A stretch of DNA of 64,000 nucleotides. Origin: Flavobacterium jumunjinense. GTDB taxonomy: Bacteria; Bacteroidota; Bacteroidia; Flavobacteriales; Flavobacteriaceae. A program made the position numbers and the translations under genes. Under the pieces are notes generated by a model. It saw nothing but the letters and a program-made list of their open reading frames with translations, ran no database searches and was not told the DNA's origin. Below are positions 1-64,000 of this stretch, one piece after another; positions within the stretch are counted from its first letter, which is position 1, and each line of letters begins with the position of its first letter. The DNA is taken from positions 2,108,001-2,172,000 of the forward strand of contig NZ_CP091285.1 in NCBI RefSeq assembly GCF_021650975.2. Direction: 5' to 3'.

Positions 1-247
1 TAATGAAAATCGTTTTTGGGAGCTCGTTGCAGAATGTGTTACAGCATATCAAGAAACACAACCACAGCTTGCAGAGAAGTTTGAACGTTATGATATGTTC
101 GAAACGCAATTCGAATTGTCCTGTTTAAATCGTTTGCAAATTAATAATAATAAAACAATGATCGATTTGGATGATCCTGTTGCTTTGCTTCAATTTCAAG
201 GAAAATTAGAAAATCCAATTGCTCAATTTAAAAAAATAACGGCTTAA
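1..247 (+). CDS. IucA/IucC-family siderophore synthetase, C-terminal fragment (cut by window edge)
   Basis: Open from the left edge (first full codon at position 2) to a TAA at 245-247, about 81 residues. The end contains SCLNRLQINNNK followed by LQFQGKLENPI. This lines up almost residue for residue with the C-terminus of the complete IucA/IucC protein encoded at 881-2668 (CCLNRLQLKNNK, LQFVGKLKNPI), which is the basis for the call. IucA/IucC enzymes are ATP-dependent NRPS-independent siderophore (NIS) synthetases that join carboxylates to amines or hydroxylamines. The gap to the next gene is 10 bases, so it is the upstream member of the same operon. Substrate class cannot be read from the fragment; the catalytic part lies outside the window. 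Confidence 0.88.
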   Translation, partial: NENRFWELVAECVTAYQETQPQLAEKFERYDMFETQFELSCLNRLQINNNKTMIDLDDPVALLQFQGKLENPIAQFKKITA

Positions 248-257
248 ATACTATCGT

Positions 258-878
258 ATGACCAATACAAATAATATTGAAACCGGCATTAAACCGACAT
301 CTTTTAGAAAAGAAAGTGTTGTTTTTAGCAAGAAGATTCCAACAGTTGGCTTGTTTGAATTGCGACCTATAAATATAGAGGAAGACAGTATAATGATTCA
401 TCAATGGGTACAAAAAGAATACGCAATCTATTGGGAAATGACAAATTTCACCTTAAATGAAGTGAAATTGGCCTATCAAAATATCATTGAAAAAGCGCAA
501 GTATATATAGGATTATATAATGGAGAAATGACTTTTTTGTTAGAATGTTACCATCCTAAAGAAGATATAATTAGCAAGTATTATAACGTGGAAGAAGGTG
601 ATAAAGGAATGCATATTTTGGTAGCACCTACAGAAAAACCAATCAAAGGTTTCACTTGGGCAGTTTTTACTACTATTTTAGACTTCATTTTTAAAGATAA
701 AAACACCAAAAGAATTGTGGTAGAACCAGATGCTCGCAATCATAAAATACATCAGTTGAATAAGAAAGCAGGTTTTGTTTTTCAAAATGTACTCGAATTG
801 CCACATAAAAAAGCACATTTAGAATTTTGTACACGAGAAGACTATTATAATGCTTTAAAAACACACGAAAAGAATTAA
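258..878 (+). CDS. GNAT N-acyltransferase of siderophore biosynthesis (IucB/AlcB-like)
   Basis: 206 residues, the usual length for the IucB/RhbD/AlcB acyltransferases. The GNAT fold shows in the second half: GMHILVAPTEKPIKG near residues 115-130, then the block IVVEPDARNHKIHQLNKKAGF, where the VEPDxRNxKxxxLxxxxGF pattern is characteristic of this family. Known members acylate the hydroxylamine of N-hydroxylysine, N-hydroxycadaverine or similar to make a hydroxamate. It sits between two IucA/IucC synthetases (10 bases after one, 2 bases before the next), so it very probably supplies the hydroxamate building block they condense. The hydroxylase and any decarboxylase are not in the window, so the actual substrate is not known. 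Start at 258 is the first ATG after the upstream stop. Confidence 0.85.
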   Translation: MTNTNNIETGIKPTSFRKESVVFSKKIPTVGLFELRPINIEEDSIMIHQWVQKEYAIYWEMTNFTLNEVKLAYQNIIEKAQVYIGLYNGEMTFLLECYHPKEDIISKYYNVEEGDKGMHILVAPTEKPIKGFTWAVFTTILDFIFKDKNTKRIVVEPDARNHKIHQLNKKAGFVFQNVLELPHKKAHLEFCTREDYYNALKTHEKN

Positions 879-880
879 TT

Positions 881-2668
881 ATGAGTCAAAAAACACAAAT
901 TGCGCCAACTGAAAGCATTCAACATATAACAAAAGAGAATTGGAACAAAGCCAATGTCATTTTAGTAAAAAAAGCATTGAGTGAATTTGCCCATGAATTG
1001 CTAGTTAATCCAATATTGATTAATGAAAATACTTATGTGGTTTCAACTTCAGATGAAAAAGTAAAATATACTTTTAAAGCCAATATACTTTCTCTAAATC
1101 ATTGGTCAATAGAAAATAATTCAATCCGAAAATTCATTCTAGAAGAAGAAGTCGCCCTTTCATTGACGAAATTTATTATCGAGTTTAAAGAAGTTTTAGC
1201 TATTTCAGAAGTACTTTTACCTACTTATTTAGAAGAAATAACAAGCACTATTTATAGCGTTGCTTTTAAGATTAGCAATCAGAAATTCACTTCGAAAGAA
1301 TTAGTAGCTCATGAGTATCAAGAAATAGAGCACGCAATGACAGAAGGGCATCCATGTTTTATTGCGAATAGCGGAAAAAACGGATTCAATTGTCTCGATT
1401 TTATGAACTATTCACCAGAAGCGAATGCACCTGTTAAATTAATTTGGTTAGCGGGACATAAAAGTAGGGCTACTTTTTCATGTATTGAATCTTTAAGCTA
1501 TGGTGCGTTAATTCGTCAAGAGTTAGCAATAGATGATTATGTTGCTTTTCAAAATAAGATACAAGAAAAAGGTCTCAATATAGAGGACTATTATTTTTTT
1601 CCTGTGCATCCTTGGCAATGGTATAATAAATTAACGCTAATTTTTTCCCATGATATTGCTTTAGATTATCTAGTGTGTTTAGGTTACGGAAAAGATGATT
1701 ATTCGGCACAACAATCCATTCGTACGTTTTTCAACACAAGCAATCCTGAAAAGTTTTATGCAAAAACCGCTTTATCAGTGGTGAATATGGGTTTCATGCG
1801 TGGACTTTCTCCTTACTATATGGAAAGTACACCAGCGATTACACAATGGGTTGATGATTTGGTGAAAAATGATACTTATCTGCAAGAAAAAGGATTTACT
1901 TTATTAGGGGAAGTGGCAACATTAGGTTACAGAAATTTTTTATATGAACCATTAGGCAGAGCTATTCCACATAATAAAATGTTAGCTACACTTTGGAGAG
2001 AAAGTCCAATTCCGAAACTAAAAGAAGGGCAAAAATGCATGACGATGGCTGCTTTGTTACATGTGGATAATGATGGAGAAGCTTTTATTAAAGCATTAAT
2101 CGATTCTTCTGGAATTTCAGCAGAAGAATGGATAAGTCGTTATTTAGAGTGCTATTTGTCGCCATTATTACATTGTTTTTATAAACATGAAATGGTTTTT
2201 ATGCCTCATGGCGAAAATTTAATCTTAATTTTTGAAAACAATATTCCTGTAAAAGCAATTATGAAAGACATTACAGAAGAAGTAATGATTTTTAATCCAA
2301 ATACTCCTTTGCCAGAAAAAGCAAAACGTATTAATATCGACATGGATGAACCGCTTAAAATATTATGTCTGCAAAATGATATTTTTGAGTTTTTCTTTAG
2401 GTTTTTAGTTGCAATTCTTCATGAAAATAAGGTGTTGCATCAAGATGACTTTTGGAATTTGGTTTCCCATTGCATTTCAGACTATCAAAAAGTTCATCCA
2501 GAATTGGAAGAGCAATTTATGAAGTATGATTTATTTGTTTCAGAATTTGATGCTTGTTGCTTGAATCGTTTACAATTAAAAAACAACAAACAAATGTTAG
2601 ATTTAACAACACCAACCGATAGTTTACAGTTTGTGGGAAAATTGAAAAACCCAATACATAGAATATAA
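881..2668 (+). CDS. IucA/IucC-family NIS siderophore synthetase
   Basis: 595 residues, full length for the family. The nucleotide-binding motif appears as EGHPCFIANSGKNGF around residues 155-169 (His157), the form seen in AlcC/DesD-type members. FPVHPWQW follows at about 240-247, then the conserved NMGFMRGLSP, and HGENLILIF with VKAIMKD in the C-terminal FhuF-like part. These enzymes adenylate a carboxylate and couple it to an amine; DesD/AlcC relatives oligomerise and macrocyclise hydroxamate-carboxylate monomers. It is a paralogue of the truncated synthetase at the left edge, so the pathway probably uses two successive condensations. The gene starts 2 bases after the acyltransferase and is followed 30 bases later by a MATE exporter. 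Product not predictable without the missing genes. Confidence 0.9.
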   Translation: MSQKTQIAPTESIQHITKENWNKANVILVKKALSEFAHELLVNPILINENTYVVSTSDEKVKYTFKANILSLNHWSIENNSIRKFILEEEVALSLTKFIIEFKEVLAISEVLLPTYLEEITSTIYSVAFKISNQKFTSKELVAHEYQEIEHAMTEGHPCFIANSGKNGFNCLDFMNYSPEANAPVKLIWLAGHKSRATFSCIESLSYGALIRQELAIDDYVAFQNKIQEKGLNIEDYYFFPVHPWQWYNKLTLIFSHDIALDYLVCLGYGKDDYSAQQSIRTFFNTSNPEKFYAKTALSVVNMGFMRGLSPYYMESTPAITQWVDDLVKNDTYLQEKGFTLLGEVATLGYRNFLYEPLGRAIPHNKMLATLWRESPIPKLKEGQKCMTMAALLHVDNDGEAFIKALIDSSGISAEEWISRYLECYLSPLLHCFYKHEMVFMPHGENLILIFENNIPVKAIMKDITEEVMIFNPNTPLPEKAKRINIDMDEPLKILCLQNDIFEFFFRFLVAILHENKVLHQDDFWNLVSHCISDYQKVHPELEEQFMKYDLFVSEFDACCLNRLQLKNNKQMLDLTTPTDSLQFVGKLKNPIHRI

Positions 2669-2698
2669 AAAGAAGAGGAATTCTTCTGTATAGCAACA

Positions 2699-4096
2699 AT
2701 GAAAAAGAAAATTAGCTTTTTAAAAGAAGTAATAAGCGGTAAAGAGGAGTACGACTTCACAACCATCGATTTAAACAAGGCCATTCTATTGTTAGCCATT
2801 CCAATGATTTTGGAATTAGTCTTGGAATCGGTTTTTGCTTTAGTCGATTTGTATTTTGTAGGGCATTTAGAAAATAGTAACCTAGCGATACAAATTATTG
2901 GTCTAACAGAATCGGTCAATACTATAATTTATTCCATCTCTATAGGATTGAGTGTTGCTGCAACTGCAATAGTTTCTCGAAGAGTAGGAGAAAAGAAGCC
3001 TAAAAAAGCCGGAAAAGTGGCGATGCAATCTATTTTTATTGCTTTAGTCATTTCTATATTCGTGAGTGTTCTTGGAGTTTTGTTTGCAGAAGAATTATTT
3101 ACCTTTCTAGGAGCATCAGCAGAAAGTAGAGCGTATGGAATTTTGTATCCTAAAATTATTTTTGCAAGCAGTTGTTTTATTATTCTACTTTTCCTTATCA
3201 ACGGAATTTTTAGAGGCATTGGTAATCCAGCTTTGGCAATGAAAAGCCTTTGGTTTGCTAATATTTGTAATATCATTTTATGTCCCATTTTAATTAATGG
3301 TTGGGGAATAATTCCAGCCATGGGAATCGTAGGTGCTGCTTTAGCAACAGCAATCGGAAGAGTATTAGGTGTGTTTTATCAATTGTATTTTTTGTTTTTC
3401 AGAGTGCATTTAGTAACTATAAAAATAAGATATATATTACCCAAATTCGAACTCATAGCAGCATTGATAAAAGTGGCTACACCAGGAATAATGCAATATG
3501 TGATTGCTTCTTGTAGTTGGATTTTTTTATCGCAGATTGTTGCCAAAACAGGAGGGGAAAACGGATCATCAGGTTTTCAAACGGCTATTCGAATTATGAT
3601 GTTTTTTATGTTACCCGCTTGGGGATTGAGTAACGCAACAGCTACATTGGTCGGATTAAATTTAGGAGCAAAAAACAAAGAAAGAGTGAGAGAAGCAGTG
3701 GTTTTAACTGCAAAATACACTATGATTTTCTTAGGTTGCGCAATGACGCTGTGTTTGGTTTTTGGAGAAGCTATGATTCGTTTCTTTACCAATGATGAAT
3801 ATATTATTGAAATCGCCTATTCTGCATTAAAAATTGTGAGTTATGGTTATTTATTTTATGGTGTTGGTATGGTACTTAATAATGTGTTTAATGGAGCAGG
3901 AGATACTATGACACCAACATGGATAAACCTTATCGGATTTTGGGTAATACAAATTCCTTTGGCATACCTACTTTCCTACACCTTCAAACTAGATGCATTA
4001 GGAGTTTTTATTGCCATTCCAATAGCAGAAGCATTAATCACCATTATGAGTGTAATAATGTATCGAAGAGGGAAATGGATCAACGTGAAGGTTTAG
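2699..4096 (+). CDS. MATE-family efflux transporter, probable siderophore exporter
   Basis: 465 residues, almost entirely hydrophobic segments separated by short charged loops, the length and layout of a 12-helix MATE protein. Recognisable family features are the AILLLAIPMILELVLES opening, internal VGAALATAIGR and GAGDTMTPTWINLIGFW segments (the GAGDT.TP pattern is common in MatE repeats), and the two-fold repeat of the chain. MATE proteins export small molecules in exchange for H+ or Na+. Position 30 bases downstream of the NIS synthetase in the same orientation suggests it exports the siderophore; this is inference from context. Its 3' end overlaps the convergent lipoprotein gene by 17 bases, and I see no terminator hairpin between them. 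Confidence 0.88.
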   Translation: MKKKISFLKEVISGKEEYDFTTIDLNKAILLLAIPMILELVLESVFALVDLYFVGHLENSNLAIQIIGLTESVNTIIYSISIGLSVAATAIVSRRVGEKKPKKAGKVAMQSIFIALVISIFVSVLGVLFAEELFTFLGASAESRAYGILYPKIIFASSCFIILLFLINGIFRGIGNPALAMKSLWFANICNIILCPILINGWGIIPAMGIVGAALATAIGRVLGVFYQLYFLFFRVHLVTIKIRYILPKFELIAALIKVATPGIMQYVIASCSWIFLSQIVAKTGGENGSSGFQTAIRIMMFFMLPAWGLSNATATLVGLNLGAKNKERVREAVVLTAKYTMIFLGCAMTLCLVFGEAMIRFFTNDEYIIEIAYSALKIVSYGYLFYGVGMVLNNVFNGAGDTMTPTWINLIGFWVIQIPLAYLLSYTFKLDALGVFIAIPIAEALITIMSVIMYRRGKWINVKV

Positions 4097-5221
4097 TCTT
4101 ATTCTTTGTTAATAAAATTGGATTGGCCCCAATGAAGTTGTAGCCCATGTCTATTGTTTTTGTAGTATTGTCATTATAGTAAAATTTATAATAACGACAA
4201 TCGGTTTCTATTTTGCTAAAAAGAAAACCTTGATTCCCATAAGAAAAGTTTAAAGTGTATGTTGGATTGAAAGATGTCTCACTTTCTTTACCTTTTCTTA
4301 ATTCTAAATCAAGCAAAAAGAGTTCAGAATTATATAATGTATGTTTAATTAGTTTATTTTCAAAGGAAGGAAAATGAAGACGGTTGTCAAAGATGAAATT
4401 GTAATTATTCTTTTGTTTTATTTTTTGATATAAATAACTCAACTCATTATAAGCTACATAAAAATCGATAGGAGCTTTTCTACTGCAATCTTGTATTGTT
4501 TTAATGATTTTTCCGTTTTTTAAAAACGTAATTGAATTGTTTTGAGAATCGGGTGTTTCACAGGGATAATAATTGTTCATCTTTAAGATATCAATTTGAT
4601 CAAATTTTTTAAATATTTGAGTAGTAATGTTTAAATCTAACTGAGCTACAAAATCTTCTTCATTAGTATTGTAACCTAACCCTTTAAAATACATTTCTCC
4701 TTTTCTATTGATATAAGTTGTATTTATTCCACAACATCCAAATCCTTTTTCTCTATCTACAATAATAGCGTCGTATAGTTTAGAATTATGGTGAATGTTT
4801 CTCTTTTTTACTAGGTTATATTTTTCTTTGTTTTCCTTTTCAAGAATCAGATTATCATGATTTAGAGTTTTTATTTTATGTTTTATCCAAATTGAATCTG
4901 CTAAATCCCAAAAAAATAATGTAGAGTCTTTTACCTTTATTTTGTCTTTGTACCAAGAAAGTGTAAGGTGTTAAACTTCATGGCTGTTGTGTCTCGGTTA
5001 AAAGATAGTACGCTCATTTTTGTTGGGACATATTCATAAAATCCAAATTTGTATTCTAGAATACTATCGTTTATTATATTTAAACTAAAGTTTTCTTTTT
5101 CAGAAGTATCATCAGTAATTAAATGTTCATCAAAATACCAATTACCAATTAATGGATTCTCCATTTTCTTTTCACAAGAAAACAATAGGGAGATTGAAAG
5201 TATGAAGAAATATTTTTTCAT
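4080..5221 (-). pseudogene. Putative lipocalin-like lipoprotein gene interrupted by a frameshift
   Basis: The minus strand carries a lipoprotein start at 5221 (MKKYFFILSISLLFSC, lipobox ending at Cys16; then NPLIGNWYFDE, a lipocalin-like GxW opening). This frame stops at 4937 after 94 codons. A second minus frame, open from just after a stop at 4971-4973 down to 4080, continues with TLSWYKDKIKVKDSTLFFWD and about 290 more residues, but has no good start of its own except an internal ATG at 4694. The first frame ends FNTLHFLGTKTK, and sliding by one base between 4971 and 4937 gives FNT-LTLSWYKDK, a smooth join. A single one-base change therefore explains both halves: one gene of about 380 codons. 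It could be a real pseudogene or a sequencing error. It lies 6 bases downstream of the SpmAB-like gene. Function unknown. Confidence 0.7.
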
Positions 5222-5227
5222 TTTATT

Positions 5228-6667
5228 TTAAAAAAACCAACTAGCCACTAAAATACCTGTAATTACACAAATTAAATCCACTAGAAGCATCATTCCTAAA
5301 GTGTAACGTGTGTTTTTAATACTTACAGAACCAAAATAAACAGCAATAACATAGAAAGTGGTTTCGGCACTACATTGAAAAATACAGCTTAGTCTTCCAG
5401 CAAAAGAATCTGGTCCAAAAGTACGCATAGCATCAATCATAAAACCACGTGAACCACCAGAACTAAAAGGTCTTAAAATAGCAACAGGTAAAGAATCGGT
5501 AACTTGTTTCGAAACACCCATATGTGCAAACACAAATGAAATTCCATGGCTTATAATTTCAAATAAACCACTGTTTCTTAATAATGAAATAGCGACTAAC
5601 ATTCCCATAACGTAAGGAAAAATCATGACACCTGTTTTTAAACCATTGTTAGCACCTACAACGAAAGTATCAAACATTGTCGTTTTTTGAGCTGTGAATT
5701 TTTTCTCATTGATAAATGAAAAGACTAAAGTGAAACCAATAATTGTTAATAATAAAACACCAGATAAGTTAGCAGTAAAATAATTTTTACCAATTAAGTC
5801 TAACGTATTTACATAGAATAATAGACCAACAATAGCACCAATAAGTCCCATTAAAGCAGCTAAAAGTGAGGCGCTCTTAAAATTGATTTTTTGTTTCATT
5901 CCAACAAGTAAGAATGCAGCAATTGTACCAACAAATGAAGTAATAATACAAGGTAACATCACATCAGCTGGATTGGCAGCATTTTCAGCAGCACGATAAC
6001 CAATAATAGATGTTGGAATTAATGTTAAACCAGCAGCATGCAAGCACATGAACATGATTTGGGCATCACTTGCTTTGTCTTTGTCTTCGTTTAATTCTTG
6101 TAAACTTTGCATGGCTTTTAATCCGAAAGGTGTTGCCGCAGAATCTAAACCTAAGAAGTTTGCTGCAAAATTAAGCGTCATATATGAAATGGATTCATGA
6201 TCTTTAGGAAGCGAAGGAAAAACTTTAGCAAACATTGGACTCAATTTTTTAGCCAATTTTTCAGATGCTCCAGAAATAATAAGCAATTCCATAATTCCGC
6301 AGAAAAAAGCTAAATAAGCAATCAAAGGAAGTATTAAGTCCAACAAACTGCTTTTACACATTGGTAACAATCCATCCGATTGTTGCACACCGCTATAAAT
6401 TTTTACTGATTGTTTGTTATAAATATAAGTAGTGTCTGAATCTTTAGTGTTTCTGTTTAAAATAAAAGCTTTATCAGAAGATTTTTGAATACTATCTTGA
6501 ATAAATTGAGGTATATCTTTTAAATATTTTTCAGAAATTAGAATAGGTTCTCCTTGTTTTCCATTCAAAACATAATCAATAGAATAATATTTTGAAGTAA
6601 ACAAACCAATAATAATAAAGGCAATTGAAGAAACAAAAATTGCTAACCAAAATCTACTTAATACCAT
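5228..6667 (-). CDS. Nucleoside recognition (Gate) domain membrane protein, SpmA-SpmB fusion
   Basis: About 479 residues from the ATG at 6667 (MVLSRFWLAIFVSS); an upstream in-frame ATG at 6709 would add 14 charged residues, and I prefer the shorter form because it begins directly before the first membrane helix. Multiple transmembrane segments flank the conserved LNFAANFLGLDSAATPFGLKAM block (residues ~160-180), which is the hallmark of spore-maturation protein SpmA/nucleoside-recognition (Gate) domains; the C-terminal half is SpmB-like (NNGLKTGVMIFPY, LRPFSSGGSRG). In Bacteroidota these are commonly one fused protein. Function in non-sporulating bacteria is not established; transport of a small solute is a guess. 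Transcribed toward the split lipoprotein gene 6 bases downstream. Confidence 0.85.
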   Translation of the reverse strand: MVLSRFWLAIFVSSIAFIIIGLFTSKYYSIDYVLNGKQGEPILISEKYLKDIPQFIQDSIQKSSDKAFILNRNTKDSDTTYIYNKQSVKIYSGVQQSDGLLPMCKSSLLDLILPLIAYLAFFCGIMELLIISGASEKLAKKLSPMFAKVFPSLPKDHESISYMTLNFAANFLGLDSAATPFGLKAMQSLQELNEDKDKASDAQIMFMCLHAAGLTLIPTSIIGYRAAENAANPADVMLPCIITSFVGTIAAFLLVGMKQKINFKSASLLAALMGLIGAIVGLLFYVNTLDLIGKNYFTANLSGVLLLTIIGFTLVFSFINEKKFTAQKTTMFDTFVVGANNGLKTGVMIFPYVMGMLVAISLLRNSGLFEIISHGISFVFAHMGVSKQVTDSLPVAILRPFSSGGSRGFMIDAMRTFGPDSFAGRLSCIFQCSAETTFYVIAVYFGSVSIKNTRYTLGMMLLVDLICVITGILVASWFF

Positions 6668-6778
6668 TTCATTTTTTTTGTAAAGATACAATTTAAGCTT
6701 AAAAAACATAAAACATAATTTAGTTAAGGATATTATTGTTTTTTGTGTAAAAAAAAGTGTTTTTACTTATTAAAGTGT

Positions 6779-6786
6779 TAATTTTG
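6779..6786 (+). promoter_or_regulatory. Candidate Bacteroidota -7 element of the subtilase gene
   Basis: TAATTTTG matches the phylum's TAnnTTTG -7 consensus and lies about 30 bases before the subtilase start. No TTG at the expected 17-23 base spacing upstream, so only half the promoter is supported. Confidence 0.4.
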
Positions 6787-6814
6787 CAAAACTTACTATT
6801 AAAAAATGTTTTTT

Positions 6815-9763
6815 ATGAAAAAAAATATACTTAAAGTTTCATTGTTGAGTTTCTTTTGCTTTTCATCTTTAGCACAAACGAAAGACGATGTAGCAAAAAT
6901 TATTAAAAATTACGATGTTGAAACGATAAAGGAAAAGACTATATATTTCGAAAGCTTAGAAAAAAGAGAAAAAGAATTAGCTGTTGCTGAAGCATTGAAA
7001 AAGGGTTGGCCAATTATAGTTCAAAAAGAAGATGGAACTTATGAAGAATTAATGCGACTAACACCAGATGGTGTACCCGTTTATTTTGCTTCACAAAATG
7101 CTAATGCTGCAAAATCAACAAGAGCAGTGCATTTAAACTCAGGAGGTACTTTGGGGTTGAATTTAAATGGAGAAAACATGGTTGCTCGTGTTTGGGACGG
7201 TGGTACAGTAAGAAGAACACATAATTTATTTGAAAATAGAGTAACAACTGTTGATGATGTATCTGGAACAACTTATAGTTCACATGCAACGCACGTTACA
7301 GGAACAATTTTAGCATCAGATGCTTCTGCTTCAACAAAGGGTATGGCTTATAATGCTACAGGTAGGACTTTCAACTGGACAAATGATGAAAGCGAAGCGA
7401 CTAATGAAGTTTTAGGAGGAATGTTAATTTCTAATCACTCCTATGGTGTGCCTATAACAAGTAGTTCAGGTGCAATTCAACCTGCTTGGTATATTGGTGC
7501 ATATACAAGTGCAGCAAGAAACTGGGATGAGATATCGTATTTAGCACCCTATTATTTACCAGTAATGTCTGCTGGAAATGATGGTAATAATAACGATAAT
7601 TCGAACCCTATTGCTAATGGTTTTGATAAATTAACAAGTGATAAAACTGCAAAGAATAGTTTAATCGTTGCAAATGCTCAAGATGCAAATGTATCACCAG
7701 ACGGTACGTTAAATAGTGTTTCTATTAGTTCGTCTAGTAGTCAAGGGCCAACAGATGATAGAAGAATAAAACCAGATATTACAGGAAACGGAGTATCACT
7801 AACATCTACTGATAGTGGAAGTGATACAGCTACAGGTACTAAAAGTGGAACGTCTATGGCTAGCCCAAATGTTGCAGGTACTTTGTTGTTGGTGCAACAA
7901 CATTATAAAAATGTTACCAATAACTTTATGAAAGCGGCTACTCTAAAAGGTCTTGCTTGTCATACAGCTGATGATGCTGGAGCGATTGGTCCAGATGCGA
8001 AATTTGGTTGGGGATTATTAAATGCTAAAGCAGCGGTAGAAGCAATTACAAATAATGGATTAACATCATGGGTTTCTGAAGAAGAATTGATGCAAAGTCA
8101 GACTTTTACAATGACAGTGAAATCGAATGGAGGAACAAACAATCCTTTGATAGCATCAATTACTTGGACAGATGTTCCTGGTGTTGCAAAAACCAATACT
8201 GTAGAAAACGATCCGTTACCTATTTTAGTTAATAATTTGGATATTAAAGTGACTAGAAATGGGACAATATACTATCCTTGGAGATTAGAAAGTAATCCAA
8301 ATGTGCCTGCAACTAGACTTACTGATAATAATGTGGATAATGTTGAGGTTGTTAGAATTGATGCGCCTGATGCAGGAGATTATGTGATAACAGTAACTCA
8401 TAAGGGTAATCTAGTTAATAATAAGCAAGATTATTCATTAGTGGTTACAGGGATATCTTCTGGTTTTTCGCTAACCTCTAAATCTGACAACTTAATAGTT
8501 TGTGATACGCAAGATGCAATTTATACTTTTGATTATAAACAAACAGGAGTAGGTACAACTAATTTTTCGGCAACAGGATTACCAGCTGGAGCAAACGTGG
8601 TATTTAGTCCTACAAGTTTAAATACAAACGGTACTGTGACCATGACATTGTTTAATCTTACAAATGTTGCTCCAGGAGAATATAATGTAGGGATTCAAGG
8701 AGATAATGGAATTGAAACTGAGATTAGAACAAAAAACTTAAAAATATATTCAGCTAATTTTCAGCCAGTTGTTTTAGATTCTCCAGTAAATTCTCAAAAT
8801 ACAGTTGCAACAACAGTAACTTTAAAATGGGTAGAGCATGTTAATGTTGAATCCTATAATTTACAAGTATCAACTTCTTCAAGTTTAGCAGCACCATTAG
8901 TAAATGAAATTGTTACGGGTGATAGTTTTCTTGTTACAGGATTAAATGAAGAAACGAATTATTATTGGAGAGTTGTACCTTCTAATAGATGCGGTACCGA
9001 TTTAGTAACAAATGTAACAATTTATAATTTTGAAACGGGTAAATTAACATGTGGTTCTTCTTTTTCTGCTACAGATTTTTCAAATAATATTATTGAGATA
9101 ACCGCAAATAGTATTGCTACTGTGCCTATTGAAGTTTCTGGAGGTATTGTGATAGGAGATCTAAATGTTACTCTAGATTTGACACATACTTATATTCAAG
9201 ATATGACTTACTATTTAGAAGGACCAGCTTCTATTGGAAGTCCAGTCGTAACTTTATTTAAGCAACCATGTGGAAGTGAGGATGATATTAATTGTACTAT
9301 TGATGATTCAGGAGTTAATTTCACTTGTAGTGGTACTGCACCTGCTATTTCTGGAACAGTAAAGCCTTTTGAAACGTTGAGTGCATTTAATGGTTTGGTA
9401 GCAGATGGAACTTGGGTTTTAAGAGTTGAAGATCCTTTTAATGGAGATGGAGGAACAATAAACGCTGTTGCACTTTCATTCTGTAATATTGAGCAAGCAT
9501 TGAGCATTGAGAGTAATGTGTTTTCAGATGTTAGAATATATCCAAATCCTGCAAAGAGTAGTATTAGTATCGATTTAAATAATTCTATTACTGGTGAAGT
9601 TGGTTATGCTTTATATGATATTCAAGGAAGGTTAATTCTGAATAAAAAATCGTCAACAGCGATAACAAATTTAAATGTAGAAAACCTTACAGAAGGCGTT
9701 TATTTATTGGTTATTGAAACTGAGAACGTAAAAACAACAAAGAAGATTGTTGTGAAGAGATAA
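6815..9763 (+). CDS. Secreted S8 (subtilisin-like) serine peptidase with P-domain and T9SS type A sorting domain
   Basis: 982 residues from ATG 6815, chosen because MKKNILKVSLLSFFCFSSLAQ is a clean signal peptide; an ATG three codons earlier (6806) is the alternative. Catalytic triad visible: Asp128 in VWDGGTVR, His157 in SHATHVTG, Ser347 in GTSMASPNVAG. After the catalytic domain come a prepeptidase-type beta domain, a fibronectin III-like region (NTVATTVTLKWVEHV, GLNEETNYYWRV), and a proprotein-convertase P-domain-like region (DLTHTYIQDMTYYLEGP ... GTWVLRVEDPFNGDGG). The last ~80 residues (VRIYPNPAKSSISID ... TTKKIVVKR) form a Por secretion type A domain. The protein should be exported by Sec, moved across the outer membrane by T9SS, and act extracellularly or at the cell surface as a protease. 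Single-gene unit followed by a strong hairpin terminator. Confidence 0.93.
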   Translation: MKKNILKVSLLSFFCFSSLAQTKDDVAKIIKNYDVETIKEKTIYFESLEKREKELAVAEALKKGWPIIVQKEDGTYEELMRLTPDGVPVYFASQNANAAKSTRAVHLNSGGTLGLNLNGENMVARVWDGGTVRRTHNLFENRVTTVDDVSGTTYSSHATHVTGTILASDASASTKGMAYNATGRTFNWTNDESEATNEVLGGMLISNHSYGVPITSSSGAIQPAWYIGAYTSAARNWDEISYLAPYYLPVMSAGNDGNNNDNSNPIANGFDKLTSDKTAKNSLIVANAQDANVSPDGTLNSVSISSSSSQGPTDDRRIKPDITGNGVSLTSTDSGSDTATGTKSGTSMASPNVAGTLLLVQQHYKNVTNNFMKAATLKGLACHTADDAGAIGPDAKFGWGLLNAKAAVEAITNNGLTSWVSEEELMQSQTFTMTVKSNGGTNNPLIASITWTDVPGVAKTNTVENDPLPILVNNLDIKVTRNGTIYYPWRLESNPNVPATRLTDNNVDNVEVVRIDAPDAGDYVITVTHKGNLVNNKQDYSLVVTGISSGFSLTSKSDNLIVCDTQDAIYTFDYKQTGVGTTNFSATGLPAGANVVFSPTSLNTNGTVTMTLFNLTNVAPGEYNVGIQGDNGIETEIRTKNLKIYSANFQPVVLDSPVNSQNTVATTVTLKWVEHVNVESYNLQVSTSSSLAAPLVNEIVTGDSFLVTGLNEETNYYWRVVPSNRCGTDLVTNVTIYNFETGKLTCGSSFSATDFSNNIIEITANSIATVPIEVSGGIVIGDLNVTLDLTHTYIQDMTYYLEGPASIGSPVVTLFKQPCGSEDDINCTIDDSGVNFTCSGTAPAISGTVKPFETLSAFNGLVADGTWVLRVEDPFNGDGGTINAVALSFCNIEQALSIESNVFSDVRIYPNPAKSSISIDLNNSITGEVGYALYDIQGRLILNKKSSTAITNLNVENLTEGVYLLVIETENVKTTKKIVVKR

Positions 9764-9789
9764 AATTTTTTACAATATTATAGGATAAC

Positions 9790-9819
9790 AAAAAAGAGCT
9801 AGGAATAGCTCTTTTTTTT
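9790..9819 (+). terminator. Rho-independent terminator after the subtilase gene
   Basis: Stem GAGCTA (9796-9801), loop GGAA, stem TAGCTC (9806-9811), then eight T; six A precede the stem, so it can also work on the minus strand for the convergent exonuclease operon. Confidence 0.85.
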
Positions 9820-9868
9820 GTGTTTGTTAAAAATAAGCCTCTTAAAAAAAGAGCTAGTAAATGAATGT

Positions 9869-10582
9869 TTATACATGAATAATCTCATCGTCAATTAATA
9901 AATCTTCTCTTCTAAATCTAAGAAAGATTTGTGCCACAGCAATAACATCTTTTTCACAATAGGTAATAATTCTATCAATATCGTTTTCTATATAAAAAAC
10001 ATGTGCAACTTCACTACCGTCGATGTCATCTTTTGGAGAAGGAACTCCTAAAACTTTTGTAAGTAGTTTTAAAGAAGTAAAATGTTTAAAATCTCCAAAT
10101 TTCCATAACTCAAGAGTGTCAAGGTGAGGTACTTCCCAAGGCTTTTTACCAAATAAATTTAATTTATCAGGCAAGGGAACAGAATTGATAATCATGCGAC
10201 GAGCCATAAAAGGAATATCAAACTCTTTTGCATTATGGCCGCATAAAACATGTTGTGGTTGGTTGAAATGATTGTTCAGTAAGTTGGAAAAATCTTGAAG
10301 TATTTTCTTTTCTTCTCCCCAAAAACTAGTCACTCTAAAGTTTCGGATGTCTGCTTTATTAGTAAAATATCCAACAGAAATTGTAATAATCTTACCAAAT
10401 TCAGCCCAAATTCCCGCTCTCTCATAAAAATCTTCAGCAGTTACTTCGTCTTTTCTTTGGTATTGTGTTTTGTGTTCCCATAGTTTTTTTGTTTCTTCAT
10501 CCATACCTAAATAACTATTATATTCTGGTACAGTTTCAATATCTAAAAATAGTATATTGTTGAGGTTTATTTTTTCAATCAT
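9869..10582 (-). CDS. Predicted PolB-like 3'-5' exonuclease (DEDDy)
   Basis: 237 residues. The DEDDy signature is visible in order: Asp14-Ile-Glu16 in FLDIETVPEY (Exo I), Asp122 in GHNAKEFDIPFMARR (Exo II), and Tyr208-x3-Asp212 in YCEKDVIAVAQ (Exo III). The protein contains only the exonuclease fold, without a polymerase part, and matches the stand-alone predicted 3'-5' exonuclease related to the PolB exonuclease domain. Expected role: two-metal-ion 3'-5' trimming of DNA or RNA in repair or nucleic acid turnover; the in vivo substrate is not known. Last gene of a minus-strand group, 24 bases after the 93-residue membrane protein. Confidence 0.87.
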   Translation of the reverse strand: MIEKINLNNILFLDIETVPEYNSYLGMDEETKKLWEHKTQYQRKDEVTAEDFYERAGIWAEFGKIITISVGYFTNKADIRNFRVTSFWGEEKKILQDFSNLLNNHFNQPQHVLCGHNAKEFDIPFMARRMIINSVPLPDKLNLFGKKPWEVPHLDTLELWKFGDFKHFTSLKLLTKVLGVPSPKDDIDGSEVAHVFYIENDIDRIITYCEKDVIAVAQIFLRFRREDLLIDDEIIHV

Positions 10583-10606
10583 TTAGTATTGTTTTGAAAA
10601 TAGAAT

Positions 10607-10888
10607 TTAAAAAATATTATATTTTATCATCATTGCTAAAGTTACTACAATAACAAAAAGAGAAGTATACAGTCGAGTAACTTTCCTATTGTTTTTTTGC
10701 ATTCGTTCTTTTATTTCGTTCTTGACTTTGTTTAGTTTTTCTTCAGAAACAGGAGGAATAGGATTTTCTTCATTAAGAGACGCTTCACTCAAACTGTTTT
10801 TTCTTGTGTCTAATTTTTCTCGACGATTATTTTTCTTGTAATCATTGATTTTTTGTCGGTTATTTAAACCAGAAAAATGACTATTCAT
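10607..10888 (-). CDS. Small hypothetical protein with C-terminal membrane anchor
   Basis: 93 residues: a highly charged, Asn/Lys/Arg-rich N-terminal 65 residues (KINDYKKNNRREKLDTRK) followed by a single hydrophobic helix (LYTSLFVIVVTLAMMIKY, ~72-89) and almost no tail. This suggests a tail-anchored or type II membrane protein with a cytoplasmic basic domain. I do not recognise a family. It is accepted as a gene because it fits snugly (9 bases and 24 bases) between two real genes of the same strand and keeps the same base use. Confidence 0.65.
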   Translation of the reverse strand: MNSHFSGLNNRQKINDYKKNNRREKLDTRKNSLSEASLNEENPIPPVSEEKLNKVKNEIKERMQKNNRKVTRLYTSLFVIVVTLAMMIKYNIF

Positions 10889-10897
10889 AACTGGACG

Positions 10898-12055
10898 TTA
10901 TTTTCTTTGAGCTAACATTTTATAAGCTTCGTTAACATAGATATAAAGATCGTTACTATGAGGGTCAGTTTCAGTTTGAAGTCCTTTAATATGTCCTAAA
11001 CGAACTATAATTAAATTGTCTTCTGGGATTACAATAACAAATTGTCCTAAATGACCTCTCATGTAGAAAAGTTTTTTATTGTTTATTGTTTGCATCCAAA
11101 AACCATATCCATATTCTGGACTTTCTAGGAAACGTGGAGTAATACATTTTTGAACAAAACTAGAATCTAATAGTTGTTTCCCGTTCCAGCTACCGTTATT
11201 TAAGTAAAGCTTTCCGAAACGAGCAAAATCTCTTGCATTACTAGCAATGCAGCAATAGGCTTTTTCAATTCCATCTGGTGCATGATCTAATTGCCATAGC
11301 GCTTCATTTTCAGCTCCCATAGGTTGCCAAAAATGTTTAGAAACATAATCAGAAACATATTCTCCTGTTGCTTTTTCAATACACATGGCAAGTAATTGTG
11401 TAGCCCCACTTAAATATTTGAAAGATTGTCCGGGCTTCTTATTAATTTCTAATCCAAGAATAACCTTTTTTAAATCATTATCAAAATAAGCTCTTGTAAC
11501 AATAGAAAATGGACTATAATATTTTTCATCCCAACTTAACCCTGAAGCCATAGAAGATAAATCACCAACAGTAACATCTTTAGCAAATTCTCCTTTAAGT
11601 TCTGGAAAAAAATCGGTTACTTTCTGGTTTAAGTCTTTTATTTTACCTTCCATTATTGCTTTTCCAAGTGCCATTGTAATGATACTTTTTGCCATAGAAA
11701 AAGAATTCGATTTAGAATCTTTGGTGTAACCATCGAAATAGCTTTCATGAAAAAGACTATCATTTTGAATGATTAAATAGGAAGCGGTTTTTAGTTCTTT
11801 GTGTGTTTTTTCTAATGCTTCGGTTGCGGGGATTGTATTATAGTCTTTTGAAAGATTCCAAGGTTGTGCTGTTCCTTTTTTAATTTCTCTATTTGGAAAA
11901 TGAGTATAATCTTCTAAAAAAGCCGTTGTGTATCTTCTAAAATAGATGGTTCTAACTGCTCTAAGGAGATAATCTACATCAAAAATATACATTAGTATAA
12001 TTACGGAAACCAAAAATAAGGCAAGCCATTTAAAAAACTTTTTTATTAATTTCAT
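10898..12055 (-). CDS. Serine hydrolase of the class C beta-lactamase / penicillin-binding-like family
   Basis: 385 residues. An N-terminal membrane segment (FKWLALFLVSVIILMYIF, residues ~8-26) anchors a beta-lactamase-fold domain. The SxxK motif is Ser120-Met-Ala-Lys123 (FSMAKSIITM). The tyrosine motif is YLSGATQ, and the third active-site box reads GHLGQ in place of KTG, as is common in esterase-type members. The family includes D-alanyl-D-alanine carboxypeptidases, esterases and beta-lactamases; sequence alone does not choose among them, and resistance to beta-lactams should not be assumed. It lies 59 bases downstream of the MGMT gene and 9 bases upstream of the small membrane protein gene, probably one operon. 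Confidence 0.87.
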   Translation of the reverse strand: MKLIKKFFKWLALFLVSVIILMYIFDVDYLLRAVRTIYFRRYTTAFLEDYTHFPNREIKKGTAQPWNLSKDYNTIPATEALEKTHKELKTASYLIIQNDSLFHESYFDGYTKDSKSNSFSMAKSIITMALGKAIMEGKIKDLNQKVTDFFPELKGEFAKDVTVGDLSSMASGLSWDEKYYSPFSIVTRAYFDNDLKKVILGLEINKKPGQSFKYLSGATQLLAMCIEKATGEYVSDYVSKHFWQPMGAENEALWQLDHAPDGIEKAYCCIASNARDFARFGKLYLNNGSWNGKQLLDSSFVQKCITPRFLESPEYGYGFWMQTINNKKLFYMRGHLGQFVIVIPEDNLIIVRLGHIKGLQTETDPHSNDLYIYVNEAYKMLAQRK

Positions 12056-12114
12056 GTTATGTTTGTGAATTTATAAGCATAAAAGTAATGAAAAAGTATA
12101 CGTTTTTAAAATTT

Positions 12115-12585
12115 TCAGAAAAGACTTTGTTGCTTAACTGGGTTTTCATGATCAATTAACCATTTCTTTCTCCATAAACCACCAGCATATCCAGTAAGAG
12201 AGCCGTCTGTACCAATAACACGATGGCAAGGAACAACAATCCAGAGAGGATTTTTTCCATTAGCAGAAGCTACTGCTCTAATGGCTTTAACATCTCCAAG
12301 TTGTTTTGAGAGATCTAAATAGGAAATTGTTTTTCCATATGGAATTTCTAATAAGGCTTTCCAGACTTTCTTTTGAAAATCGGTGCCCTTTGGATTTATT
12401 TCAAAAGTAAATTGAGTTCTATTGCCTTCAAAATAATCATTTAATTGACTAACTGCTTCTTTAAGTTCTAGCGGTATTTCTTTCGAGATTTCTCCTTCTT
12501 GTAAAATAGAAATCACTGAGACTCCATTTTCGTCTCCTTTAATCTTAGCAGTCCCTAAAGGTGTGTTTATAAAAGCAGTTTCCAT
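12115..12585 (-). CDS. ogt: Methylated-DNA--protein-cysteine S-methyltransferase (Ogt/MGMT)
   Basis: 156 residues, normal for a stand-alone Ogt. The methyl-acceptor is Cys120 in the invariant PCHRVIG motif; the helix-turn-helix region with the arginine finger (IRAVASANGKNP) precedes it, and GYAGGLWRKKWLI follows, as in the family. The protein removes methyl groups from O6-methylguanine (and O4-methylthymine) in DNA by irreversible transfer to its own cysteine. First gene of a minus-strand group with the serine hydrolase, small membrane protein and exonuclease. Assignment to Ogt rather than Ada C-domain is by length only: there is no N-terminal Ada part. Confidence 0.93.
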   Translation of the reverse strand: METAFINTPLGTAKIKGDENGVSVISILQEGEISKEIPLELKEAVSQLNDYFEGNRTQFTFEINPKGTDFQKKVWKALLEIPYGKTISYLDLSKQLGDVKAIRAVASANGKNPLWIVVPCHRVIGTDGSLTGYAGGLWRKKWLIDHENPVKQQSLF

Positions 12586-12596
12586 TTTATAAAGAT

Positions 12597-12624
12597 AAAA
12601 AAAACCATCTTAATAAAAAGATGG
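12597..12624 (-). terminator. Rho-independent terminator of the DUF1573 gene
   Basis: Inverted repeat ACCATCTT (12603-12610) / AAGATGGT (12617-12624). On the minus strand it is followed by a run of T (complement of 12597-12602), 38 bases after the DUF1573 stop. Confidence 0.8.
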
Positions 12625-12661
12625 TTTTTCGTAAGTAAGATATAAAAAAATTGTTGTTTTA

Positions 12662-13102
12662 TTATTTAAACATTACTGATTTTTCATTTTCAGTAATTAC
12701 TTTTCCTTTGATAACCAAAACTTTTGGAGCAGCACCTTCTTCACTAGTTGTTACTGTTACAGTTTTGTGGAAATTTCCTGGAGCAGCAGCATTATAAGTA
12801 GCTGTTACCATTCCTTTTTCTCCTGGTTTAATAGGAGTCTTTGTGTAATTAGTAGCAGTACAACCACAAGATGGTTTTACGTTAGTTACTAGAATTGTTT
12901 CGCTTGTGGTATTTGTGAAAGAGAATTCATATGAAACTGGCTTCCCCTTTTCAATATCACCAAATTCATGAGTTTCGTTAGCCCATTTAATTGCAGAAGT
13001 TTTAGTTTGTGCAACTGTAGAAGGAGCTTTTGTAACTGCACTTTGTGCAAATGATATAGTCGAAATGAATAATGCTACTATAGATAATTTTATCGCTTTC
13101 AT
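12662..13102 (-). CDS. DUF1573 domain-containing exported protein
   Basis: 146 residues from ATG 13102, chosen because MKAIKLSIVALFISTISFAQ is a typical signal peptide; the open frame extends 24 codons upstream but that part overlaps the promoter-like region. The mature part is one DUF1573 domain, an immunoglobulin-like beta fold: HEFGDIEKGKPVSYEFSFTN, then VKPSCGCTATNYT with the conserved SCGCT and later YNAAAPGNFHKTVTV. Such proteins are abundant in Bacteroidota, probably periplasmic; the molecular role is not established. Monocistronic, with its own terminator. Confidence 0.88.
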   Translation of the reverse strand: MKAIKLSIVALFISTISFAQSAVTKAPSTVAQTKTSAIKWANETHEFGDIEKGKPVSYEFSFTNTTSETILVTNVKPSCGCTATNYTKTPIKPGEKGMVTATYNAAAPGNFHKTVTVTTSEEGAAPKVLVIKGKVITENEKSVMFK

Positions 13103-13136
13103 ATTTTTCAATTTTATATTTAATAATTTTGTTCTA

Positions 13137-13144
13137 CAAATGTA
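13137..13144 (-). promoter_or_regulatory. Candidate -7 element of the DUF1573 gene
   Basis: On the minus strand the bases read TACATTTG, a TAnnTTTG match about 34 bases upstream of the ATG at 13102. The nearest upstream TTG is 27 bases away, longer than the usual 17-23. Confidence 0.4.
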
Positions 13145-13278
13145 AAAACTAATAATAACTTTGTTGTTAATCAACTTATAATGATTGTTAATGACTTGTT
13201 AACAGAGATGGAGTTGAATTAAAATCATGTAATATTATAGAATAATTATGAATTATAACACTCAATATATTATTGTAG

Positions 13279-14547
13279 ATGAAATTAACCAAGTTTAATG
13301 TAGTAATACTTATAGGTTTTCTTGCGATTTTAGGAGTCGTAATAATGCAAGTCTTTTTGCTTAATCAAGCGTATTCATTCGAAAAGAAAGAGGTAGAGAG
13401 TAAGATTCATTATGCTTTACTTGATGTTGTTGAAAGGATATATGTAGATAATAACACGGAATTGATTGTTAATAATCAAATTAAAAAAGTAGCTCATAAT
13501 TATTATGTGGTTAATGTTAATGATGTTTTTGAGAATAATATTCTAGAATTCTATTTGAAGAAAGAATTTAATAAAGTAAACCTAGGTCTGGATTTTGAGT
13601 ATGCGATATATGATTGTGGCTCTAATAATATGGTCTATGGAAATTATATTGCAGCAAATGGACAGGCGAATAAAAAATGTGAAGATTGTTTTACTGGAAA
13701 TCAAGATTTGACTTATTACTTTGCGGTACGTTTTCCTACCTTAAACCAAAATTATTTTAATAGTTTAAAACAATATTGGTTGTATACTCTTGTTTTGTTT
13801 TTTGTGTTAATAATATATGTATACTCGGTATTGTTAATGTTGAAACAAAAAAGATACACTGTTTTACAGAATGATTTCATTAATAATATGACACATGAGT
13901 TTAAAACACCATTGGCTTCAATATTAATTGCATCTAATTATGCTAACTCGCAACAGGAAATTAAAGATAGTCCTAAGTTATCTAAATATATCGCGATAAT
14001 TATAGCGCAAAGTCAAAAGTTAAATGAACATATAGAACAGATACTTTCGTTAGCTAAAACGGATAGTCATAATATAGAGTTGAATAAAACTAAAGTAGAT
14101 TTAAATAATATATTTAGATTAATAAAAGAAAATATAAGTTTAAAATATCCGAAAGAGATTTCATGTTTATTGCTTTTTCCTAAAAATTATTATGTTATGG
14201 CTGATGAGTTTCATTTTTATAATATACTTTATAATATTGTAGATAATGCAATTAAGTATACGCCTGAGAACCCAGAAGTGACAATTATGGTGAATGAAAA
14301 TCAAAAATATATAGATTTATCAATTACAGATAATGGTGCAGGAGTTCCAGAAAAAGATTTGCCCTTTATTTTTGATAAATTTTATAGAGTAGAAAGAAAA
14401 GATAGTAAAGAGATTGAAGGGTTCGGAATTGGACTTGCTTATGTGAAAAAGATTTGTGAATTACATAATTGGAAAATAAAAGCAGATTCAACATTGTCGG
14501 GTTTAACGATTTTAATTCAAATTCCAAAAACAGATATTTATGAGTAA
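13279..14547 (+). CDS. Sensor histidine kinase (two-component system)
   Basis: 422 residues. Two membrane helices (residues ~9-28 and ~167-187) bracket a sensor region of about 135 residues with a CxxC pair (KKCEDCF) that may be redox or metal sensitive. Next comes the HisKA dimerisation helix with phosphoacceptor His206 (NMTHEFKTPLAS), then the HATPase domain: N box DNAIKYT, G1 box DNGAGVP, F box IFDKFYR, G2 box GFGIGLAYVKK. It autophosphorylates and should phosphorylate the response regulator encoded directly downstream, whose gene overlaps it by 8 bases. The signal is unknown. Confidence 0.93.
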   Translation: MKLTKFNVVILIGFLAILGVVIMQVFLLNQAYSFEKKEVESKIHYALLDVVERIYVDNNTELIVNNQIKKVAHNYYVVNVNDVFENNILEFYLKKEFNKVNLGLDFEYAIYDCGSNNMVYGNYIAANGQANKKCEDCFTGNQDLTYYFAVRFPTLNQNYFNSLKQYWLYTLVLFFVLIIYVYSVLLMLKQKRYTVLQNDFINNMTHEFKTPLASILIASNYANSQQEIKDSPKLSKYIAIIIAQSQKLNEHIEQILSLAKTDSHNIELNKTKVDLNNIFRLIKENISLKYPKEISCLLLFPKNYYVMADEFHFYNILYNIVDNAIKYTPENPEVTIMVNENQKYIDLSITDNGAGVPEKDLPFIFDKFYRVERKDSKEIEGFGIGLAYVKKICELHNWKIKADSTLSGLTILIQIPKTDIYE

Positions 14548-15223
14548 AAAGCGAATTTTATATGTAGAAGATGATGAAACATTGGCTTTTTTAACGGCTG
14601 ATAATTTAGAACAGCATTTTGAAGTAATTCATTGTGGTAATGGGGCAGATGCGTTTCAGAAATTTTGTAATGAAGAGTTTGATCTGTGTGTGTTAGATAT
14701 AATGCTGCCAGATATGGATGGTTTTGAAATTGCAACAGAAATTAGAAAAAGAAATGAAGAAATTCCAATCATTTTTCTTTCTGCAAAGACAATGAAAGAA
14801 GACCGAATAAAAGGGTTAAGGCTTGGAGCAGATGATTATCTAGTAAAACCCTACTCAATAGAAGAATTGATACTTAAAATTGAAATTTTTCTTAATAGAA
14901 GTCAAAAAGTAATAGAGAAATCAAATAAAGTGTATGTAATTGGTTCTTTTGAGTTTGTGTATGAAAATTATTTTCTAAAAAGCGATAAAAAAGAAATCAC
15001 ACTTACAGAAAGAGAAGCGGGATTATTAAAGCTGTTTTTAGATAATACAAATACAGTTCTTAAAAGAGAAAAAATACTTACGTCTTTATGGGAAAATGAT
15101 GATTATTTCTCAGGAAGAAGTTTAGATGTTTTTATTTCTAGATTACGAAAAATTCTTAAAGAAGAACCAAATGTTAAAATTGAAAATATTCCAAGAGTAG
15201 GATTTAAAATGGTTATTGATTAG
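14540..15223 (+). CDS. OmpR/PhoB-family response regulator transcription factor
   Basis: 227 residues: receiver domain 1-120 with acidic pocket (YVEDDE, residues 9-13), phosphoacceptor Asp53 in VLDIMLPDMDG, switch Ser/Thr and Lys in LSAKT and VKPYS; then a winged-helix DNA-binding domain ~135-227 (LTEREAGLLKLF, SGRSLDVFISRLRKIL, IPRVGFKM). Translationally coupled to the histidine kinase by an 8-base overlap. Target genes cannot be read. The stop overlaps the stop of the convergent cytochrome gene by 4 bases, so the two 3' ends share almost no intergenic DNA. Confidence 0.94.
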   Translation: MSKKRILYVEDDETLAFLTADNLEQHFEVIHCGNGADAFQKFCNEEFDLCVLDIMLPDMDGFEIATEIRKRNEEIPIIFLSAKTMKEDRIKGLRLGADDYLVKPYSIEELILKIEIFLNRSQKVIEKSNKVYVIGSFEFVYENYFLKSDKKEITLTEREAGLLKLFLDNTNTVLKREKILTSLWENDDYFSGRSLDVFISRLRKILKEEPNVKIENIPRVGFKMVID

Positions 15224-15633
15224 TCTGCATAGCTTAGTATATAGCTCTCTAAAGCTTGAAGTTCTTTGTCTGACATTTTTTTAGTAATTGAAAAATTCGT
15301 TTTCATAATTTCATACTGAGAAGGATCTACAATCGGATCGCTCTCTTCTTTAAGAAAAGCTACAATGTTTGAATTTGTTGTTTTGTATAAATTAGCAATT
15401 TCTTTGATACTTGGTCCTATTATTTTTTTGTCTGGATTGTGGCAAGCGACACAAGTACCTTTTCCTTCAAAGAGTTCTTTTCCTTCGTTAATTAGTGGAT
15501 TGGGTGTCGCTTCTGTTATTGAAACAGTTTGCTCTTCAGTTGATTTTCCGAAGTTTTCTTGTTCTTTGTTTTGACCACAACTAATAAGTAATAAAGTTGC
15601 TGTTACGGTAAGGCTCATAACTGTTTTTTTCAT
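15220..15633 (-). CDS. Small c-type cytochrome lipoprotein
   Basis: 137 residues. MKKTVMSLTVTATLLLISC ends in a lipobox with Cys19, so the protein is probably a lipoprotein. The heme-binding motif CVACH is at residues 61-65, with GPS shortly after (typical of class I cytochrome c) and methionines near the C-terminal helix (MSDKELQALESYIL) for the sixth ligand. Expected role: periplasmic or outer-surface electron carrier; partner not known. Monocistronic on the minus strand, convergent to the response regulator. Confidence 0.9.
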   Translation of the reverse strand: MKKTVMSLTVTATLLLISCGQNKEQENFGKSTEEQTVSITEATPNPLINEGKELFEGKGTCVACHNPDKKIIGPSIKEIANLYKTTNSNIVAFLKEESDPIVDPSQYEIMKTNFSITKKMSDKELQALESYILSYAD

Positions 15634-15664
15634 GTTCTTTAGAATTTGTTACTTTGAATATAGT

Positions 15665-15672
15665 CAAAGGTA
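15665..15672 (-). promoter_or_regulatory. Candidate -7 element of the cytochrome c gene
   Basis: Minus strand reads TACCTTTG, an exact TAnnTTTG match, 31 bases upstream of the ATG at 15633. No TTG at ideal spacing. Confidence 0.45.
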
Positions 15673-15753
15673 AAACCAATTTGTAATATAGAAGATGATT
15701 TTTATCAGTTTCCTGAAAAAATAAAATTGTTAATAACATTTGTTGATAACATT

Positions 15754-15782
15754 TTGAGAATAGTATTGTTTACTTAACTTTG
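15754..15782 (+). promoter_or_regulatory. Bacteroidota-type promoter of the HU-SPOR gene
   Basis: TTG at 15754-15756, 18-base spacer, TAACTTTG at 15775-15782: both elements fit the phylum consensus. The ATG of the gene lies only 5 bases after the -7 element, so the transcript would be leaderless or nearly so. Confidence 0.6.
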
Positions 15783-15787
15783 TAATT

Positions 15788-16720
15788 ATGAAGTTAGATA
15801 AATACATATCCGATTTATTATATCGTTATCAATGTGTTACTGTTCCAGGTTTTGGTGCATTTGTAACAGAAAATCAGTCTGCACAGATAAGTGGTAGTGC
15901 TTGTACGTTCATTCCTCCAAGAAAAGTGATCTTTTTTAATATGAATATTAAGAATAATGATGGCTTGTTGGCGAATCATATTTCTTTACAAGAAAAAGTA
16001 ACCTATGATGAAGCACTTGAAAAAATAAACGCTCAAGTAAGTGTTTGGATGGATTCAATTTATAAAAAAGATAGAATTGTCTTAAACAATATAGGAGATA
16101 TATTTATAAACAGTGATCAAAAATGGATATTTGAGCCATCAACTTCTGTAAACTATTTAGTTTCATCTTTTGGATTAAATAGTTTTGTTATTCCAGAAAT
16201 GAAGCGAGAAGCTTTAAAAGAGCAAGTTGAAGTTTTAGAAGCAAAAGTTCCTATAATTTTTACTGCTGAAAGAAAAAAGAGTTATTCTTTCTTGAAATAC
16301 GCAGCAGCAATAACCTTGTTTTTTGGAGCAGGAACAGCAGCATATAAAATTCAACATGATCAACAAGTAGAAATTGATACATTTCTTGTAAAAAAAGAAG
16401 TGCAAAGAAAAGTGCAAAGTACAATCCAAGAAGCAACTTTCTTTATAGACTCTCCAATTAATCCTGTTGAACTTATTGTTAAAGAAGAAAAAGCATCTCC
16501 TTTTCATTTAATTGCAGGGGCATTTAGAAGTGAAGCAAATGCTAAAAAAGCATTGAAAATTTTAAAAGAAGAAGGGTATCCTGCTCATATTTTGAAACAG
16601 AATAGTAATGGATTAATTCCGGTTGCTTATTCGAGTTTTAAAACGGAAGAAGAGGCAGAAGTAGAAAAAAACAGATTATTAAAAGTAGATAAAGCAGATT
16701 GCTGGATTCTAATAGAGTAA
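15788..16720 (+). CDS. HU (CCDC81-like) and SPOR domain membrane protein
   Basis: 310 residues. The first ~135 residues carry the two CCDC81-like prokaryotic HU domains seen in Bacteroidota (start LDKYISDLLYRYQCVTVPGFG, then PPRKVIFFN). A single membrane helix lies at ~166-187 (FLKYAAAITLFFGAGTAAY), followed by a linker and a C-terminal SPOR domain ~236-309 (FHLIAGAFRSEANAKKAL ... YSSFKTEEEAE). SPOR domains bind peptidoglycan lacking stem peptides at division sites; the HU half faces the cytoplasm, so the protein may link the nucleoid or another cytoplasmic partner to the septal wall (inference). The start is fixed by the conserved N-terminus. Followed at once by a terminator. Confidence 0.88.
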   Translation: MKLDKYISDLLYRYQCVTVPGFGAFVTENQSAQISGSACTFIPPRKVIFFNMNIKNNDGLLANHISLQEKVTYDEALEKINAQVSVWMDSIYKKDRIVLNNIGDIFINSDQKWIFEPSTSVNYLVSSFGLNSFVIPEMKREALKEQVEVLEAKVPIIFTAERKKSYSFLKYAAAITLFFGAGTAAYKIQHDQQVEIDTFLVKKEVQRKVQSTIQEATFFIDSPINPVELIVKEEKASPFHLIAGAFRSEANAKKALKILKEEGYPAHILKQNSNGLIPVAYSSFKTEEEAEVEKNRLLKVDKADCWILIE

Positions 16721-16746
16721 AAAAAATCCCTTTTTGGGATTTTTTT
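16721..16746 (+). terminator. Rho-independent terminator of the HU-SPOR gene
   Basis: TCCC (16727-16730), five-T loop, GGGA (16736-16739), extended by an A-run before and a T-run after, starting directly after the stop codon. Confidence 0.8.
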
Positions 16747-16751
16747 ATGTC

Positions 16752-16779
16752 TTGAATTCTAATTTGCTTGTTATCTTTG
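16752..16779 (+). promoter_or_regulatory. Bacteroidota-type promoter of the thioesterase gene
   Basis: TTG at 16752-16754, 17-base spacer, TATCTTTG at 16772-16779; the ATG at 16794 is 14 bases on. Its position after the terminator supports the shorter start for the thioesterase. Confidence 0.65.
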
Positions 16780-16793
16780 TAAAAAAAACAACA

Positions 16794-17303
16794 ATGCATA
16801 CAAAATATCCTTCGGAATCAGTTACTACATTAACAGACTTAGTGTTGCCAGGAGAAACAAACCCATTAAATAACCTTTTTGGTGGAGAGCTTTTGGCGAG
16901 AATGGATAGAGCAGCAAGTATTACTGCAAGAAGACATTCTAGAAGAATTTGCGTAACAGCTTCGGTAAATCACGTAGCGTTTAACAGAGCAATTCCATTA
17001 GGAAGTGTGGTAACGGTTGAATCTAAAGTGTCTAGAACGTTTAATACTTCAATGGAGATTTTTATTGATGTTTGGATTGAAGATAGAGAATCGGGTGTGA
17101 AGCATAAAGCGAATGAAGCGATTTATACATTTGTAGCTGTAGATGAGACAGGAAGACCAATTCAGGTTCCTCCTGTAGAGCCAGAAACGGAACTTGAAAA
17201 AGAAAGATATGAAGCGGCTTTAAGAAGAAAGCAATTAAGTTTGGTTTTGGCTGGAAAAATGAAGCCAAGCGAGGCAACAGAATTGAAAGCATTATTTAGC
17301 TAG
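16794..17303 (+). CDS. Hotdog-fold acyl-CoA thioesterase (YciA/ACOT type)
   Basis: 169 residues from ATG 16794; a longer frame from 16734 would begin inside the preceding terminator and cover the promoter, so it is rejected. The acyl-CoA hydrolase pattern is clear: LPGETNPLNNLFGGELLARMD, then the TASVNHVAFNRAIPLG strand and DVWIEDRESGVKHKANEAIYTFVA. These enzymes hydrolyse acyl-CoA to free acid and CoA in the cytoplasm, with chain length preference not readable here. Monocistronic with its own promoter and terminator; no link to the PKS genes 4 kb away is evident. Confidence 0.9.
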   Translation: MHTKYPSESVTTLTDLVLPGETNPLNNLFGGELLARMDRAASITARRHSRRICVTASVNHVAFNRAIPLGSVVTVESKVSRTFNTSMEIFIDVWIEDRESGVKHKANEAIYTFVAVDETGRPIQVPPVEPETELEKERYEAALRRKQLSLVLAGKMKPSEATELKALFS

Positions 17304-17311
17304 ATAAAAGC

Positions 17312-17345
17312 AACTGTCAGGATTAAAAAACCCTGACAGTTTTTA
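17312..17345 (+). terminator. Rho-independent terminator of the thioesterase gene
   Basis: Ten-base perfect inverted repeat AACTGTCAGG (17312-17321) / CCTGACAGTT (17332-17341) followed by T-rich sequence; lies between two convergent genes and may serve both. Confidence 0.85.
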
Positions 17346-17347
17346 TT

Positions 17348-18043
17348 TTATGCCGAAAAGAATGCTTCTAGTTCTTTTAATGTTTCTGTAGATGGAATAA
17401 GATCTTTAACGATGTTGCCTTTTTCCAAAACAACGATTCTATCAGAAACTTCAACAGTGTGTTGTAGATCATGACTGGATACTAAAACAGTTGTGTTTTT
17501 GTCTTCTGCTAAAGATTTAATAATTTTCTTTAATCTTATTTGTGTTGTTGGGTCAAGATTAGCAAATGGCTCATCTAAAATAACAACTTCAGGATTACCA
17601 ATTAAAGCACCAACTATGCCTGCTTTTTTAGCATTACCTTTAGATAGATCTCTAAGGTGTTTTTTGTTGTTTAAAATTTCACCGTTGAAAAAATCCACAT
17701 AATCTTTCAGGAAATTATCTACATCTGCTTTGTTCCATCCTCTTAGTTCTCCTATAAAGTAAAAATACTCTTCGGGTGTTAAATAGCCAATTAGAAACGT
17801 TTCGTCTATAAAAGAACTTGTAAAAACCTTCCAAGCTTCACTTGTGTTTATTTGTATTGAGTTTGATGTTATTTTACCGCTTGAAGGTTGAATTAGATCT
17901 AAAAGTAAGCTGAAAAATGTAGTTTTTCCAGCTCCATTATTTCCAACAAGACCAAAGCTTTGACCTTTAGGGATTTCTAAATTTTCTATATTTAATACGG
18001 TTACTCCGTTATAAGATTTCTGAATGTTTGAAACGTGTATCAT
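17348..18043 (-). CDS. ABC transporter ATP-binding protein
   Basis: 231 residues. Walker A GNNGAGKTT at 34-42 (Lys40), signature in the unusual form LSKGN (133-137) instead of LSGGQ, Walker B VVILDEP with Asp157-Glu158, and the switch His in SSHDLQHT. The LSKGN form and the short length fit the ABC-2-type ATPases that partner DUF5687 permeases. The permease gene lies 47 bases upstream on the same strand, so the two probably form one exporter; the substrate is not known. Confidence 0.93.
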   Translation of the reverse strand: MIHVSNIQKSYNGVTVLNIENLEIPKGQSFGLVGNNGAGKTTFFSLLLDLIQPSSGKITSNSIQINTSEAWKVFTSSFIDETFLIGYLTPEEYFYFIGELRGWNKADVDNFLKDYVDFFNGEILNNKKHLRDLSKGNAKKAGIVGALIGNPEVVILDEPFANLDPTTQIRLKKIIKSLAEDKNTTVLVSSHDLQHTVEVSDRIVVLEKGNIVKDLIPSTETLKELEAFFSA

Positions 18044-18090
18044 TTTTATGTAATTCTAAAGTTAGAGAAAGTGTGATTAATAAGTGTATA

Positions 18091-19560
18091 CTATTTTTTT
18101 TGTTTGTAAGCTTCAAGAGTGGCATATTTTTCTTTTTTGTAAATAGCTTCAATAGCTTTGAAAACTCTATTTTTAAAGGCAAAACCTAATATTCCAGTAA
18201 GTGCAACAAAAAGATAGCCATATTGCCAGCCTAATGTATAATGACCTATAGCATATACAATCATTGGTAATACAAGTTTCGGTAATGAAATTAAAAGTGT
18301 TTTTAAATTGAATGCTTTTTTATCTCCGAATGCATTTTTGTTTGATGTTAGGTCTATAGGTGTTTTGATGTATGCACCACCAAGAAGAACTAAATGGGAA
18401 CTTACACCTATGTTAAAAATGGCTCCAACAATTATTGCAAAATAGACTTCCCAGCCAAAATATAAATAGAATGAAGCAAGTAGTGTAGAAATGATTGTTC
18501 CAATGACCATTAACCACCATTTTGAAGATAAATAATCTCTATAGGTAATGTTTTGTGTCATCATTAATGGGTAATAGGAACTGTCCCAGCTAGGAACAAA
18601 TTGTCCAAAGTTTAAAAGAAAACCACCTGAAACAAATATACCCGCAAATATTTTCCAAACGGGAGCGTTGTAAGCTTCAATCGAATTGGTAAAAAACAAT
18701 AATCCATAGAATAAAAACATCGAACTCATTATGAGAGTAGACTTTGCTCTTTTGTTTCTTTTTAAAAGACGAATGTCGTTTTTTAAGAATGTGCCTAAGC
18801 TTCCTAACTGATCTAGCCATGTAAGGTTTTCTGTAGTGGCATTGTCTTGTTTGATAGATAATCCTGCATCTAAGTATAAATTAGATTTAAAAAATGTGAA
18901 ATTAAAATAATACAATACAGAAAGTAGTATTAAAGGAATGATTGTTAAAAAAGGTTGATTGTATATGTTTTCAAATGCAATATAAGTGTATTGTGTGATG
19001 TCGAAAATGTTGTAATACTGAAGTATTCCTAAAATAGCAAAAAGACCAACAACTGAGTAAAAAAGACTATCTTTTTTATCGATTAGAATAGCTATGAAAT
19101 TATTGCAATAAATGATTAATAACATGCTTAAGCCCCAAATAAGACTACTAAATGGAGTGAAATCTTTTGTTATTAAAATAATAGTGAAAGGAATGAAGAA
19201 AAACCAATGGATAAAATTAAAGAATGAAAGGATGGTTTTATTCAGTGTATAATGAACAATACTATTTTTCTTTATATTCTGATTTAAAAATGGGCGAATA
19301 GTTAAAGAAGGCATTTTTTGAAAAAAGAAGCGAATTAGTAAATCCATAACTAAATAATAGATGATGAATTTGTTTATGGTTGGAAAAGGATCAAGTCCTG
19401 CTTTTTCTAGTAGGAAGTATGATCCAATACCTAAGCCGATAAAGGTTGCAATGAAATATATTGCGACAAAAGCCATTAGGATTTTTATAGCTATGTTAGA
19501 AGAGAAAGACGATGACCTAAAGAAGGCTTTCCATTCTAAAGTTATGAATTGTTTAATCAT
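18091..19560 (-). CDS. DUF5687-family ABC transporter permease
   Basis: 489 residues with at least ten hydrophobic helices. The N-terminus (MIKQFITLEWKAFFRSSSF) and the block LKNDIRLLKRNKRAKSTL in the middle, plus FGQFVPSWDSSYYPLMMTQN, are the pattern of the DUF5687 proteins found next to an ABC ATPase in Bacteroidota. It would form the membrane part of an ABC-2-like exporter with the ATPase downstream. Transport direction and cargo are unknown. Confidence 0.87.
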   Translation of the reverse strand: MIKQFITLEWKAFFRSSSFSSNIAIKILMAFVAIYFIATFIGLGIGSYFLLEKAGLDPFPTINKFIIYYLVMDLLIRFFFQKMPSLTIRPFLNQNIKKNSIVHYTLNKTILSFFNFIHWFFFIPFTIILITKDFTPFSSLIWGLSMLLIIYCNNFIAILIDKKDSLFYSVVGLFAILGILQYYNIFDITQYTYIAFENIYNQPFLTIIPLILLSVLYYFNFTFFKSNLYLDAGLSIKQDNATTENLTWLDQLGSLGTFLKNDIRLLKRNKRAKSTLIMSSMFLFYGLLFFTNSIEAYNAPVWKIFAGIFVSGGFLLNFGQFVPSWDSSYYPLMMTQNITYRDYLSSKWWLMVIGTIISTLLASFYLYFGWEVYFAIIVGAIFNIGVSSHLVLLGGAYIKTPIDLTSNKNAFGDKKAFNLKTLLISLPKLVLPMIVYAIGHYTLGWQYGYLFVALTGILGFAFKNRVFKAIEAIYKKEKYATLEAYKQKK

Positions 19561-19678
19561 GTTTTAGGTTTTTGGTTTATTATAAGTAGTTATTAGTTGT
19601 AAATTGTTACGAATAATTTACAAAACATAATTTACAGAACATTGTAACTTGCTTAGTTATGCTCTTGTTTAAGAAAAA

Positions 19679-19704
19679 ACAATGTTTTTTTGAAAAAACA
19701 TTGT
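19679..19704. repeat. Perfect 12-base inverted repeat overlapping the tRNA promoter
   Basis: ACAATGTTTTTT (19679-19690), two bases, AAAAAACATTGT (19693-19704). Its last bases include the TTG (-33) of the tRNA-Leu promoter. It could be an operator, or a hairpin for transcription entering from the left. Confidence 0.7.
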
Positions 19705-19730
19705 GAAAACAAAAAGAAGTGTTATATTTG
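19701..19730 (+). promoter_or_regulatory. Bacteroidota-type promoter of tRNA-Leu
   Basis: TTG at 19701-19703, 19-base spacer, TATATTTG at 19723-19730: an exact fit to TTG-N(17-23)-TAnnTTTG, about 90 bases before the tRNA. Confidence 0.7.
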
Positions 19731-19819
19731 CACTCGCAATAAGGAAGTAATCTTATTGAATATTTATTGAGAATAAAAGAATTGTAAATTAATTTATAAT
19801 TCGCTACCAAAATTAATTT

Positions 19820-19905
19820 GCTTGAGTGGTGGAATTGGTAGACACGCTGGACTTAAAATCCAGTGGGTAGTAATGCCCGTGCGGGTTCAAGTCCCGCCTT
19901 GAGTA
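19820..19905 (+). tRNA. tRNA-Leu (anticodon UAA)
   Basis: 86 bases, class II length. Acceptor arm GCTTGAG pairs with CTTGAGT (19898-19904) through several G-U pairs, discriminator A at 19905; CCA not encoded. D-arm contains TGGTGGAATTGGTAGACACG, typical of tRNA-Leu. The anticodon stem CTGGA/TCCAG encloses loop CTTAAAA with anticodon TAA at 19854-19856. A long variable arm follows, and the T-arm is GCGGGTTCAAGTCCCGC. Own promoter and terminator. Confidence 0.96.
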
Positions 19906-19908
19906 CAA

Positions 19909-19941
19909 AAGCTTCAAACTTAGTTTGAAGCTTTTTTTTTT
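19909..19941 (+). terminator. Rho-independent terminator of tRNA-Leu
   Basis: AAGCTTCAAACT (19909-19920) / AGTTTGAAGCTT (19922-19933) followed by eight T. Confidence 0.9.
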
Positions 19942-21033
19942 GTTTCAAAAAGTTTTTTTCGTCTCTTTTTTTGTGATTTCCATGTAGTAATGATAAATTT
20001 AATTGATTCATGTAAGATTCAATTGTTAATTGGATTTTATTTTACTTAGACAGTATCTTAATTCATTCTGACATTTTCATTCTTGTTACGTTTTTAAATT
20101 TAATGAATTTATTCTTCTTAAAATATATTGATGATTTTTTTCGGTTGATTTTTGTATAATAGAAGAATAAGCTTTTCTAGATATAAAAAAAGGAAAGTTA
20201 TATTTTGCTTATTGATAATAATGATTAAGTAAATAAAATAAATTTATCTTAGATTAAAGATGTTATTCTAAATTTTAAGGCTATTTTAAAAATTACTCCT
20301 TATAAGTTTTTTGTTTTTGTTGCTAAATGAAAATACTTAGTGTGTTTTGCTAATCAGAATTGATTTTAGTGACTTAACTTGTATTTGGAGAGAATGATTT
20401 TTGTGAATCGATAAAAGAAACTGAAATTAAGTAATTTTAATTATAATTTCTTTTTATCGTGTTGTTGATTTATTTTCTAGTGAGTTTTCTTGTTGAATTT
20501 TGAGAGGTCTATTTTTAAAATTATCTGTGAAAACAATTTTGTATTTTATTATAAAAGAGAGCTGGTTTTTTGTTCCTAATTTAGAGATGATTAGGAGTGT
20601 AAAATCGAATATTTTTTCAGGTTATTTAACTTTTTTTTAACATGGTTTTCGTTTAATTATGCTTTTTTGTTTCTTAAATTAGCAATTACAAACAAACAAA
20701 TAAACTAAAACATTAATCTCATGCATTCACATTTCCCCCCTTAAAAACTTTTTTTATACAATATTTTTTAATTTAATAAGATTGGCTAAAGTCAGTTTTA
20801 TTACGTGTTATTGTCTTATTTTTTAAGACTATAATGTATTGTTTTTAAGTATGTTTCATAATTTTTTGAAACATGCTCTAAATTCCTATTGCTTAAAAAT
20901 AAAGTAAAATTTCCACTGGATAGCACATTGTTTTTATTAAATGGTCTGAAAAGAAAACAAGACTAGAATAATTGTATATGTCTTTATATTAAAGAATTGT
21001 TATAAAGTAAAAATTGAGTAACACCGAACAACT
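19942..21033. other. 1.1 kb AT-rich non-coding region upstream of the megasynthase genes
   Basis: No open frame of convincing length or composition on either strand, no tRNA and no clear riboswitch fold. It is poor in G and C except for a short C-run near 20736. It must contain the promoter for the PKS operon, but no full TTG/TAnnTTTG pair could be placed with confidence. It separates housekeeping-type chromosome (tRNA) from the biosynthetic cluster. Confidence 0.6.
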
Positions 21034-22290
21034 ATGAGTAATAATAAGAACATGACATGTACTAGAGATTATCTATTAAACATACCTCAAATGCTTTCTG
21101 GAGGAATGTCTGAAAATTGGTTATTAAAGGAGTTAGGTGATGTTCATTGGAATATGATTGCAGATGCGCTAGATTCTAAATCTGATGAGATTATAGATAG
21201 TAATGGAGAACGCTTATATGCTAGTTTCGTTAGATTACAATGGTGTATGAAGTCAAGTTGTTTATATGATTTTAATGAAAACGAAAAAGTTCGATTAAAA
21301 GGCGATTTAGCATTATATGGTAATAAGATGTTTTTTAGTGAAGATGTATTATTGGGAGACGATAAGGAAATTAAAGCTAGCTTAATGTCTGTTTTTTCAA
21401 GTAGAAAATCAGGAAACAATCAGCAATTATCAAAGGGGAAACCGCTTAATGTAAAAAAAATAAAAACGATTGTTTATCAAAATCTACCTGATTTTGCTAG
21501 TGCTTTTTTTAATCTAAAAGGAACTCTTTTTTCGAGTATAAACAATAATGATGGGAATAATAAAAAACAGTTTGAAACAGTAGGACATTGTTTTGATTTA
21601 GAAGAAAAGTGTGGTTTTACTAAGAGCTATGATATAGATCCATATGATGATATTAATGGAGTAGGTTTATTATATTTTGCATCCTATCCAAAAATAAGTG
21701 ATAAATGTGAGCGATATTATTTTCAAGAAAATTATGAAAGAATAGATAAAGAAGATTTCAACTGGGCTGAAATAGGATATTCCTTAGCTAGAGATATTCA
21801 TTATTATGGAAACGCAAATGTTAACGATGAACTTTTGTATGTTTTAGAAAATTACATTATTGAAGAATCTAATACAATAAAATTAGTATCGTCTTTATAT
21901 AGAAAGAAAGATAATAAACTAATTGCAAAAATTTTTACGTTAAAAAAAATAGTATTCCCAATAACTAAAAAAGAGGTTTACCTTGAAAAGGAGCCTAAAG
22001 ACATCTCTAAAATTATTGATAATAGTACAATGGAGATTGATAATGTTACGATCGATAAAAAAACATTAGATAGTTTATTGATATCTTTTTTTTCAAAAAT
22101 GTTTCCCAGTCAATTTTTTACTACAAAATCTGATCTTAGGTCTTTAGGAATAGAATCCATTGTATTTCTTGAGCTATCAGAGTTTTTAAATGTCAACCAT
22201 AATTTATCTGTAAACCCTAGTGACTTCTATGGTTTGTACACTATTGATCAAATTTCAAACAAATTTGTTAAAGGAGTAAATTTATTAGAT
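21034..22290 (+). other. Loading module: LnmK-like acyltransferase/decarboxylase + ACP
   Basis: The first ~320 residues match the LnmK/Pnap_2097 family by the motifs SENWLLKELGDVHW, DINGVGLLYFASYP and YYGNAN. LnmK in leinamycin biosynthesis transfers methylmalonyl to an ACP and decarboxylates it to propionyl-ACP, through an acyl-tyrosine. Here Tyr62 in RLYASF is a candidate for that residue, unaligned. Fused upstream of ACP1 and KS1, it most simply makes the starter acyl-ACP (propionyl, or acetyl from malonyl). Confidence 0.75.
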
Positions 22291-25200
22291 TCTCAGTCTA
22301 CTATTTTAAAAGAAGATGAATTTAAAAAGAACCAAAGTGAAGAGGATATAGCAATTATTGGTGTAGCCTTTAAACTTCCAGGTGGTATCGAAACTAAAGA
22401 GGCATTTTGGAATATTCTTAAAGAAGGGAAAAATGTTATTCAAGAGTTGCCATTTAATAGGTGGAAATGGAGTGAAGACATTGATGTAAATAGTGAACAT
22501 AAAGGAATCAATTTAGGAGGTTTCATGAAAGATGTTACATTATTTGATGCAGACTTTTTTAATATAAGTCCTCTAGAAGCAGAAACAATGGATCCTCAAC
22601 AGAGAAAGTTATTAGAAATTTGCTGGCATTGTTTAGAAGATGCTGGTATTACTAATGATCAATTTAAAGGTAGCAATACAGGTGTATTTGTTGGAGCAAG
22701 TGGTTCAGATTATTCTAAATATATTGATAATGAAAATAGTGTTGCTCATTCTGGAGTAGGAATTTCTACTTCAGTTTTAGCCAATAGAATTTCTCATTTT
22801 TATGATTTAAAAGGGCCTAGTATACAGTTGGATACCGCTTGTTCTAGTTCTTTAGTAGCTCTACATCAGGCTGTTAATTCGATAAGAAATAATGAATGTG
22901 AACAGGCTATCGTTTCAGGAGTAAATATAATGTTACACCCTTTTAATTCACAGGTGTATTATAAAGCAGGAATGTTAAACAAAGAAGGGCTTTGTAGAAC
23001 ATTTGATAAAGATGCTGCTGGATATGTTCGAGGAGAAGGAATTATATCTTTACTTATAAAGCCACTATCAAAAGCCGTGCAAGATCAAGACATTCCTTAT
23101 GCTTTAATTAAAGGTTCTGCTATTAATCATGGAGGATATGCAGGAGGAATTACAGTGCCAAATCCAAATCAACAATCTGCTTTAATTGAAAAAGCATTGG
23201 CAAATGCAAAAATAAAAGCCAAAGATGTAACTTTCGTTGAGGCACATGGAACAGGAACCAAATTAGGAGATCCTATAGAAATAAACGCTTTAAATAAGGT
23301 GTTTAAAAATACAAATAATCTACATAGTTGTTTAATTGGTTCAGTGAAAACGAATATAGGACACCTTGAAGCAGCGGCAGGGCTTGCAGGATTAGTAAAA
23401 GTACTGTTGTCGTTTGAAAAAGAATCTATTCCTCCAATAGCTAATTTTAAAGAATTGAACCCACATATTAATTTATCAAATTCACCACTGATAATTAATC
23501 AAGAGATTAGAAAATGGGAAGTGCCAAATGATGGTAAACGAATCGCTGGAATTAGTAGTTTTGGATCTGGAGGAACTAATGCTCATGTAATTCTCGAACA
23601 AACACCTATTATAGTACAGTCTGAAATAAGTTCAAGTAACAACTATCTTATATGTGTATCTGGTAATACTAACAAGGCTTTGAATACCAATATAGATAAA
23701 CTATTGGAATGGTTAAATAATAATGAAACGGTTGATTTACTATCTATAAGTCATAATTTATTAGTGAGAAGAACTCATCTCTCACATAGAGCTGCTTTTA
23801 TAGTAAGCAATCTAGATGAATTGAAAAATTTTTTAGTTAAAAAGCCTAGAACTTCTGCATCTGAAAAAGAATATTATTCAACTGATTATAATCAAACCAA
23901 TTCACAACCATTATTTATTGAATGGTTTGAAAACTATTTAGAAGGAATAAATAAATATACAGATCTAGAAAAAAATCAGTTGGAAGGTTTAGCAGAACTC
24001 TTTGTAAGGGGATCAAATTTAAGCTGGAAAAAATTGTTTAAAAATTTAAAACCTAAAAGAGAATCTCTTCCTTTTTATGAATTCGAAAAGAATCTTTTTT
24101 GGATTACACCAAACAATAATCAAACCAAAAGAGAGAGAAATAAAAACACTTTCATACATGATAATCAATCTCAATATAATTTACAAGCATTTGTAAGTAA
24201 CTTTTCTGGAGAGGAGTTTTTTTTTAAAGAGCATAAGATAGAGGAGAAGTCAATTCTTCCAGGAGTTGCCTATTTAGAAATGATTAGGTATTGTATTGAT
24301 CAATCTTTTCCAGAGGTGACAAAATCTATCAGAATAGATGAGTTAATTTGGAAAAACCCGATTACAAACAATGAGCCATATGAAATTTATACAGAAATAA
24401 AAGTTGAGGAAGAAGATAAGGTAGTTTGTAATATAATAAATAGGTTAAATAATCAAGAGTATTGTTCGGCAGAGATTCGTTTCAACCAAAAGTCAAAAAA
24501 TGATAAACGAGATATAGAAATCTTACAATCCCAATATGAAGAACACGTAACATCAGATGTAATTTATAGTAGAATGGATGAAAAGGGCTATCATTATGGA
24601 AACAGCTTTAGAACTATAAAAAAACTTTCACTTAGGGAAAATGAGGCTATAGGTATTCTTAAATCGAGTAAATCTGGACAAACTAAATCAGAAGAGCTTG
24701 ATATTCAAATTCTTGATGGAGCTTTGCAAATAGCCATGTATGCCTTTTTTATTTCAAAAGAAAACTCTAAAACAGTTTATCCATTTTATATCGAATCATT
24801 TAGAATTAATGAGTCATTATTAGACTCGGAGGAAGATTTATATGTATATACATACAAGCAAGACGATAAGATACAAATTGAAATAATAAACCAACAAGGA
24901 GATATTTGTTATGAGTTTCATAATATGATTTTTAAATCTCAAGAGCACACAGGTAGTAAAGAAGTAAAATTATATGCTCCAGAAAAAAGGGTTCTTCTTG
25001 AATTAAATACAAAGGGAACTATAAAGAATAGAGTTATCATAGGATATGGAGAACACGAATTTTTGAAAGAGTTAAATTCTTTAGTAATTAATGATGAGAT
25101 TGAAACATCAATTTTTACTCTTAAACCAGAAACTGATATAAAAAACGTCTATAAAGTAGTTAAATCTTTAGTTGCATTACTTAGAGAAATAATAAGAAGT

Positions 25201-28200
25201 AAAGCAGAAAAAACAATCTTTTTCCTTTATAAAAACGAAGTAGGAATTAATTATTCCAATGTGTTTAGTGGTGTATTTAGTTGCTTGTGTCAAGAATATG
25301 AAAACATATCCTTTCAAATTGTAGTCATTGAAAATTGTAGAGAAACGTATTCAGAGATAATAGAAAACCTTACTAAAAGCTTCCATAGATCTAATAAGAA
25401 AATTGTATTGGATAATGGGAAAATGTATGGTTTTAAATGGAAGGAAATTACTAATCAATTACTGATGCCTTGGAAAGATAGAGGGGTTTATTTGATTACT
25501 GGGGGAGCAGGTAAGATTGGCAAACATTTTGGAGAAATAATAGCATCTAAAGTCATCTCTCCAACAATTATATTTATAGGTAGATCAAGATATGATGAAA
25601 TAAGGGAAGAACAAATAAAAGGTTTAATAGAATTAGGAGCGCAAGCAGAGTATAAATCATTAGATATAGGTGATGCAAAACAATTGCTTGAAACGAAAAA
25701 CTACATTCTTTCAAAATTTGGTCAGATTAACGGCATTATACATGCAGCAGGAGTAAATCAAGATGAATTATTTTACAATATAAAAGAAGAATCCATCGAA
25801 AGAGTTCTACATCCAAAAGTAGCGGGTACTATTAATCTAGATACTGTTTTTAAAGAAGAAAAAATAGATTTTATGATGTTGTTTTCTTCAATTATTTCAG
25901 TAATTGGGAATACAGGTCAAACATCTTATGCTGCTGCTAATGGATTTATTGATGATTTTGCAATATACCGAAATCAATTAGTTGAAAAAAAACAGCGATT
26001 TGGAAAAACAGTAGTCATTAACTGGCCTTATTGGATGGATGGAGGAATGAAAATGCCACTAGAAATTCAAAATGAAATTCAGAATAGATATGGTTTAATC
26101 CCTCTTAAAACTGATAAAGCTACAGGAATTATAGATGAAGTTTTATCAGGAAATGAAAGTCAAGTAATGGTTGCAGTAGGAAATCATGATAAATTTTTAG
26201 CTATAATTAATGAAGCTGAAAAAGGGGTATTAATGCAACCTAAAGAAGGAATAGAAGCGATTAATGTTTCAGCGATTATCAAAAAAGTAATTGGTAAAAT
26301 AATTAAAAAAGAATCAGAAGAACTTAATGAGTTAACCCCATTTGATCAGATGGGAATTGATTCTATAATACAAATGAATATTTTAAAAGAGCTTAGTAAA
26401 ACTTTTGGAGAACTATCAAAAACTTTGCTTTTTGAACATGTAAATATAAAAGAGTTGTCGGAATACATGATGAATTCCAATAAACCGATAAATCTAGAGA
26501 CTTTAAAAAAAGAACCAATAAGTAAAGGAGAGATTCTCTCATCAGTTGAATATCCGACAGAAAAAGTAGTTTCTTTTAAAGCAAAACAAGAATATTTTTT
26601 TTCAAAAGTTGAATCTGAGGATATTGCTATTATTGGTTTTAGTGGTAGATTTCCAAAATCAGATTCAGTAGAAGCTTTTTGGGATAATTTACAAAAAGGG
26701 AGAGATTGTATATCATTAATGCCAGATTTTAGAAAAGTTGCAAAAACTAAACAATACTATGGTGGTTTTATAGATGACATTGATAAATTCGATGCATCTT
26801 TATTTAGAATTGAAAATAAAGATGTTGTTCAATTAACTCCAGAAGAGCGATTGTTTTTAGAGATTGCTTGGGAAACCCTTCAAGATGCAGGTTATAATGA
26901 AGAAAGATTAAAAGATATTCAAGACAAAACAAATCAAGGAATTGGAGTTTTTGTTGGATCTATGTATGATCAATACGGAAGCTATTCTCAATCTGAGACA
27001 GGTAGATTAGCTACTAACTGGAGTAATTGGCAAATAGCAAACAGAACATCTCATTTTTTTAATTTCATAGGGCCAAGTCTATTAATTAACACAGCCTGTT
27101 CTAGTGCTTTTTCGGCAATACATACAGCTTGTGAAAGTATTTTGTCGGGCAACAGTAGTATGGCATTAGTTGGAGCGGTTAATTTAACATTAGATCACAC
27201 TAAGTTTTCTGCTTTAGAAAATGCCTCTTACTTAGAAAAAGGAACTAAAAGCAAAAGTTTTGGTGAGGGAACGGGGTATTTACCCGGAGAAGGAGTAGGG
27301 GCAGTACTTCTCAAACCTTTATTAAAAGCGATAGAGGATCATGATCGTATTGATGGAATCATCAAAAGTACAACAATAAATCACTCAGGAGGTAGACTTA
27401 AATATACAACACCCGACCCGAGCTTGCAAGCAAAGTTGATTGAAAAAAGTTTACAAAAAGCGCAAGTTAAAAAATCAGATATAGGGTATATAGAATGTGC
27501 TGCAAATGGATCAGAATTAGGCGACCCAATAGAGATTGCCGCTTTGAAATCAGTTTTTAATAAAGAGCAGTCAATAAGTAAAATTGTTTTAGGAGCAGTT
27601 AAAGCTAATATTGGTCATTTAGAAGCAGTTTCTGGAATTTCCCAAATAATAAAAGTATTGCTACAATTTAGACATAATACTTTGGTTCCCTCAATTAATT
27701 CTTATCCTTTAAATAAAGCAATATCTCTAAAACAAACACCATTTAAAATCCAAAATAGTACAGAGGTTTGGCCAAAAAGTCTTCCGAAAATGAGTATGAT
27801 AAATTCTTTTGGTGCGGGAGGATCTTATGCCAATATAATTCTAGATAGAGCAGAACCGTATAGTGAGCATGGGAATCAAAACATAAATTTAAATTATTTT
27901 ATTTTCTCTGCACATAGTAAAAACAGTTTGCAGAATTATCTAAAAAAGATAAAAACCTACCTGTTGAATGAAGATGTTGATTTACCGTCTTTATCAGCAA
28001 CACTCATTAAAATTAGTAGAGATTTATCTTTTAAAGTGGGTATTCAAGCAGAAAGTAAATCGATTTTAATAAAAAAAATAACGTGGTTCTTAGAAAATTT
28101 TAGCGATTCTAATCAAGATGAAATTTATTATTCTAAATCCATGAAAATAAAAGAAAACAATTGTCAAGATTCTTTATTAGTTAGATGGATTGAGGATGGT

Positions 28201-28401
28201 GTTGTGTCAGAAGAACTGAAGAAAGCAGCTGTTTTAATTCCTCCTGTTTCTTTACCTACATATGCATTTGAACATGAAGATTCTTATCCTATTCAGGTTA
28301 AAGATGAGAAAGAACAAAAAGAGGATTGGGATAGTATTTATCAAACGATCCTATCTAGTGAATTGAAAGAAGAAAAATTCAAACTTTTATTGAACCATTA
28401 A
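21034..28401 (+). CDS. Trans-AT type I polyketide synthase, loading protein (PKS1)
   Basis: 2455 residues. Order: LnmK-like double-hotdog loader (~1-320; NGVGLLYFASYP, YYGNANVNDE); ACP1 (Ser375 in LGIESI); KS1 (~436-865; Cys603, His738 in EAHGTGT, His777); DH (His1067, HKIEEKSILP, and LDGALQ); KR (~1480-1690; ITGGAGKIG, Tyr1632 in YAAAN); ACP2 (Ser1777 in GIDSI); KS2 (~1862-2290; Cys2022, but ECAANGS replaces EAHGTGT so the catalytic His is Ala2156). No AT domain follows either KS, only the short linker ending in a LPTYAF motif, as in trans-AT systems. The C-terminal tail (TILSSELKEEKFKLLLN) resembles docking tails at KS//DH splits. The protein should load the starter, do one elongation with ketoreduction and dehydration, and pass the chain to a non-elongating KS whose DH-like partner starts PKS2. 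The stop is directly followed by the next ATG. Confidence 0.94.
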   Translation: MSNNKNMTCTRDYLLNIPQMLSGGMSENWLLKELGDVHWNMIADALDSKSDEIIDSNGERLYASFVRLQWCMKSSCLYDFNENEKVRLKGDLALYGNKMFFSEDVLLGDDKEIKASLMSVFSSRKSGNNQQLSKGKPLNVKKIKTIVYQNLPDFASAFFNLKGTLFSSINNNDGNNKKQFETVGHCFDLEEKCGFTKSYDIDPYDDINGVGLLYFASYPKISDKCERYYFQENYERIDKEDFNWAEIGYSLARDIHYYGNANVNDELLYVLENYIIEESNTIKLVSSLYRKKDNKLIAKIFTLKKIVFPITKKEVYLEKEPKDISKIIDNSTMEIDNVTIDKKTLDSLLISFFSKMFPSQFFTTKSDLRSLGIESIVFLELSEFLNVNHNLSVNPSDFYGLYTIDQISNKFVKGVNLLDSQSTILKEDEFKKNQSEEDIAIIGVAFKLPGGIETKEAFWNILKEGKNVIQELPFNRWKWSEDIDVNSEHKGINLGGFMKDVTLFDADFFNISPLEAETMDPQQRKLLEICWHCLEDAGITNDQFKGSNTGVFVGASGSDYSKYIDNENSVAHSGVGISTSVLANRISHFYDLKGPSIQLDTACSSSLVALHQAVNSIRNNECEQAIVSGVNIMLHPFNSQVYYKAGMLNKEGLCRTFDKDAAGYVRGEGIISLLIKPLSKAVQDQDIPYALIKGSAINHGGYAGGITVPNPNQQSALIEKALANAKIKAKDVTFVEAHGTGTKLGDPIEINALNKVFKNTNNLHSCLIGSVKTNIGHLEAAAGLAGLVKVLLSFEKESIPPIANFKELNPHINLSNSPLIINQEIRKWEVPNDGKRIAGISSFGSGGTNAHVILEQTPIIVQSEISSSNNYLICVSGNTNKALNTNIDKLLEWLNNNETVDLLSISHNLLVRRTHLSHRAAFIVSNLDELKNFLVKKPRTSASEKEYYSTDYNQTNSQPLFIEWFENYLEGINKYTDLEKNQLEGLAELFVRGSNLSWKKLFKNLKPKRESLPFYEFEKNLFWITPNNNQTKRERNKNTFIHDNQSQYNLQAFVSNFSGEEFFFKEHKIEEKSILPGVAYLEMIRYCIDQSFPEVTKSIRIDELIWKNPITNNEPYEIYTEIKVEEEDKVVCNIINRLNNQEYCSAEIRFNQKSKNDKRDIEILQSQYEEHVTSDVIYSRMDEKGYHYGNSFRTIKKLSLRENEAIGILKSSKSGQTKSEELDIQILDGALQIAMYAFFISKENSKTVYPFYIESFRINESLLDSEEDLYVYTYKQDDKIQIEIINQQGDICYEFHNMIFKSQEHTGSKEVKLYAPEKRVLLELNTKGTIKNRVIIGYGEHEFLKELNSLVINDEIETSIFTLKPETDIKNVYKVVKSLVALLREIIRSKAEKTIFFLYKNEVGINYSNVFSGVFSCLCQEYENISFQIVVIENCRETYSEIIENLTKSFHRSNKKIVLDNGKMYGFKWKEITNQLLMPWKDRGVYLITGGAGKIGKHFGEIIASKVISPTIIFIGRSRYDEIREEQIKGLIELGAQAEYKSLDIGDAKQLLETKNYILSKFGQINGIIHAAGVNQDELFYNIKEESIERVLHPKVAGTINLDTVFKEEKIDFMMLFSSIISVIGNTGQTSYAAANGFIDDFAIYRNQLVEKKQRFGKTVVINWPYWMDGGMKMPLEIQNEIQNRYGLIPLKTDKATGIIDEVLSGNESQVMVAVGNHDKFLAIINEAEKGVLMQPKEGIEAINVSAIIKKVIGKIIKKESEELNELTPFDQMGIDSIIQMNILKELSKTFGELSKTLLFEHVNIKELSEYMMNSNKPINLETLKKEPISKGEILSSVEYPTEKVVSFKAKQEYFFSKVESEDIAIIGFSGRFPKSDSVEAFWDNLQKGRDCISLMPDFRKVAKTKQYYGGFIDDIDKFDASLFRIENKDVVQLTPEERLFLEIAWETLQDAGYNEERLKDIQDKTNQGIGVFVGSMYDQYGSYSQSETGRLATNWSNWQIANRTSHFFNFIGPSLLINTACSSAFSAIHTACESILSGNSSMALVGAVNLTLDHTKFSALENASYLEKGTKSKSFGEGTGYLPGEGVGAVLLKPLLKAIEDHDRIDGIIKSTTINHSGGRLKYTTPDPSLQAKLIEKSLQKAQVKKSDIGYIECAANGSELGDPIEIAALKSVFNKEQSISKIVLGAVKANIGHLEAVSGISQIIKVLLQFRHNTLVPSINSYPLNKAISLKQTPFKIQNSTEVWPKSLPKMSMINSFGAGGSYANIILDRAEPYSEHGNQNINLNYFIFSAHSKNSLQNYLKKIKTYLLNEDVDLPSLSATLIKISRDLSFKVGIQAESKSILIKKITWFLENFSDSNQDEIYYSKSMKIKENNCQDSLLVRWIEDGVVSEELKKAAVLIPPVSLPTYAFEHEDSYPIQVKDEKEQKEDWDSIYQTILSSELKEEKFKLLLNH
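22339..26478 (+). other. Module 1: KS1-DH-KR-ACP
   Basis: KS1 has the full Cys603/His738/His777 triad. DH keeps His1067 and the Pro of HxxxGxxxxP but has Glu in place of the Gly (HKIEEKSILP); the second motif DGALQ is present. KR has the glycine-rich GGAGKIG and YxxxN with Tyr1632. ACP Ser1777. Expected intermediate: alpha,beta-unsaturated thioester. Confidence 0.85.
26617..27920 (+). other. KS2, non-elongating ketosynthase (His to Ala)
   Basis: Active Cys2022 in TACSSAFSA is kept and the second His (NIGHLEAV) is kept, but the EAHGTGT box reads ECAANGS with Ala2156 at the His position. Such KS0 domains transfer the chain without condensation. No processing domain follows in this protein; the partner DH-like domain opens PKS2. 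Confidence 0.85.
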
Positions 28402-29860
28402 ATGAAAATCATGATCCCAGAAACCCAATTATATTACCAAATTCAGAATAAGGAAATATCTAAACAAGAAGCTATTGCTAATATGAAATTCTGGAAAGAT
28501 CGTGGAAATGATTTTTCTTATGATTATAGCGAGTCGTATCTTAAAGATCATAAGGTTTTTGAAAAACATGTCTTACTAGGAGTAACTCATCCTAGCATTA
28601 TGATTGATTATTTGTTTTCCATTTATCCAATGAATGATGTTTGTAGTCTTACAAATATTTCATTTATAGAACCAGTGGTTATAGAACCAAATGAATCAGT
28701 AAAAGTAAAGATTTTATCAACTCCTTTAGATAATAAATTAGAGGCAATATATACATCAGAATCAGACCAAGATTGGAAATTGACAGCTAGAGGAACATGG
28801 AAAGAGATTAATGATTTTACTGAGGAAAAAATCACAATTCCTAAAACTGAAGTATATGAAGATATGCATAAATATTATTTCAATAACCCTTCCTCTTTTG
28901 TACAATTAGGGAAAGCATACCATACTTTTGATAAAATATTTCTTCATGAAGGAGACATTTATGCTAAAATTAGAATTGATGCAGAGATAGAAAATCGAGA
29001 ATATATACATCATCCTTTAATTTCTAATAGCATTTTCCTAACCATCCTACCACAATTAAAATTAAATGAAGACCATGAAGGTTTTTTACCTTTTGGGATT
29101 GGCAGTTTAACTGTGAAAAAGGGAATTGTAGATAAAGAATGTTGGATAAAAGTTCGATTACTAAAAAATAATGAAGAATTAATACTCTTTGATGCTGAGG
29201 TTTTTTCAGAATCTGGAGAGGTTGCTGCGATCTATAAAAAGTGTGCATTGAAGCGGTTACGTAATAAAGATTTATTCGAAAATAAAACATACCTTCCTAG
29301 TATAGTAGATAGCATCCAAGTTTATGTAAGTAGTAAAATAGGAAGACGTGATTTGGAAGTGAAAGATCAGGAATCATTAAAGAAAATTAATGTATTCGAT
29401 TTTCTTTCACAATTAGAGCTAGATAGTTTAATAAAAAGTATTTCTGACGAGATTAATATCGAGCTGTCTTCACAATTATTTCTTGAATATAATACACTTG
29501 GCAAATTTAGTAACTATCTATATGAAGTACACGGGAATGAATTCAGTAAATTTTTAAAAGAAGAAAAAGAAGAAATTCCAAAAATAGTAAAATTTGAGAC
29601 AATAGAGTCTCAATCTCTTTCTACCGATTATATAGAAGAATACCTACAAATAAAGTTACAACAGGTAACCAAAAAAGACAAAAAATTTAATAAGAAGAAT
29701 AACCTTATGGACATTGGGTTGTCTTCTGCTCAGCTTATTAATTTAACAAATATTATTGAAAATGAAGTAGGGATAAAATTAGAAGCCACTTTATTATTTG
29801 AATATCCCAATATCTTAGAATTGTCAAAATATTTTTTTCAGGAAAACTTCAATGCATTTT
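28402..29860 (+). other. Split-module part: enoyl-isomerase-like DH + tandem ACPs
   Basis: A DH double hotdog in which the HxxxGxxxxP motif reads HKVFEKHVLL (His50 kept; Pro replaced by Leu59) and the Asp of HPALLD is Asn209 (HPLISN). Loss of that Pro and Asp-to-Asn are the changes described for trans-AT double-bond-shifting enoyl isomerases (rhizoxin, bacillaene systems). Two ACPs follow, the second with GLSS in place of GxDS. Confidence 0.7.
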
Positions 29861-32800
29861 CAAAGTTAATAGGTGTAAAACATGAAAGATTAGAACAGAA
29901 AGCGATACCAAAAAAACAATTTTCACATCAATTCAAAGAGTCTTATAAGGAAAATACCATTGATGATGTTAATGAAGATGATATAGCAATTATTGGGATG
30001 CATGGACGTTTTGCCAATTCTGAAAACCTAGAGGAATTTTGGAATCATTTGGTAAATCAGACAGATCTGATGAGTGAAATACCAATTGATCATTGGGATT
30101 ATAGACCTTGGTTTACAGCGTCACAAGAGAAAGATAAAATTTATAGTAAATGGGGTAGTTTTATTAATAATGTAGCAGAATTTGATGCAGAATTTTTTAA
30201 TATATCTCCGAGAGAAGCAGAATGGATAGATCCACAATTAAGACTTCTTTTGCAAAGTATATATCATACTGCAGAAAATGCGGGTTACGCTAATAAATTT
30301 AAAGGTACAAATACAGGTGTTTTTGTAGGTGCTTGTTTTCATGATTATTTAGACAAAATTGCAGAATTGAATTTGCCAGTAGATCCCTATGTTGGAACTG
30401 GAAATGTACAAACGGTTCTAGCGAATAGAGTTTCCTTTACATATAACCTTAATGGCCCAAGTATATCAGTGGATACAGCTTGCTCTTCTTCATTAGTAGC
30501 CTTACATCAAGCTTGTCAAGCAATAAAAAATAATGAATGCAAAATGGCTTTTGTAGGAGGGGTCAATCTCTTACTTTCTTCATGGCACTATCGTTATTTT
30601 TGTAGTATTGGAGCATTATCTCCCTCAGGTAGATGTCATACTTTTGATGCTAAAGCAGATGGTTATACACCAGGAGAATGTGTTGCTAGTATATTAATTA
30701 AACCTCTTAAAGAAGCTCTTAAAGATGGAGATACCATTCATGCAATTGTAAAGGGGACTGCGTCTTTACATGGGGGATATACACCTTCACTTACGGCTCC
30801 AAGTGTTTCAGGAGAAGAAAATGTAATTGTAAAAGCATGGGAGGCATCAGGAATTTCTCCTCAAACAATATCTTATATAGAAGCACATGGAACAGGAACA
30901 AAATTAGGAGACCCTATCGAAGTAAAAGCATTAAAAAAAGCATTTTATAAATACACAGATGAGGAAGAATTTTGCACGATTGGGTCTGCTAAAGGGAATA
31001 TAGGACACGCAGAAGGAGCAGCAGGAATTGCAGGGCTTATCAAAGTTGTTCTACAGATGAAAAATAAAACAATACCAGCCTTGCCAGCATTAGAGAATAT
31101 TAATCCAATGCTTGAGTTAAAAAATTCCGCATTGCGTATTAATAAAAAAAATGAATTTTGGAAAGTTCCAAATGGCACACCTCGTAGAGCTGGTATTAGC
31201 TCATTTGGTTTTTCAGGTGCTTATGCACATACTATCATAGAAGAGTATAATTTAGGAGAAAATGAATTACTAGAGAGTTATAATCCGGTGTGTATTATTC
31301 TTTCGGCAAGAGGAAAAGATCAGTTGGTAAAAAAGATTGAAAACCTATACCAATATTTAAAGACTCATAAAGAAATTTCTCTTTATGATATAGCTTATAC
31401 ATTGCAAGAAGGACGTGAACAAATGGAGTTTCGTACTGGGTTTGTCTCTAGTTCAATTCCAGAAACAATACAATATTTAGACGAATTGTTAAAAGAGTTT
31501 AATGAGGATAGCTATGCCTTAATTACCGATGAAATTTTCAATATTGAAACACCAATAAATTACCCATTAGATCAATTACTCAAAAAATGGTCGGATGGAG
31601 CTACAATAGAGTGGAAAAGTTTATACAAGTCAAATCCAAGAATTATTGACCTTCCAGGATATCCTTTTCAGAGAAAAAAATACTGGATAAAAGAGGCAAT
31701 AACTATAAATGATGAAAGTGTTTCAATGAGAGACACAAATCTTTTGAAACCTATTGGGGATAATGAGTTTAAACTGATATTTCAAAAAGAAGATTTTTTT
31801 ATATCAGATCATAAGGTAAATGGTAAAGCATGTGTGCCTGCAGTTATGTTTGTTGATTTGATATTGAGGTTATTAGATGGTTTGGGAGATGTGGAATTAG
31901 AAGAAATTATATGGATTAAACCTATTACAGAGGATTTAATAGGAACCGATTTAAGGATAAAAATAGAAGATACTACTGTAAGAGGAAGCCAAAAATTTGT
32001 TTTTAAAGACATAGAAAATACGATTTTTTGTAAAGGGAGTATTTTTATAGGTTCTTCTAAGCTGGAACTTCCTCTTGATATGAGTACTAGTACCGAAGAA
32101 GCCTTCAAAGGTGTACCAAAATGGGACAAGAATAGTATTTATAATTTTTTTAATACATCGGGACTTAATTACGGGAGTAATCATCAAGGTCTTCATGAAG
32201 TTTTTATTGATGATGAAAAAATAAAGGCAATTATTAAACTACCTAAAGAACTAAAAAACACAAAAAATAATTTTAAACTACATCCAGGCATAGCTGACCC
32301 GATTTTGCAAGCTACTGTAATTTTATTAAATCAGCATCGAATTTTTGACCCGAAAAAGCATAAAACTCCTATGCCTTATTCTGTTTTGAAAATCAGTGGG
32401 AATACTGATTTACCTGAGGTTGTAGAAGTAGAGCTATCTATTCATTCTAAAATACAAAATGCTTCAGGGCTTTCTCCAGAAATAAATATTTATGTATTTG
32501 ATGAGAATAAAAAGTTATTGATGATATGGCTAGGATTAAGAGTTTATATATTAGAAAAATCAGAAGAAAAAATAAATTGGAAAACAATATCTTTTGAAGA
32601 GAAAAAAGAGGATGTAAAAGAACCTGTTTTAGACTTTCAATCTAGGGTTATAGTAGGAATTGACTGTCCGTCAATATTGAACAATGTAAAGAAAAAAAAT
32701 CCCGAGATAGATATCTTTAAGATTACTACTAACGAATGTCTTTCTGCCAATTTTTCTCAAGTAGCTTTAGAGCTTTTTCAAATTTTAAAGGAAAAATATG

Positions 32801-35800
32801 AAGTTAATGTTGAAGGAGAGACCATTTTTCAAATTGTAACTTTAACTTCTGAGGAAGCACATTTAATTTTAAGTCTAAGCGGATTACTGAAAACAGTACA
32901 TCAGGAAAATCCAGATTACTATTTTCAAATTTTAATTTTAGAAGAATCTTCTCAATTAGAACAAATAAATTACTCTGATGTTCGTTCGCATGGAGTCGAA
33001 ATAATTGAATATAGAAATGGAAAACAATTCCAAGAAAAGATAATCAATTTACCAGAATTAGCTTTGGATAACCAAAAAGTATGGAAAAAAAATGGTGGCT
33101 ATCTAATTACAGGAGGCTCTGGAGAAATAGCCAAACTACTAGTGGAAAATATTTTGATTCAAGAACCTCAAGCGTCAATTTTTTTAGTAGGAAGGCGTCC
33201 TAAGGATAGGGTTAGTTGGTTAAATAATTGGATTCAAAAAGGCTATAATGTAGTTTATTTTAGTGATGATTTAGCAAATCTTGATTCACTTTCAGGAATT
33301 CTAAATAACATCCTAAATACCTGTGGAAAAATAAATGGAGTAATACATGCTGCAGGAATTACCAAAGATAATTTTTTAATAAACAAAACTGAAAAAGAAT
33401 TTATAGATGTTCTAAAACCAAAAGTTTCAGGAATCAATATGTTAGATAAAGCTTTAGAACATGTACAAATTGATTTTTTATGTTTGTTTTCTTCAATTTC
33501 TGGGGCATTTGGTAATATAGGACAAGCTGATTATGCTGTAGCTAACTCATACCTGAATAGATTTGCTCAACACCGAAATCAAAAAGTTTTGGAAGGACTA
33601 AAATTCGGTAATACAATTTCGATTAATTGGCCTCTTTGGAAAGAAGGAGGAATTAATGTTTCAGAAAAAATAGAGGCTTTAATAGAAAGTAGGTTTGGTA
33701 TACCAGCGTTACAAACAAATATAGCTATGACCATATTGGAGAAGGCTATACAAAGTAAAGAATCTATATTAATACCTGTATTTAATGGAGATGAGAAGAA
33801 AATTAAAAGAATAGAAGCAGACATCAATAATGAACAAATAGTTAGCAAACAACCGTTTATGCAGAATGAAAATAATGATATCAAACAAGAGACTATTTTA
33901 TATTTTAAAGAGTTAATGGCAGATATTTTGAAATTAGAAGCACTAGAAATAGATGAAAAGTCTTCAATGGAAAAATATGGTATAGATTCTATTATGATTA
34001 TGGAGCTAAATAGAAAACTAGAAAGTGTATATGGAAAGCTTCCAAAAACTCTGTTTTTTGAATATAAAAGAATTTGGGAACTAGTTGATTACTTTATTGA
34101 AAAGCATCCAGACAAGACAAGGTCTCTGATTGGAATTGAAAATAAAAAAATCGAAAACAAGAGCATCGATTTAGGAAGCGATATTGGAATTCAATCAGAA
34201 AAAAATAGTGCTTTTGAATCTTTAGAAAGAGAAAAGAGTTTATCATCAGATATTGCAATTATCGGAATATCTGGAAAGTACCCTAAGGCTGAAAATTTAG
34301 AACAATTTTGGGAAAATTTATTGCAGGGACGTGATTGTATTTCTGAGATACCTGAGGATAGATGGAATCATTCTAAATATTATGATTCTCAAAAAGGTAT
34401 AAAAGGAAAAACGTATAGTAAATGGGGTGGATTTATGGATGATGTAGATTGTTTTGATCCCTTGTTTTTTGGAATCACTCCGTTAGAAGCAGAGTATATG
34501 GATCCGCAAGAACGTCTTTTTTTAGAATGTGCTTATTCCACTTTAGAAGACGCAGGGTATACAAGAGAGCGATTAAAATCGGATTTAGATTTTGAAGCGG
34601 GTCCTAATATTGGAGTTTTTGCAGGTGTAATGTATGAAGAATATCAGTTGTATGGAGCGCAATTGTCCCAAGAGGGAGAAGTAAGAGCGCTAGGAGGAAG
34701 TCCTGCATCAATTGCTAATCGTGTGTCTCATTATTTTGATTTCCATGGTCCTAGTATGGCAGTTGACACCATGTGTTCCTCTGCTTTGACGGCTATTGAT
34801 TTGGCTTGTAAAAGTTTGTTGAATGAAGATTGTGAGGCAGCATTAGCAGGAGCGGTAAATACATCTCTGCATCCTAATAAGTATATAATGTTAGCTCAAG
34901 GTAATTTTGTTTCATCAAAAGGGAAGTGCGAGAGTTTTGGAATTGGTGGAGAAGGATATGTTCCTGGAGAAGGAGTAGGTATAGTGATGCTTAAAAAATT
35001 AGATAAAGCAATAGATGCTGGAGATCAGATTTATGGTGTTATTAAATCTTCTGTTATAAATCATGGTGGCAGAACTAATGGCTATACAGTTCCTAATCCA
35101 CAAGCTCAAGCATCCGTAATAAAAAGAGCCATTAAAAAAGCAGGAGTTACACCAAACGACATTAGCTATGTTGAAGCTCATGGAACAGGTACAGCATTAG
35201 GAGACCCTATAGAAATAGCAGGACTTAATCGTGCATTTCAAGATAGAACAATGCCTTGCCCTATTGGTTCAGTAAAATCAAATATAGGTCATTGCGAAAG
35301 CGCAGCAGGAATTAGTGGTTTGACTAAAATAATTTTACAGCTTAAACATAAAAAGTTAGTACCATCACTACACTCAGCAATATTGAATCCAAATATTGAT
35401 TTTTCGGATACATTTTTTTATGTACAGCAAGATGAACAGGACTGGCTGAATCCAACAAAAGAAATCAATGGAGAAATAATTGAGATTCCAAGAATTGCTG
35501 CTATATCATCTTTTGGAGCAGGAGGGGCTAATGCTCATATGATTATACAAGAATACATAAAACCTTCATCGGTACTAACTAAATTAGATGATTATCCAAT
35601 TTTAATTTCTGCCAAAACTAAAGAACAACTAACAAAAAAAGCATCTGAACTTTTAGCATTTGTTCAAAAAGAAAAAGAAAAAATCAGATTGACTGATATT
35701 GCATTTACTCTTCAAATAGGTAAAGAAGCAATGAAGTATAAAGTTGGATTTATCGCTAATTCATTAACCGTTTTAATCACTAAACTAATTGATATTGTAG

Positions 35801-38800
35801 AAGGAAATGTTGTGGAGGATTTATGGTATAATAAAACGAATGTAAAAAGAGAAGTAATGCATAGTCAAGAAGAGATAAATGATACTTTTCAAAAAGCACA
35901 TACACCCAAGCAAATAATGTCTTATTGGTTAGAGGGTAGGACGGTAAATTGGGCTTCCTTGCGCTTTAATCAATCGGCTGCAATAATAAGTTTACCTACC
36001 TATCCTTTTGCAAAGGAAAAATACTGGCCTAATTTAGATATCTTAAATAAAGAAGGGGCAGGTTCTTTTAATGATAATATAATGGAAACGGTATGGGTAC
36101 AAAAAAAATGGGAAGAAGAGACCATAACAATTCCGTATAATTCAGAAAATGCGCTCTCTAATGTTTTAATTATAACCACTCAGGAAACGTATAAAATTGC
36201 TGCAACGATAAATAAAAAGGTTGAAAATGGTGAGATTATACAAATAGAAAAACTTAAAGATATTAGCGAAGGTAAGCTTCATAATATTAAAGTAATTATT
36301 GATTTAACGCCACTTTCAAATAAGGAAAATATTGAAATTGAGATTATTCCATTTTTACAACGAATCATTTCATTGAATAATTCACTATTAAGTGTTTTAG
36401 GAGTGTTTAGTGAATCGATTACCAATGGAGGTAATTTGATGGCTCTTTATAAATCATTAGGATTAGAATATAGTAAAGTAGAATCTAGATATTTATTATT
36501 TGTAGATAAGGATATGCAAATAGAGACACAAGTAAAATGGATTTTAAAAGAACTAAATTCTACTTTTAAAACAACAGAAATCAAGATAGATAGCGAAAAA
36601 AAACACCTTCCAGTTATTAAAGAAGTGACTCCTTTTTTTAGTTCGGCTACTCCTTTTTTTGATCCTAATAAGGTAGTGTGGATTACTGGGGGAACAAGAG
36701 GAATTGGTTTTACTTGTGCTAAGTATTTGGTTGAAAAATATAATGTAAAAAAAGTTGTGTTAACAGGGAAAACACAATTTCCACCTAGAAAAGAATGGGA
36801 TGAAATAGAAGATCCAAATTGGATTGAGAAAATTAGTAAAATAAAAAAACTAGAGCAAAAAGGAATTACCGTTCACGTTAATGCGACAAATCTTTCTGAT
36901 CCTGAAGCGATGAGAAAAGAGGTGAAATATATTAATTCTTCACTGGGAGCTATTGGTATAGTAATACACGCAGCTGGTATTGCAGATTTAGAAACTCCTG
37001 CTTTTATTAAAAAGGAAAGTAATACAGTTAAAAAAGTTTTACAACCTAAGGTAGAAGGAGCAAGAATACTTTTAGAAGCCATATCAGATCAACCGATTGA
37101 GAAAGTAATCATGTTCTCATCAGTTTCTGCTTTAATTCCTTCTTTAGCTGTTGGTCAGATTGATTATGCTATGGCAAATAGTAATTTGGATCTAATAGCA
37201 GAGCAGTATGATTATCCCTTTGATATCATAAGTGTTCAATGGCCAAACTGGAAAGATTCAGGAATGGGGGAAGTAAAATCAGTTGCATATCAGAGTACAG
37301 GATTGAAGAGTCTTTCAGATCAGGAAGGGTTATTTTTATTAGACAATATATTGAGGTTGTCAGGAAGTCAGGTAATAATGCCAGCTATCATTGAAAAAGA
37401 GAATTGGAAGCCTGAATTGCTCTTAAATATTCCAAAAGAAAGGCAAGCAACAATTATTTCTGTCTCAGAAAAAAAACAAAATTTATTGTTTTCAGAAGAT
37501 AAAAACACCAAGAATAGTAGTATTGAAGAATGGTTGGTGAATTTGTTTAGTTCAGAATTAAGGATTCCTAAAGATCGGTTAGAGAAAGATATGGATTTTA
37601 GTGACTTTGGAGTAGACTCTATTATTCTTACCCAACTTATGCGATCCGTAAATAAATATTTAGAAATTGAGATAGATCCATCTATATTCTATGAATATAC
37701 TAATATAAATAAATTAGTACTATGGGTTTATGAAAATCACAAAGACAAATTTGATAAAAACAAAGAAAAAGAAAATCAAAAACCTACCAATACAGATAAT
37801 GTAAATATAGTTGAGGAAAAAGAGGAGTTTATTTCTTCTAAGAGTAATGCTAATTCTGAATATGCAATTATTGGGATGTCTTGTAGATTTCCTGATTCTA
37901 AGAATATTCAAGAATTTTGGAACTTACTATCTGAAGGTAAATCGGCGATAAAAAAAATTCCTTATGATAGATGGGGAATAAAAAATGCGGGTTATGCGGC
38001 ATTGTTGGGCTCTATAGAAGAGTTTGATATATTACATTTTTTAATTACTCAAGAAGATGCTGTATCAATGGATCCTCAGGCGTTGCTAATTTTGGAAGAA
38101 ACACTTCATTTAATTTATCAATCTGGTTATAGTGAAGAAGAAATAAAAAAAACAAATACTGGAGTTTATATTGGTGCCCGAAGCCGACATATTCCAAAAG
38201 AAGATGAATTATTAAAGTCAAAAAATCCTATTCTATCACTTGGACAAAATTATCTAGCAGCTAATGTGTCTCAATACTTTGATTTCCAAGGCCCATCATT
38301 GGTTGTCGATACTGCATGTTCATCTGCTCTTACTGCGATAGACATTGCTTGTAAAGATCTTAATAGCGGAGATGTTAATAAAGCTATTGTGGGAGGAGTT
38401 ACTATTTTACAAACTCCAGAAGCACATAAAGTTTTTAAACAGCGTGGACTTTTAAACGAAACTGGAGAGTTTCATGTTTTTGATAAAAGAGCTAATGGAG
38501 TAATATTAGGAGAAGGAATAGGAATGATTATGATAAAAAGACTCGAAGATGCTCTTAAGGATGGTGATAAAATTGAAGCAGTTATTTCTGGAATAGCCAT
38601 CAATAACGACGGGCGTACTTCAGGACATGCTTCTCCCAACTTTGAAGCGCAAAGAGCTGTAATGCAAAAAGCGCTGAGTAAAGGAGGAATAAAAAAAGAA
38701 GAAATTTCTCATATAGAAACAAATGGCTCAGGAACAGAATTAACAGATTTATTAGAACTTAAAGCTATTAAGTCTATTTACCCCACAAGTACATCTGTTA

Positions 38801-39237
38801 CCCGTTCATTAGGATCTATTAAACCTAATATTGGACATCCTTTATGTGCAGAGGGAATTGCTGGTTTAATTAAGTTAACATTAATGCTAAAGAATAAATC
38901 AAAAGTTCCTTTTATATCTGGATATGAGAGTATGAAACATTTTGATATTAAAAAGGAAGGGTATCAATTAGACAGAAAACTACAGCCTTGGGAAGGAGAA
39001 AATCTAAAAGGAGCATTAAATTGTTTTGCAGATGGAGGAACAAATGCACATTTAATACTTAGGTCAGTAGAAAGAGATGAACTTAAATTCCAAAGGAGAA
39101 AAGAAGAAATACCTCCAAAACTTATCTCTAATAATATCAAAAAAAATAAAACGATTTCTGAAAAATCAATAATTGAAAGCTTAAACAAAAGTGAATTAAA
39201 AGTTCGAAACTTTTGGAAAGAAAAAGCTTATTTGTAA
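28402..39237 (+). CDS. Trans-AT type I polyketide synthase (PKS2)
   Basis: 3611 residues. Order: N-terminal docking helix (QIQNKEISKQEAIANMK), enoyl-isomerase-like DH (~25-300), two ACPs (Ser342 in LELDSL; Ser442 in IGLSSA), KS3 (~527-950; Cys694, His829, His869), DH (HKVNGKACVP, His1137; Asp1299), KR (~1565-1800; Tyr1711), ACP (Ser1863), KS4 (~1950-2390; Cys2125, His2260, His2297), KR (~2758-3010; ITGGTRGIG, Tyr2922), ACP (Ser3073), KS5 (~3154-3560; Cys3306, but ETNGSGT with Asn3441 for the catalytic His). No AT domains. It completes the split module begun by KS2, adds two ketide units, and ends with a second non-elongating KS whose DH lies at the start of PKS3. The ATG follows the PKS1 stop with no gap, so translation is probably coupled. 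Confidence 0.94.
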   Translation: MKIMIPETQLYYQIQNKEISKQEAIANMKFWKDRGNDFSYDYSESYLKDHKVFEKHVLLGVTHPSIMIDYLFSIYPMNDVCSLTNISFIEPVVIEPNESVKVKILSTPLDNKLEAIYTSESDQDWKLTARGTWKEINDFTEEKITIPKTEVYEDMHKYYFNNPSSFVQLGKAYHTFDKIFLHEGDIYAKIRIDAEIENREYIHHPLISNSIFLTILPQLKLNEDHEGFLPFGIGSLTVKKGIVDKECWIKVRLLKNNEELILFDAEVFSESGEVAAIYKKCALKRLRNKDLFENKTYLPSIVDSIQVYVSSKIGRRDLEVKDQESLKKINVFDFLSQLELDSLIKSISDEINIELSSQLFLEYNTLGKFSNYLYEVHGNEFSKFLKEEKEEIPKIVKFETIESQSLSTDYIEEYLQIKLQQVTKKDKKFNKKNNLMDIGLSSAQLINLTNIIENEVGIKLEATLLFEYPNILELSKYFFQENFNAFSKLIGVKHERLEQKAIPKKQFSHQFKESYKENTIDDVNEDDIAIIGMHGRFANSENLEEFWNHLVNQTDLMSEIPIDHWDYRPWFTASQEKDKIYSKWGSFINNVAEFDAEFFNISPREAEWIDPQLRLLLQSIYHTAENAGYANKFKGTNTGVFVGACFHDYLDKIAELNLPVDPYVGTGNVQTVLANRVSFTYNLNGPSISVDTACSSSLVALHQACQAIKNNECKMAFVGGVNLLLSSWHYRYFCSIGALSPSGRCHTFDAKADGYTPGECVASILIKPLKEALKDGDTIHAIVKGTASLHGGYTPSLTAPSVSGEENVIVKAWEASGISPQTISYIEAHGTGTKLGDPIEVKALKKAFYKYTDEEEFCTIGSAKGNIGHAEGAAGIAGLIKVVLQMKNKTIPALPALENINPMLELKNSALRINKKNEFWKVPNGTPRRAGISSFGFSGAYAHTIIEEYNLGENELLESYNPVCIILSARGKDQLVKKIENLYQYLKTHKEISLYDIAYTLQEGREQMEFRTGFVSSSIPETIQYLDELLKEFNEDSYALITDEIFNIETPINYPLDQLLKKWSDGATIEWKSLYKSNPRIIDLPGYPFQRKKYWIKEAITINDESVSMRDTNLLKPIGDNEFKLIFQKEDFFISDHKVNGKACVPAVMFVDLILRLLDGLGDVELEEIIWIKPITEDLIGTDLRIKIEDTTVRGSQKFVFKDIENTIFCKGSIFIGSSKLELPLDMSTSTEEAFKGVPKWDKNSIYNFFNTSGLNYGSNHQGLHEVFIDDEKIKAIIKLPKELKNTKNNFKLHPGIADPILQATVILLNQHRIFDPKKHKTPMPYSVLKISGNTDLPEVVEVELSIHSKIQNASGLSPEINIYVFDENKKLLMIWLGLRVYILEKSEEKINWKTISFEEKKEDVKEPVLDFQSRVIVGIDCPSILNNVKKKNPEIDIFKITTNECLSANFSQVALELFQILKEKYEVNVEGETIFQIVTLTSEEAHLILSLSGLLKTVHQENPDYYFQILILEESSQLEQINYSDVRSHGVEIIEYRNGKQFQEKIINLPELALDNQKVWKKNGGYLITGGSGEIAKLLVENILIQEPQASIFLVGRRPKDRVSWLNNWIQKGYNVVYFSDDLANLDSLSGILNNILNTCGKINGVIHAAGITKDNFLINKTEKEFIDVLKPKVSGINMLDKALEHVQIDFLCLFSSISGAFGNIGQADYAVANSYLNRFAQHRNQKVLEGLKFGNTISINWPLWKEGGINVSEKIEALIESRFGIPALQTNIAMTILEKAIQSKESILIPVFNGDEKKIKRIEADINNEQIVSKQPFMQNENNDIKQETILYFKELMADILKLEALEIDEKSSMEKYGIDSIMIMELNRKLESVYGKLPKTLFFEYKRIWELVDYFIEKHPDKTRSLIGIENKKIENKSIDLGSDIGIQSEKNSAFESLEREKSLSSDIAIIGISGKYPKAENLEQFWENLLQGRDCISEIPEDRWNHSKYYDSQKGIKGKTYSKWGGFMDDVDCFDPLFFGITPLEAEYMDPQERLFLECAYSTLEDAGYTRERLKSDLDFEAGPNIGVFAGVMYEEYQLYGAQLSQEGEVRALGGSPASIANRVSHYFDFHGPSMAVDTMCSSALTAIDLACKSLLNEDCEAALAGAVNTSLHPNKYIMLAQGNFVSSKGKCESFGIGGEGYVPGEGVGIVMLKKLDKAIDAGDQIYGVIKSSVINHGGRTNGYTVPNPQAQASVIKRAIKKAGVTPNDISYVEAHGTGTALGDPIEIAGLNRAFQDRTMPCPIGSVKSNIGHCESAAGISGLTKIILQLKHKKLVPSLHSAILNPNIDFSDTFFYVQQDEQDWLNPTKEINGEIIEIPRIAAISSFGAGGANAHMIIQEYIKPSSVLTKLDDYPILISAKTKEQLTKKASELLAFVQKEKEKIRLTDIAFTLQIGKEAMKYKVGFIANSLTVLITKLIDIVEGNVVEDLWYNKTNVKREVMHSQEEINDTFQKAHTPKQIMSYWLEGRTVNWASLRFNQSAAIISLPTYPFAKEKYWPNLDILNKEGAGSFNDNIMETVWVQKKWEEETITIPYNSENALSNVLIITTQETYKIAATINKKVENGEIIQIEKLKDISEGKLHNIKVIIDLTPLSNKENIEIEIIPFLQRIISLNNSLLSVLGVFSESITNGGNLMALYKSLGLEYSKVESRYLLFVDKDMQIETQVKWILKELNSTFKTTEIKIDSEKKHLPVIKEVTPFFSSATPFFDPNKVVWITGGTRGIGFTCAKYLVEKYNVKKVVLTGKTQFPPRKEWDEIEDPNWIEKISKIKKLEQKGITVHVNATNLSDPEAMRKEVKYINSSLGAIGIVIHAAGIADLETPAFIKKESNTVKKVLQPKVEGARILLEAISDQPIEKVIMFSSVSALIPSLAVGQIDYAMANSNLDLIAEQYDYPFDIISVQWPNWKDSGMGEVKSVAYQSTGLKSLSDQEGLFLLDNILRLSGSQVIMPAIIEKENWKPELLLNIPKERQATIISVSEKKQNLLFSEDKNTKNSSIEEWLVNLFSSELRIPKDRLEKDMDFSDFGVDSIILTQLMRSVNKYLEIEIDPSIFYEYTNINKLVLWVYENHKDKFDKNKEKENQKPTNTDNVNIVEEKEEFISSKSNANSEYAIIGMSCRFPDSKNIQEFWNLLSEGKSAIKKIPYDRWGIKNAGYAALLGSIEEFDILHFLITQEDAVSMDPQALLILEETLHLIYQSGYSEEEIKKTNTGVYIGARSRHIPKEDELLKSKNPILSLGQNYLAANVSQYFDFQGPSLVVDTACSSALTAIDIACKDLNSGDVNKAIVGGVTILQTPEAHKVFKQRGLLNETGEFHVFDKRANGVILGEGIGMIMIKRLEDALKDGDKIEAVISGIAINNDGRTSGHASPNFEAQRAVMQKALSKGGIKKEEISHIETNGSGTELTDLLELKAIKSIYPTSTSVTRSLGSIKPNIGHPLCAEGIAGLIKLTLMLKNKSKVPFISGYESMKHFDIKKEGYQLDRKLQPWEGENLKGALNCFADGGTNAHLILRSVERDELKFQRRKEEIPPKLISNNIKKNKTISEKSIIESLNKSELKVRNFWKEKAYL
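29980..34110 (+). other. Module 2: KS3-DH-KR-ACP
   Basis: Full KS triad (Cys694, His829, His869), perfect DH motif (His1137 to Pro1146) with Asp1299 in GIADPILQA, KR with YAVAN and GGSGEIA, ACP Ser1863. Expected to add an unsaturated C2 unit. Confidence 0.85.
34249..39090 (+). other. Module 3: KS4-KR-ACP + KS5(non-elongating), first part of a dehydrating bimodule
   Basis: KS4 is complete (Cys2125 in DTMCSSA, His2260, His2297); only a KR follows (Tyr2922), then ACP Ser3073. KS5 has Asn3441 instead of the catalytic His. The DH that should act on the beta-hydroxy intermediate is the N-terminal domain of PKS3. This is the layout known as a dehydrating bimodule in trans-AT systems, here split over two proteins. 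Confidence 0.75.
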
Positions 39238-39259
39238 ATCAATTAAAATTAAAACTCTC

Positions 39260-40345
39260 ATGGAAACAGTAACTATAAATTCTGCTAATCGATTATTAAC
39301 AAATCACTCTGTTAATGGTATTCCCACTTTACCAGGCTTAGCATATATTGATTTGATTTACCAAGTGATTTATGAAAAAGTGGATACTATTTTTTTGTAT
39401 TCAATTAGAGATCTAATAATTTATCAACCATTGCAAATTAAAGATAAAGAAGAATGGACTTTAACAATAGAAGTTAGTTCAATTAGTAATGGGTATGAAA
39501 TTCAGATTAAAGGGAATAATACAAATGAGGATTCAAATGTGGTAATAACTTTAGTGAAGGCAAAAGTTCTTAAAAACATAAAGAACTCTTTTGAATCTAA
39601 AATGGTTGGTGAACAAAGTATATTAAAGGAAATAGATGTTTCGGAGATATACAATCACTACAAAGAAAAAGCTCTTGAGCATAGTGGTATTATGAAAGCC
39701 CAGGGGAAATTAATAAAAACAATTTCAATATATAAAGCAGATTTATCCTTACATCCTAAGGAAAAAACTTCTGCTGAAAATTTTCTGTTTCATCCAACAT
39801 TATTGGATAGTGCAGCAGTAAGTTTAGGACATGGAATCAAAGAGTATGTAAATGCTTCTGGAATTTTATATCTTCCTTTGTATATTGAACAAGTAGATAT
39901 ATGGGGATTGGTTCAGGATACTTGTTTTGCCATAACAGATATAAAAGATGTTCATTTTACTGGAGATTTATTAAAATTTTCAATTCAATTTCTAAATAAT
40001 GAAGGTAAACCTCTTGTTGAATTTAAAAATTTTAGCGCTAAGCAATTTAGAATTGATAATTCAGAGGCTTCTTATTCTAATAATCTAGCAGAAAATAGTT
40101 ATGATAATGCTAATGAAAAAAGAGAAGGTGCTAAAAAATATTTGTTGAACCTTTTTAAAGCAAAAAGTCAGGTTTTCAATCTACAAATTCAAGCAGATTC
40201 TGGATTTTATGAATTGGGACTAGAATCAGTAGAGTTATTAAATATTGTAAATGAATTGCAAGAAAAAGTTGGAGAAGAGTTATCCCCAACTTTACTTTTC
40301 GAATACACCACAATACAGACATTAGCCGATTATTTAGAAAACACA
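39260..40345 (+). other. DH-ACP completing the dehydrating bimodule of KS4/KS5
   Basis: The first motif, HSVNGIPTLP, is a perfect HxxxGxxxxP. The second is HPTLLDSAAV: Asp183 is kept but the usual Gln/His four residues on is Val187. ACP Ser323 in GLESV. Its position directly at the N-terminus, after the KS5 C-terminal end of PKS2, indicates a KS0//DH split. Confidence 0.7.
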
Positions 40346-43300
40346 TATCCTTCTATTTTTAATAGTTCTTTTGGTACTACTAAACCAATAACTAAATTAT
40401 TTAAAGAAGAGATATCGAATACCTCTCAGGTGAATACTTCTAATGAGAATTTACAGGACAACGACATTGCAATTATAGGTTTGTCAGGAAGATATCCTAT
40501 GGCAGATAATCTAGAAGCTTTTTGGGAGAATCTAGTAAAAGGGAATGATGCAATAACCACAGTACCTGAATCAAGATGGGATTGGAAAAAGTTTAATGAA
40601 AAAGTAACACCTTCAGGAAAGCCAATTTCTAAATGGGGTGGTTTTATAAACAATGTAGCAGCATTTGATGCTCCTTTTTTCAAGGTTTCTCCTAAAGAAG
40701 CAGAAGAATTAGATCCTCAAGAAAGATGGTTTTTGCAAACTTGTTGGGAAGCTATAGAAGACGCAGGGTATACCCCAGAAAACATTGTTAAATCAGAGGG
40801 TAAAAACAAAATCAGGAAAGTAGGAGTCTTTGCAGGAGTAATGCATAAAGATTATAGCCTAATTGGACTAGAAGGACTAAAAAATGACGTTACAACTCTT
40901 TCGCTTAATAATGCACCAATACCTAATAGAGTATCTTACTTTTGTAATTTCCATGGACCTAGTATGGCTGTTGATACAGTTTGTTCATCTTCTTTAACAG
41001 CAATTCATCTTGCAGTCCAAAGTATTCAAAATAAAGAATGTAAAGTTGCTATCGCTGGAGGTGTCAATTTATCACTGCATCCTGCAAAATACCTTTCATA
41101 TGGTATGAGTAATTTTCATTCAACTGACGGTCGATGCAAAGCTTTCGGAGAGAATGGAGATGGTTATGTTTCCTCAGAAGGAGTAGGTGCAGCTATACTA
41201 AAACCTTTAAAACAAGCTATAAAAGATAATGATAATATTTATGCAATCATTAAAGGATCAGCAATAAATCATGTTGGTAAAGTAAGTGGAATTACCGTTC
41301 CTGGACAAATTGCTCAACAAGAACTCATAAAAGAGTGTTATGAAAAAGCAAATATTAATCCAGAACATATAACATATATAGAAGCACATGGTACAGGAAC
41401 ATCACTTGGAGATCCTATTGAAATAGAAGGACTAACAAAAGCCTTTCGTGAATATACTAATAAAACTCAATATTGTTCTATAGGTTCTTTAAAATCTAGT
41501 ATAGGGCATACGGAAGCTGCAGCTGGAATTGGTGCTTTAACTAAGGTTGCTTTACAATTAAAGAAGAAAAAATTAGTTCCTAGTTTACACGCTGAAGAAG
41601 AAAATAAATTTTTAAAATTTTCAAAAACACCTTTTTATGTGCAAAAAACACTTGAAAATTGGGAAAAAGGGATTACTCCTAGAACTGCAGGAATAAGTTC
41701 CTTTGGTGCCACAGGTACCAATGTTCATCTAGTTATTCAAGAATATGATGTGGAAAATAGAATAATGGATGAAAGCAAATTCAATGACGATTTTAGCGCT
41801 TTCATAATTCCAATTTCAGCGAAAAACAAAGATCGTGTTAAAGAATATATTTCTAGATTATTAGTACAACTAGAAAAAAATAAATTTACAGAAACAAAAC
41901 AATATAGTAATGAAGATTCATTTCTTGAATTTGAAAAACAAAAAGAAATTGTTTGCATAGAAATACAAAAGAAAATAAGCTCTATTCTTAAAATACAAGA
42001 AGAAGATATAGAAAGTAATATTGAGTGGGAAGAATTTGGTTTAGATGTTTTTCAATATTCGCAAATTTCAGAGTGGTTAGAGAAGGAATTTAAATGGACA
42101 AATGAAAAAAATGATATTGAGAATTTAACCATAAACAAACTAGCTGAGGAGATAATACAAAATAAATCAAAAGGCTCTAAAATAGTTCCAGAATTTTATG
42201 TGCAAGAAAAAAAACACCTAAGGGATTTAGCTTATTCCTTTCAAATCGGTAGGATAGAGTTAGAAGAGAGAGTGGTTTTTATAGTTAAATCTATTTCTGA
42301 ATTACAAGAAAAGTTAAGTAACCATCTAGAAAATGAAAATGGGGCAGATTTTTATGGAAACAAAAGCGACTACGAGAATGAATTTGCTTCTTTTACAAAT
42401 GACGAAGATTTTGATCATTTAGTTTATAGTTGGTTAGTAAAGAATAAATTTTTTCAGATAGGCGAATTATGGGTTAAAGGCTATCCGATAAATTGGAAAA
42501 TTATCTATCAGAATTCAAGTACTCCTCAAAGAATAAAAATACCAACTTACCCATTTTCTAATAAAGAATATTGGTTGCCTAAAATGAATACCTCTTTTGT
42601 TCAATCTTCAGTTGATCAGAAAAAAGAAGCTATTTTATCTCCATTTGTACATAAAAACAATTCAAGGTTTAATAATGTAAATTTCACATCTGTTTTTACA
42701 GGAGAAGAATTCTTTTTGTCCGATCATAAAGTTCATAATTATAGTGTTTTACCAGGAGCTGGACATGTTGAAGCGGCTTATCAAGCTTTTGTATTTGCAA
42801 ATGAAGCACAACAAAAGGCAGTTGAATTGGTAAATATCAATTTCATTAGACCAATTGTAAAAAATAGCGATACTGTAGATATAGCAATAAAATTGAAGCA
42901 GGAAAACAATGCAATTCAATTTAAATTAACAAATTTAGATAAAGAAGAGTTAATATATAGCCAAGGTGAAGTGCGTATTTTGCAAAAAAGCAATAAAGAA
43001 CATATCGATGTTTCTTCATTTTATGATATAAAAGAATACGGTGTATTGACGGGTATAGAATTGTATGAACAGTTTGATAAGATTGGAATCAATTATAAAG
43101 GAGCTCACAAGTCCATTACTAGATTATTTTATAAAAATGACGAGGTAGCTGTACAATTAAAACTAGAAGATAATTGGATTGACACTTTACCTTTTTATAA
43201 AATGCATCCAGGAATGCTTGATTCTGCTTTTCAAGCTACTTTACTATTAGAAAAAAACAAGAACGGAGAAGCAGGTTGGAAATCATTATCTCAACCCAAA

Positions 43301-46300
43301 ATGCCTTTCGGAATAGAATCTATTAAAGTATATGATTCTTGTACTTCTCAAATGTGGGCTGTTGCCAAACTAAGCAACTATACTGCTTCTGGAGATACAA
43401 TTAGTGATATTAAATTATATAATGAAAAATTAGAACTAATCATTGATATAAAAGGTTTTATAACTAAAGGAATAAAAGAAAACGATAAAAACTTATCAAC
43501 TGAATTCTTGCCAAGTCAAAAATCAGAAAGCAAAATGACGTATCTCGTTCCAAAATGGGAACATGTAAATATTGATACTATAAAAGTAACCAAACCTGAA
43601 ACCTATAAAACTTCTGTATTACTTTGTATTAATTGTCCAGAAATAGAGAAAAGAGAGTTAGCAGCAATATTTGAAGAGGTTACTTTTATAAGTGATCAAG
43701 AATTGATTGACAGTGTTTTTGGAATATTAGCAGATGGAAAAGTAAGATTTGATCATGTCTTTTGGTGGGTTAAAGAGCAAGATGGTACATTAGAACAGGC
43801 TCAAGAGTTAGGAGTTTATTTTGGTTTTAGGCTAATTAGGTCTTGCATTGCTCACCATTATAAAGATGTACCATTAGCTTGGACAATAATTACGACCAAT
43901 ACTTTTAAAATAAATGGCTTCTCAGACTCTAATTCTTGCCATTCAGGTATAGACGGATTGTTTGGATCAGTTATTAAAGAGATGCATAAATGGCAAATGA
44001 GAATTATTGACCGATCTGATGCAATTTCTAAAAATAACAAACAAATATTAACCATTCCATTTGATAAAGAAGGTAGAAGTTGGGTTTTACGTGAGAATGA
44101 ATGGTATCGTCAAAAAATAGTACAACTCAAAATCACACCAAATCAGCAAACGAAAACAGCTGCATACCGTGAGAATGGAGTATATATGATAATTGGAGGT
44201 TCTGGGAATATAGGTAAAGCAATGAGTAAATATCTTATTCAAAATTTTAATGCTCAAATTATATGGATAGGAAGAAGGCCAATTGATAATCGCATAGAAG
44301 AACAATTACTAGCAGTAGGCAATAAAAAGAACATTCCTACTTACTATACTGCAGATGTAACACAAAAATCAGAAATGCAAGCTGTATTGGAAAAAGTAAA
44401 GCAGCGTTATGGAGCTCTTCATGGAGTAATAAACTCTGCAATGATATTACAAGAACATACTATTGATGCAGTTACCGAAGAAGATTTTAGAGCTGGATAT
44501 GAAACTAAACAGAAGAGTATTTTGACGTTGTTAGAAACACTAAAAAGTACTCCGTTAGATTTCTTACTCTTATTTTCTTCAATGGTAAGTTTTATTAAAA
44601 CACCAAGATTATCTTATTACGCTGCGGGAAGTGTCTTTATGGATTCTTATGCTATTGCTAAACAGAAAGAATTACCATTTCCTATCAAAACTGTTAATTG
44701 GGGGTATTGGAATAGCCAAAAGTTAGAAGAGGCAAAAGATTTTGAGAAGTTGCAAGCAATAGGTGTGCATCCTATTAATGAAATAGAAGGAATGAACGCA
44801 TTAAATGTTTTAATGCAATCAAATCTTAATCAGATTGGGATTATGAAATTAAGTAAGCCCCTAGCATTTTCTGGATATGAAAAAGAGTTTATCAACACAT
44901 TCACTAATGAAGTAATCCCTTTTGATATTTCTCTAAGTTCAATAACGAAACATTATATAAAAGAAGCAGAGCTGAAGGACTTGTATAATAGTTCAGTTTT
45001 TGAAGATGAAATATTTACAAATCTTATAGCAAAGATAGCTTGTTATCAATTACAATCAGTAGGTCTTTTTAATAATCAAATTCCGCAAGAGAAAATTCTT
45101 GATTGGGGAGCACCAAATTATTTTAAGGATTGGTTAGAACAGTGTTTGTGTTTTTTTAAAGAGCAAAAATTATGTTTAGAACTAACTGAAAATAGATGGA
45201 AGCTTAATGAAGATTTATTGACAGATGGATTTAATGCAGAAAATTTATGGAATCAATGGAACACATTTAAAAATAGTAATCAAGAAAATACAGAAAAAAT
45301 ATTTCATATAGAATTAGTAGAAGCAACTTTGAAAGGACTTCCTTCCATTATAAAAAATGAGATTCGTCCCACTAATATTATGTTTCCAAATTCATCAATG
45401 GATAAAGTTATAAATATTTATAAAAACAATAAAGTAGCAGACTATTACAATGAAACTTTAGGAGCTTGTGTGATTTTGTATATTAAAAAAATAGTTTCTG
45501 ATAATCCAGATGTAAAGATAAGAATACTAGAAGTAGGTGCAGGAACAGGAGGAACTAGCGAGTTGTTATTCCAAAAAATAGCTCCGTTTCAAAACTATAT
45601 TGAAGAATATTGTTATACAGATATATCTCAAGCTTTTTTAAATTTTGCCAAAGATACTTATGCTTCGGGTAAATCATATATTACGTTTAAGAGATTTAAC
45701 GCTGAAGAGACTCTTGAAAATCAAGATTTTAATTATGGGGTTTATGATATTGTAATAGCAACCAATGTATTGCATGCAACATCTAATATTAGAACATCAT
45801 TAAAGAATTGCCAAGCATTATTGAAACCAGAAGGAGTGTTACTTCTAAATGAAATGAGCAAAAATGTAATATTTACACATCTTACATTTGGTTTATTAGA
45901 AGGATGGTGGCGTGCTAAAGATAAAGAAACAAGAATATCAGGATGTCCGGGGCTTTCATCACAACAATGGAAAAAAGTACTTCATCAATCAGGCTATAAA
46001 AACGTAGAATTTCCAGTAAATGAAGTACATCATTTAGGGCAACAAATAATTTGGGCTCAGGCAACTTCTTTAAGAGTAGAAAATAGCACGTTTACAAAAG
46101 AAGAATCTAATCCACAAGGGGAAATAATTCCTAAAATTCAAGAAATAAATACAAAAGAACTTTCATCAAAAGGACTTGAATTTGAGTTTACCGAATATCT
46201 CAGAAAACTAGTCAGTAAGGTTTTAAAACTTCCTTTGGAAGAAGTAAGAACTAAAGAAACTTTTGAGAATTATGGAATAGATTCTATTCTGATTGTTCAA

Positions 46301-49300
46301 CTCACAAATGAGCTTCGTAAAGATTTTGATAAAATTTCGGGAACATTGTTTTTCGAACATCAAAACTTGGATTCTATGGTGCTTTATTTTATGAAAGAGA
46401 GAAAATTAGATATAGCTAACTTTTTTGCCAAAAAAGAAGAAGATAAAATCATTTCATCTCCAGATAGATTACTAAACTCTAGTTTACTGAATTTTTCTGA
46501 TACTTGGGAAGTAGAGAAATTAGAAGATGACAAGGGAATAGATGCTTCACAACCTTTTAAAGAAGAAATAGCAATAATAGGATTGGCAGGACAGTATCCT
46601 AAAGCTGAAAATATTCGTGAATTTTGGGATAATTTAAAGAATGGGGTCAATTGTACCTCAGAAATCCCTAAAGATAGATGGGATTGGCAGGTATATTTTG
46701 AAGAAAAGAATAATTTGAATAAAGGGAGTTATTCTAAATGGGGAGGTTTCTTAAAAGATATCGATACATTTGACCCTTTATTTTTTAGAATATCTCCATT
46801 AGAAGCGGAGAAAATGGATCCTCAAGAACGTCTTTTTTTACAATGTGCATATGCGTCTATAGAAGATGCAGGATATCTTCCAGAGAATTTATCTAAAGAT
46901 AAAAAAGTGGGTGTGTTTGCAGGCGTAATGAATAGTACTTATAATAGACAATCTAATTATTGGTCTATTAGTAATAGGGTTTCATATGTCTTGGATTTTC
47001 AAGGCCCTAGCTTAACAGTCGATACGGCTTGTTCTTCGTCTTTAATGGCCATTCATTTGGCTTTTGAAAGTCTTCAAAATGGAAACTGTGATTGTGCGAT
47101 TGCAGGAGGAGTTAATTTAATTGTAACACCAGGGCATTATAACCGATTAGCAAGTGCTAATATGCTTTCAGAAGGAATACATAATAAAACTTTTGCAGCA
47201 GGAGCAGATGGTTTTGTAGATGCGGAAGGAGTAGGAGCGATAATATTGAAGCCAAAATCAAAAGCTATTGCGGATGGGGATCATATTTATGGATTGATTA
47301 AAGGAGGTAGCGCGAACTCAGGTGGCAAAACATCTGGTTACACAGTACCTAATCCTATTGCACAAGCAGATTTGATTAAAACAACTATAGAAAGATCAGG
47401 AGTGTCTCCAGAAACCATTAGCTATATAGAAGCACATGGTACAGGAACTTCATTAGGTGATCCTATAGAAGTATCAGGACTAACTAAAGCATTCAACCAA
47501 TTCACTAAAGAAAAGCAATTTTGTGCTATAGGCTCTTCAAAATCAAATATAGGACATTGTGAAAGTGCTGCAGGGATTGGAGGATTAACGAAAATACTTC
47601 TTCAATTTAAACATAAACAAATCGTACCCACATTACATAGTGAAATTTTGAATCCAGAAATTGACTTTAAATCCACTCCGTTTTATGTACAAAATAATCT
47701 TAAAGAATGGGATAAACCTGTTCTACAAGAGAATGGAATAGCCGTAACCTATCCTAGAAGAGCTGGTATTTCATCTTTTGGAGCAGGTGGTACAAATGTG
47801 CATCTTATACTTGAAGAATTTGAGCAACAAATCCCTTCAAGTATTGAAGAAGAATTGATTCTCTTGTCTGCGGCTACCAAGGAACAACTAACGTTTTTAG
47901 CAATAGAATTGTTGGATTATTTAAGATATAATAAAGAGAATACTCAACTTAAAAATATAGCATATACACTTCAAACGGGAAGAAGAAATCTTGAGTACAG
48001 ATTAGCAATTGAAGCAAAAAGCATTGATGATTTAGAGAAAAAACTATTTGACTATACAAATAATCAAATTAATTCTTCAATCTATCAAGGGATAGTCTCT
48101 AAAATAGTAGATTCAATATCAGAGGAATTCTATGAAATAGTTGAAAAAATGAGTGTCGGTAAATGGAAATCATTGGCTCAACAATGGGTAGAGGGAAAAC
48201 AAGTAAACTGGAACAAATTATACCTCGATAAACCTATAAAAGTAAGTTTACCTACTTATCCTTTTGCAAAAGAGTCTTATTGGAATCCAGAACCAGATGT
48301 AACTCTAGATACTATTAGTTTTAAAAAAGAAAAAAATATTTCTAACGAACAATATCATAAAAGCCAACTAGTTAAATTATCAAGTCCTGTAGAATATTAT
48401 AAAGAAATATACCAAGCATTTGAACAACAAACGGTGCCTCTTGTAGTAAATGAAAATGATATCATTATAAAAAGTAAGTATGATACCAACTATTCCCATT
48501 TACAAGGAACAGTATATTATTTTGAGAATATTCGAAACATCGAGAGTTGGGATCAAATTTTTAGAAAATTTAGAGGTAAGAAAATACTTTGTATTTACCC
48601 AGAAACAACTATGAATCCTCTTACAGAAGGATATAAGTCTTTCGTATATGAAAATATCCTTTCTATTTACAGAATGGCAAAATCCTGTTTTCAGTTTGAC
48701 TTTGATAAACTAGAAAAGGAATTCATTCTAATTACTAGAAATGCATTTATACTACCTAATCAAACTGAGCATGTAGATTTAATTCACGCAGCAATTACTG
48801 GATTTGTCGGTGTCATGGCAAAAGAAATGAAGAACTGGAATACAATAATTCTAGATACTGATGAACCAGTTCATCAAATCCCTGTTTCACTAAATCGGGT
48901 TGAAGATTGGTTAGTAAGAAAACAAAAAATATATCAAAAAAGGTTAATTCGCACTAAAACCAATTCAGAATTTAATAGCTCTTATGTAGTTGGTGGTACT
49001 TATATAATAATTGGAGGAGCTGGAGGAGTTGGTACAGAATGGAGCCGTTATCTTATAGGAAATTATCAGGCTAAAATTATTTGGATAGGTAGAAGAAAAA
49101 AAGACGATGCAATAACTGCCAAAATAGAAAGTCTAGATGTAAATGGAACATACATAAAATATTATGAAACAGACGTGTCCGATTATGAAACTTTTTCTTT
49201 ATTGTATAGAAAGATTAAAAAAGAACAAGGAGCAATCAATGGTGTCATTCATTCAGCAATGGCATCAACAGATCAAGAAATTACCTTGCTCACAGAGTCT

Positions 49301-51688
49301 CGTTTTGTAGAAGGGTTAAAAGCCAAAATAGATATAAGTATCACTTTGGGCAGGGTTTTTCAAAATGAAAATTTGGATTTTATGTTGTTTTTCTCTTCTG
49401 TTGGAGCTTTAGCTAGTATGGAAGGACAAAGCTGTTATGTGACTAGTAGTGTTTTTAAAGATAGCTTTTCTAAGTTTTTTAATGAAAAAGTGTCCTATCC
49501 TGTTAAAGTTGTTAATTGGGGATATTGGGGAGAAGTCGGCTTTGGTGAATTCATTCCAAATAGACTGAAATCAGTATTGAAAGAACAAGTAGGTGTATTG
49601 GGAACAAGTGAAGCGAATTACATTTTAGAGAGTTTCCTTAATACTAAAGACCAGCAAGCAGTAATTACAGCAAAAGCTAACTTTGATATAATACCATTAG
49701 ATAATACTATAGAAATACAATGTGCTGAACAAGAGTATGAAGGTAGTATTGAAAGACTTCATTCTCATATTCCAGATAGACAATTTACCGTCCAAAAACT
49801 TAGAGAAAATGCACGTTTTGGAGTTGAGGATATGGAGACTTTATTAGCACAATGGATGTTTGTTCAACTTCAATCTATAGGATTATTGGTAAATGAAGTA
49901 AATGACTTAGAAAAACAAAAAACAGATAATGATTTTAATAGATTTTATGACAAATGGCTTTTAGAGAGTTTAAGAATTCTTCAAAAAAATAACCTGATAG
50001 AAATACAAAGCAAGGATTTAGTTCACTGTATTAAGAAAAACACGAAGGAACTTACATTAGATCGGATACAGAATAATTGGTATTCTCAAAAATCAAATTG
50101 GGGAGACGATACCTATAAAAAAGCTCAGGTTAAATTATTAGAATCCTCTATGAAAAATTTGCCTTATGTGTTGACGGGTAAAATGAAAGGAGCAGAAGTA
50201 GTCTTTCCAGATTCTTCTATGGAATTAGTAGAAGGAATTTATAAAAACGAATTAGGCGACTATTTTAATGATGTTTTAACAGATAATATTATAGCATTTA
50301 TCGAAGAGCGAATACAACAAAACCCTAATGCCAAAATTAGATTACTCGAAGTAGGAGCTGGAATTGGTGGTACTAGTAGTGTTATTTTCCAAAGAATTAA
50401 ACCGTATCACCAGTACATTGAGGAATACTGTTATACAGATATTTCCAAAGCATTTTTATTATATGCCGAAAAAGAATATAAAGAAGAGAATCCTTTTCTA
50501 ACCTATGAGATTTTTGATGTGGGAGTAAAAGCACCACAAGATCAAATATCAAAAAGTTATGATGTAGTGTTAGCTACAAACGTATTACATGCTACAAACG
50601 ATATTACAAATACTATAATAAATGTGAAATCGGTATTAAAAAAGAATGGAATCATCTTAATTAATGAGATTAGTACTAAGTCTTTATTCTTTCATATGGG
50701 GTTTGCTCTTTTAGATGGTTGGTGGTTATACAATGATCCAGAATTGCGAATAGAAGGTTGTCCTGGCTTAGCTCCAGAAACATGGAAAAAAATCCTTATA
50801 AATGAAGGTTTTGAGACCATTACTTTTCCCGCTAATAAGGCACACGATCTTGGTCAGCAAATAATTTTGGCACAAAGTGATGGAGTAATTCTTAGAAAAA
50901 CACAGAAATCTGATGTGATAAATACAGAAGTAGTTAAAGTTTCAGAAAGTAGAAAAAGTATAATCGAAACTACTATAGATCCTGATAGAATAATCGAAGA
51001 AATAAAATATAAGATAAAAACAGTGTTTAGCGAATTACTAAAGATTCCTTTTGAAAAGATAAAAAATTCTATCTCATTATTGGATTACGGTTTAGATTCA
51101 ATACTTGCAGTTAAAATGGTTAAATCGTTAAACCAATCTTTAGGAATAAAATTAGAAAGTAGTAAAATATTTGAAAATGAAACAATCGATAAACTATCGG
51201 TTTGTATTTTCAAAGAATACGCTTCACTTATTAATATTGATCATGATAGTTTAAAAAAACAAAATAAGATAGCTAACAATCTTAGTAAAGAAACGGTATC
51301 AGGAACTATTAATAATGTTATACATGAAACGCTTAAGATTCCTAAAGTTAAAATTAAAAGTGATCTTACTTTTTATGATTTTGGTTTAGATTCAATATTA
51401 GCTGTTGAGGTTTCAAAAAAAATCAATTCGGCACTAAATATAAAATTAGAAACTACAGATTTGGTGAAATACAACACGATTGATTTACTTACTACTTATA
51501 TAATTAACAAAGAGAATTCAGGTAATGGTGTTGAATTAGAAGGTGTTAAGGAAGAAAGAAGTTTGGACTTAAAACATAAAGATCTAATAAAAGGAGAAAG
51601 TTATAAGGAAGAAACGGTTCTTAAGTTATTAGAAAAAGAGGGAACCGATAATTTCAGTATAGAAGAAATATTGCAACATATTGATTAA
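39260..51688 (+). CDS. Trans-AT type I polyketide synthase with two C-methyltransferase domains (PKS3)
   Basis: 4142 residues. Order: DH (HSVNGIPTLP, His16; HPTLLD, Asp183), ACP (Ser323), KS6 (~402-830; Cys575, His710, His750), ACP-like insert without the phosphopantetheine Ser (~899-955), DH (His1156; Asp1321-x3-Gln), KR (~1640-1860; Tyr1787 in YAAGS), cMT (~1890-2270; EVGAGTGGTS), ACP (Ser2342), KS7 (~2436-2860; Cys2591, His2726, His2766), KR (~3246-3490; Tyr3393 in YVTSS), cMT (~3525-3870; EVGAGIGGTS), two ACPs (Ser3947 and Ser4045, both GLDSILAV), and a C-terminal docking tail (EILQHID). No AT and no ER. It should finish the split dehydration, then add two alpha-methylated units, the first dehydrated and the second left as beta-hydroxy. 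It starts 22 bases after PKS2 and hands over to the NRPS 19 bases downstream. Confidence 0.94.
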   Translation: METVTINSANRLLTNHSVNGIPTLPGLAYIDLIYQVIYEKVDTIFLYSIRDLIIYQPLQIKDKEEWTLTIEVSSISNGYEIQIKGNNTNEDSNVVITLVKAKVLKNIKNSFESKMVGEQSILKEIDVSEIYNHYKEKALEHSGIMKAQGKLIKTISIYKADLSLHPKEKTSAENFLFHPTLLDSAAVSLGHGIKEYVNASGILYLPLYIEQVDIWGLVQDTCFAITDIKDVHFTGDLLKFSIQFLNNEGKPLVEFKNFSAKQFRIDNSEASYSNNLAENSYDNANEKREGAKKYLLNLFKAKSQVFNLQIQADSGFYELGLESVELLNIVNELQEKVGEELSPTLLFEYTTIQTLADYLENTYPSIFNSSFGTTKPITKLFKEEISNTSQVNTSNENLQDNDIAIIGLSGRYPMADNLEAFWENLVKGNDAITTVPESRWDWKKFNEKVTPSGKPISKWGGFINNVAAFDAPFFKVSPKEAEELDPQERWFLQTCWEAIEDAGYTPENIVKSEGKNKIRKVGVFAGVMHKDYSLIGLEGLKNDVTTLSLNNAPIPNRVSYFCNFHGPSMAVDTVCSSSLTAIHLAVQSIQNKECKVAIAGGVNLSLHPAKYLSYGMSNFHSTDGRCKAFGENGDGYVSSEGVGAAILKPLKQAIKDNDNIYAIIKGSAINHVGKVSGITVPGQIAQQELIKECYEKANINPEHITYIEAHGTGTSLGDPIEIEGLTKAFREYTNKTQYCSIGSLKSSIGHTEAAAGIGALTKVALQLKKKKLVPSLHAEEENKFLKFSKTPFYVQKTLENWEKGITPRTAGISSFGATGTNVHLVIQEYDVENRIMDESKFNDDFSAFIIPISAKNKDRVKEYISRLLVQLEKNKFTETKQYSNEDSFLEFEKQKEIVCIEIQKKISSILKIQEEDIESNIEWEEFGLDVFQYSQISEWLEKEFKWTNEKNDIENLTINKLAEEIIQNKSKGSKIVPEFYVQEKKHLRDLAYSFQIGRIELEERVVFIVKSISELQEKLSNHLENENGADFYGNKSDYENEFASFTNDEDFDHLVYSWLVKNKFFQIGELWVKGYPINWKIIYQNSSTPQRIKIPTYPFSNKEYWLPKMNTSFVQSSVDQKKEAILSPFVHKNNSRFNNVNFTSVFTGEEFFLSDHKVHNYSVLPGAGHVEAAYQAFVFANEAQQKAVELVNINFIRPIVKNSDTVDIAIKLKQENNAIQFKLTNLDKEELIYSQGEVRILQKSNKEHIDVSSFYDIKEYGVLTGIELYEQFDKIGINYKGAHKSITRLFYKNDEVAVQLKLEDNWIDTLPFYKMHPGMLDSAFQATLLLEKNKNGEAGWKSLSQPKMPFGIESIKVYDSCTSQMWAVAKLSNYTASGDTISDIKLYNEKLELIIDIKGFITKGIKENDKNLSTEFLPSQKSESKMTYLVPKWEHVNIDTIKVTKPETYKTSVLLCINCPEIEKRELAAIFEEVTFISDQELIDSVFGILADGKVRFDHVFWWVKEQDGTLEQAQELGVYFGFRLIRSCIAHHYKDVPLAWTIITTNTFKINGFSDSNSCHSGIDGLFGSVIKEMHKWQMRIIDRSDAISKNNKQILTIPFDKEGRSWVLRENEWYRQKIVQLKITPNQQTKTAAYRENGVYMIIGGSGNIGKAMSKYLIQNFNAQIIWIGRRPIDNRIEEQLLAVGNKKNIPTYYTADVTQKSEMQAVLEKVKQRYGALHGVINSAMILQEHTIDAVTEEDFRAGYETKQKSILTLLETLKSTPLDFLLLFSSMVSFIKTPRLSYYAAGSVFMDSYAIAKQKELPFPIKTVNWGYWNSQKLEEAKDFEKLQAIGVHPINEIEGMNALNVLMQSNLNQIGIMKLSKPLAFSGYEKEFINTFTNEVIPFDISLSSITKHYIKEAELKDLYNSSVFEDEIFTNLIAKIACYQLQSVGLFNNQIPQEKILDWGAPNYFKDWLEQCLCFFKEQKLCLELTENRWKLNEDLLTDGFNAENLWNQWNTFKNSNQENTEKIFHIELVEATLKGLPSIIKNEIRPTNIMFPNSSMDKVINIYKNNKVADYYNETLGACVILYIKKIVSDNPDVKIRILEVGAGTGGTSELLFQKIAPFQNYIEEYCYTDISQAFLNFAKDTYASGKSYITFKRFNAEETLENQDFNYGVYDIVIATNVLHATSNIRTSLKNCQALLKPEGVLLLNEMSKNVIFTHLTFGLLEGWWRAKDKETRISGCPGLSSQQWKKVLHQSGYKNVEFPVNEVHHLGQQIIWAQATSLRVENSTFTKEESNPQGEIIPKIQEINTKELSSKGLEFEFTEYLRKLVSKVLKLPLEEVRTKETFENYGIDSILIVQLTNELRKDFDKISGTLFFEHQNLDSMVLYFMKERKLDIANFFAKKEEDKIISSPDRLLNSSLLNFSDTWEVEKLEDDKGIDASQPFKEEIAIIGLAGQYPKAENIREFWDNLKNGVNCTSEIPKDRWDWQVYFEEKNNLNKGSYSKWGGFLKDIDTFDPLFFRISPLEAEKMDPQERLFLQCAYASIEDAGYLPENLSKDKKVGVFAGVMNSTYNRQSNYWSISNRVSYVLDFQGPSLTVDTACSSSLMAIHLAFESLQNGNCDCAIAGGVNLIVTPGHYNRLASANMLSEGIHNKTFAAGADGFVDAEGVGAIILKPKSKAIADGDHIYGLIKGGSANSGGKTSGYTVPNPIAQADLIKTTIERSGVSPETISYIEAHGTGTSLGDPIEVSGLTKAFNQFTKEKQFCAIGSSKSNIGHCESAAGIGGLTKILLQFKHKQIVPTLHSEILNPEIDFKSTPFYVQNNLKEWDKPVLQENGIAVTYPRRAGISSFGAGGTNVHLILEEFEQQIPSSIEEELILLSAATKEQLTFLAIELLDYLRYNKENTQLKNIAYTLQTGRRNLEYRLAIEAKSIDDLEKKLFDYTNNQINSSIYQGIVSKIVDSISEEFYEIVEKMSVGKWKSLAQQWVEGKQVNWNKLYLDKPIKVSLPTYPFAKESYWNPEPDVTLDTISFKKEKNISNEQYHKSQLVKLSSPVEYYKEIYQAFEQQTVPLVVNENDIIIKSKYDTNYSHLQGTVYYFENIRNIESWDQIFRKFRGKKILCIYPETTMNPLTEGYKSFVYENILSIYRMAKSCFQFDFDKLEKEFILITRNAFILPNQTEHVDLIHAAITGFVGVMAKEMKNWNTIILDTDEPVHQIPVSLNRVEDWLVRKQKIYQKRLIRTKTNSEFNSSYVVGGTYIIIGGAGGVGTEWSRYLIGNYQAKIIWIGRRKKDDAITAKIESLDVNGTYIKYYETDVSDYETFSLLYRKIKKEQGAINGVIHSAMASTDQEITLLTESRFVEGLKAKIDISITLGRVFQNENLDFMLFFSSVGALASMEGQSCYVTSSVFKDSFSKFFNEKVSYPVKVVNWGYWGEVGFGEFIPNRLKSVLKEQVGVLGTSEANYILESFLNTKDQQAVITAKANFDIIPLDNTIEIQCAEQEYEGSIERLHSHIPDRQFTVQKLRENARFGVEDMETLLAQWMFVQLQSIGLLVNEVNDLEKQKTDNDFNRFYDKWLLESLRILQKNNLIEIQSKDLVHCIKKNTKELTLDRIQNNWYSQKSNWGDDTYKKAQVKLLESSMKNLPYVLTGKMKGAEVVFPDSSMELVEGIYKNELGDYFNDVLTDNIIAFIEERIQQNPNAKIRLLEVGAGIGGTSSVIFQRIKPYHQYIEEYCYTDISKAFLLYAEKEYKEENPFLTYEIFDVGVKAPQDQISKSYDVVLATNVLHATNDITNTIINVKSVLKKNGIILINEISTKSLFFHMGFALLDGWWLYNDPELRIEGCPGLAPETWKKILINEGFETITFPANKAHDLGQQIILAQSDGVILRKTQKSDVINTEVVKVSESRKSIIETTIDPDRIIEEIKYKIKTVFSELLKIPFEKIKNSISLLDYGLDSILAVKMVKSLNQSLGIKLESSKIFENETIDKLSVCIFKEYASLINIDHDSLKKQNKIANNLSKETVSGTINNVIHETLKIPKVKIKSDLTFYDFGLDSILAVEVSKKINSALNIKLETTDLVKYNTIDLLTTYIINKENSGNGVELEGVKEERSLDLKHKDLIKGESYKEETVLKLLEKEGTDNFSIEEILQHID
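40463..46420 (+). other. Module 4: KS6-(ACP-like)-DH-KR-cMT-ACP
   Basis: KS6 complete. The post-KS linker holds an ACP-like insert (41940-42170). DH keeps His1156 and Pro1165 but has Asn at the Gly position (HKVHNYSVLP), with DSAFQ as second motif. KR Tyr1787; cMT with SAM motif EVGAGTGG; ACP Ser2342. Expected: alpha-methyl, alpha,beta-unsaturated unit. Confidence 0.8.
46565..51510 (+). other. Module 5: KS7-KR-cMT-ACP-ACP
   Basis: KS7 complete (Cys2591, His2726, His2766). No DH motif seen. KR (GGAGGVG, Tyr3393), cMT (EVGAGIGG), then two near-identical ACP active sites (GLDSILAV). Expected: alpha-methyl-beta-hydroxy unit, delivered to the condensation domain of the next protein. Confidence 0.8.
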
Positions 51689-51707
51689 TTTAGAAGAGAA
51701 CTATATC

Positions 51708-54700
51708 ATGATTACATTAAAACAAATAATTTCAGAATATAAAGAGGGAAAAATATCTACTTCTACTTTAAAGGAAAAATTAATCAAGTATAAAAAAATA
51801 GAAGAAGGAAAAGAATATCCTCTTTCTACTAGTCAAAAGGGATTGTGGTTATTACACAAACAGTCATTGTTAGTTGCTAAGTATAATGTGCCTCTAGTAC
51901 TTCGTTTTGATAAGGCAGTTACTGAAACGGCTTTAAAAAATGCATGCAAGCTACTAGTAAAAGTTCACCCATTATTGGGAGCTTCTTTTAGTTTAGACTT
52001 ACCACAGTATAAAATACCAGCAAACCCATACATAGACTTCCAATATCTAGATCAACAAGGTAAGACAGAAAAGGAAATTATAAAATTGATGCAGGAGATT
52101 ACAGATTATCCATTAGATATTACTAAGGCTCCTGTTCGATTTAGATATATACATAACGAAAATTCAAAGACATATTTTCTTATGACAATACATCATTTGG
52201 TTTGCGATGGGACATCGTTAGTGGTGTTATTCCAAACTTTGATGAACATTTTGTCTTCTAATGATGATTTTGAAAAACCATTACTAGTACCTTATAATGA
52301 ATTTGTAGGTTGGGAAAAAAACTACTTAAATTCAGTAGAAGCAAAACAACATCAAAAGTACTGGAAAGAAAAGTTACAGAATCTTCCAGATGTAATTTCT
52401 CTTCATAAAGATTTCTATAAAAACCCAGATCAGATTAAGTACAAAGGAGGAATATTACAGAGAGAATTACCCGATCAGATATCTCAAAAAATAAAAATAT
52501 TTTGTACTAAAAATCAATTAAGTATAGCTAGTTTTTTGCTGGGAGGGTATCAATTGCTATTACGTAAATATACGGCTCAAAATGATATTATTATTGGAGT
52601 TCCTTCACTAGGAAGATCAGAAGAAGAATACAATAATATTGTAGGATATTTTATTAATATGATTCCTGTTCGATTATTGATACAGTCAAATTCTGACATA
52701 AAAGAACATCTAAAAGAATTACAATATACTGTGATGGAAGGAATTGATAATGCAATGTATCCATTTCCTTTAATGGTAAAAGATCAAGAGGGAACTATAG
52801 GTCAAAGTGAGTTGCCTATTTTCCAGTTTACATTTGCCTATCAAAATTTTATAAGAGGAGGTTCTGCAAATAGTTTGACAAAACAATACAAAGATGATTT
52901 TGATGTGAGTATCCTAAAAGAAGTTCATCAGTATAGTAATTATGAATTAGCTTTTGAATTAGGAGAAACGGATAATAGTTTTGATATTACTGCAAAATAT
53001 AACAGTATTAATTTCTCTCCTGAGACAATAGACCAAATTGTTAACCATTATATTAAAATATTAGCCGAGATAGTTAACGATGAAGTAAAAATGATAGCTG
53101 ATATATCATTAGTTTCAGAAAAGGAGAGGGAAATAATCGAAGGTGCAAATAACACAAAAGTATCATATAATTCCCAAAAATGTATTCAACAATATATTGG
53201 CTCAAAAGCAATTAATAGTCCAAATGAAATTACATTATTAGAACAACAAGGGAAACAAAAAACTAACTATCAAATACAACAAGAAGTAAATAAAATAGCT
53301 TCTTGTCTAATCCAAAATGGAGTTTTGTCAGGCGATTCTGTGGGTATATATATGAATCGCTCTGCAAATTTAATTACTACTGTTTTAGGAGTTTTGGCCG
53401 CAGGAGGAGTTTTCGTGCCTTTATCTCCAGATTTTCCAGAAGAGAGAATCAACTTTATAATAAAAGATGCTAATATTAAAGTACTTATTTTTGATTCTGA
53501 CACTAAGTCAAAAACAGAAGTTTTTTCTTCAAATGTACAATTGGTAATAAACAGTTCAAAGATTCAACAAGATCAGGAACTTTACACGCTTCCATTTTGT
53601 TCTGAAAAAGATAGAGCATATATTATATATACCTCGGGAAGTACAGGAAATCCAAAAGGAGTTCCTGTAACACATCAAAGTATTTTAAATACCTTACATT
53701 ATTTAGAAGAGAATTTTCCTCTAAGAAAAAATGATAATTATATCCTAAAAACTAATTATGTTTTTGATGTCTCGTTAAGCGAAATTTTTGGTTGGTTAAT
53801 AGGCGAAGGGACATTAATTATTCCAAATAAAGGAGTTGAGAAATCACCTGCTCAACTTTTGGATTTCATTCATAAATTTAAAATTACCCACATAAATTTT
53901 GTCCCTTCTTTATTAAAAGTTTTTGTAAATCATGTAAAAAAGAAAGACGGAATATTATTATGTAATTCTTTAAAGTATATTTTGGTAGCAGGCGAAGCAT
54001 TTCCTGTTGACCTAGTAAAGGAATCTATTGGTTTGTTTAAGGATCATTGTCAGGTAATAAATGTTTATGGCCCAACAGAAGCATCTATTTACGCTTCCTC
54101 ATTTAATTGCTCTATAGAGTCAGTAAAAACTTTAAATACGCCTATCGGGTTACCAATAAGCAATACAGAATTATACGTTTTAGATATCGACAATAAGGAA
54201 GCTGGATTAGGAATACCAGGAGAATTGTGTCTTGCAGGAACAGGTGTTGTGTCTTCATATTTGAATAGAGAAGAACTAAGTGCAAGTAAATTTTGTAAAA
54301 ATACCTTTTCTAAAAAATATAATGACTTTTATAAAACGGGTGATTGGGTAAAAAGATTATCTAATGGACAGATAGAATACTTAGGTAGAATAGATGAACA
54401 AGTAAAAATAAGGGGATACAGAATCGAACTTGGAGAAATAGAAGTAATTATTAGGGAGGTTTCAACAGTTGAAGATGTGGTTTGTTTGGTAAAAGAAGTA
54501 CATGGAGTTAAGCAGATATGGGCCTATGTTCAGTCCTTAAATACAAACCTTCCGACTGTATTATACAAATTTCTATCAGATAAATTACCATTATATATGA
54601 TTCCTTCTCAATTTGTGATAGTATCAGCGATACCAATAACAGTTAATGGAAAAATTGACAGAAAAAAGTTGATTGATATTCGACCAAATATTAATCAAAC

Positions 54701-57700
54701 AATAAATAGTAAAGAGGACAAGCAGGATCATTTGATTCAAAATGAGTTAATTCAAATTTGGGAAGAAATATTAGAAGTTTCTGGAATAGGAATAGAAGAT
54801 CGTTTTTTAGAAATAGGAGGAGACTCTATTTTGGCAACAGTACTAATAGATAAAGTAAACCTAAAGTTTGAAACGGAATTTGATGCATCTGATTTATTCC
54901 AATACTCAACCATTTCTCTTTTATCTGAAAAAATACATAAGACGGGACTATTGAATAATCTTCCTAGCAAAAAAGAACATAAAAAAACATCAGAGGCTAA
55001 TGAAGATAGTAGTCTGTACGAAGATTCGTTAGCTATTATAGGGATGTCTTGTACATTTCCAGAAGTACAAAATATAAGAGATTTTTGGAATTTATTAATT
55101 GATGAAAAAGAGACATTTCGTTTTTTAGAGACCGAAGAACTTAAAAAAATGGAAGTTTCGGAATCTGTAATTAAAAACCTAAATTTTGTTCCTTTTCAAT
55201 CATCTATTGCTAGCAAAGAATATTTTGATGCTCCATTCTTTAAAATTTCTAAGCGTGATGCGGGATTTATGGATCCACAGTTAAGAATGCTTTTAGAACA
55301 TGCTTGGCATACTATTGAAGATTCAGGATATAAGACCGAAGATATTAAGGATACAGCGGTTTATATTTCATCAGGAAATAATTTCTATCGCTCTACTTTA
55401 CCTGAATTTTCTGATGAGCAAACAGGCGTTTTAGAGCATTCAGATCAGTATGTATCTTGGATATACGGACAAGGAGGTACTATTCCTACTATGATATCTT
55501 ATAAATTAGGGTTAGAAGGACCAAGTCTCTATTTGCATTCTAATTGTTCTTCTTCTTTGTCAGGATTATATACAGCTTATCAAAGTATTATGAGAGGTGA
55601 GTGTAAACAAGCACTAGTTGGAGCAGCAAATGTTGGGGTAGTTAACAGTCCAGGATATATTCATCAAAATGGTTTAAATTTTTCAAGTGATGGTCATTTA
55701 AAAGCTTTTGATGCTGACGCTGACGGAATGGTTGGTGGAGAAGGAGTGACAATGATTTTGGTAAAGAAAGCATCTGAAGCAATAAAGGATAAGGATCCTA
55801 TTTATTGTTTGTTAAAAGGAATAGCACTTAATAATGATGGTAACGACAAAGCAGGATTTTATGCTCCTAGTTTTAATGGACAGAAGAAGGTAATACAAAA
55901 AGTATTGGATGAAACTGGAATTAACCCAGAATCTATATCCTATGTCGAAGCTCATGGAACAGGAACTAAACTAGGAGATCCGATAGAATTCAATGCGTTA
56001 AGTGAAGTGTATAAGAATTATACAAATAAGACTAATTATTGTGCAATAGGATCTGTAAAAACCAATTTAGGACATGTAGATACAGCAGCTGGACTAGCAG
56101 GAGTTATTAAAATTGCACTCAGTATGTCTAATCAGCAATTGCCTGCAACTCTAAACTTTAAAAACCCAAATCCTCAATTAAAAATAGAGAATTCTCCATT
56201 TTATATTTCTAATGAAACGAAATCTTGGATGAGAAATGGAACACCATTAAGAGCTGCAATTAGTTCTTTCGGAATAGGAGGTACTAATGGACATGCTATT
56301 TTTGAACAGGCTAATATTGAGACGATAAGTTCGGAAAATGAGCAGAAAGCTTACCCAAATCAACTCATTTTACCAGTTTCCGCGCTTAATAAGGAAAGTT
56401 TAAGGGTTTATGTGCAACACTTAAAGACTTTTATTTGTCAAAATCAATTAGTTGAAAATCAGAATGCAGATAAAAAAAATGATAAAATAGCGAAACAAAT
56501 AAAACAGTATTTAGCTCCATTATTAAATGTAGAGGAACAAGAAATTGATTTGTTACAATTATTTGAAGATTATATAAGTGACCTTTATTATTTGGAAAGT
56601 TTAAGTGTTTGGATATTTGATGTTTATGGCTTAAAGATTGGAAGCAAAGAGCTATATAGTCTAAATACATTAGAAAAAGTAATAGAAAAAATCGGTGATA
56701 AAATTAAACCAACAGCTGTTATTTCAATTACAAAAGAAAAATTAGCTTCTTTAGCATATACATTTCAAAAAGGAAGAAATGAGATGTCTTGTAGAGTTGC
56801 ATTTGTTTTTAAAGAAGTAGAAGAATTATTAAAACAGTTTAATGACTTTCTAAAAGAAGAGAATCTATTAGGAGTTTATTCTGATAAAGTTGTAGGATTA
56901 ATAGGTAAGGAAAATCACGAAATTTTTTCTTTAGAAGAAAAAACCGCATTAGAATGGGTTAATGGCGAGTCTGTAAATTGGGAAAATTGCTGGAAATCTA
57001 CTGATAGAGTTATTAGGATATCAGCTCCTGGATATCCTTTTGCAAAAGTAAAATTTGAACTCCCATCTTTTAAAGAGAAGAAGAAAATTGTAAGAGATCA
57101 AATGGTAACGCATCCGTTACTCCATGAGAACAACTCTGGTTTTGACAACATCTCTTTTAGTTCCAATTTTTCAGGAGAGGAACATTTTCTTAGTGATCAT
57201 GTGATAAATGGTCAAAAGATTTTACCAGGAGTTGCTCATTTGGAGATGGCTTTACAGGCCTATTTTAAAGCGACAACCTTACCAGTACAACCTTGTTTGT
57301 TAACGAATATTTTTTGGGTTAAACCTATTGTTCAAAAATCAGAAAAACAGAAAATAACCATTTCATTGTCAAAAGAAAATGAGGGGAATTGCGAGTTTTT
57401 TATAAACACTATTTCTGAAGATAATAACATTCAAAATAGTAAAGGATATATAAAAAAAATAGAGGATTCTTTGCAAAGTATTCCACCTGTCAATATTGAA
57501 GGTTTTAAAGAAAAAGGTACAGATGTAATAGAAGGAACAAAGATTTATGATGCTTTTTTAAAAAATGGGGTAACTTATGGTACTTCTCATCAAGTAATTC
57601 AAAAGTTATGGATTAAAGGCACTGAAGCCTTAGTACTTTTGAATGTTAAAAAAGAATATTCAAATTCGTTATATCAGTTACATCCTTCTATTATGGACGG

Positions 57701-60700
57701 AGCTTTTCAGGCAGTTATTGGTTTTAAGTTGCAATCTAATGATCAATCGATAGCATTACCTTTTGGAATTCGTAATTTGAAAGTGTTTAAAAAAACTAAA
57801 GATGTTACATGGGCTTATATCAAAGAGTTTAGTGCAAATAACGGTAACATATATGATATTTGTTTGTTAAATCAACAGGGAGAAGTGTGTGTTGATATTA
57901 AAGGATATCAAACTAGAATAATCGGAAAAGGTATAAAGAACAAGAATGAACAAGAAATTTTAGTCGATAAAATAAAACAGAATAATGACTATTGTTTGAT
58001 ACCTACTTGGGAATTGGCTTCATCTATTTCAGGACAGGAATTTCTACCAGACATCTGTCTTATATTTGGAGAGAATACGATTTTAGAAAACTCTTTAAAA
58101 AATCGTGGTTTTAGAGTGTTTTTGGTTAAGAAAACATTAAATCTAAATGATTTTAGAGAAATTATAGGTACTGAAAGGATACAAAATATTTCCTGCATTA
58201 TTCCTTATACGAATAATATAGAATCTGAAACAGATAATAGTCACTTTTTAGTAGATAATACATATTACCTTATTAAGGCATTCCTAAAAGAAGGATATGC
58301 TGGAAAAAAACTTAGATGGAGTGTCTTTACAGAGCGAGCTTTTATGACTACCAAAGAAGATAAAATAAATGCTATACCATCTGCTTTACATGGTCTTTTT
58401 GGAGTTATACAAAAAGAATATCAAAACTGGGATATTAATTTATGTGATATGGAGTTTTTAGATGAGAATCTAAAAAACATTAAGGAGCTTCCTTTAAATA
58501 AGCAAGGAATTACTTGGGCATATAGAAATAATAGTTGGTACAAGCAAAAATTATCAAAAGCATCACAAGATTTTATTAAAAATAACGACACAACTATACT
58601 AAACGATAATAAGGTGCTTGTTATTATTGGAGGAGCAGGTAATATTGGACGTAAATATTCGAAATATTTATACGATACTTATCAGGCTAAAATTGTATGG
58701 ATTGGTCGACAAATAACAGAAAAGGTGTCTTTTGAAGGTTTGGACTTTACTCCTTTTTATGTGCAAGCAGATATTACAAAGTATCAAGAATTAGAATGTG
58801 CAATAACTACTATTCAGTCAGAAATAGGATCTGTATATGCGATAATACATTCCACTATGGCATTGGCTGATTCTAGTTTTGAAAAAATGACCGAAAGTCA
58901 ATTTCATACGGCTTTAGATAATAAAGTTATTGGACTTATTAATATAGGTAAAATTATTAAGGAAATATTGCCAGAATGGTTGCTCTGTTTTTCGTCGATA
59001 GCTTCTTATGTTAGGGTACCAGGTCAGGCTAATTATACAGCTGGATGTGTTTTTACAGATCAGTATGCCTTACAAATAGAACAACAATATGGTGTGAAAA
59101 CTAAAATAATTAATTGGGGATATTGGGGACATTCAGAAGAGTATGATAGTAATAAGGTTCGTGAAAAGATAGAAAAAAATGGTGTAGCGATTTTGGCCCC
59201 AGCTATGGCATTGCAGTTTCTAGATGGATTTATGAAGGTAGATCATAAGCAAGTTGCTTATATAAAAATGTCTGAGGATCTTATAAACTCTAAGTTAGGG
59301 AAAGAATTAATGGAATCTCCTTCTCATATTGAAGTATTCGAAAGAAAATCTAAAAGTAGTAATGAACAAAAAATGAAGTTACAAAAAAACGTTTTAGAAC
59401 CTGAACTATTAATGATTCAAACGAAAAATTATTTGCTAGAATCTATTGCCACAGTCCTGCGAATGGAAAAAGAAGAAATTGATACTTCAGAAGCCTTGGA
59501 GGCATATGGGTTAGATTCGATTTTGGTTGTTCAGATAGCAAATGAGTTAGGCACAATATTTCCAAATATTAACACAACAATATTTTTTGAATACCAAACA
59601 ATTGAAGAAATAACTACTTACTTAATTACCAATTATGAAGAAGAAGTTAGTGAATTATTTAGTCAGAATAACAATGATATAACTATAGAAAAAGAAACTG
59701 AAGGTATAGAGATAAAAGCTGAGTCAATACCAGTGATTAATGATGATAGAATTATAGAGGAAGAAAATAAAACAGTTCTATTAAATAAAGTAGTTGATTG
59801 GTTAAAAGAACAAATTTCGGATATAGGAGGAATAGCCTTTTTAGAAATAGATATAAACGATCCATTAGATTCATTTTCTTTAGATTCAGTTCAAGTAGTT
59901 TCATTAATTGAAAACTTAAATAAAATTGTAGACGAGGTTTCTACCACAATATTTTTTGAAAGCGAAAACTTAAAAGAATTAGCAGAATCACTACTAGTAA
60001 ATAGAAAAGACCAACTAAAATCTTTTTTTGGGAATTCAACTAGTCAGGAAGTACTGAGAATAGAGAAGAAAGAGATACAGAAAATTATACCTACGAATCA
60101 GAAATCAGAGATTAATGCTCTTAAAATTGAAAAAAGCAATGTGTTAGAAACAGATGTTGCTATAATAGGAGTAACGGGTAAATACCCTTTAGCAAATGAT
60201 TTGGAAACATTTTGGTCAAATTTAAAAGAAGGAAGAGATTGTATAACTGAGGTTCCTTTAGACCGTTGGGATGCTGATTTGTATTATGATAAAGACAAGA
60301 ACAATCATAAAAAAAGTTATGGTAAATGGGGAGGATTCTTATCAGATATAGACCAATTTGATCCTTTATTTTTCAATATTTCTCCTTCCGAAGCAGAAAT
60401 TATGGATCCTAAAGAGCGTATCTTTCTTGAAACTATTTGGGAGTTATTTGAAAAAAATGGAATTACTCAACAAAAGTTAAAACAACAATATAACTCTATG
60501 GTAGGAGTATATGTTGGATCAATGTATCAACATTATCATTGTTTCTCTTCCGATGTGTTAAGAGAAGCGGTTGTTTCAATGTCTTGCCATAGCTCAATTG
60601 CTAATAGAGTTTCTTATTTTTTTAATCTTCAAGGGCCTAGTATAGCTATAAACACAATGTGTTCTTCTTCACTTATCGCTATAGATATGGCATATAAAGC

Positions 60701-63700
60701 TTTGTTACTAGGAGATTGTGAATTAGCTATTGCAGGAGGAGTAAATTTATCCTTACACCCAAAAAAATACATTGGATTAAGTGCTACTAGAACTATGGGT
60801 AGCCATGTTGATAGTAGAAGTTTTAGTGAAGGAGATGGGTATCTACCAGCCGAAGGAGTAGGTGCGGTATTGTTAAAACCTCTTTCAAAAGCAATTGCAG
60901 ATGGAGACACAATCCTAGGGGTAATTAAATCTTCTTCATCTAATCATGGCGGTAGATCCAATGGGTTTGCTGTGCCAAATCCTAAGGCACAAGTAAAATT
61001 AATTGAGACTAATTTTAAGAAATCAGGAATAGATCCTAGAACTATCAGCTATGTTGAATCTGCTGTGAATGGATCAAATCTAGGTGACCCTATAGAAATA
61101 GCAGCTCTAAATAAAGCTTTTGAGATTTTCACACCGGATAAACAGTTCTGCGCTATAGGTACTGTAAAATCTAACATTGGTCATGCTGAAGCGGCTTCTG
61201 GAATATCGCAGTTAACGAAGGTATTATTGCAATTAAAACATAAAACTTTAGTCCCTACAATTAAAACAGAACCGCTAAACAAGCAAATTCGTTTAGAAGA
61301 AACTCCATTTGTACTACAAAAAGAATTAAAAAAATGGAATAGACCTATTGTAAGTTCTGTTAATGATAAAGGAGAAATAATAGAAAAAGAATACCCTAGA
61401 AGAGCAACAATAAGTTCTTTTGGAGCAGGTGGATCAAATGCTCACTTAATTATTGAAGAGTTTAACACTAATATAGATGCGGAAAATGATTTTGAAAAAA
61501 ACGAATCTCTTCACGAAGAAAAACTTCCTAACATCTTTGTGCTTTCTTCTCGTTCAAATATAGAGTTAAGAAGATGGCTGGAAATGCATTATGAATTCAT
61601 GTCAGAATATCCAGAAATTCTTGTTACTGATATCGCATTTACCTTGAAAACAGGAAGAGAACTAATGGATTATAGAATAGCGATTACTTTTGATTCCAAA
61701 GAACATTTAAAAGAAACTATCTCTAAGGTTCTTAAAGAATCAAATTGGAATGATATGAAAGAATTTTCAAATGTGTTTTTAACAAATAAAAAAGCGACTA
61801 ACAATATTGTAAACCGGTTATTTAAAGATGATACTGGAAATGAAATTCTTAACCTCTTATTAGAAAAAGGAGATTTGAATAAAATAGCTGTTTTTTGGGC
61901 AAGTGGTAGTTTCATTCCTTGGTTATCAATTTACGATAAAGATAAATTACCAAATATTGTTTCATTACCGTCCTATCCTTTTCAAAAAAAGCGCTGTTGG
62001 ATAAAAAGTGAAGAAGATTTAGCTGTTAATAATGTAAAAGAAGAGCATTCTAAATTACTTAGTCAAAATGCAGAAAAGAATATAGTTATCCCAAATTCAG
62101 ATGTTAGTCTTTCAAGTTCTGAAAAAAAAATAGTTGTTACTGGTCATGTAAAAGATCTTTTGAAAGAAGTATGGCAAGAGGTTTTAGGAGTAGAAAATAT
62201 TGAATGGGATGATAATTTTCAAGCATTAGGAGGAGATTCAATAATGTTAACTCATATCATTTCTAGAATAAAAAAGGAAGTTCCATTTGATGTCAATGTT
62301 ACAGAGTTATATCAAAGATCAACACTAGAAGAGATGGCTGTCTTTTTAGAAGAAATATTTGAAAAGCACGAATTAGAAACAGAACTTTTAAGTTTTTCCA
62401 CAGTAAGAAACCAAGGGCAAATTATTCCCGTTTTAGATAATAAAATAAAACCTTCTTTATCATTTGCACAACAACGTTTGTGGTTTTTAGATCAGATGGT
62501 AAAAAATTCTCCAGCATATAATGTTGTAATGGCATTGCATACCGAAGGGAATATTGATAAAGAACTATTACAAAAAAGTTTTGAAAATATTATTTATAGA
62601 CATGAAACATTGCGCACTTCTTTTAAAAGCGAAAAAGGAGAGCCTTATCAGCATGTTGCCACTAGTGTACCTAATGAGATTATTTGGAAAGACCTTACAT
62701 CAATCCCAAAAAGCGAGCGTGAACAGGCTTTTGAGGAATATACAAAAGAGGAAGCACGCCATATCTTTAATTTAGAACAAGGAGATTTATTAAGACTAAC
62801 TATTTTTAAAATAGAGAAAGACGAACATGTTTTAGTGTTAAATGCGCATCACATAATAATTGATGGATGGTCTGTGAATATCTTTTTTAGTGAGTTGTTT
62901 AAAAATTATTCTCAATACATCAAAGGAGAAATACCATCATTAGAAAAACTACCTATACAATATACAGATTTCTCTATTTGGCAACGAATGTGGTTACAAG
63001 GAGAAGAATTGGAAACACAATTGAGCTATTGGAGAGGAAAATTAGGGAGTATCAATACAATGATTGAATTACCATTAGATAACCCTCGCCCTCCTGTTCA
63101 AACTTTTCAAGGAGGAAGTACACAACTAGAATTGCCAGTAGAGTTATTAAATAAATTAAGAGCAACTGCTAAAGCATATCAAGTTACTTTGTTTGAATTA
63201 CTTCTAGGCGCTTTCAAAATTATTTTGCATCGATTTAGTGGCCAAAAAGAAATCATTATAGGAACTCCTGTAAATAATCGAAATAGACTAGAAATAGAAG
63301 GTCTTATAGGTTTTTTCGTAAATACCTTGGTTATTAAAACTAATCTTGAAGGAAACCCTTCATTTAAAGAGTTCTTAAAGAGACTCCAAAATGAATTAAA
63401 TGGGGCTAAAATGCATCAGGATTTACCGTTTGAGCAACTTGTTCAAGAGTTACAACCAGACCGTAATATGAGTCAAAATCCATTGTTTCAAGTTTGCTTT
63501 AACATGTTGATAACTCCTGAGATTAATAATACAAATATTCATTTTAAGAAAATACACGGAGTTAGAAATGATACGTCTAAGTTTGATTTATGGGTAAATG
63601 TTATTGATCAAAAGGAAAAAATGACTCTTGAAGTAGAGTATAATTCTGTTATCTTATTTAAAGATACTGTTATTCGTTTTATGAATAGTTACCAAAATCT

Positions 63701-64000
63701 ATTGGAAGAAATTGTTAAAGATGGAGACAAAAACATTGGGGAGCTATTAATATTAGATAATAAAGAACAAAAAAAAATAATCAAAAAAAGTAGTGGAGAC
63801 AAAGTTGATTATCAAAAAGATATTTGTTTGCATCAGATAATAGAAGCACAAGGCTTAAAAACACCAAATGCCATAGCAGTATCTTTTGAAAACAAACAAT
63901 TAGATTATCAGGAATTATCCCAGTTAACGAATCAGTTATCACATTATTTGATAGCGGAAGGAGTTCAGTTAGAATCATTTGTTGGAGTATGCTTAGAACG
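51708..64000 (+). CDS. Hybrid NRPS/trans-AT PKS megasynthase (3' end outside window)
   Basis: Starts at ATG 51708, 19 bases after PKS3, and stays open to the right edge (4097 codons; frame checked at each domain motif). Order: docking helix (IISEYKEGKISTSTLK), C1 (HHLVCDG, His162-Asp167), A1 (~480-990; YTSGSTGNPKG), PCP1 (Ser1040 in GGDSI), KS8 (~1107-1535; Cys1280 in SNCSSS, His1416, His1456), ACP-like insert (~1580-1665), DH (HVINGQKILP, His1831; Asp1997), KR (~2302-2540; Tyr2443), ACP (Ser2604), ACP (Ser2727), KS9 (~2816-3250; Cys2985, ESAVNGS so His is Ala3119), PCP2 (Ser3511 in GGDSI), C2 (HHIIIDG, His3714-Asp3719), and the start of A2 (~4035 on). It should insert one amino acid, add one unsaturated ketide, then a second amino acid. 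No AT; no release domain within the window. Confidence 0.93.
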   Translation, partial: MITLKQIISEYKEGKISTSTLKEKLIKYKKIEEGKEYPLSTSQKGLWLLHKQSLLVAKYNVPLVLRFDKAVTETALKNACKLLVKVHPLLGASFSLDLPQYKIPANPYIDFQYLDQQGKTEKEIIKLMQEITDYPLDITKAPVRFRYIHNENSKTYFLMTIHHLVCDGTSLVVLFQTLMNILSSNDDFEKPLLVPYNEFVGWEKNYLNSVEAKQHQKYWKEKLQNLPDVISLHKDFYKNPDQIKYKGGILQRELPDQISQKIKIFCTKNQLSIASFLLGGYQLLLRKYTAQNDIIIGVPSLGRSEEEYNNIVGYFINMIPVRLLIQSNSDIKEHLKELQYTVMEGIDNAMYPFPLMVKDQEGTIGQSELPIFQFTFAYQNFIRGGSANSLTKQYKDDFDVSILKEVHQYSNYELAFELGETDNSFDITAKYNSINFSPETIDQIVNHYIKILAEIVNDEVKMIADISLVSEKEREIIEGANNTKVSYNSQKCIQQYIGSKAINSPNEITLLEQQGKQKTNYQIQQEVNKIASCLIQNGVLSGDSVGIYMNRSANLITTVLGVLAAGGVFVPLSPDFPEERINFIIKDANIKVLIFDSDTKSKTEVFSSNVQLVINSSKIQQDQELYTLPFCSEKDRAYIIYTSGSTGNPKGVPVTHQSILNTLHYLEENFPLRKNDNYILKTNYVFDVSLSEIFGWLIGEGTLIIPNKGVEKSPAQLLDFIHKFKITHINFVPSLLKVFVNHVKKKDGILLCNSLKYILVAGEAFPVDLVKESIGLFKDHCQVINVYGPTEASIYASSFNCSIESVKTLNTPIGLPISNTELYVLDIDNKEAGLGIPGELCLAGTGVVSSYLNREELSASKFCKNTFSKKYNDFYKTGDWVKRLSNGQIEYLGRIDEQVKIRGYRIELGEIEVIIREVSTVEDVVCLVKEVHGVKQIWAYVQSLNTNLPTVLYKFLSDKLPLYMIPSQFVIVSAIPITVNGKIDRKKLIDIRPNINQTINSKEDKQDHLIQNELIQIWEEILEVSGIGIEDRFLEIGGDSILATVLIDKVNLKFETEFDASDLFQYSTISLLSEKIHKTGLLNNLPSKKEHKKTSEANEDSSLYEDSLAIIGMSCTFPEVQNIRDFWNLLIDEKETFRFLETEELKKMEVSESVIKNLNFVPFQSSIASKEYFDAPFFKISKRDAGFMDPQLRMLLEHAWHTIEDSGYKTEDIKDTAVYISSGNNFYRSTLPEFSDEQTGVLEHSDQYVSWIYGQGGTIPTMISYKLGLEGPSLYLHSNCSSSLSGLYTAYQSIMRGECKQALVGAANVGVVNSPGYIHQNGLNFSSDGHLKAFDADADGMVGGEGVTMILVKKASEAIKDKDPIYCLLKGIALNNDGNDKAGFYAPSFNGQKKVIQKVLDETGINPESISYVEAHGTGTKLGDPIEFNALSEVYKNYTNKTNYCAIGSVKTNLGHVDTAAGLAGVIKIALSMSNQQLPATLNFKNPNPQLKIENSPFYISNETKSWMRNGTPLRAAISSFGIGGTNGHAIFEQANIETISSENEQKAYPNQLILPVSALNKESLRVYVQHLKTFICQNQLVENQNADKKNDKIAKQIKQYLAPLLNVEEQEIDLLQLFEDYISDLYYLESLSVWIFDVYGLKIGSKELYSLNTLEKVIEKIGDKIKPTAVISITKEKLASLAYTFQKGRNEMSCRVAFVFKEVEELLKQFNDFLKEENLLGVYSDKVVGLIGKENHEIFSLEEKTALEWVNGESVNWENCWKSTDRVIRISAPGYPFAKVKFELPSFKEKKKIVRDQMVTHPLLHENNSGFDNISFSSNFSGEEHFLSDHVINGQKILPGVAHLEMALQAYFKATTLPVQPCLLTNIFWVKPIVQKSEKQKITISLSKENEGNCEFFINTISEDNNIQNSKGYIKKIEDSLQSIPPVNIEGFKEKGTDVIEGTKIYDAFLKNGVTYGTSHQVIQKLWIKGTEALVLLNVKKEYSNSLYQLHPSIMDGAFQAVIGFKLQSNDQSIALPFGIRNLKVFKKTKDVTWAYIKEFSANNGNIYDICLLNQQGEVCVDIKGYQTRIIGKGIKNKNEQEILVDKIKQNNDYCLIPTWELASSISGQEFLPDICLIFGENTILENSLKNRGFRVFLVKKTLNLNDFREIIGTERIQNISCIIPYTNNIESETDNSHFLVDNTYYLIKAFLKEGYAGKKLRWSVFTERAFMTTKEDKINAIPSALHGLFGVIQKEYQNWDINLCDMEFLDENLKNIKELPLNKQGITWAYRNNSWYKQKLSKASQDFIKNNDTTILNDNKVLVIIGGAGNIGRKYSKYLYDTYQAKIVWIGRQITEKVSFEGLDFTPFYVQADITKYQELECAITTIQSEIGSVYAIIHSTMALADSSFEKMTESQFHTALDNKVIGLINIGKIIKEILPEWLLCFSSIASYVRVPGQANYTAGCVFTDQYALQIEQQYGVKTKIINWGYWGHSEEYDSNKVREKIEKNGVAILAPAMALQFLDGFMKVDHKQVAYIKMSEDLINSKLGKELMESPSHIEVFERKSKSSNEQKMKLQKNVLEPELLMIQTKNYLLESIATVLRMEKEEIDTSEALEAYGLDSILVVQIANELGTIFPNINTTIFFEYQTIEEITTYLITNYEEEVSELFSQNNNDITIEKETEGIEIKAESIPVINDDRIIEEENKTVLLNKVVDWLKEQISDIGGIAFLEIDINDPLDSFSLDSVQVVSLIENLNKIVDEVSTTIFFESENLKELAESLLVNRKDQLKSFFGNSTSQEVLRIEKKEIQKIIPTNQKSEINALKIEKSNVLETDVAIIGVTGKYPLANDLETFWSNLKEGRDCITEVPLDRWDADLYYDKDKNNHKKSYGKWGGFLSDIDQFDPLFFNISPSEAEIMDPKERIFLETIWELFEKNGITQQKLKQQYNSMVGVYVGSMYQHYHCFSSDVLREAVVSMSCHSSIANRVSYFFNLQGPSIAINTMCSSSLIAIDMAYKALLLGDCELAIAGGVNLSLHPKKYIGLSATRTMGSHVDSRSFSEGDGYLPAEGVGAVLLKPLSKAIADGDTILGVIKSSSSNHGGRSNGFAVPNPKAQVKLIETNFKKSGIDPRTISYVESAVNGSNLGDPIEIAALNKAFEIFTPDKQFCAIGTVKSNIGHAEAASGISQLTKVLLQLKHKTLVPTIKTEPLNKQIRLEETPFVLQKELKKWNRPIVSSVNDKGEIIEKEYPRRATISSFGAGGSNAHLIIEEFNTNIDAENDFEKNESLHEEKLPNIFVLSSRSNIELRRWLEMHYEFMSEYPEILVTDIAFTLKTGRELMDYRIAITFDSKEHLKETISKVLKESNWNDMKEFSNVFLTNKKATNNIVNRLFKDDTGNEILNLLLEKGDLNKIAVFWASGSFIPWLSIYDKDKLPNIVSLPSYPFQKKRCWIKSEEDLAVNNVKEEHSKLLSQNAEKNIVIPNSDVSLSSSEKKIVVTGHVKDLLKEVWQEVLGVENIEWDDNFQALGGDSIMLTHIISRIKKEVPFDVNVTELYQRSTLEEMAVFLEEIFEKHELETELLSFSTVRNQGQIIPVLDNKIKPSLSFAQQRLWFLDQMVKNSPAYNVVMALHTEGNIDKELLQKSFENIIYRHETLRTSFKSEKGEPYQHVATSVPNEIIWKDLTSIPKSEREQAFEEYTKEEARHIFNLEQGDLLRLTIFKIEKDEHVLVLNAHHIIIDGWSVNIFFSELFKNYSQYIKGEIPSLEKLPIQYTDFSIWQRMWLQGEELETQLSYWRGKLGSINTMIELPLDNPRPPVQTFQGGSTQLELPVELLNKLRATAKAYQVTLFELLLGAFKIILHRFSGQKEIIIGTPVNNRNRLEIEGLIGFFVNTLVIKTNLEGNPSFKEFLKRLQNELNGAKMHQDLPFEQLVQELQPDRNMSQNPLFQVCFNMLITPEINNTNIHFKKIHGVRNDTSKFDLWVNVIDQKEKMTLEVEYNSVILFKDTVIRFMNSYQNLLEEIVKDGDKNIGELLILDNKEQKKIIKKSSGDKVDYQKDICLHQIIEAQGLKTPNAIAVSFENKQLDYQELSQLTNQLSHYLIAEGVQLESFVGVCLE
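51820..54960 (+). other. NRPS module: C1-A1-PCP1
   Basis: C1 has a complete HHxxxDG. A1 has core motifs YTSGSTGNPKG, FDVSLSEIF, NVYGPTEASIY, YKTGDW and NGKIDRK. Lining up by eye with GrsA gives the ten-residue code D-V-S-N-L-A-V-I-Y-K. This does not equal any code I know; partial likeness to Cys or small-residue codes is not enough for a call. PCP Ser1040. Confidence 0.8.
55029..60010 (+). other. Module 6: KS8-(ACP-like)-DH-KR-ACP-ACP
   Basis: KS8 follows a PCP, and its active site reads LHSNCSSS rather than the usual DTACSSS, with both His present. Perfect DH motif (HVINGQKILP) with Asp1997; KR Tyr2443 in YTAGC; two ACPs (GLDSI, SLDSV). Expected: unsaturated ketide unit on the aminoacyl chain. 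Confidence 0.8.
60150..62370 (+). other. KS9 (non-elongating) + PCP2
   Basis: KS9 keeps Cys2985 in TMCSSS and the second His (NIGHAEAAS) but has ESAVNGS instead of EAHGTGT. A usual post-KS linker (SLPSYPF) and then a GGDSI carrier follow with no catalytic domain between. It probably only relays the chain to C2. Confidence 0.75.
62450..64000 (+). other. NRPS module C2-A2 (A2 truncated by window edge)
   Basis: C2 shows FAQQRLWFLDQM, HHIIIDGWS, IIGTPVNNR and LPFEQLVQEL, the normal C-domain motifs. A2 begins at about 63810 (YQELSQLTNQLSHYL) and is cut before its substrate-binding core, so its amino acid cannot be predicted. Confidence 0.85.

Follow-up and report, generated by a model that had tools for sequence, protein, structure and literature searches.

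The 64,000-nt stretch of the Flavobacterium jumunjinense chromosome analysed here, hereafter the window, holds nearly all of a trans-AT PKS/NRPS assembly line that is encoded by four genes, A to D, and is complete and unbroken. We propose, with a probability of roughly 0.6, that this line and the accessory genes behind it make a polyene-peptide that is released as an N-acyl-N-methylserine beta-lactone.

The genome is 4.68 Mb in size and 99.99% complete. Sequence past the end of the window was joined from the same chromosome and is numbered in window-equivalent coordinates. The open reading frames of the line occupy positions 21034-28401, 28402-39237, 39260-51688 and 51681 onward, all on the plus strand, as are the domains and accessory genes described below. 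The line spans 21034-67643, with reading frames unbroken over 46.6 kb, and reaches about 52 kb with the accessory genes (to 72883); the end of the window cuts it 3.6 kb short of its finish. Domains were placed by Pfam first and then by HMMs trained on the domains of the line itself, which show the order but are not independent proof of domain identity. Gene content, domain order and active-site residues were thus read directly: the line has nine KS, six KR, four DH, two DH-like (opening genes B and C), two C-MT, two C and two A domains, and PF22336, the KS flanking subdomain or RhiE-like linker, is present in all four proteins. The first-pass annotation had described a trans-AT PKS/NRPS line in four collinear genes with nine KS domains, two NRPS modules and two C-MTs, and the reading frames, the Pfam matches and the own-domain HMMs bear out each of these counts. 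Its statement that the line lacks an AT also holds, both AT matches in the genome falling outside the line: one, at 69.2 kb, is the trans-AT, and the other, at 98.0 kb, is a stand-alone frame of 291 aa. KS domains gave 17 matches in the genome, nine in the line, all within the window, and eight elsewhere in frames of 371-422 aa. The line thus combines KS modules without an integrated AT, non-elongating KS domains and a split bimodule, features of trans-AT PKSs.

Alignment of the nine KS domains showed that the Cys is present in all of them and that the HGTG His is kept in six; it is replaced in KS2 (ECAANGS), KS5 (ETNGSGT) and KS9 (ESAVNGS), which look non-elongating. Because six KS domains keep the His, six chain-extending steps are expected, and KS1, 3, 4, 6, 7 and 8 would elongate with malonyl units supplied by an AT-ER protein encoded behind gene D. 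We infer the substrates, the order of the chemistry and the ring size as set out below.

Gene A (21034..28401) encodes 2455 aa in the order LnmK-ACP-KS1-DH-KR-ACP-KS2(0), with KS1 at 22336..23607, in which Cys-His-His is kept, and KS2 at 26611..27855. The LnmK-type acyltransferase/decarboxylase loading domain (21061..21948) matched TIGR04098 (LnmK) over residues 14-302 with 144.5 bits against a cut-off of 100. By this membership, the fused LnmK-type domain, with a predicted activity of propionyl transfer from methylmalonyl-CoA, would load the first ACP with a short acyl starter, probably propionyl. LnmK (PDB 4hzn-4hzp, 6x7l) resembles the domain through the same family membership; Tyr62 of gene A lies opposite Tyr62 of LnmK, which we take to be its catalytic residue, in an unscored stretch of -1.7 bits, the scored alignment covering only residues 199-290 (E 0.006). 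Unlike LnmK, which reportedly is free-standing and acts at another point of its pathway, the line's domain is fused to an ACP at the line start. LnmK domains above the cut-off occurred in 3 of the 397 family-sample genomes and in 5 of the 398 genus-sample genomes, the latter sample being drawn from a larger group, and each count includes the line's own genome. The four other carriers in the genus differ from the line as far as the stretches compared show. Two of them (G400 and G779, loci L018-L023) have a different, polyene-like trans-AT line, with a 4552-aa LnmK-ACP-KS-ACP-ACP-ACP-ACP-DH-KS protein followed by further KS-DH-KR modules. The third (G586, locus L024), with LnmK-ACP-KS-DH and then KR-ACP-KS-ACP-C-A, has a third LnmK-started hybrid line, and in the fourth (G519) the LnmK frame stands alone on a contig of 5 kb.

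The product of gene B (28402..39237; 3611 aa) has the order DH-like(EI)-ACP(degenerate)-ACP-KS3-DH-KR-ACP-KS4-KR-ACP-KS5(0). Enoyl isomerases are expected to have the DH-type Asp replaced, and the DH-like domain that opens gene B (28489..29271) has its catalytic Asp replaced (HPLISNS), suggesting an enoyl-isomerase-like domain; unlike it, the DH-like domain opening gene C keeps HPTLLD. Together with KS2(0), this domain would shift the first double bond to the beta,gamma position. The first ACP of gene B (29311-29529) lacks the Ser by alignment, while the second keeps it. By the KS alignment, KS3 (29971..31251) and KS4 (34240..35559) are elongating and KS5 (37849..39072) is not; KS4 would form the first half of a dehydrating bimodule, KS4-KR-ACP-KS5(0)-DH, completed by the DH of gene C. 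Gene C (39260..51688) encodes 4142 aa in the order DH-ACP-KS6[pseudo-ACP]-DH-KR-cMT-ACP-KS7-KR-cMT-ACP-ACP. Both of its KS domains, KS6 (40454..41749) and KS7 (46556..47824), appear elongating in the alignment, and alpha-methyl groups would be added by both modules. The KS7 module has a KR and a cMT and lacks a DH, so an alpha-methyl-beta-hydroxy acyl group would stand ahead of A1.

Gene D runs to 67643 from either TTG 51681 (5320 aa) or ATG 51708 (5311 aa), and the record of the protein from this genome (P0035) places its start at the latter. Its order is C-A1-PCP-KS8[pseudo-ACP]-DH-KR-ACP-ACP-KS9(0)-PCP-C-A2-nMT-PCP-TE. Reading the codes of both A domains by motif anchors gave DVSNLAVIYK for A1 (53193..54587), for which a small residue is our guess. 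The code region of A1 in the line (FDVSLSE, VINVYGPTEASIY) differs from that of both homologues (FDISLTE, VINIYGPTEASLW), so a change of amino acid within the line's family is possible. Solved KS domains were compared by sequence with KS1, KS3 and KS8 and by model with KS6. KS8 (55017..56315), elongating by alignment, was nearest to 6mhl (578 bits) and 5elp (574 bits), the next scores being 498 bits, from a single chain matched in two stretches, and 347 bits. These are bacillaene KS 12 and bacillaene module 1, both of which we take to act after NRPS modules, which fits KS8 taking an aminoacyl chain. By sequence, no comparably clear hint came from KS1 or KS3. Bacillaene synthase is a trans-AT system like the line, and its KS 9 (6mhk) was nearest to the KS6 model; its domain order and release are said to differ. 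KS9 (60144..61466) and the C2 condensation domain (62433..63785) precede A2 (63837-65210, of which the window holds 63837..64000). The A2 code, DVWHFSLVDK, presumably fits serine and is much alike in two homologues, and an N-MT sits inside A2, ahead of its C-terminal part. Thus one amino acid would come from A1, the KS8 module would extend it to a gamma-amino-alpha,beta-unsaturated unit, and KS9(0) would hand the chain to the last module, which would add N-methylserine.

These assignments agree with the order of chain units proposed in the first-pass annotation, including a beta,gamma-alkene, which fits because KS2 lacks the HGTG His and the next DH-like domain lacks the Asp. To that chain we add LnmK-type loading, the non-elongating role of KS2, KS5 and KS9, and an end consisting of an N-methylated serine (by code) and release by a Cys-type TE. 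The expectation of more beyond the window was correct as regards the rest of gene D (A2, N-MT, PCP and TE); there are no further PKS modules or KS domains.

KS6 and KS8 each carry an insert of about 100 residues in the flanking subdomain, behind its first helix. In the KS6 insert (41942..42244) the Ser of the DSx motif is lost (GLDVF), and in the KS8 insert (56478..56768) it is lost as well (ISDLY); by alignment, the phosphopantetheine Ser is missing in all five copies of the insert that were compared. A profile of the five copies matched an ACP profile, built from the ACPs of the line and seven homologous proteins, with a probability of 96.8% over 71 columns in hhalign, as against 65.5% for a PCP profile. 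The best AlphaFold model of the insert, from five rows, was helical and of modest confidence, with a pLDDT of 66.6, the other four models having 41.0-52. Its best Foldseek match was VirA ACP5b (E 7.4e-3, TM 0.64/0.73); no Foldseek match reached E 0.001, and most of the 50 rows listed were carrier proteins or complexes with one by title. These data suggest that both inserts have an ACP fold, and we refer to them as pseudo-ACPs.

A shared-word search of 5.8 billion proteins returned P0033 and P0034 for the KS6 insert and P0035 (the line's own protein), P0036 and P0037 for the KS8 insert, the latter search also giving three proteins that matched over 14-21% of the query. In 40 proteins and the open reading frames of six related loci, the five-copy HMM scored 120-141 bits in five source or near-equal proteins and at most 22.5 bits elsewhere, several of these weaker hits being at true ACPs. 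Each of 29 KS-to-DH gaps without the insert measured at most 193 residues. When the KS6 subdomain was compared with solved PKS chains, matches started at query residue 112 or later, beyond the bundle of the insert, which starts at about residue 32. The pseudo-ACP was absent from three genomes of the genus of G195. It was found in 2 of 395 genomes of the order sample (the line's own and a 19-bit partial match in a 0.2-Mb genome) and in 1 of 395 of the phylum sample, again the line's own. Within the searches made, a predicted serine-less carrier fold in a KS flanking subdomain was thus found only in the line's family. To our knowledge there is no precedent for a pseudo-ACP at this place, and the portions of the literature consulted on flanking-subdomain insertions and on carrier-protein-like domains with KS yielded none. 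Our guess is that the pseudo-ACP is a docking piece.

Behind gene D, on the same strand and with gaps of less than 100 bases, lie genes for a P450 (67674-69122), the AT-ER protein of 754 aa (69220-71484), a PPTase (71481-72179) and a GloB/SolJ-like metallo-hydrolase (72182-72883). The AT part of the AT-ER protein matched the fabD model with 325.6 bits (cut-off 260.9), and the ER part is of the PfaD type (TIGR02814, 600 bits, cut-off 449). The absence of an ER, as first described, is true of the four genes, whereas a PfaD-type ER is fused to the trans-AT, whose gene begins 5.2 kb past the end of the window. The predicted alkenes fit the domains, and some may be reduced in trans. It is possible, though we doubt it, that the trans-ER reduces at least one predicted alkene, and this would be compatible with beta-lactone release. 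The fusion of the ER to the AT speaks for such reduction, as does the restriction of the pseudo-ACP within the line to KS6 and KS8, both in modules with DH and KR, which would be the possible sites. Against it, DH and KR are likewise found in the modules of KS1 and KS3, which carry no pseudo-ACP, and an unused ER may be retained.

The TE at the end of gene D has the nucleophile motif GHCVG, a GXCXG motif with Cys, which is identical in all three sequences compared, the line's own included. Among 17 matches to solved structures at E<=0.01, ObiF1 (6n8e) came first (E 1.2e-21, 80.5 bits), a distant match. It was followed by 6vap (62.6 bits), a type II TE with a Ser nucleophile (GHSMG), and by 8w2c (52.1 bits), which is presumably the SulM TE, given its Gln-Cys-Asn motif; RifR was also among the matches, with GHAMG in the structure, which we read as a mutant. 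The last module of ObiF1 uses a beta-hydroxy amino acid, as that of gene D presumably does by its A2 code; ObiF of obafluorin biosynthesis reportedly has neither a PKS part nor an N-methyl. In the sequence alignment, Cys1146, Gly1173, Asp1254 and His1284, which the available text of the ObiF1 paper names for the ObiF1 TE (PMC6668435), lie opposite C5148, G5175, D5257 and H5287 of gene D, giving the line's TE the Cys, the position-II Asp, the His and the Gly of the obafluorin enzyme.

According to the parts of the sources seen, Cys together with Asp at position II is tied to closure of a four-membered ring (PMC6668435, PMC11298585). Asp at position I is the usual arrangement in NRPS TEs, and of those with known structure only ObiF1 and SulM have it at position II, both closing four-membered rings, a beta-lactone and a beta-lactam, respectively (PMC11298585). 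Each trait alone is seen elsewhere, and what matters is their combination: Cys occurs with a position-I Asp in AB3403, and a position-II Asp is also present in RifR and RedJ, which are hydrolytic TEs of type II (PMC11298585). The His-Cys-Val of the line speaks against a SulM-type beta-lactam TE, which is marked by Gln-Cys-Asn at the nucleophile (PMC11298585). The ObiF1/SulM-type triad on a serine-type last module thus predicts that the serine hydroxyl attacks its own thioester on the Cys-type TE, which would free an N-acyl-N-methylserine beta-lactone. Should A1 use alanine and no predicted alkene be reduced, the calculated formula of this product is C24H34N2O5 (430.247 Da), to which every reduction in trans would add 2 H and hydroxylation by the P450 16 Da. 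This reading rests on few cases, two NRPS TEs being known with the triad in the part of the literature consulted. The substrates differ as well: ObiF1 and SulM act on short peptides, ObiF on a 2,3-dihydroxybenzoyl amino acid (PMC6668435), whereas the line would present a long acyl chain with a methylated serine nitrogen.

Lipodepsipeptides of the rakicidin/vinylamycin type combine an N-methyl residue and a vinylogous amino acid with an alpha-methyl-beta-hydroxy acyl group. These groups match the predicted units of the line, in which the KS7 module without a DH would provide the alpha-methyl-beta-hydroxy acyl ahead of A1, and the TE could instead close a larger depsipeptide ring through that beta-hydroxyl. 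We consider such a ring unlikely, given a TE triad of the ObiF1/SulM type in place of the position-I Asp usual for NRPS TEs. Simple hydrolysis to a linear N-methylserine acid has a still smaller chance of being correct. It draws on the matches of the TE to hydrolytic TEs of type II, RifR among them, in which the Asp has the same position, and on the GloB/SolJ-like metallo-hydrolase, which may also open a lactone; against it, the type II TE 6vap has Ser, while the line's family keeps Cys in all three sequences. That the cluster is decaying and makes no product is highly improbable: a carrier domain in gene B seems degenerate and three KS domains lack the His, but KS(0) domains sit where trans-AT lines use them, the frames are intact, and the domains of A, C and D are conserved in homologues with 51-88% identity.

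Beta-lactone release also fits the conservation of the Cys-type TE among relatives of the line. We take three proteins (P0002, P0034 and P0036) to derive from one metagenome contig. Its line matches A, C and D in domain order, keeps the pseudo-ACPs and the Cys-TE, is 67% (A) and 71% (C) identical to the line described here, and differs in its A1 code. A second relative, P0003, is by its NCBI name a protein of Aquimarina aquimarini, and P0037 is probably on the same contig. The A. aquimarini line shares LnmK loading, KS1, KS4, KS5 and all of gene D, pseudo-ACP and Cys-TE included, and is without the block ACP-KS2-EI-ACP-ACP-KS3-DH-KR2. In P0003 a KR1-like domain (71%) is followed directly by an ACP that resembles the ACP behind KR2 (85%) and then by a KS4-like KS (90%). 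The 70-residue linker in P0003 retains the KR2 C terminus together with the linker that follows it, giving a local score of 115 against the KR2 tail (maximum of 500 shuffles, 60), and five other KR tails scored at the shuffle level. The simplest reading of these alignments is that the shorter Aquimarina line arose from the longer one by deletion. The linker of a second short line, P0004, has no KR2 scar, and that line may represent a separate event. The Aquimarina scar shows a natural cut point in a trans-AT line, between the end of a KR and the ACP that follows.

A scan of genome contigs with gene A gave 17 stretches, none of them a relative, and a scan of the same contigs with P0003 gave one, a 25% match in a Bacteroidetes bacterium bin (L033); neither scan found a close relative of the line. 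A plasmid search with nMT-PCP-TE returned 1083 records of generic NRPS, none of at least 60% identity. Matches to the TE at E<=1e-10 occurred in 2 of the 355 phylum-sample genomes, one of them the line's own. The GC content of the line (0.29-0.32) equals that of its surroundings, and its composition gives no sign of transfer. An empty-site test for recent insertion looked in 21 genomes, the line's own among them, for a gene from either flank. Both genes were closely matched in five relatives (G397, G403, G405, G407 and G408), but on separate contigs or some 0.5 Mb from each other, which leaves the insertion site unreadable there. Upstream of and divergent from the line, an ABC transporter ATPase and a DUF5687 membrane protein are encoded at 17348-19560; the latter matched in 13 of the 21 genomes and therefore probably lies outside the cluster. 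Elsewhere in the window, an acetyltransferase, an SbnF-like (IucA/IucC-type) synthetase and a MATE exporter are encoded consecutively at 258-4096, in what looks like a separate NRPS-independent siderophore operon. Positions 6806-9763 encode a protein of 985 aa in which a stretch resembling mycosin (subtilase) is combined with a sorting tail for type IX secretion.

The portions of the literature searched contained no description of the cluster or its product, and the accessible part of PMC12181424 held nothing on the line. Like the line, the solanimycin cluster has NRPS beside a trans-AT PKS, and it also encodes a P450 and a SolJ-type metallo-hydrolase. A solanimycin-type system, considered for the P450 and SolJ-like genes, was ruled out by the domain orders of SolF, SolG and SolH as given in the text available; SolE is AT-AH, versus the AT-ER of the line, and the order of SolA lay outside the comparison (PMC9765074). 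Material consulted on serine beta-lactones and on trans-AT lines with a beta-lactone and a TE offered no precedent.

Trans-AT PKS clusters are rare in Flavobacteriaceae: in the part of a survey of 2,680 genomes that was available, they made up 0.50% of clusters and fell in four genera (PMC10734526). One trans-AT polyketide of the family, cuniculene, comes from Aquimarina (PMC9323603, as excerpted). The most interesting part of the line described here is its end, past the window. That the product combines an N-methylserine beta-lactone with a gamma-amino-alpha,beta-unsaturated amide, and that the KS6 and KS8 pseudo-ACPs, which cannot take a phosphopantetheine, also serve as permanent docking pieces, for example for the AT-ER protein, is a conjunction that we put forward as a long shot. 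If true, one molecule would hold two electrophiles, the beta-lactone and the unsaturated amide, and docking at the pseudo-ACPs would direct trans-acting reduction or extension to chosen modules. With a Cys-type TE acting on a serine-type module, the product is predicted to carry a covalent warhead, and this would make it easy to seek and to test.
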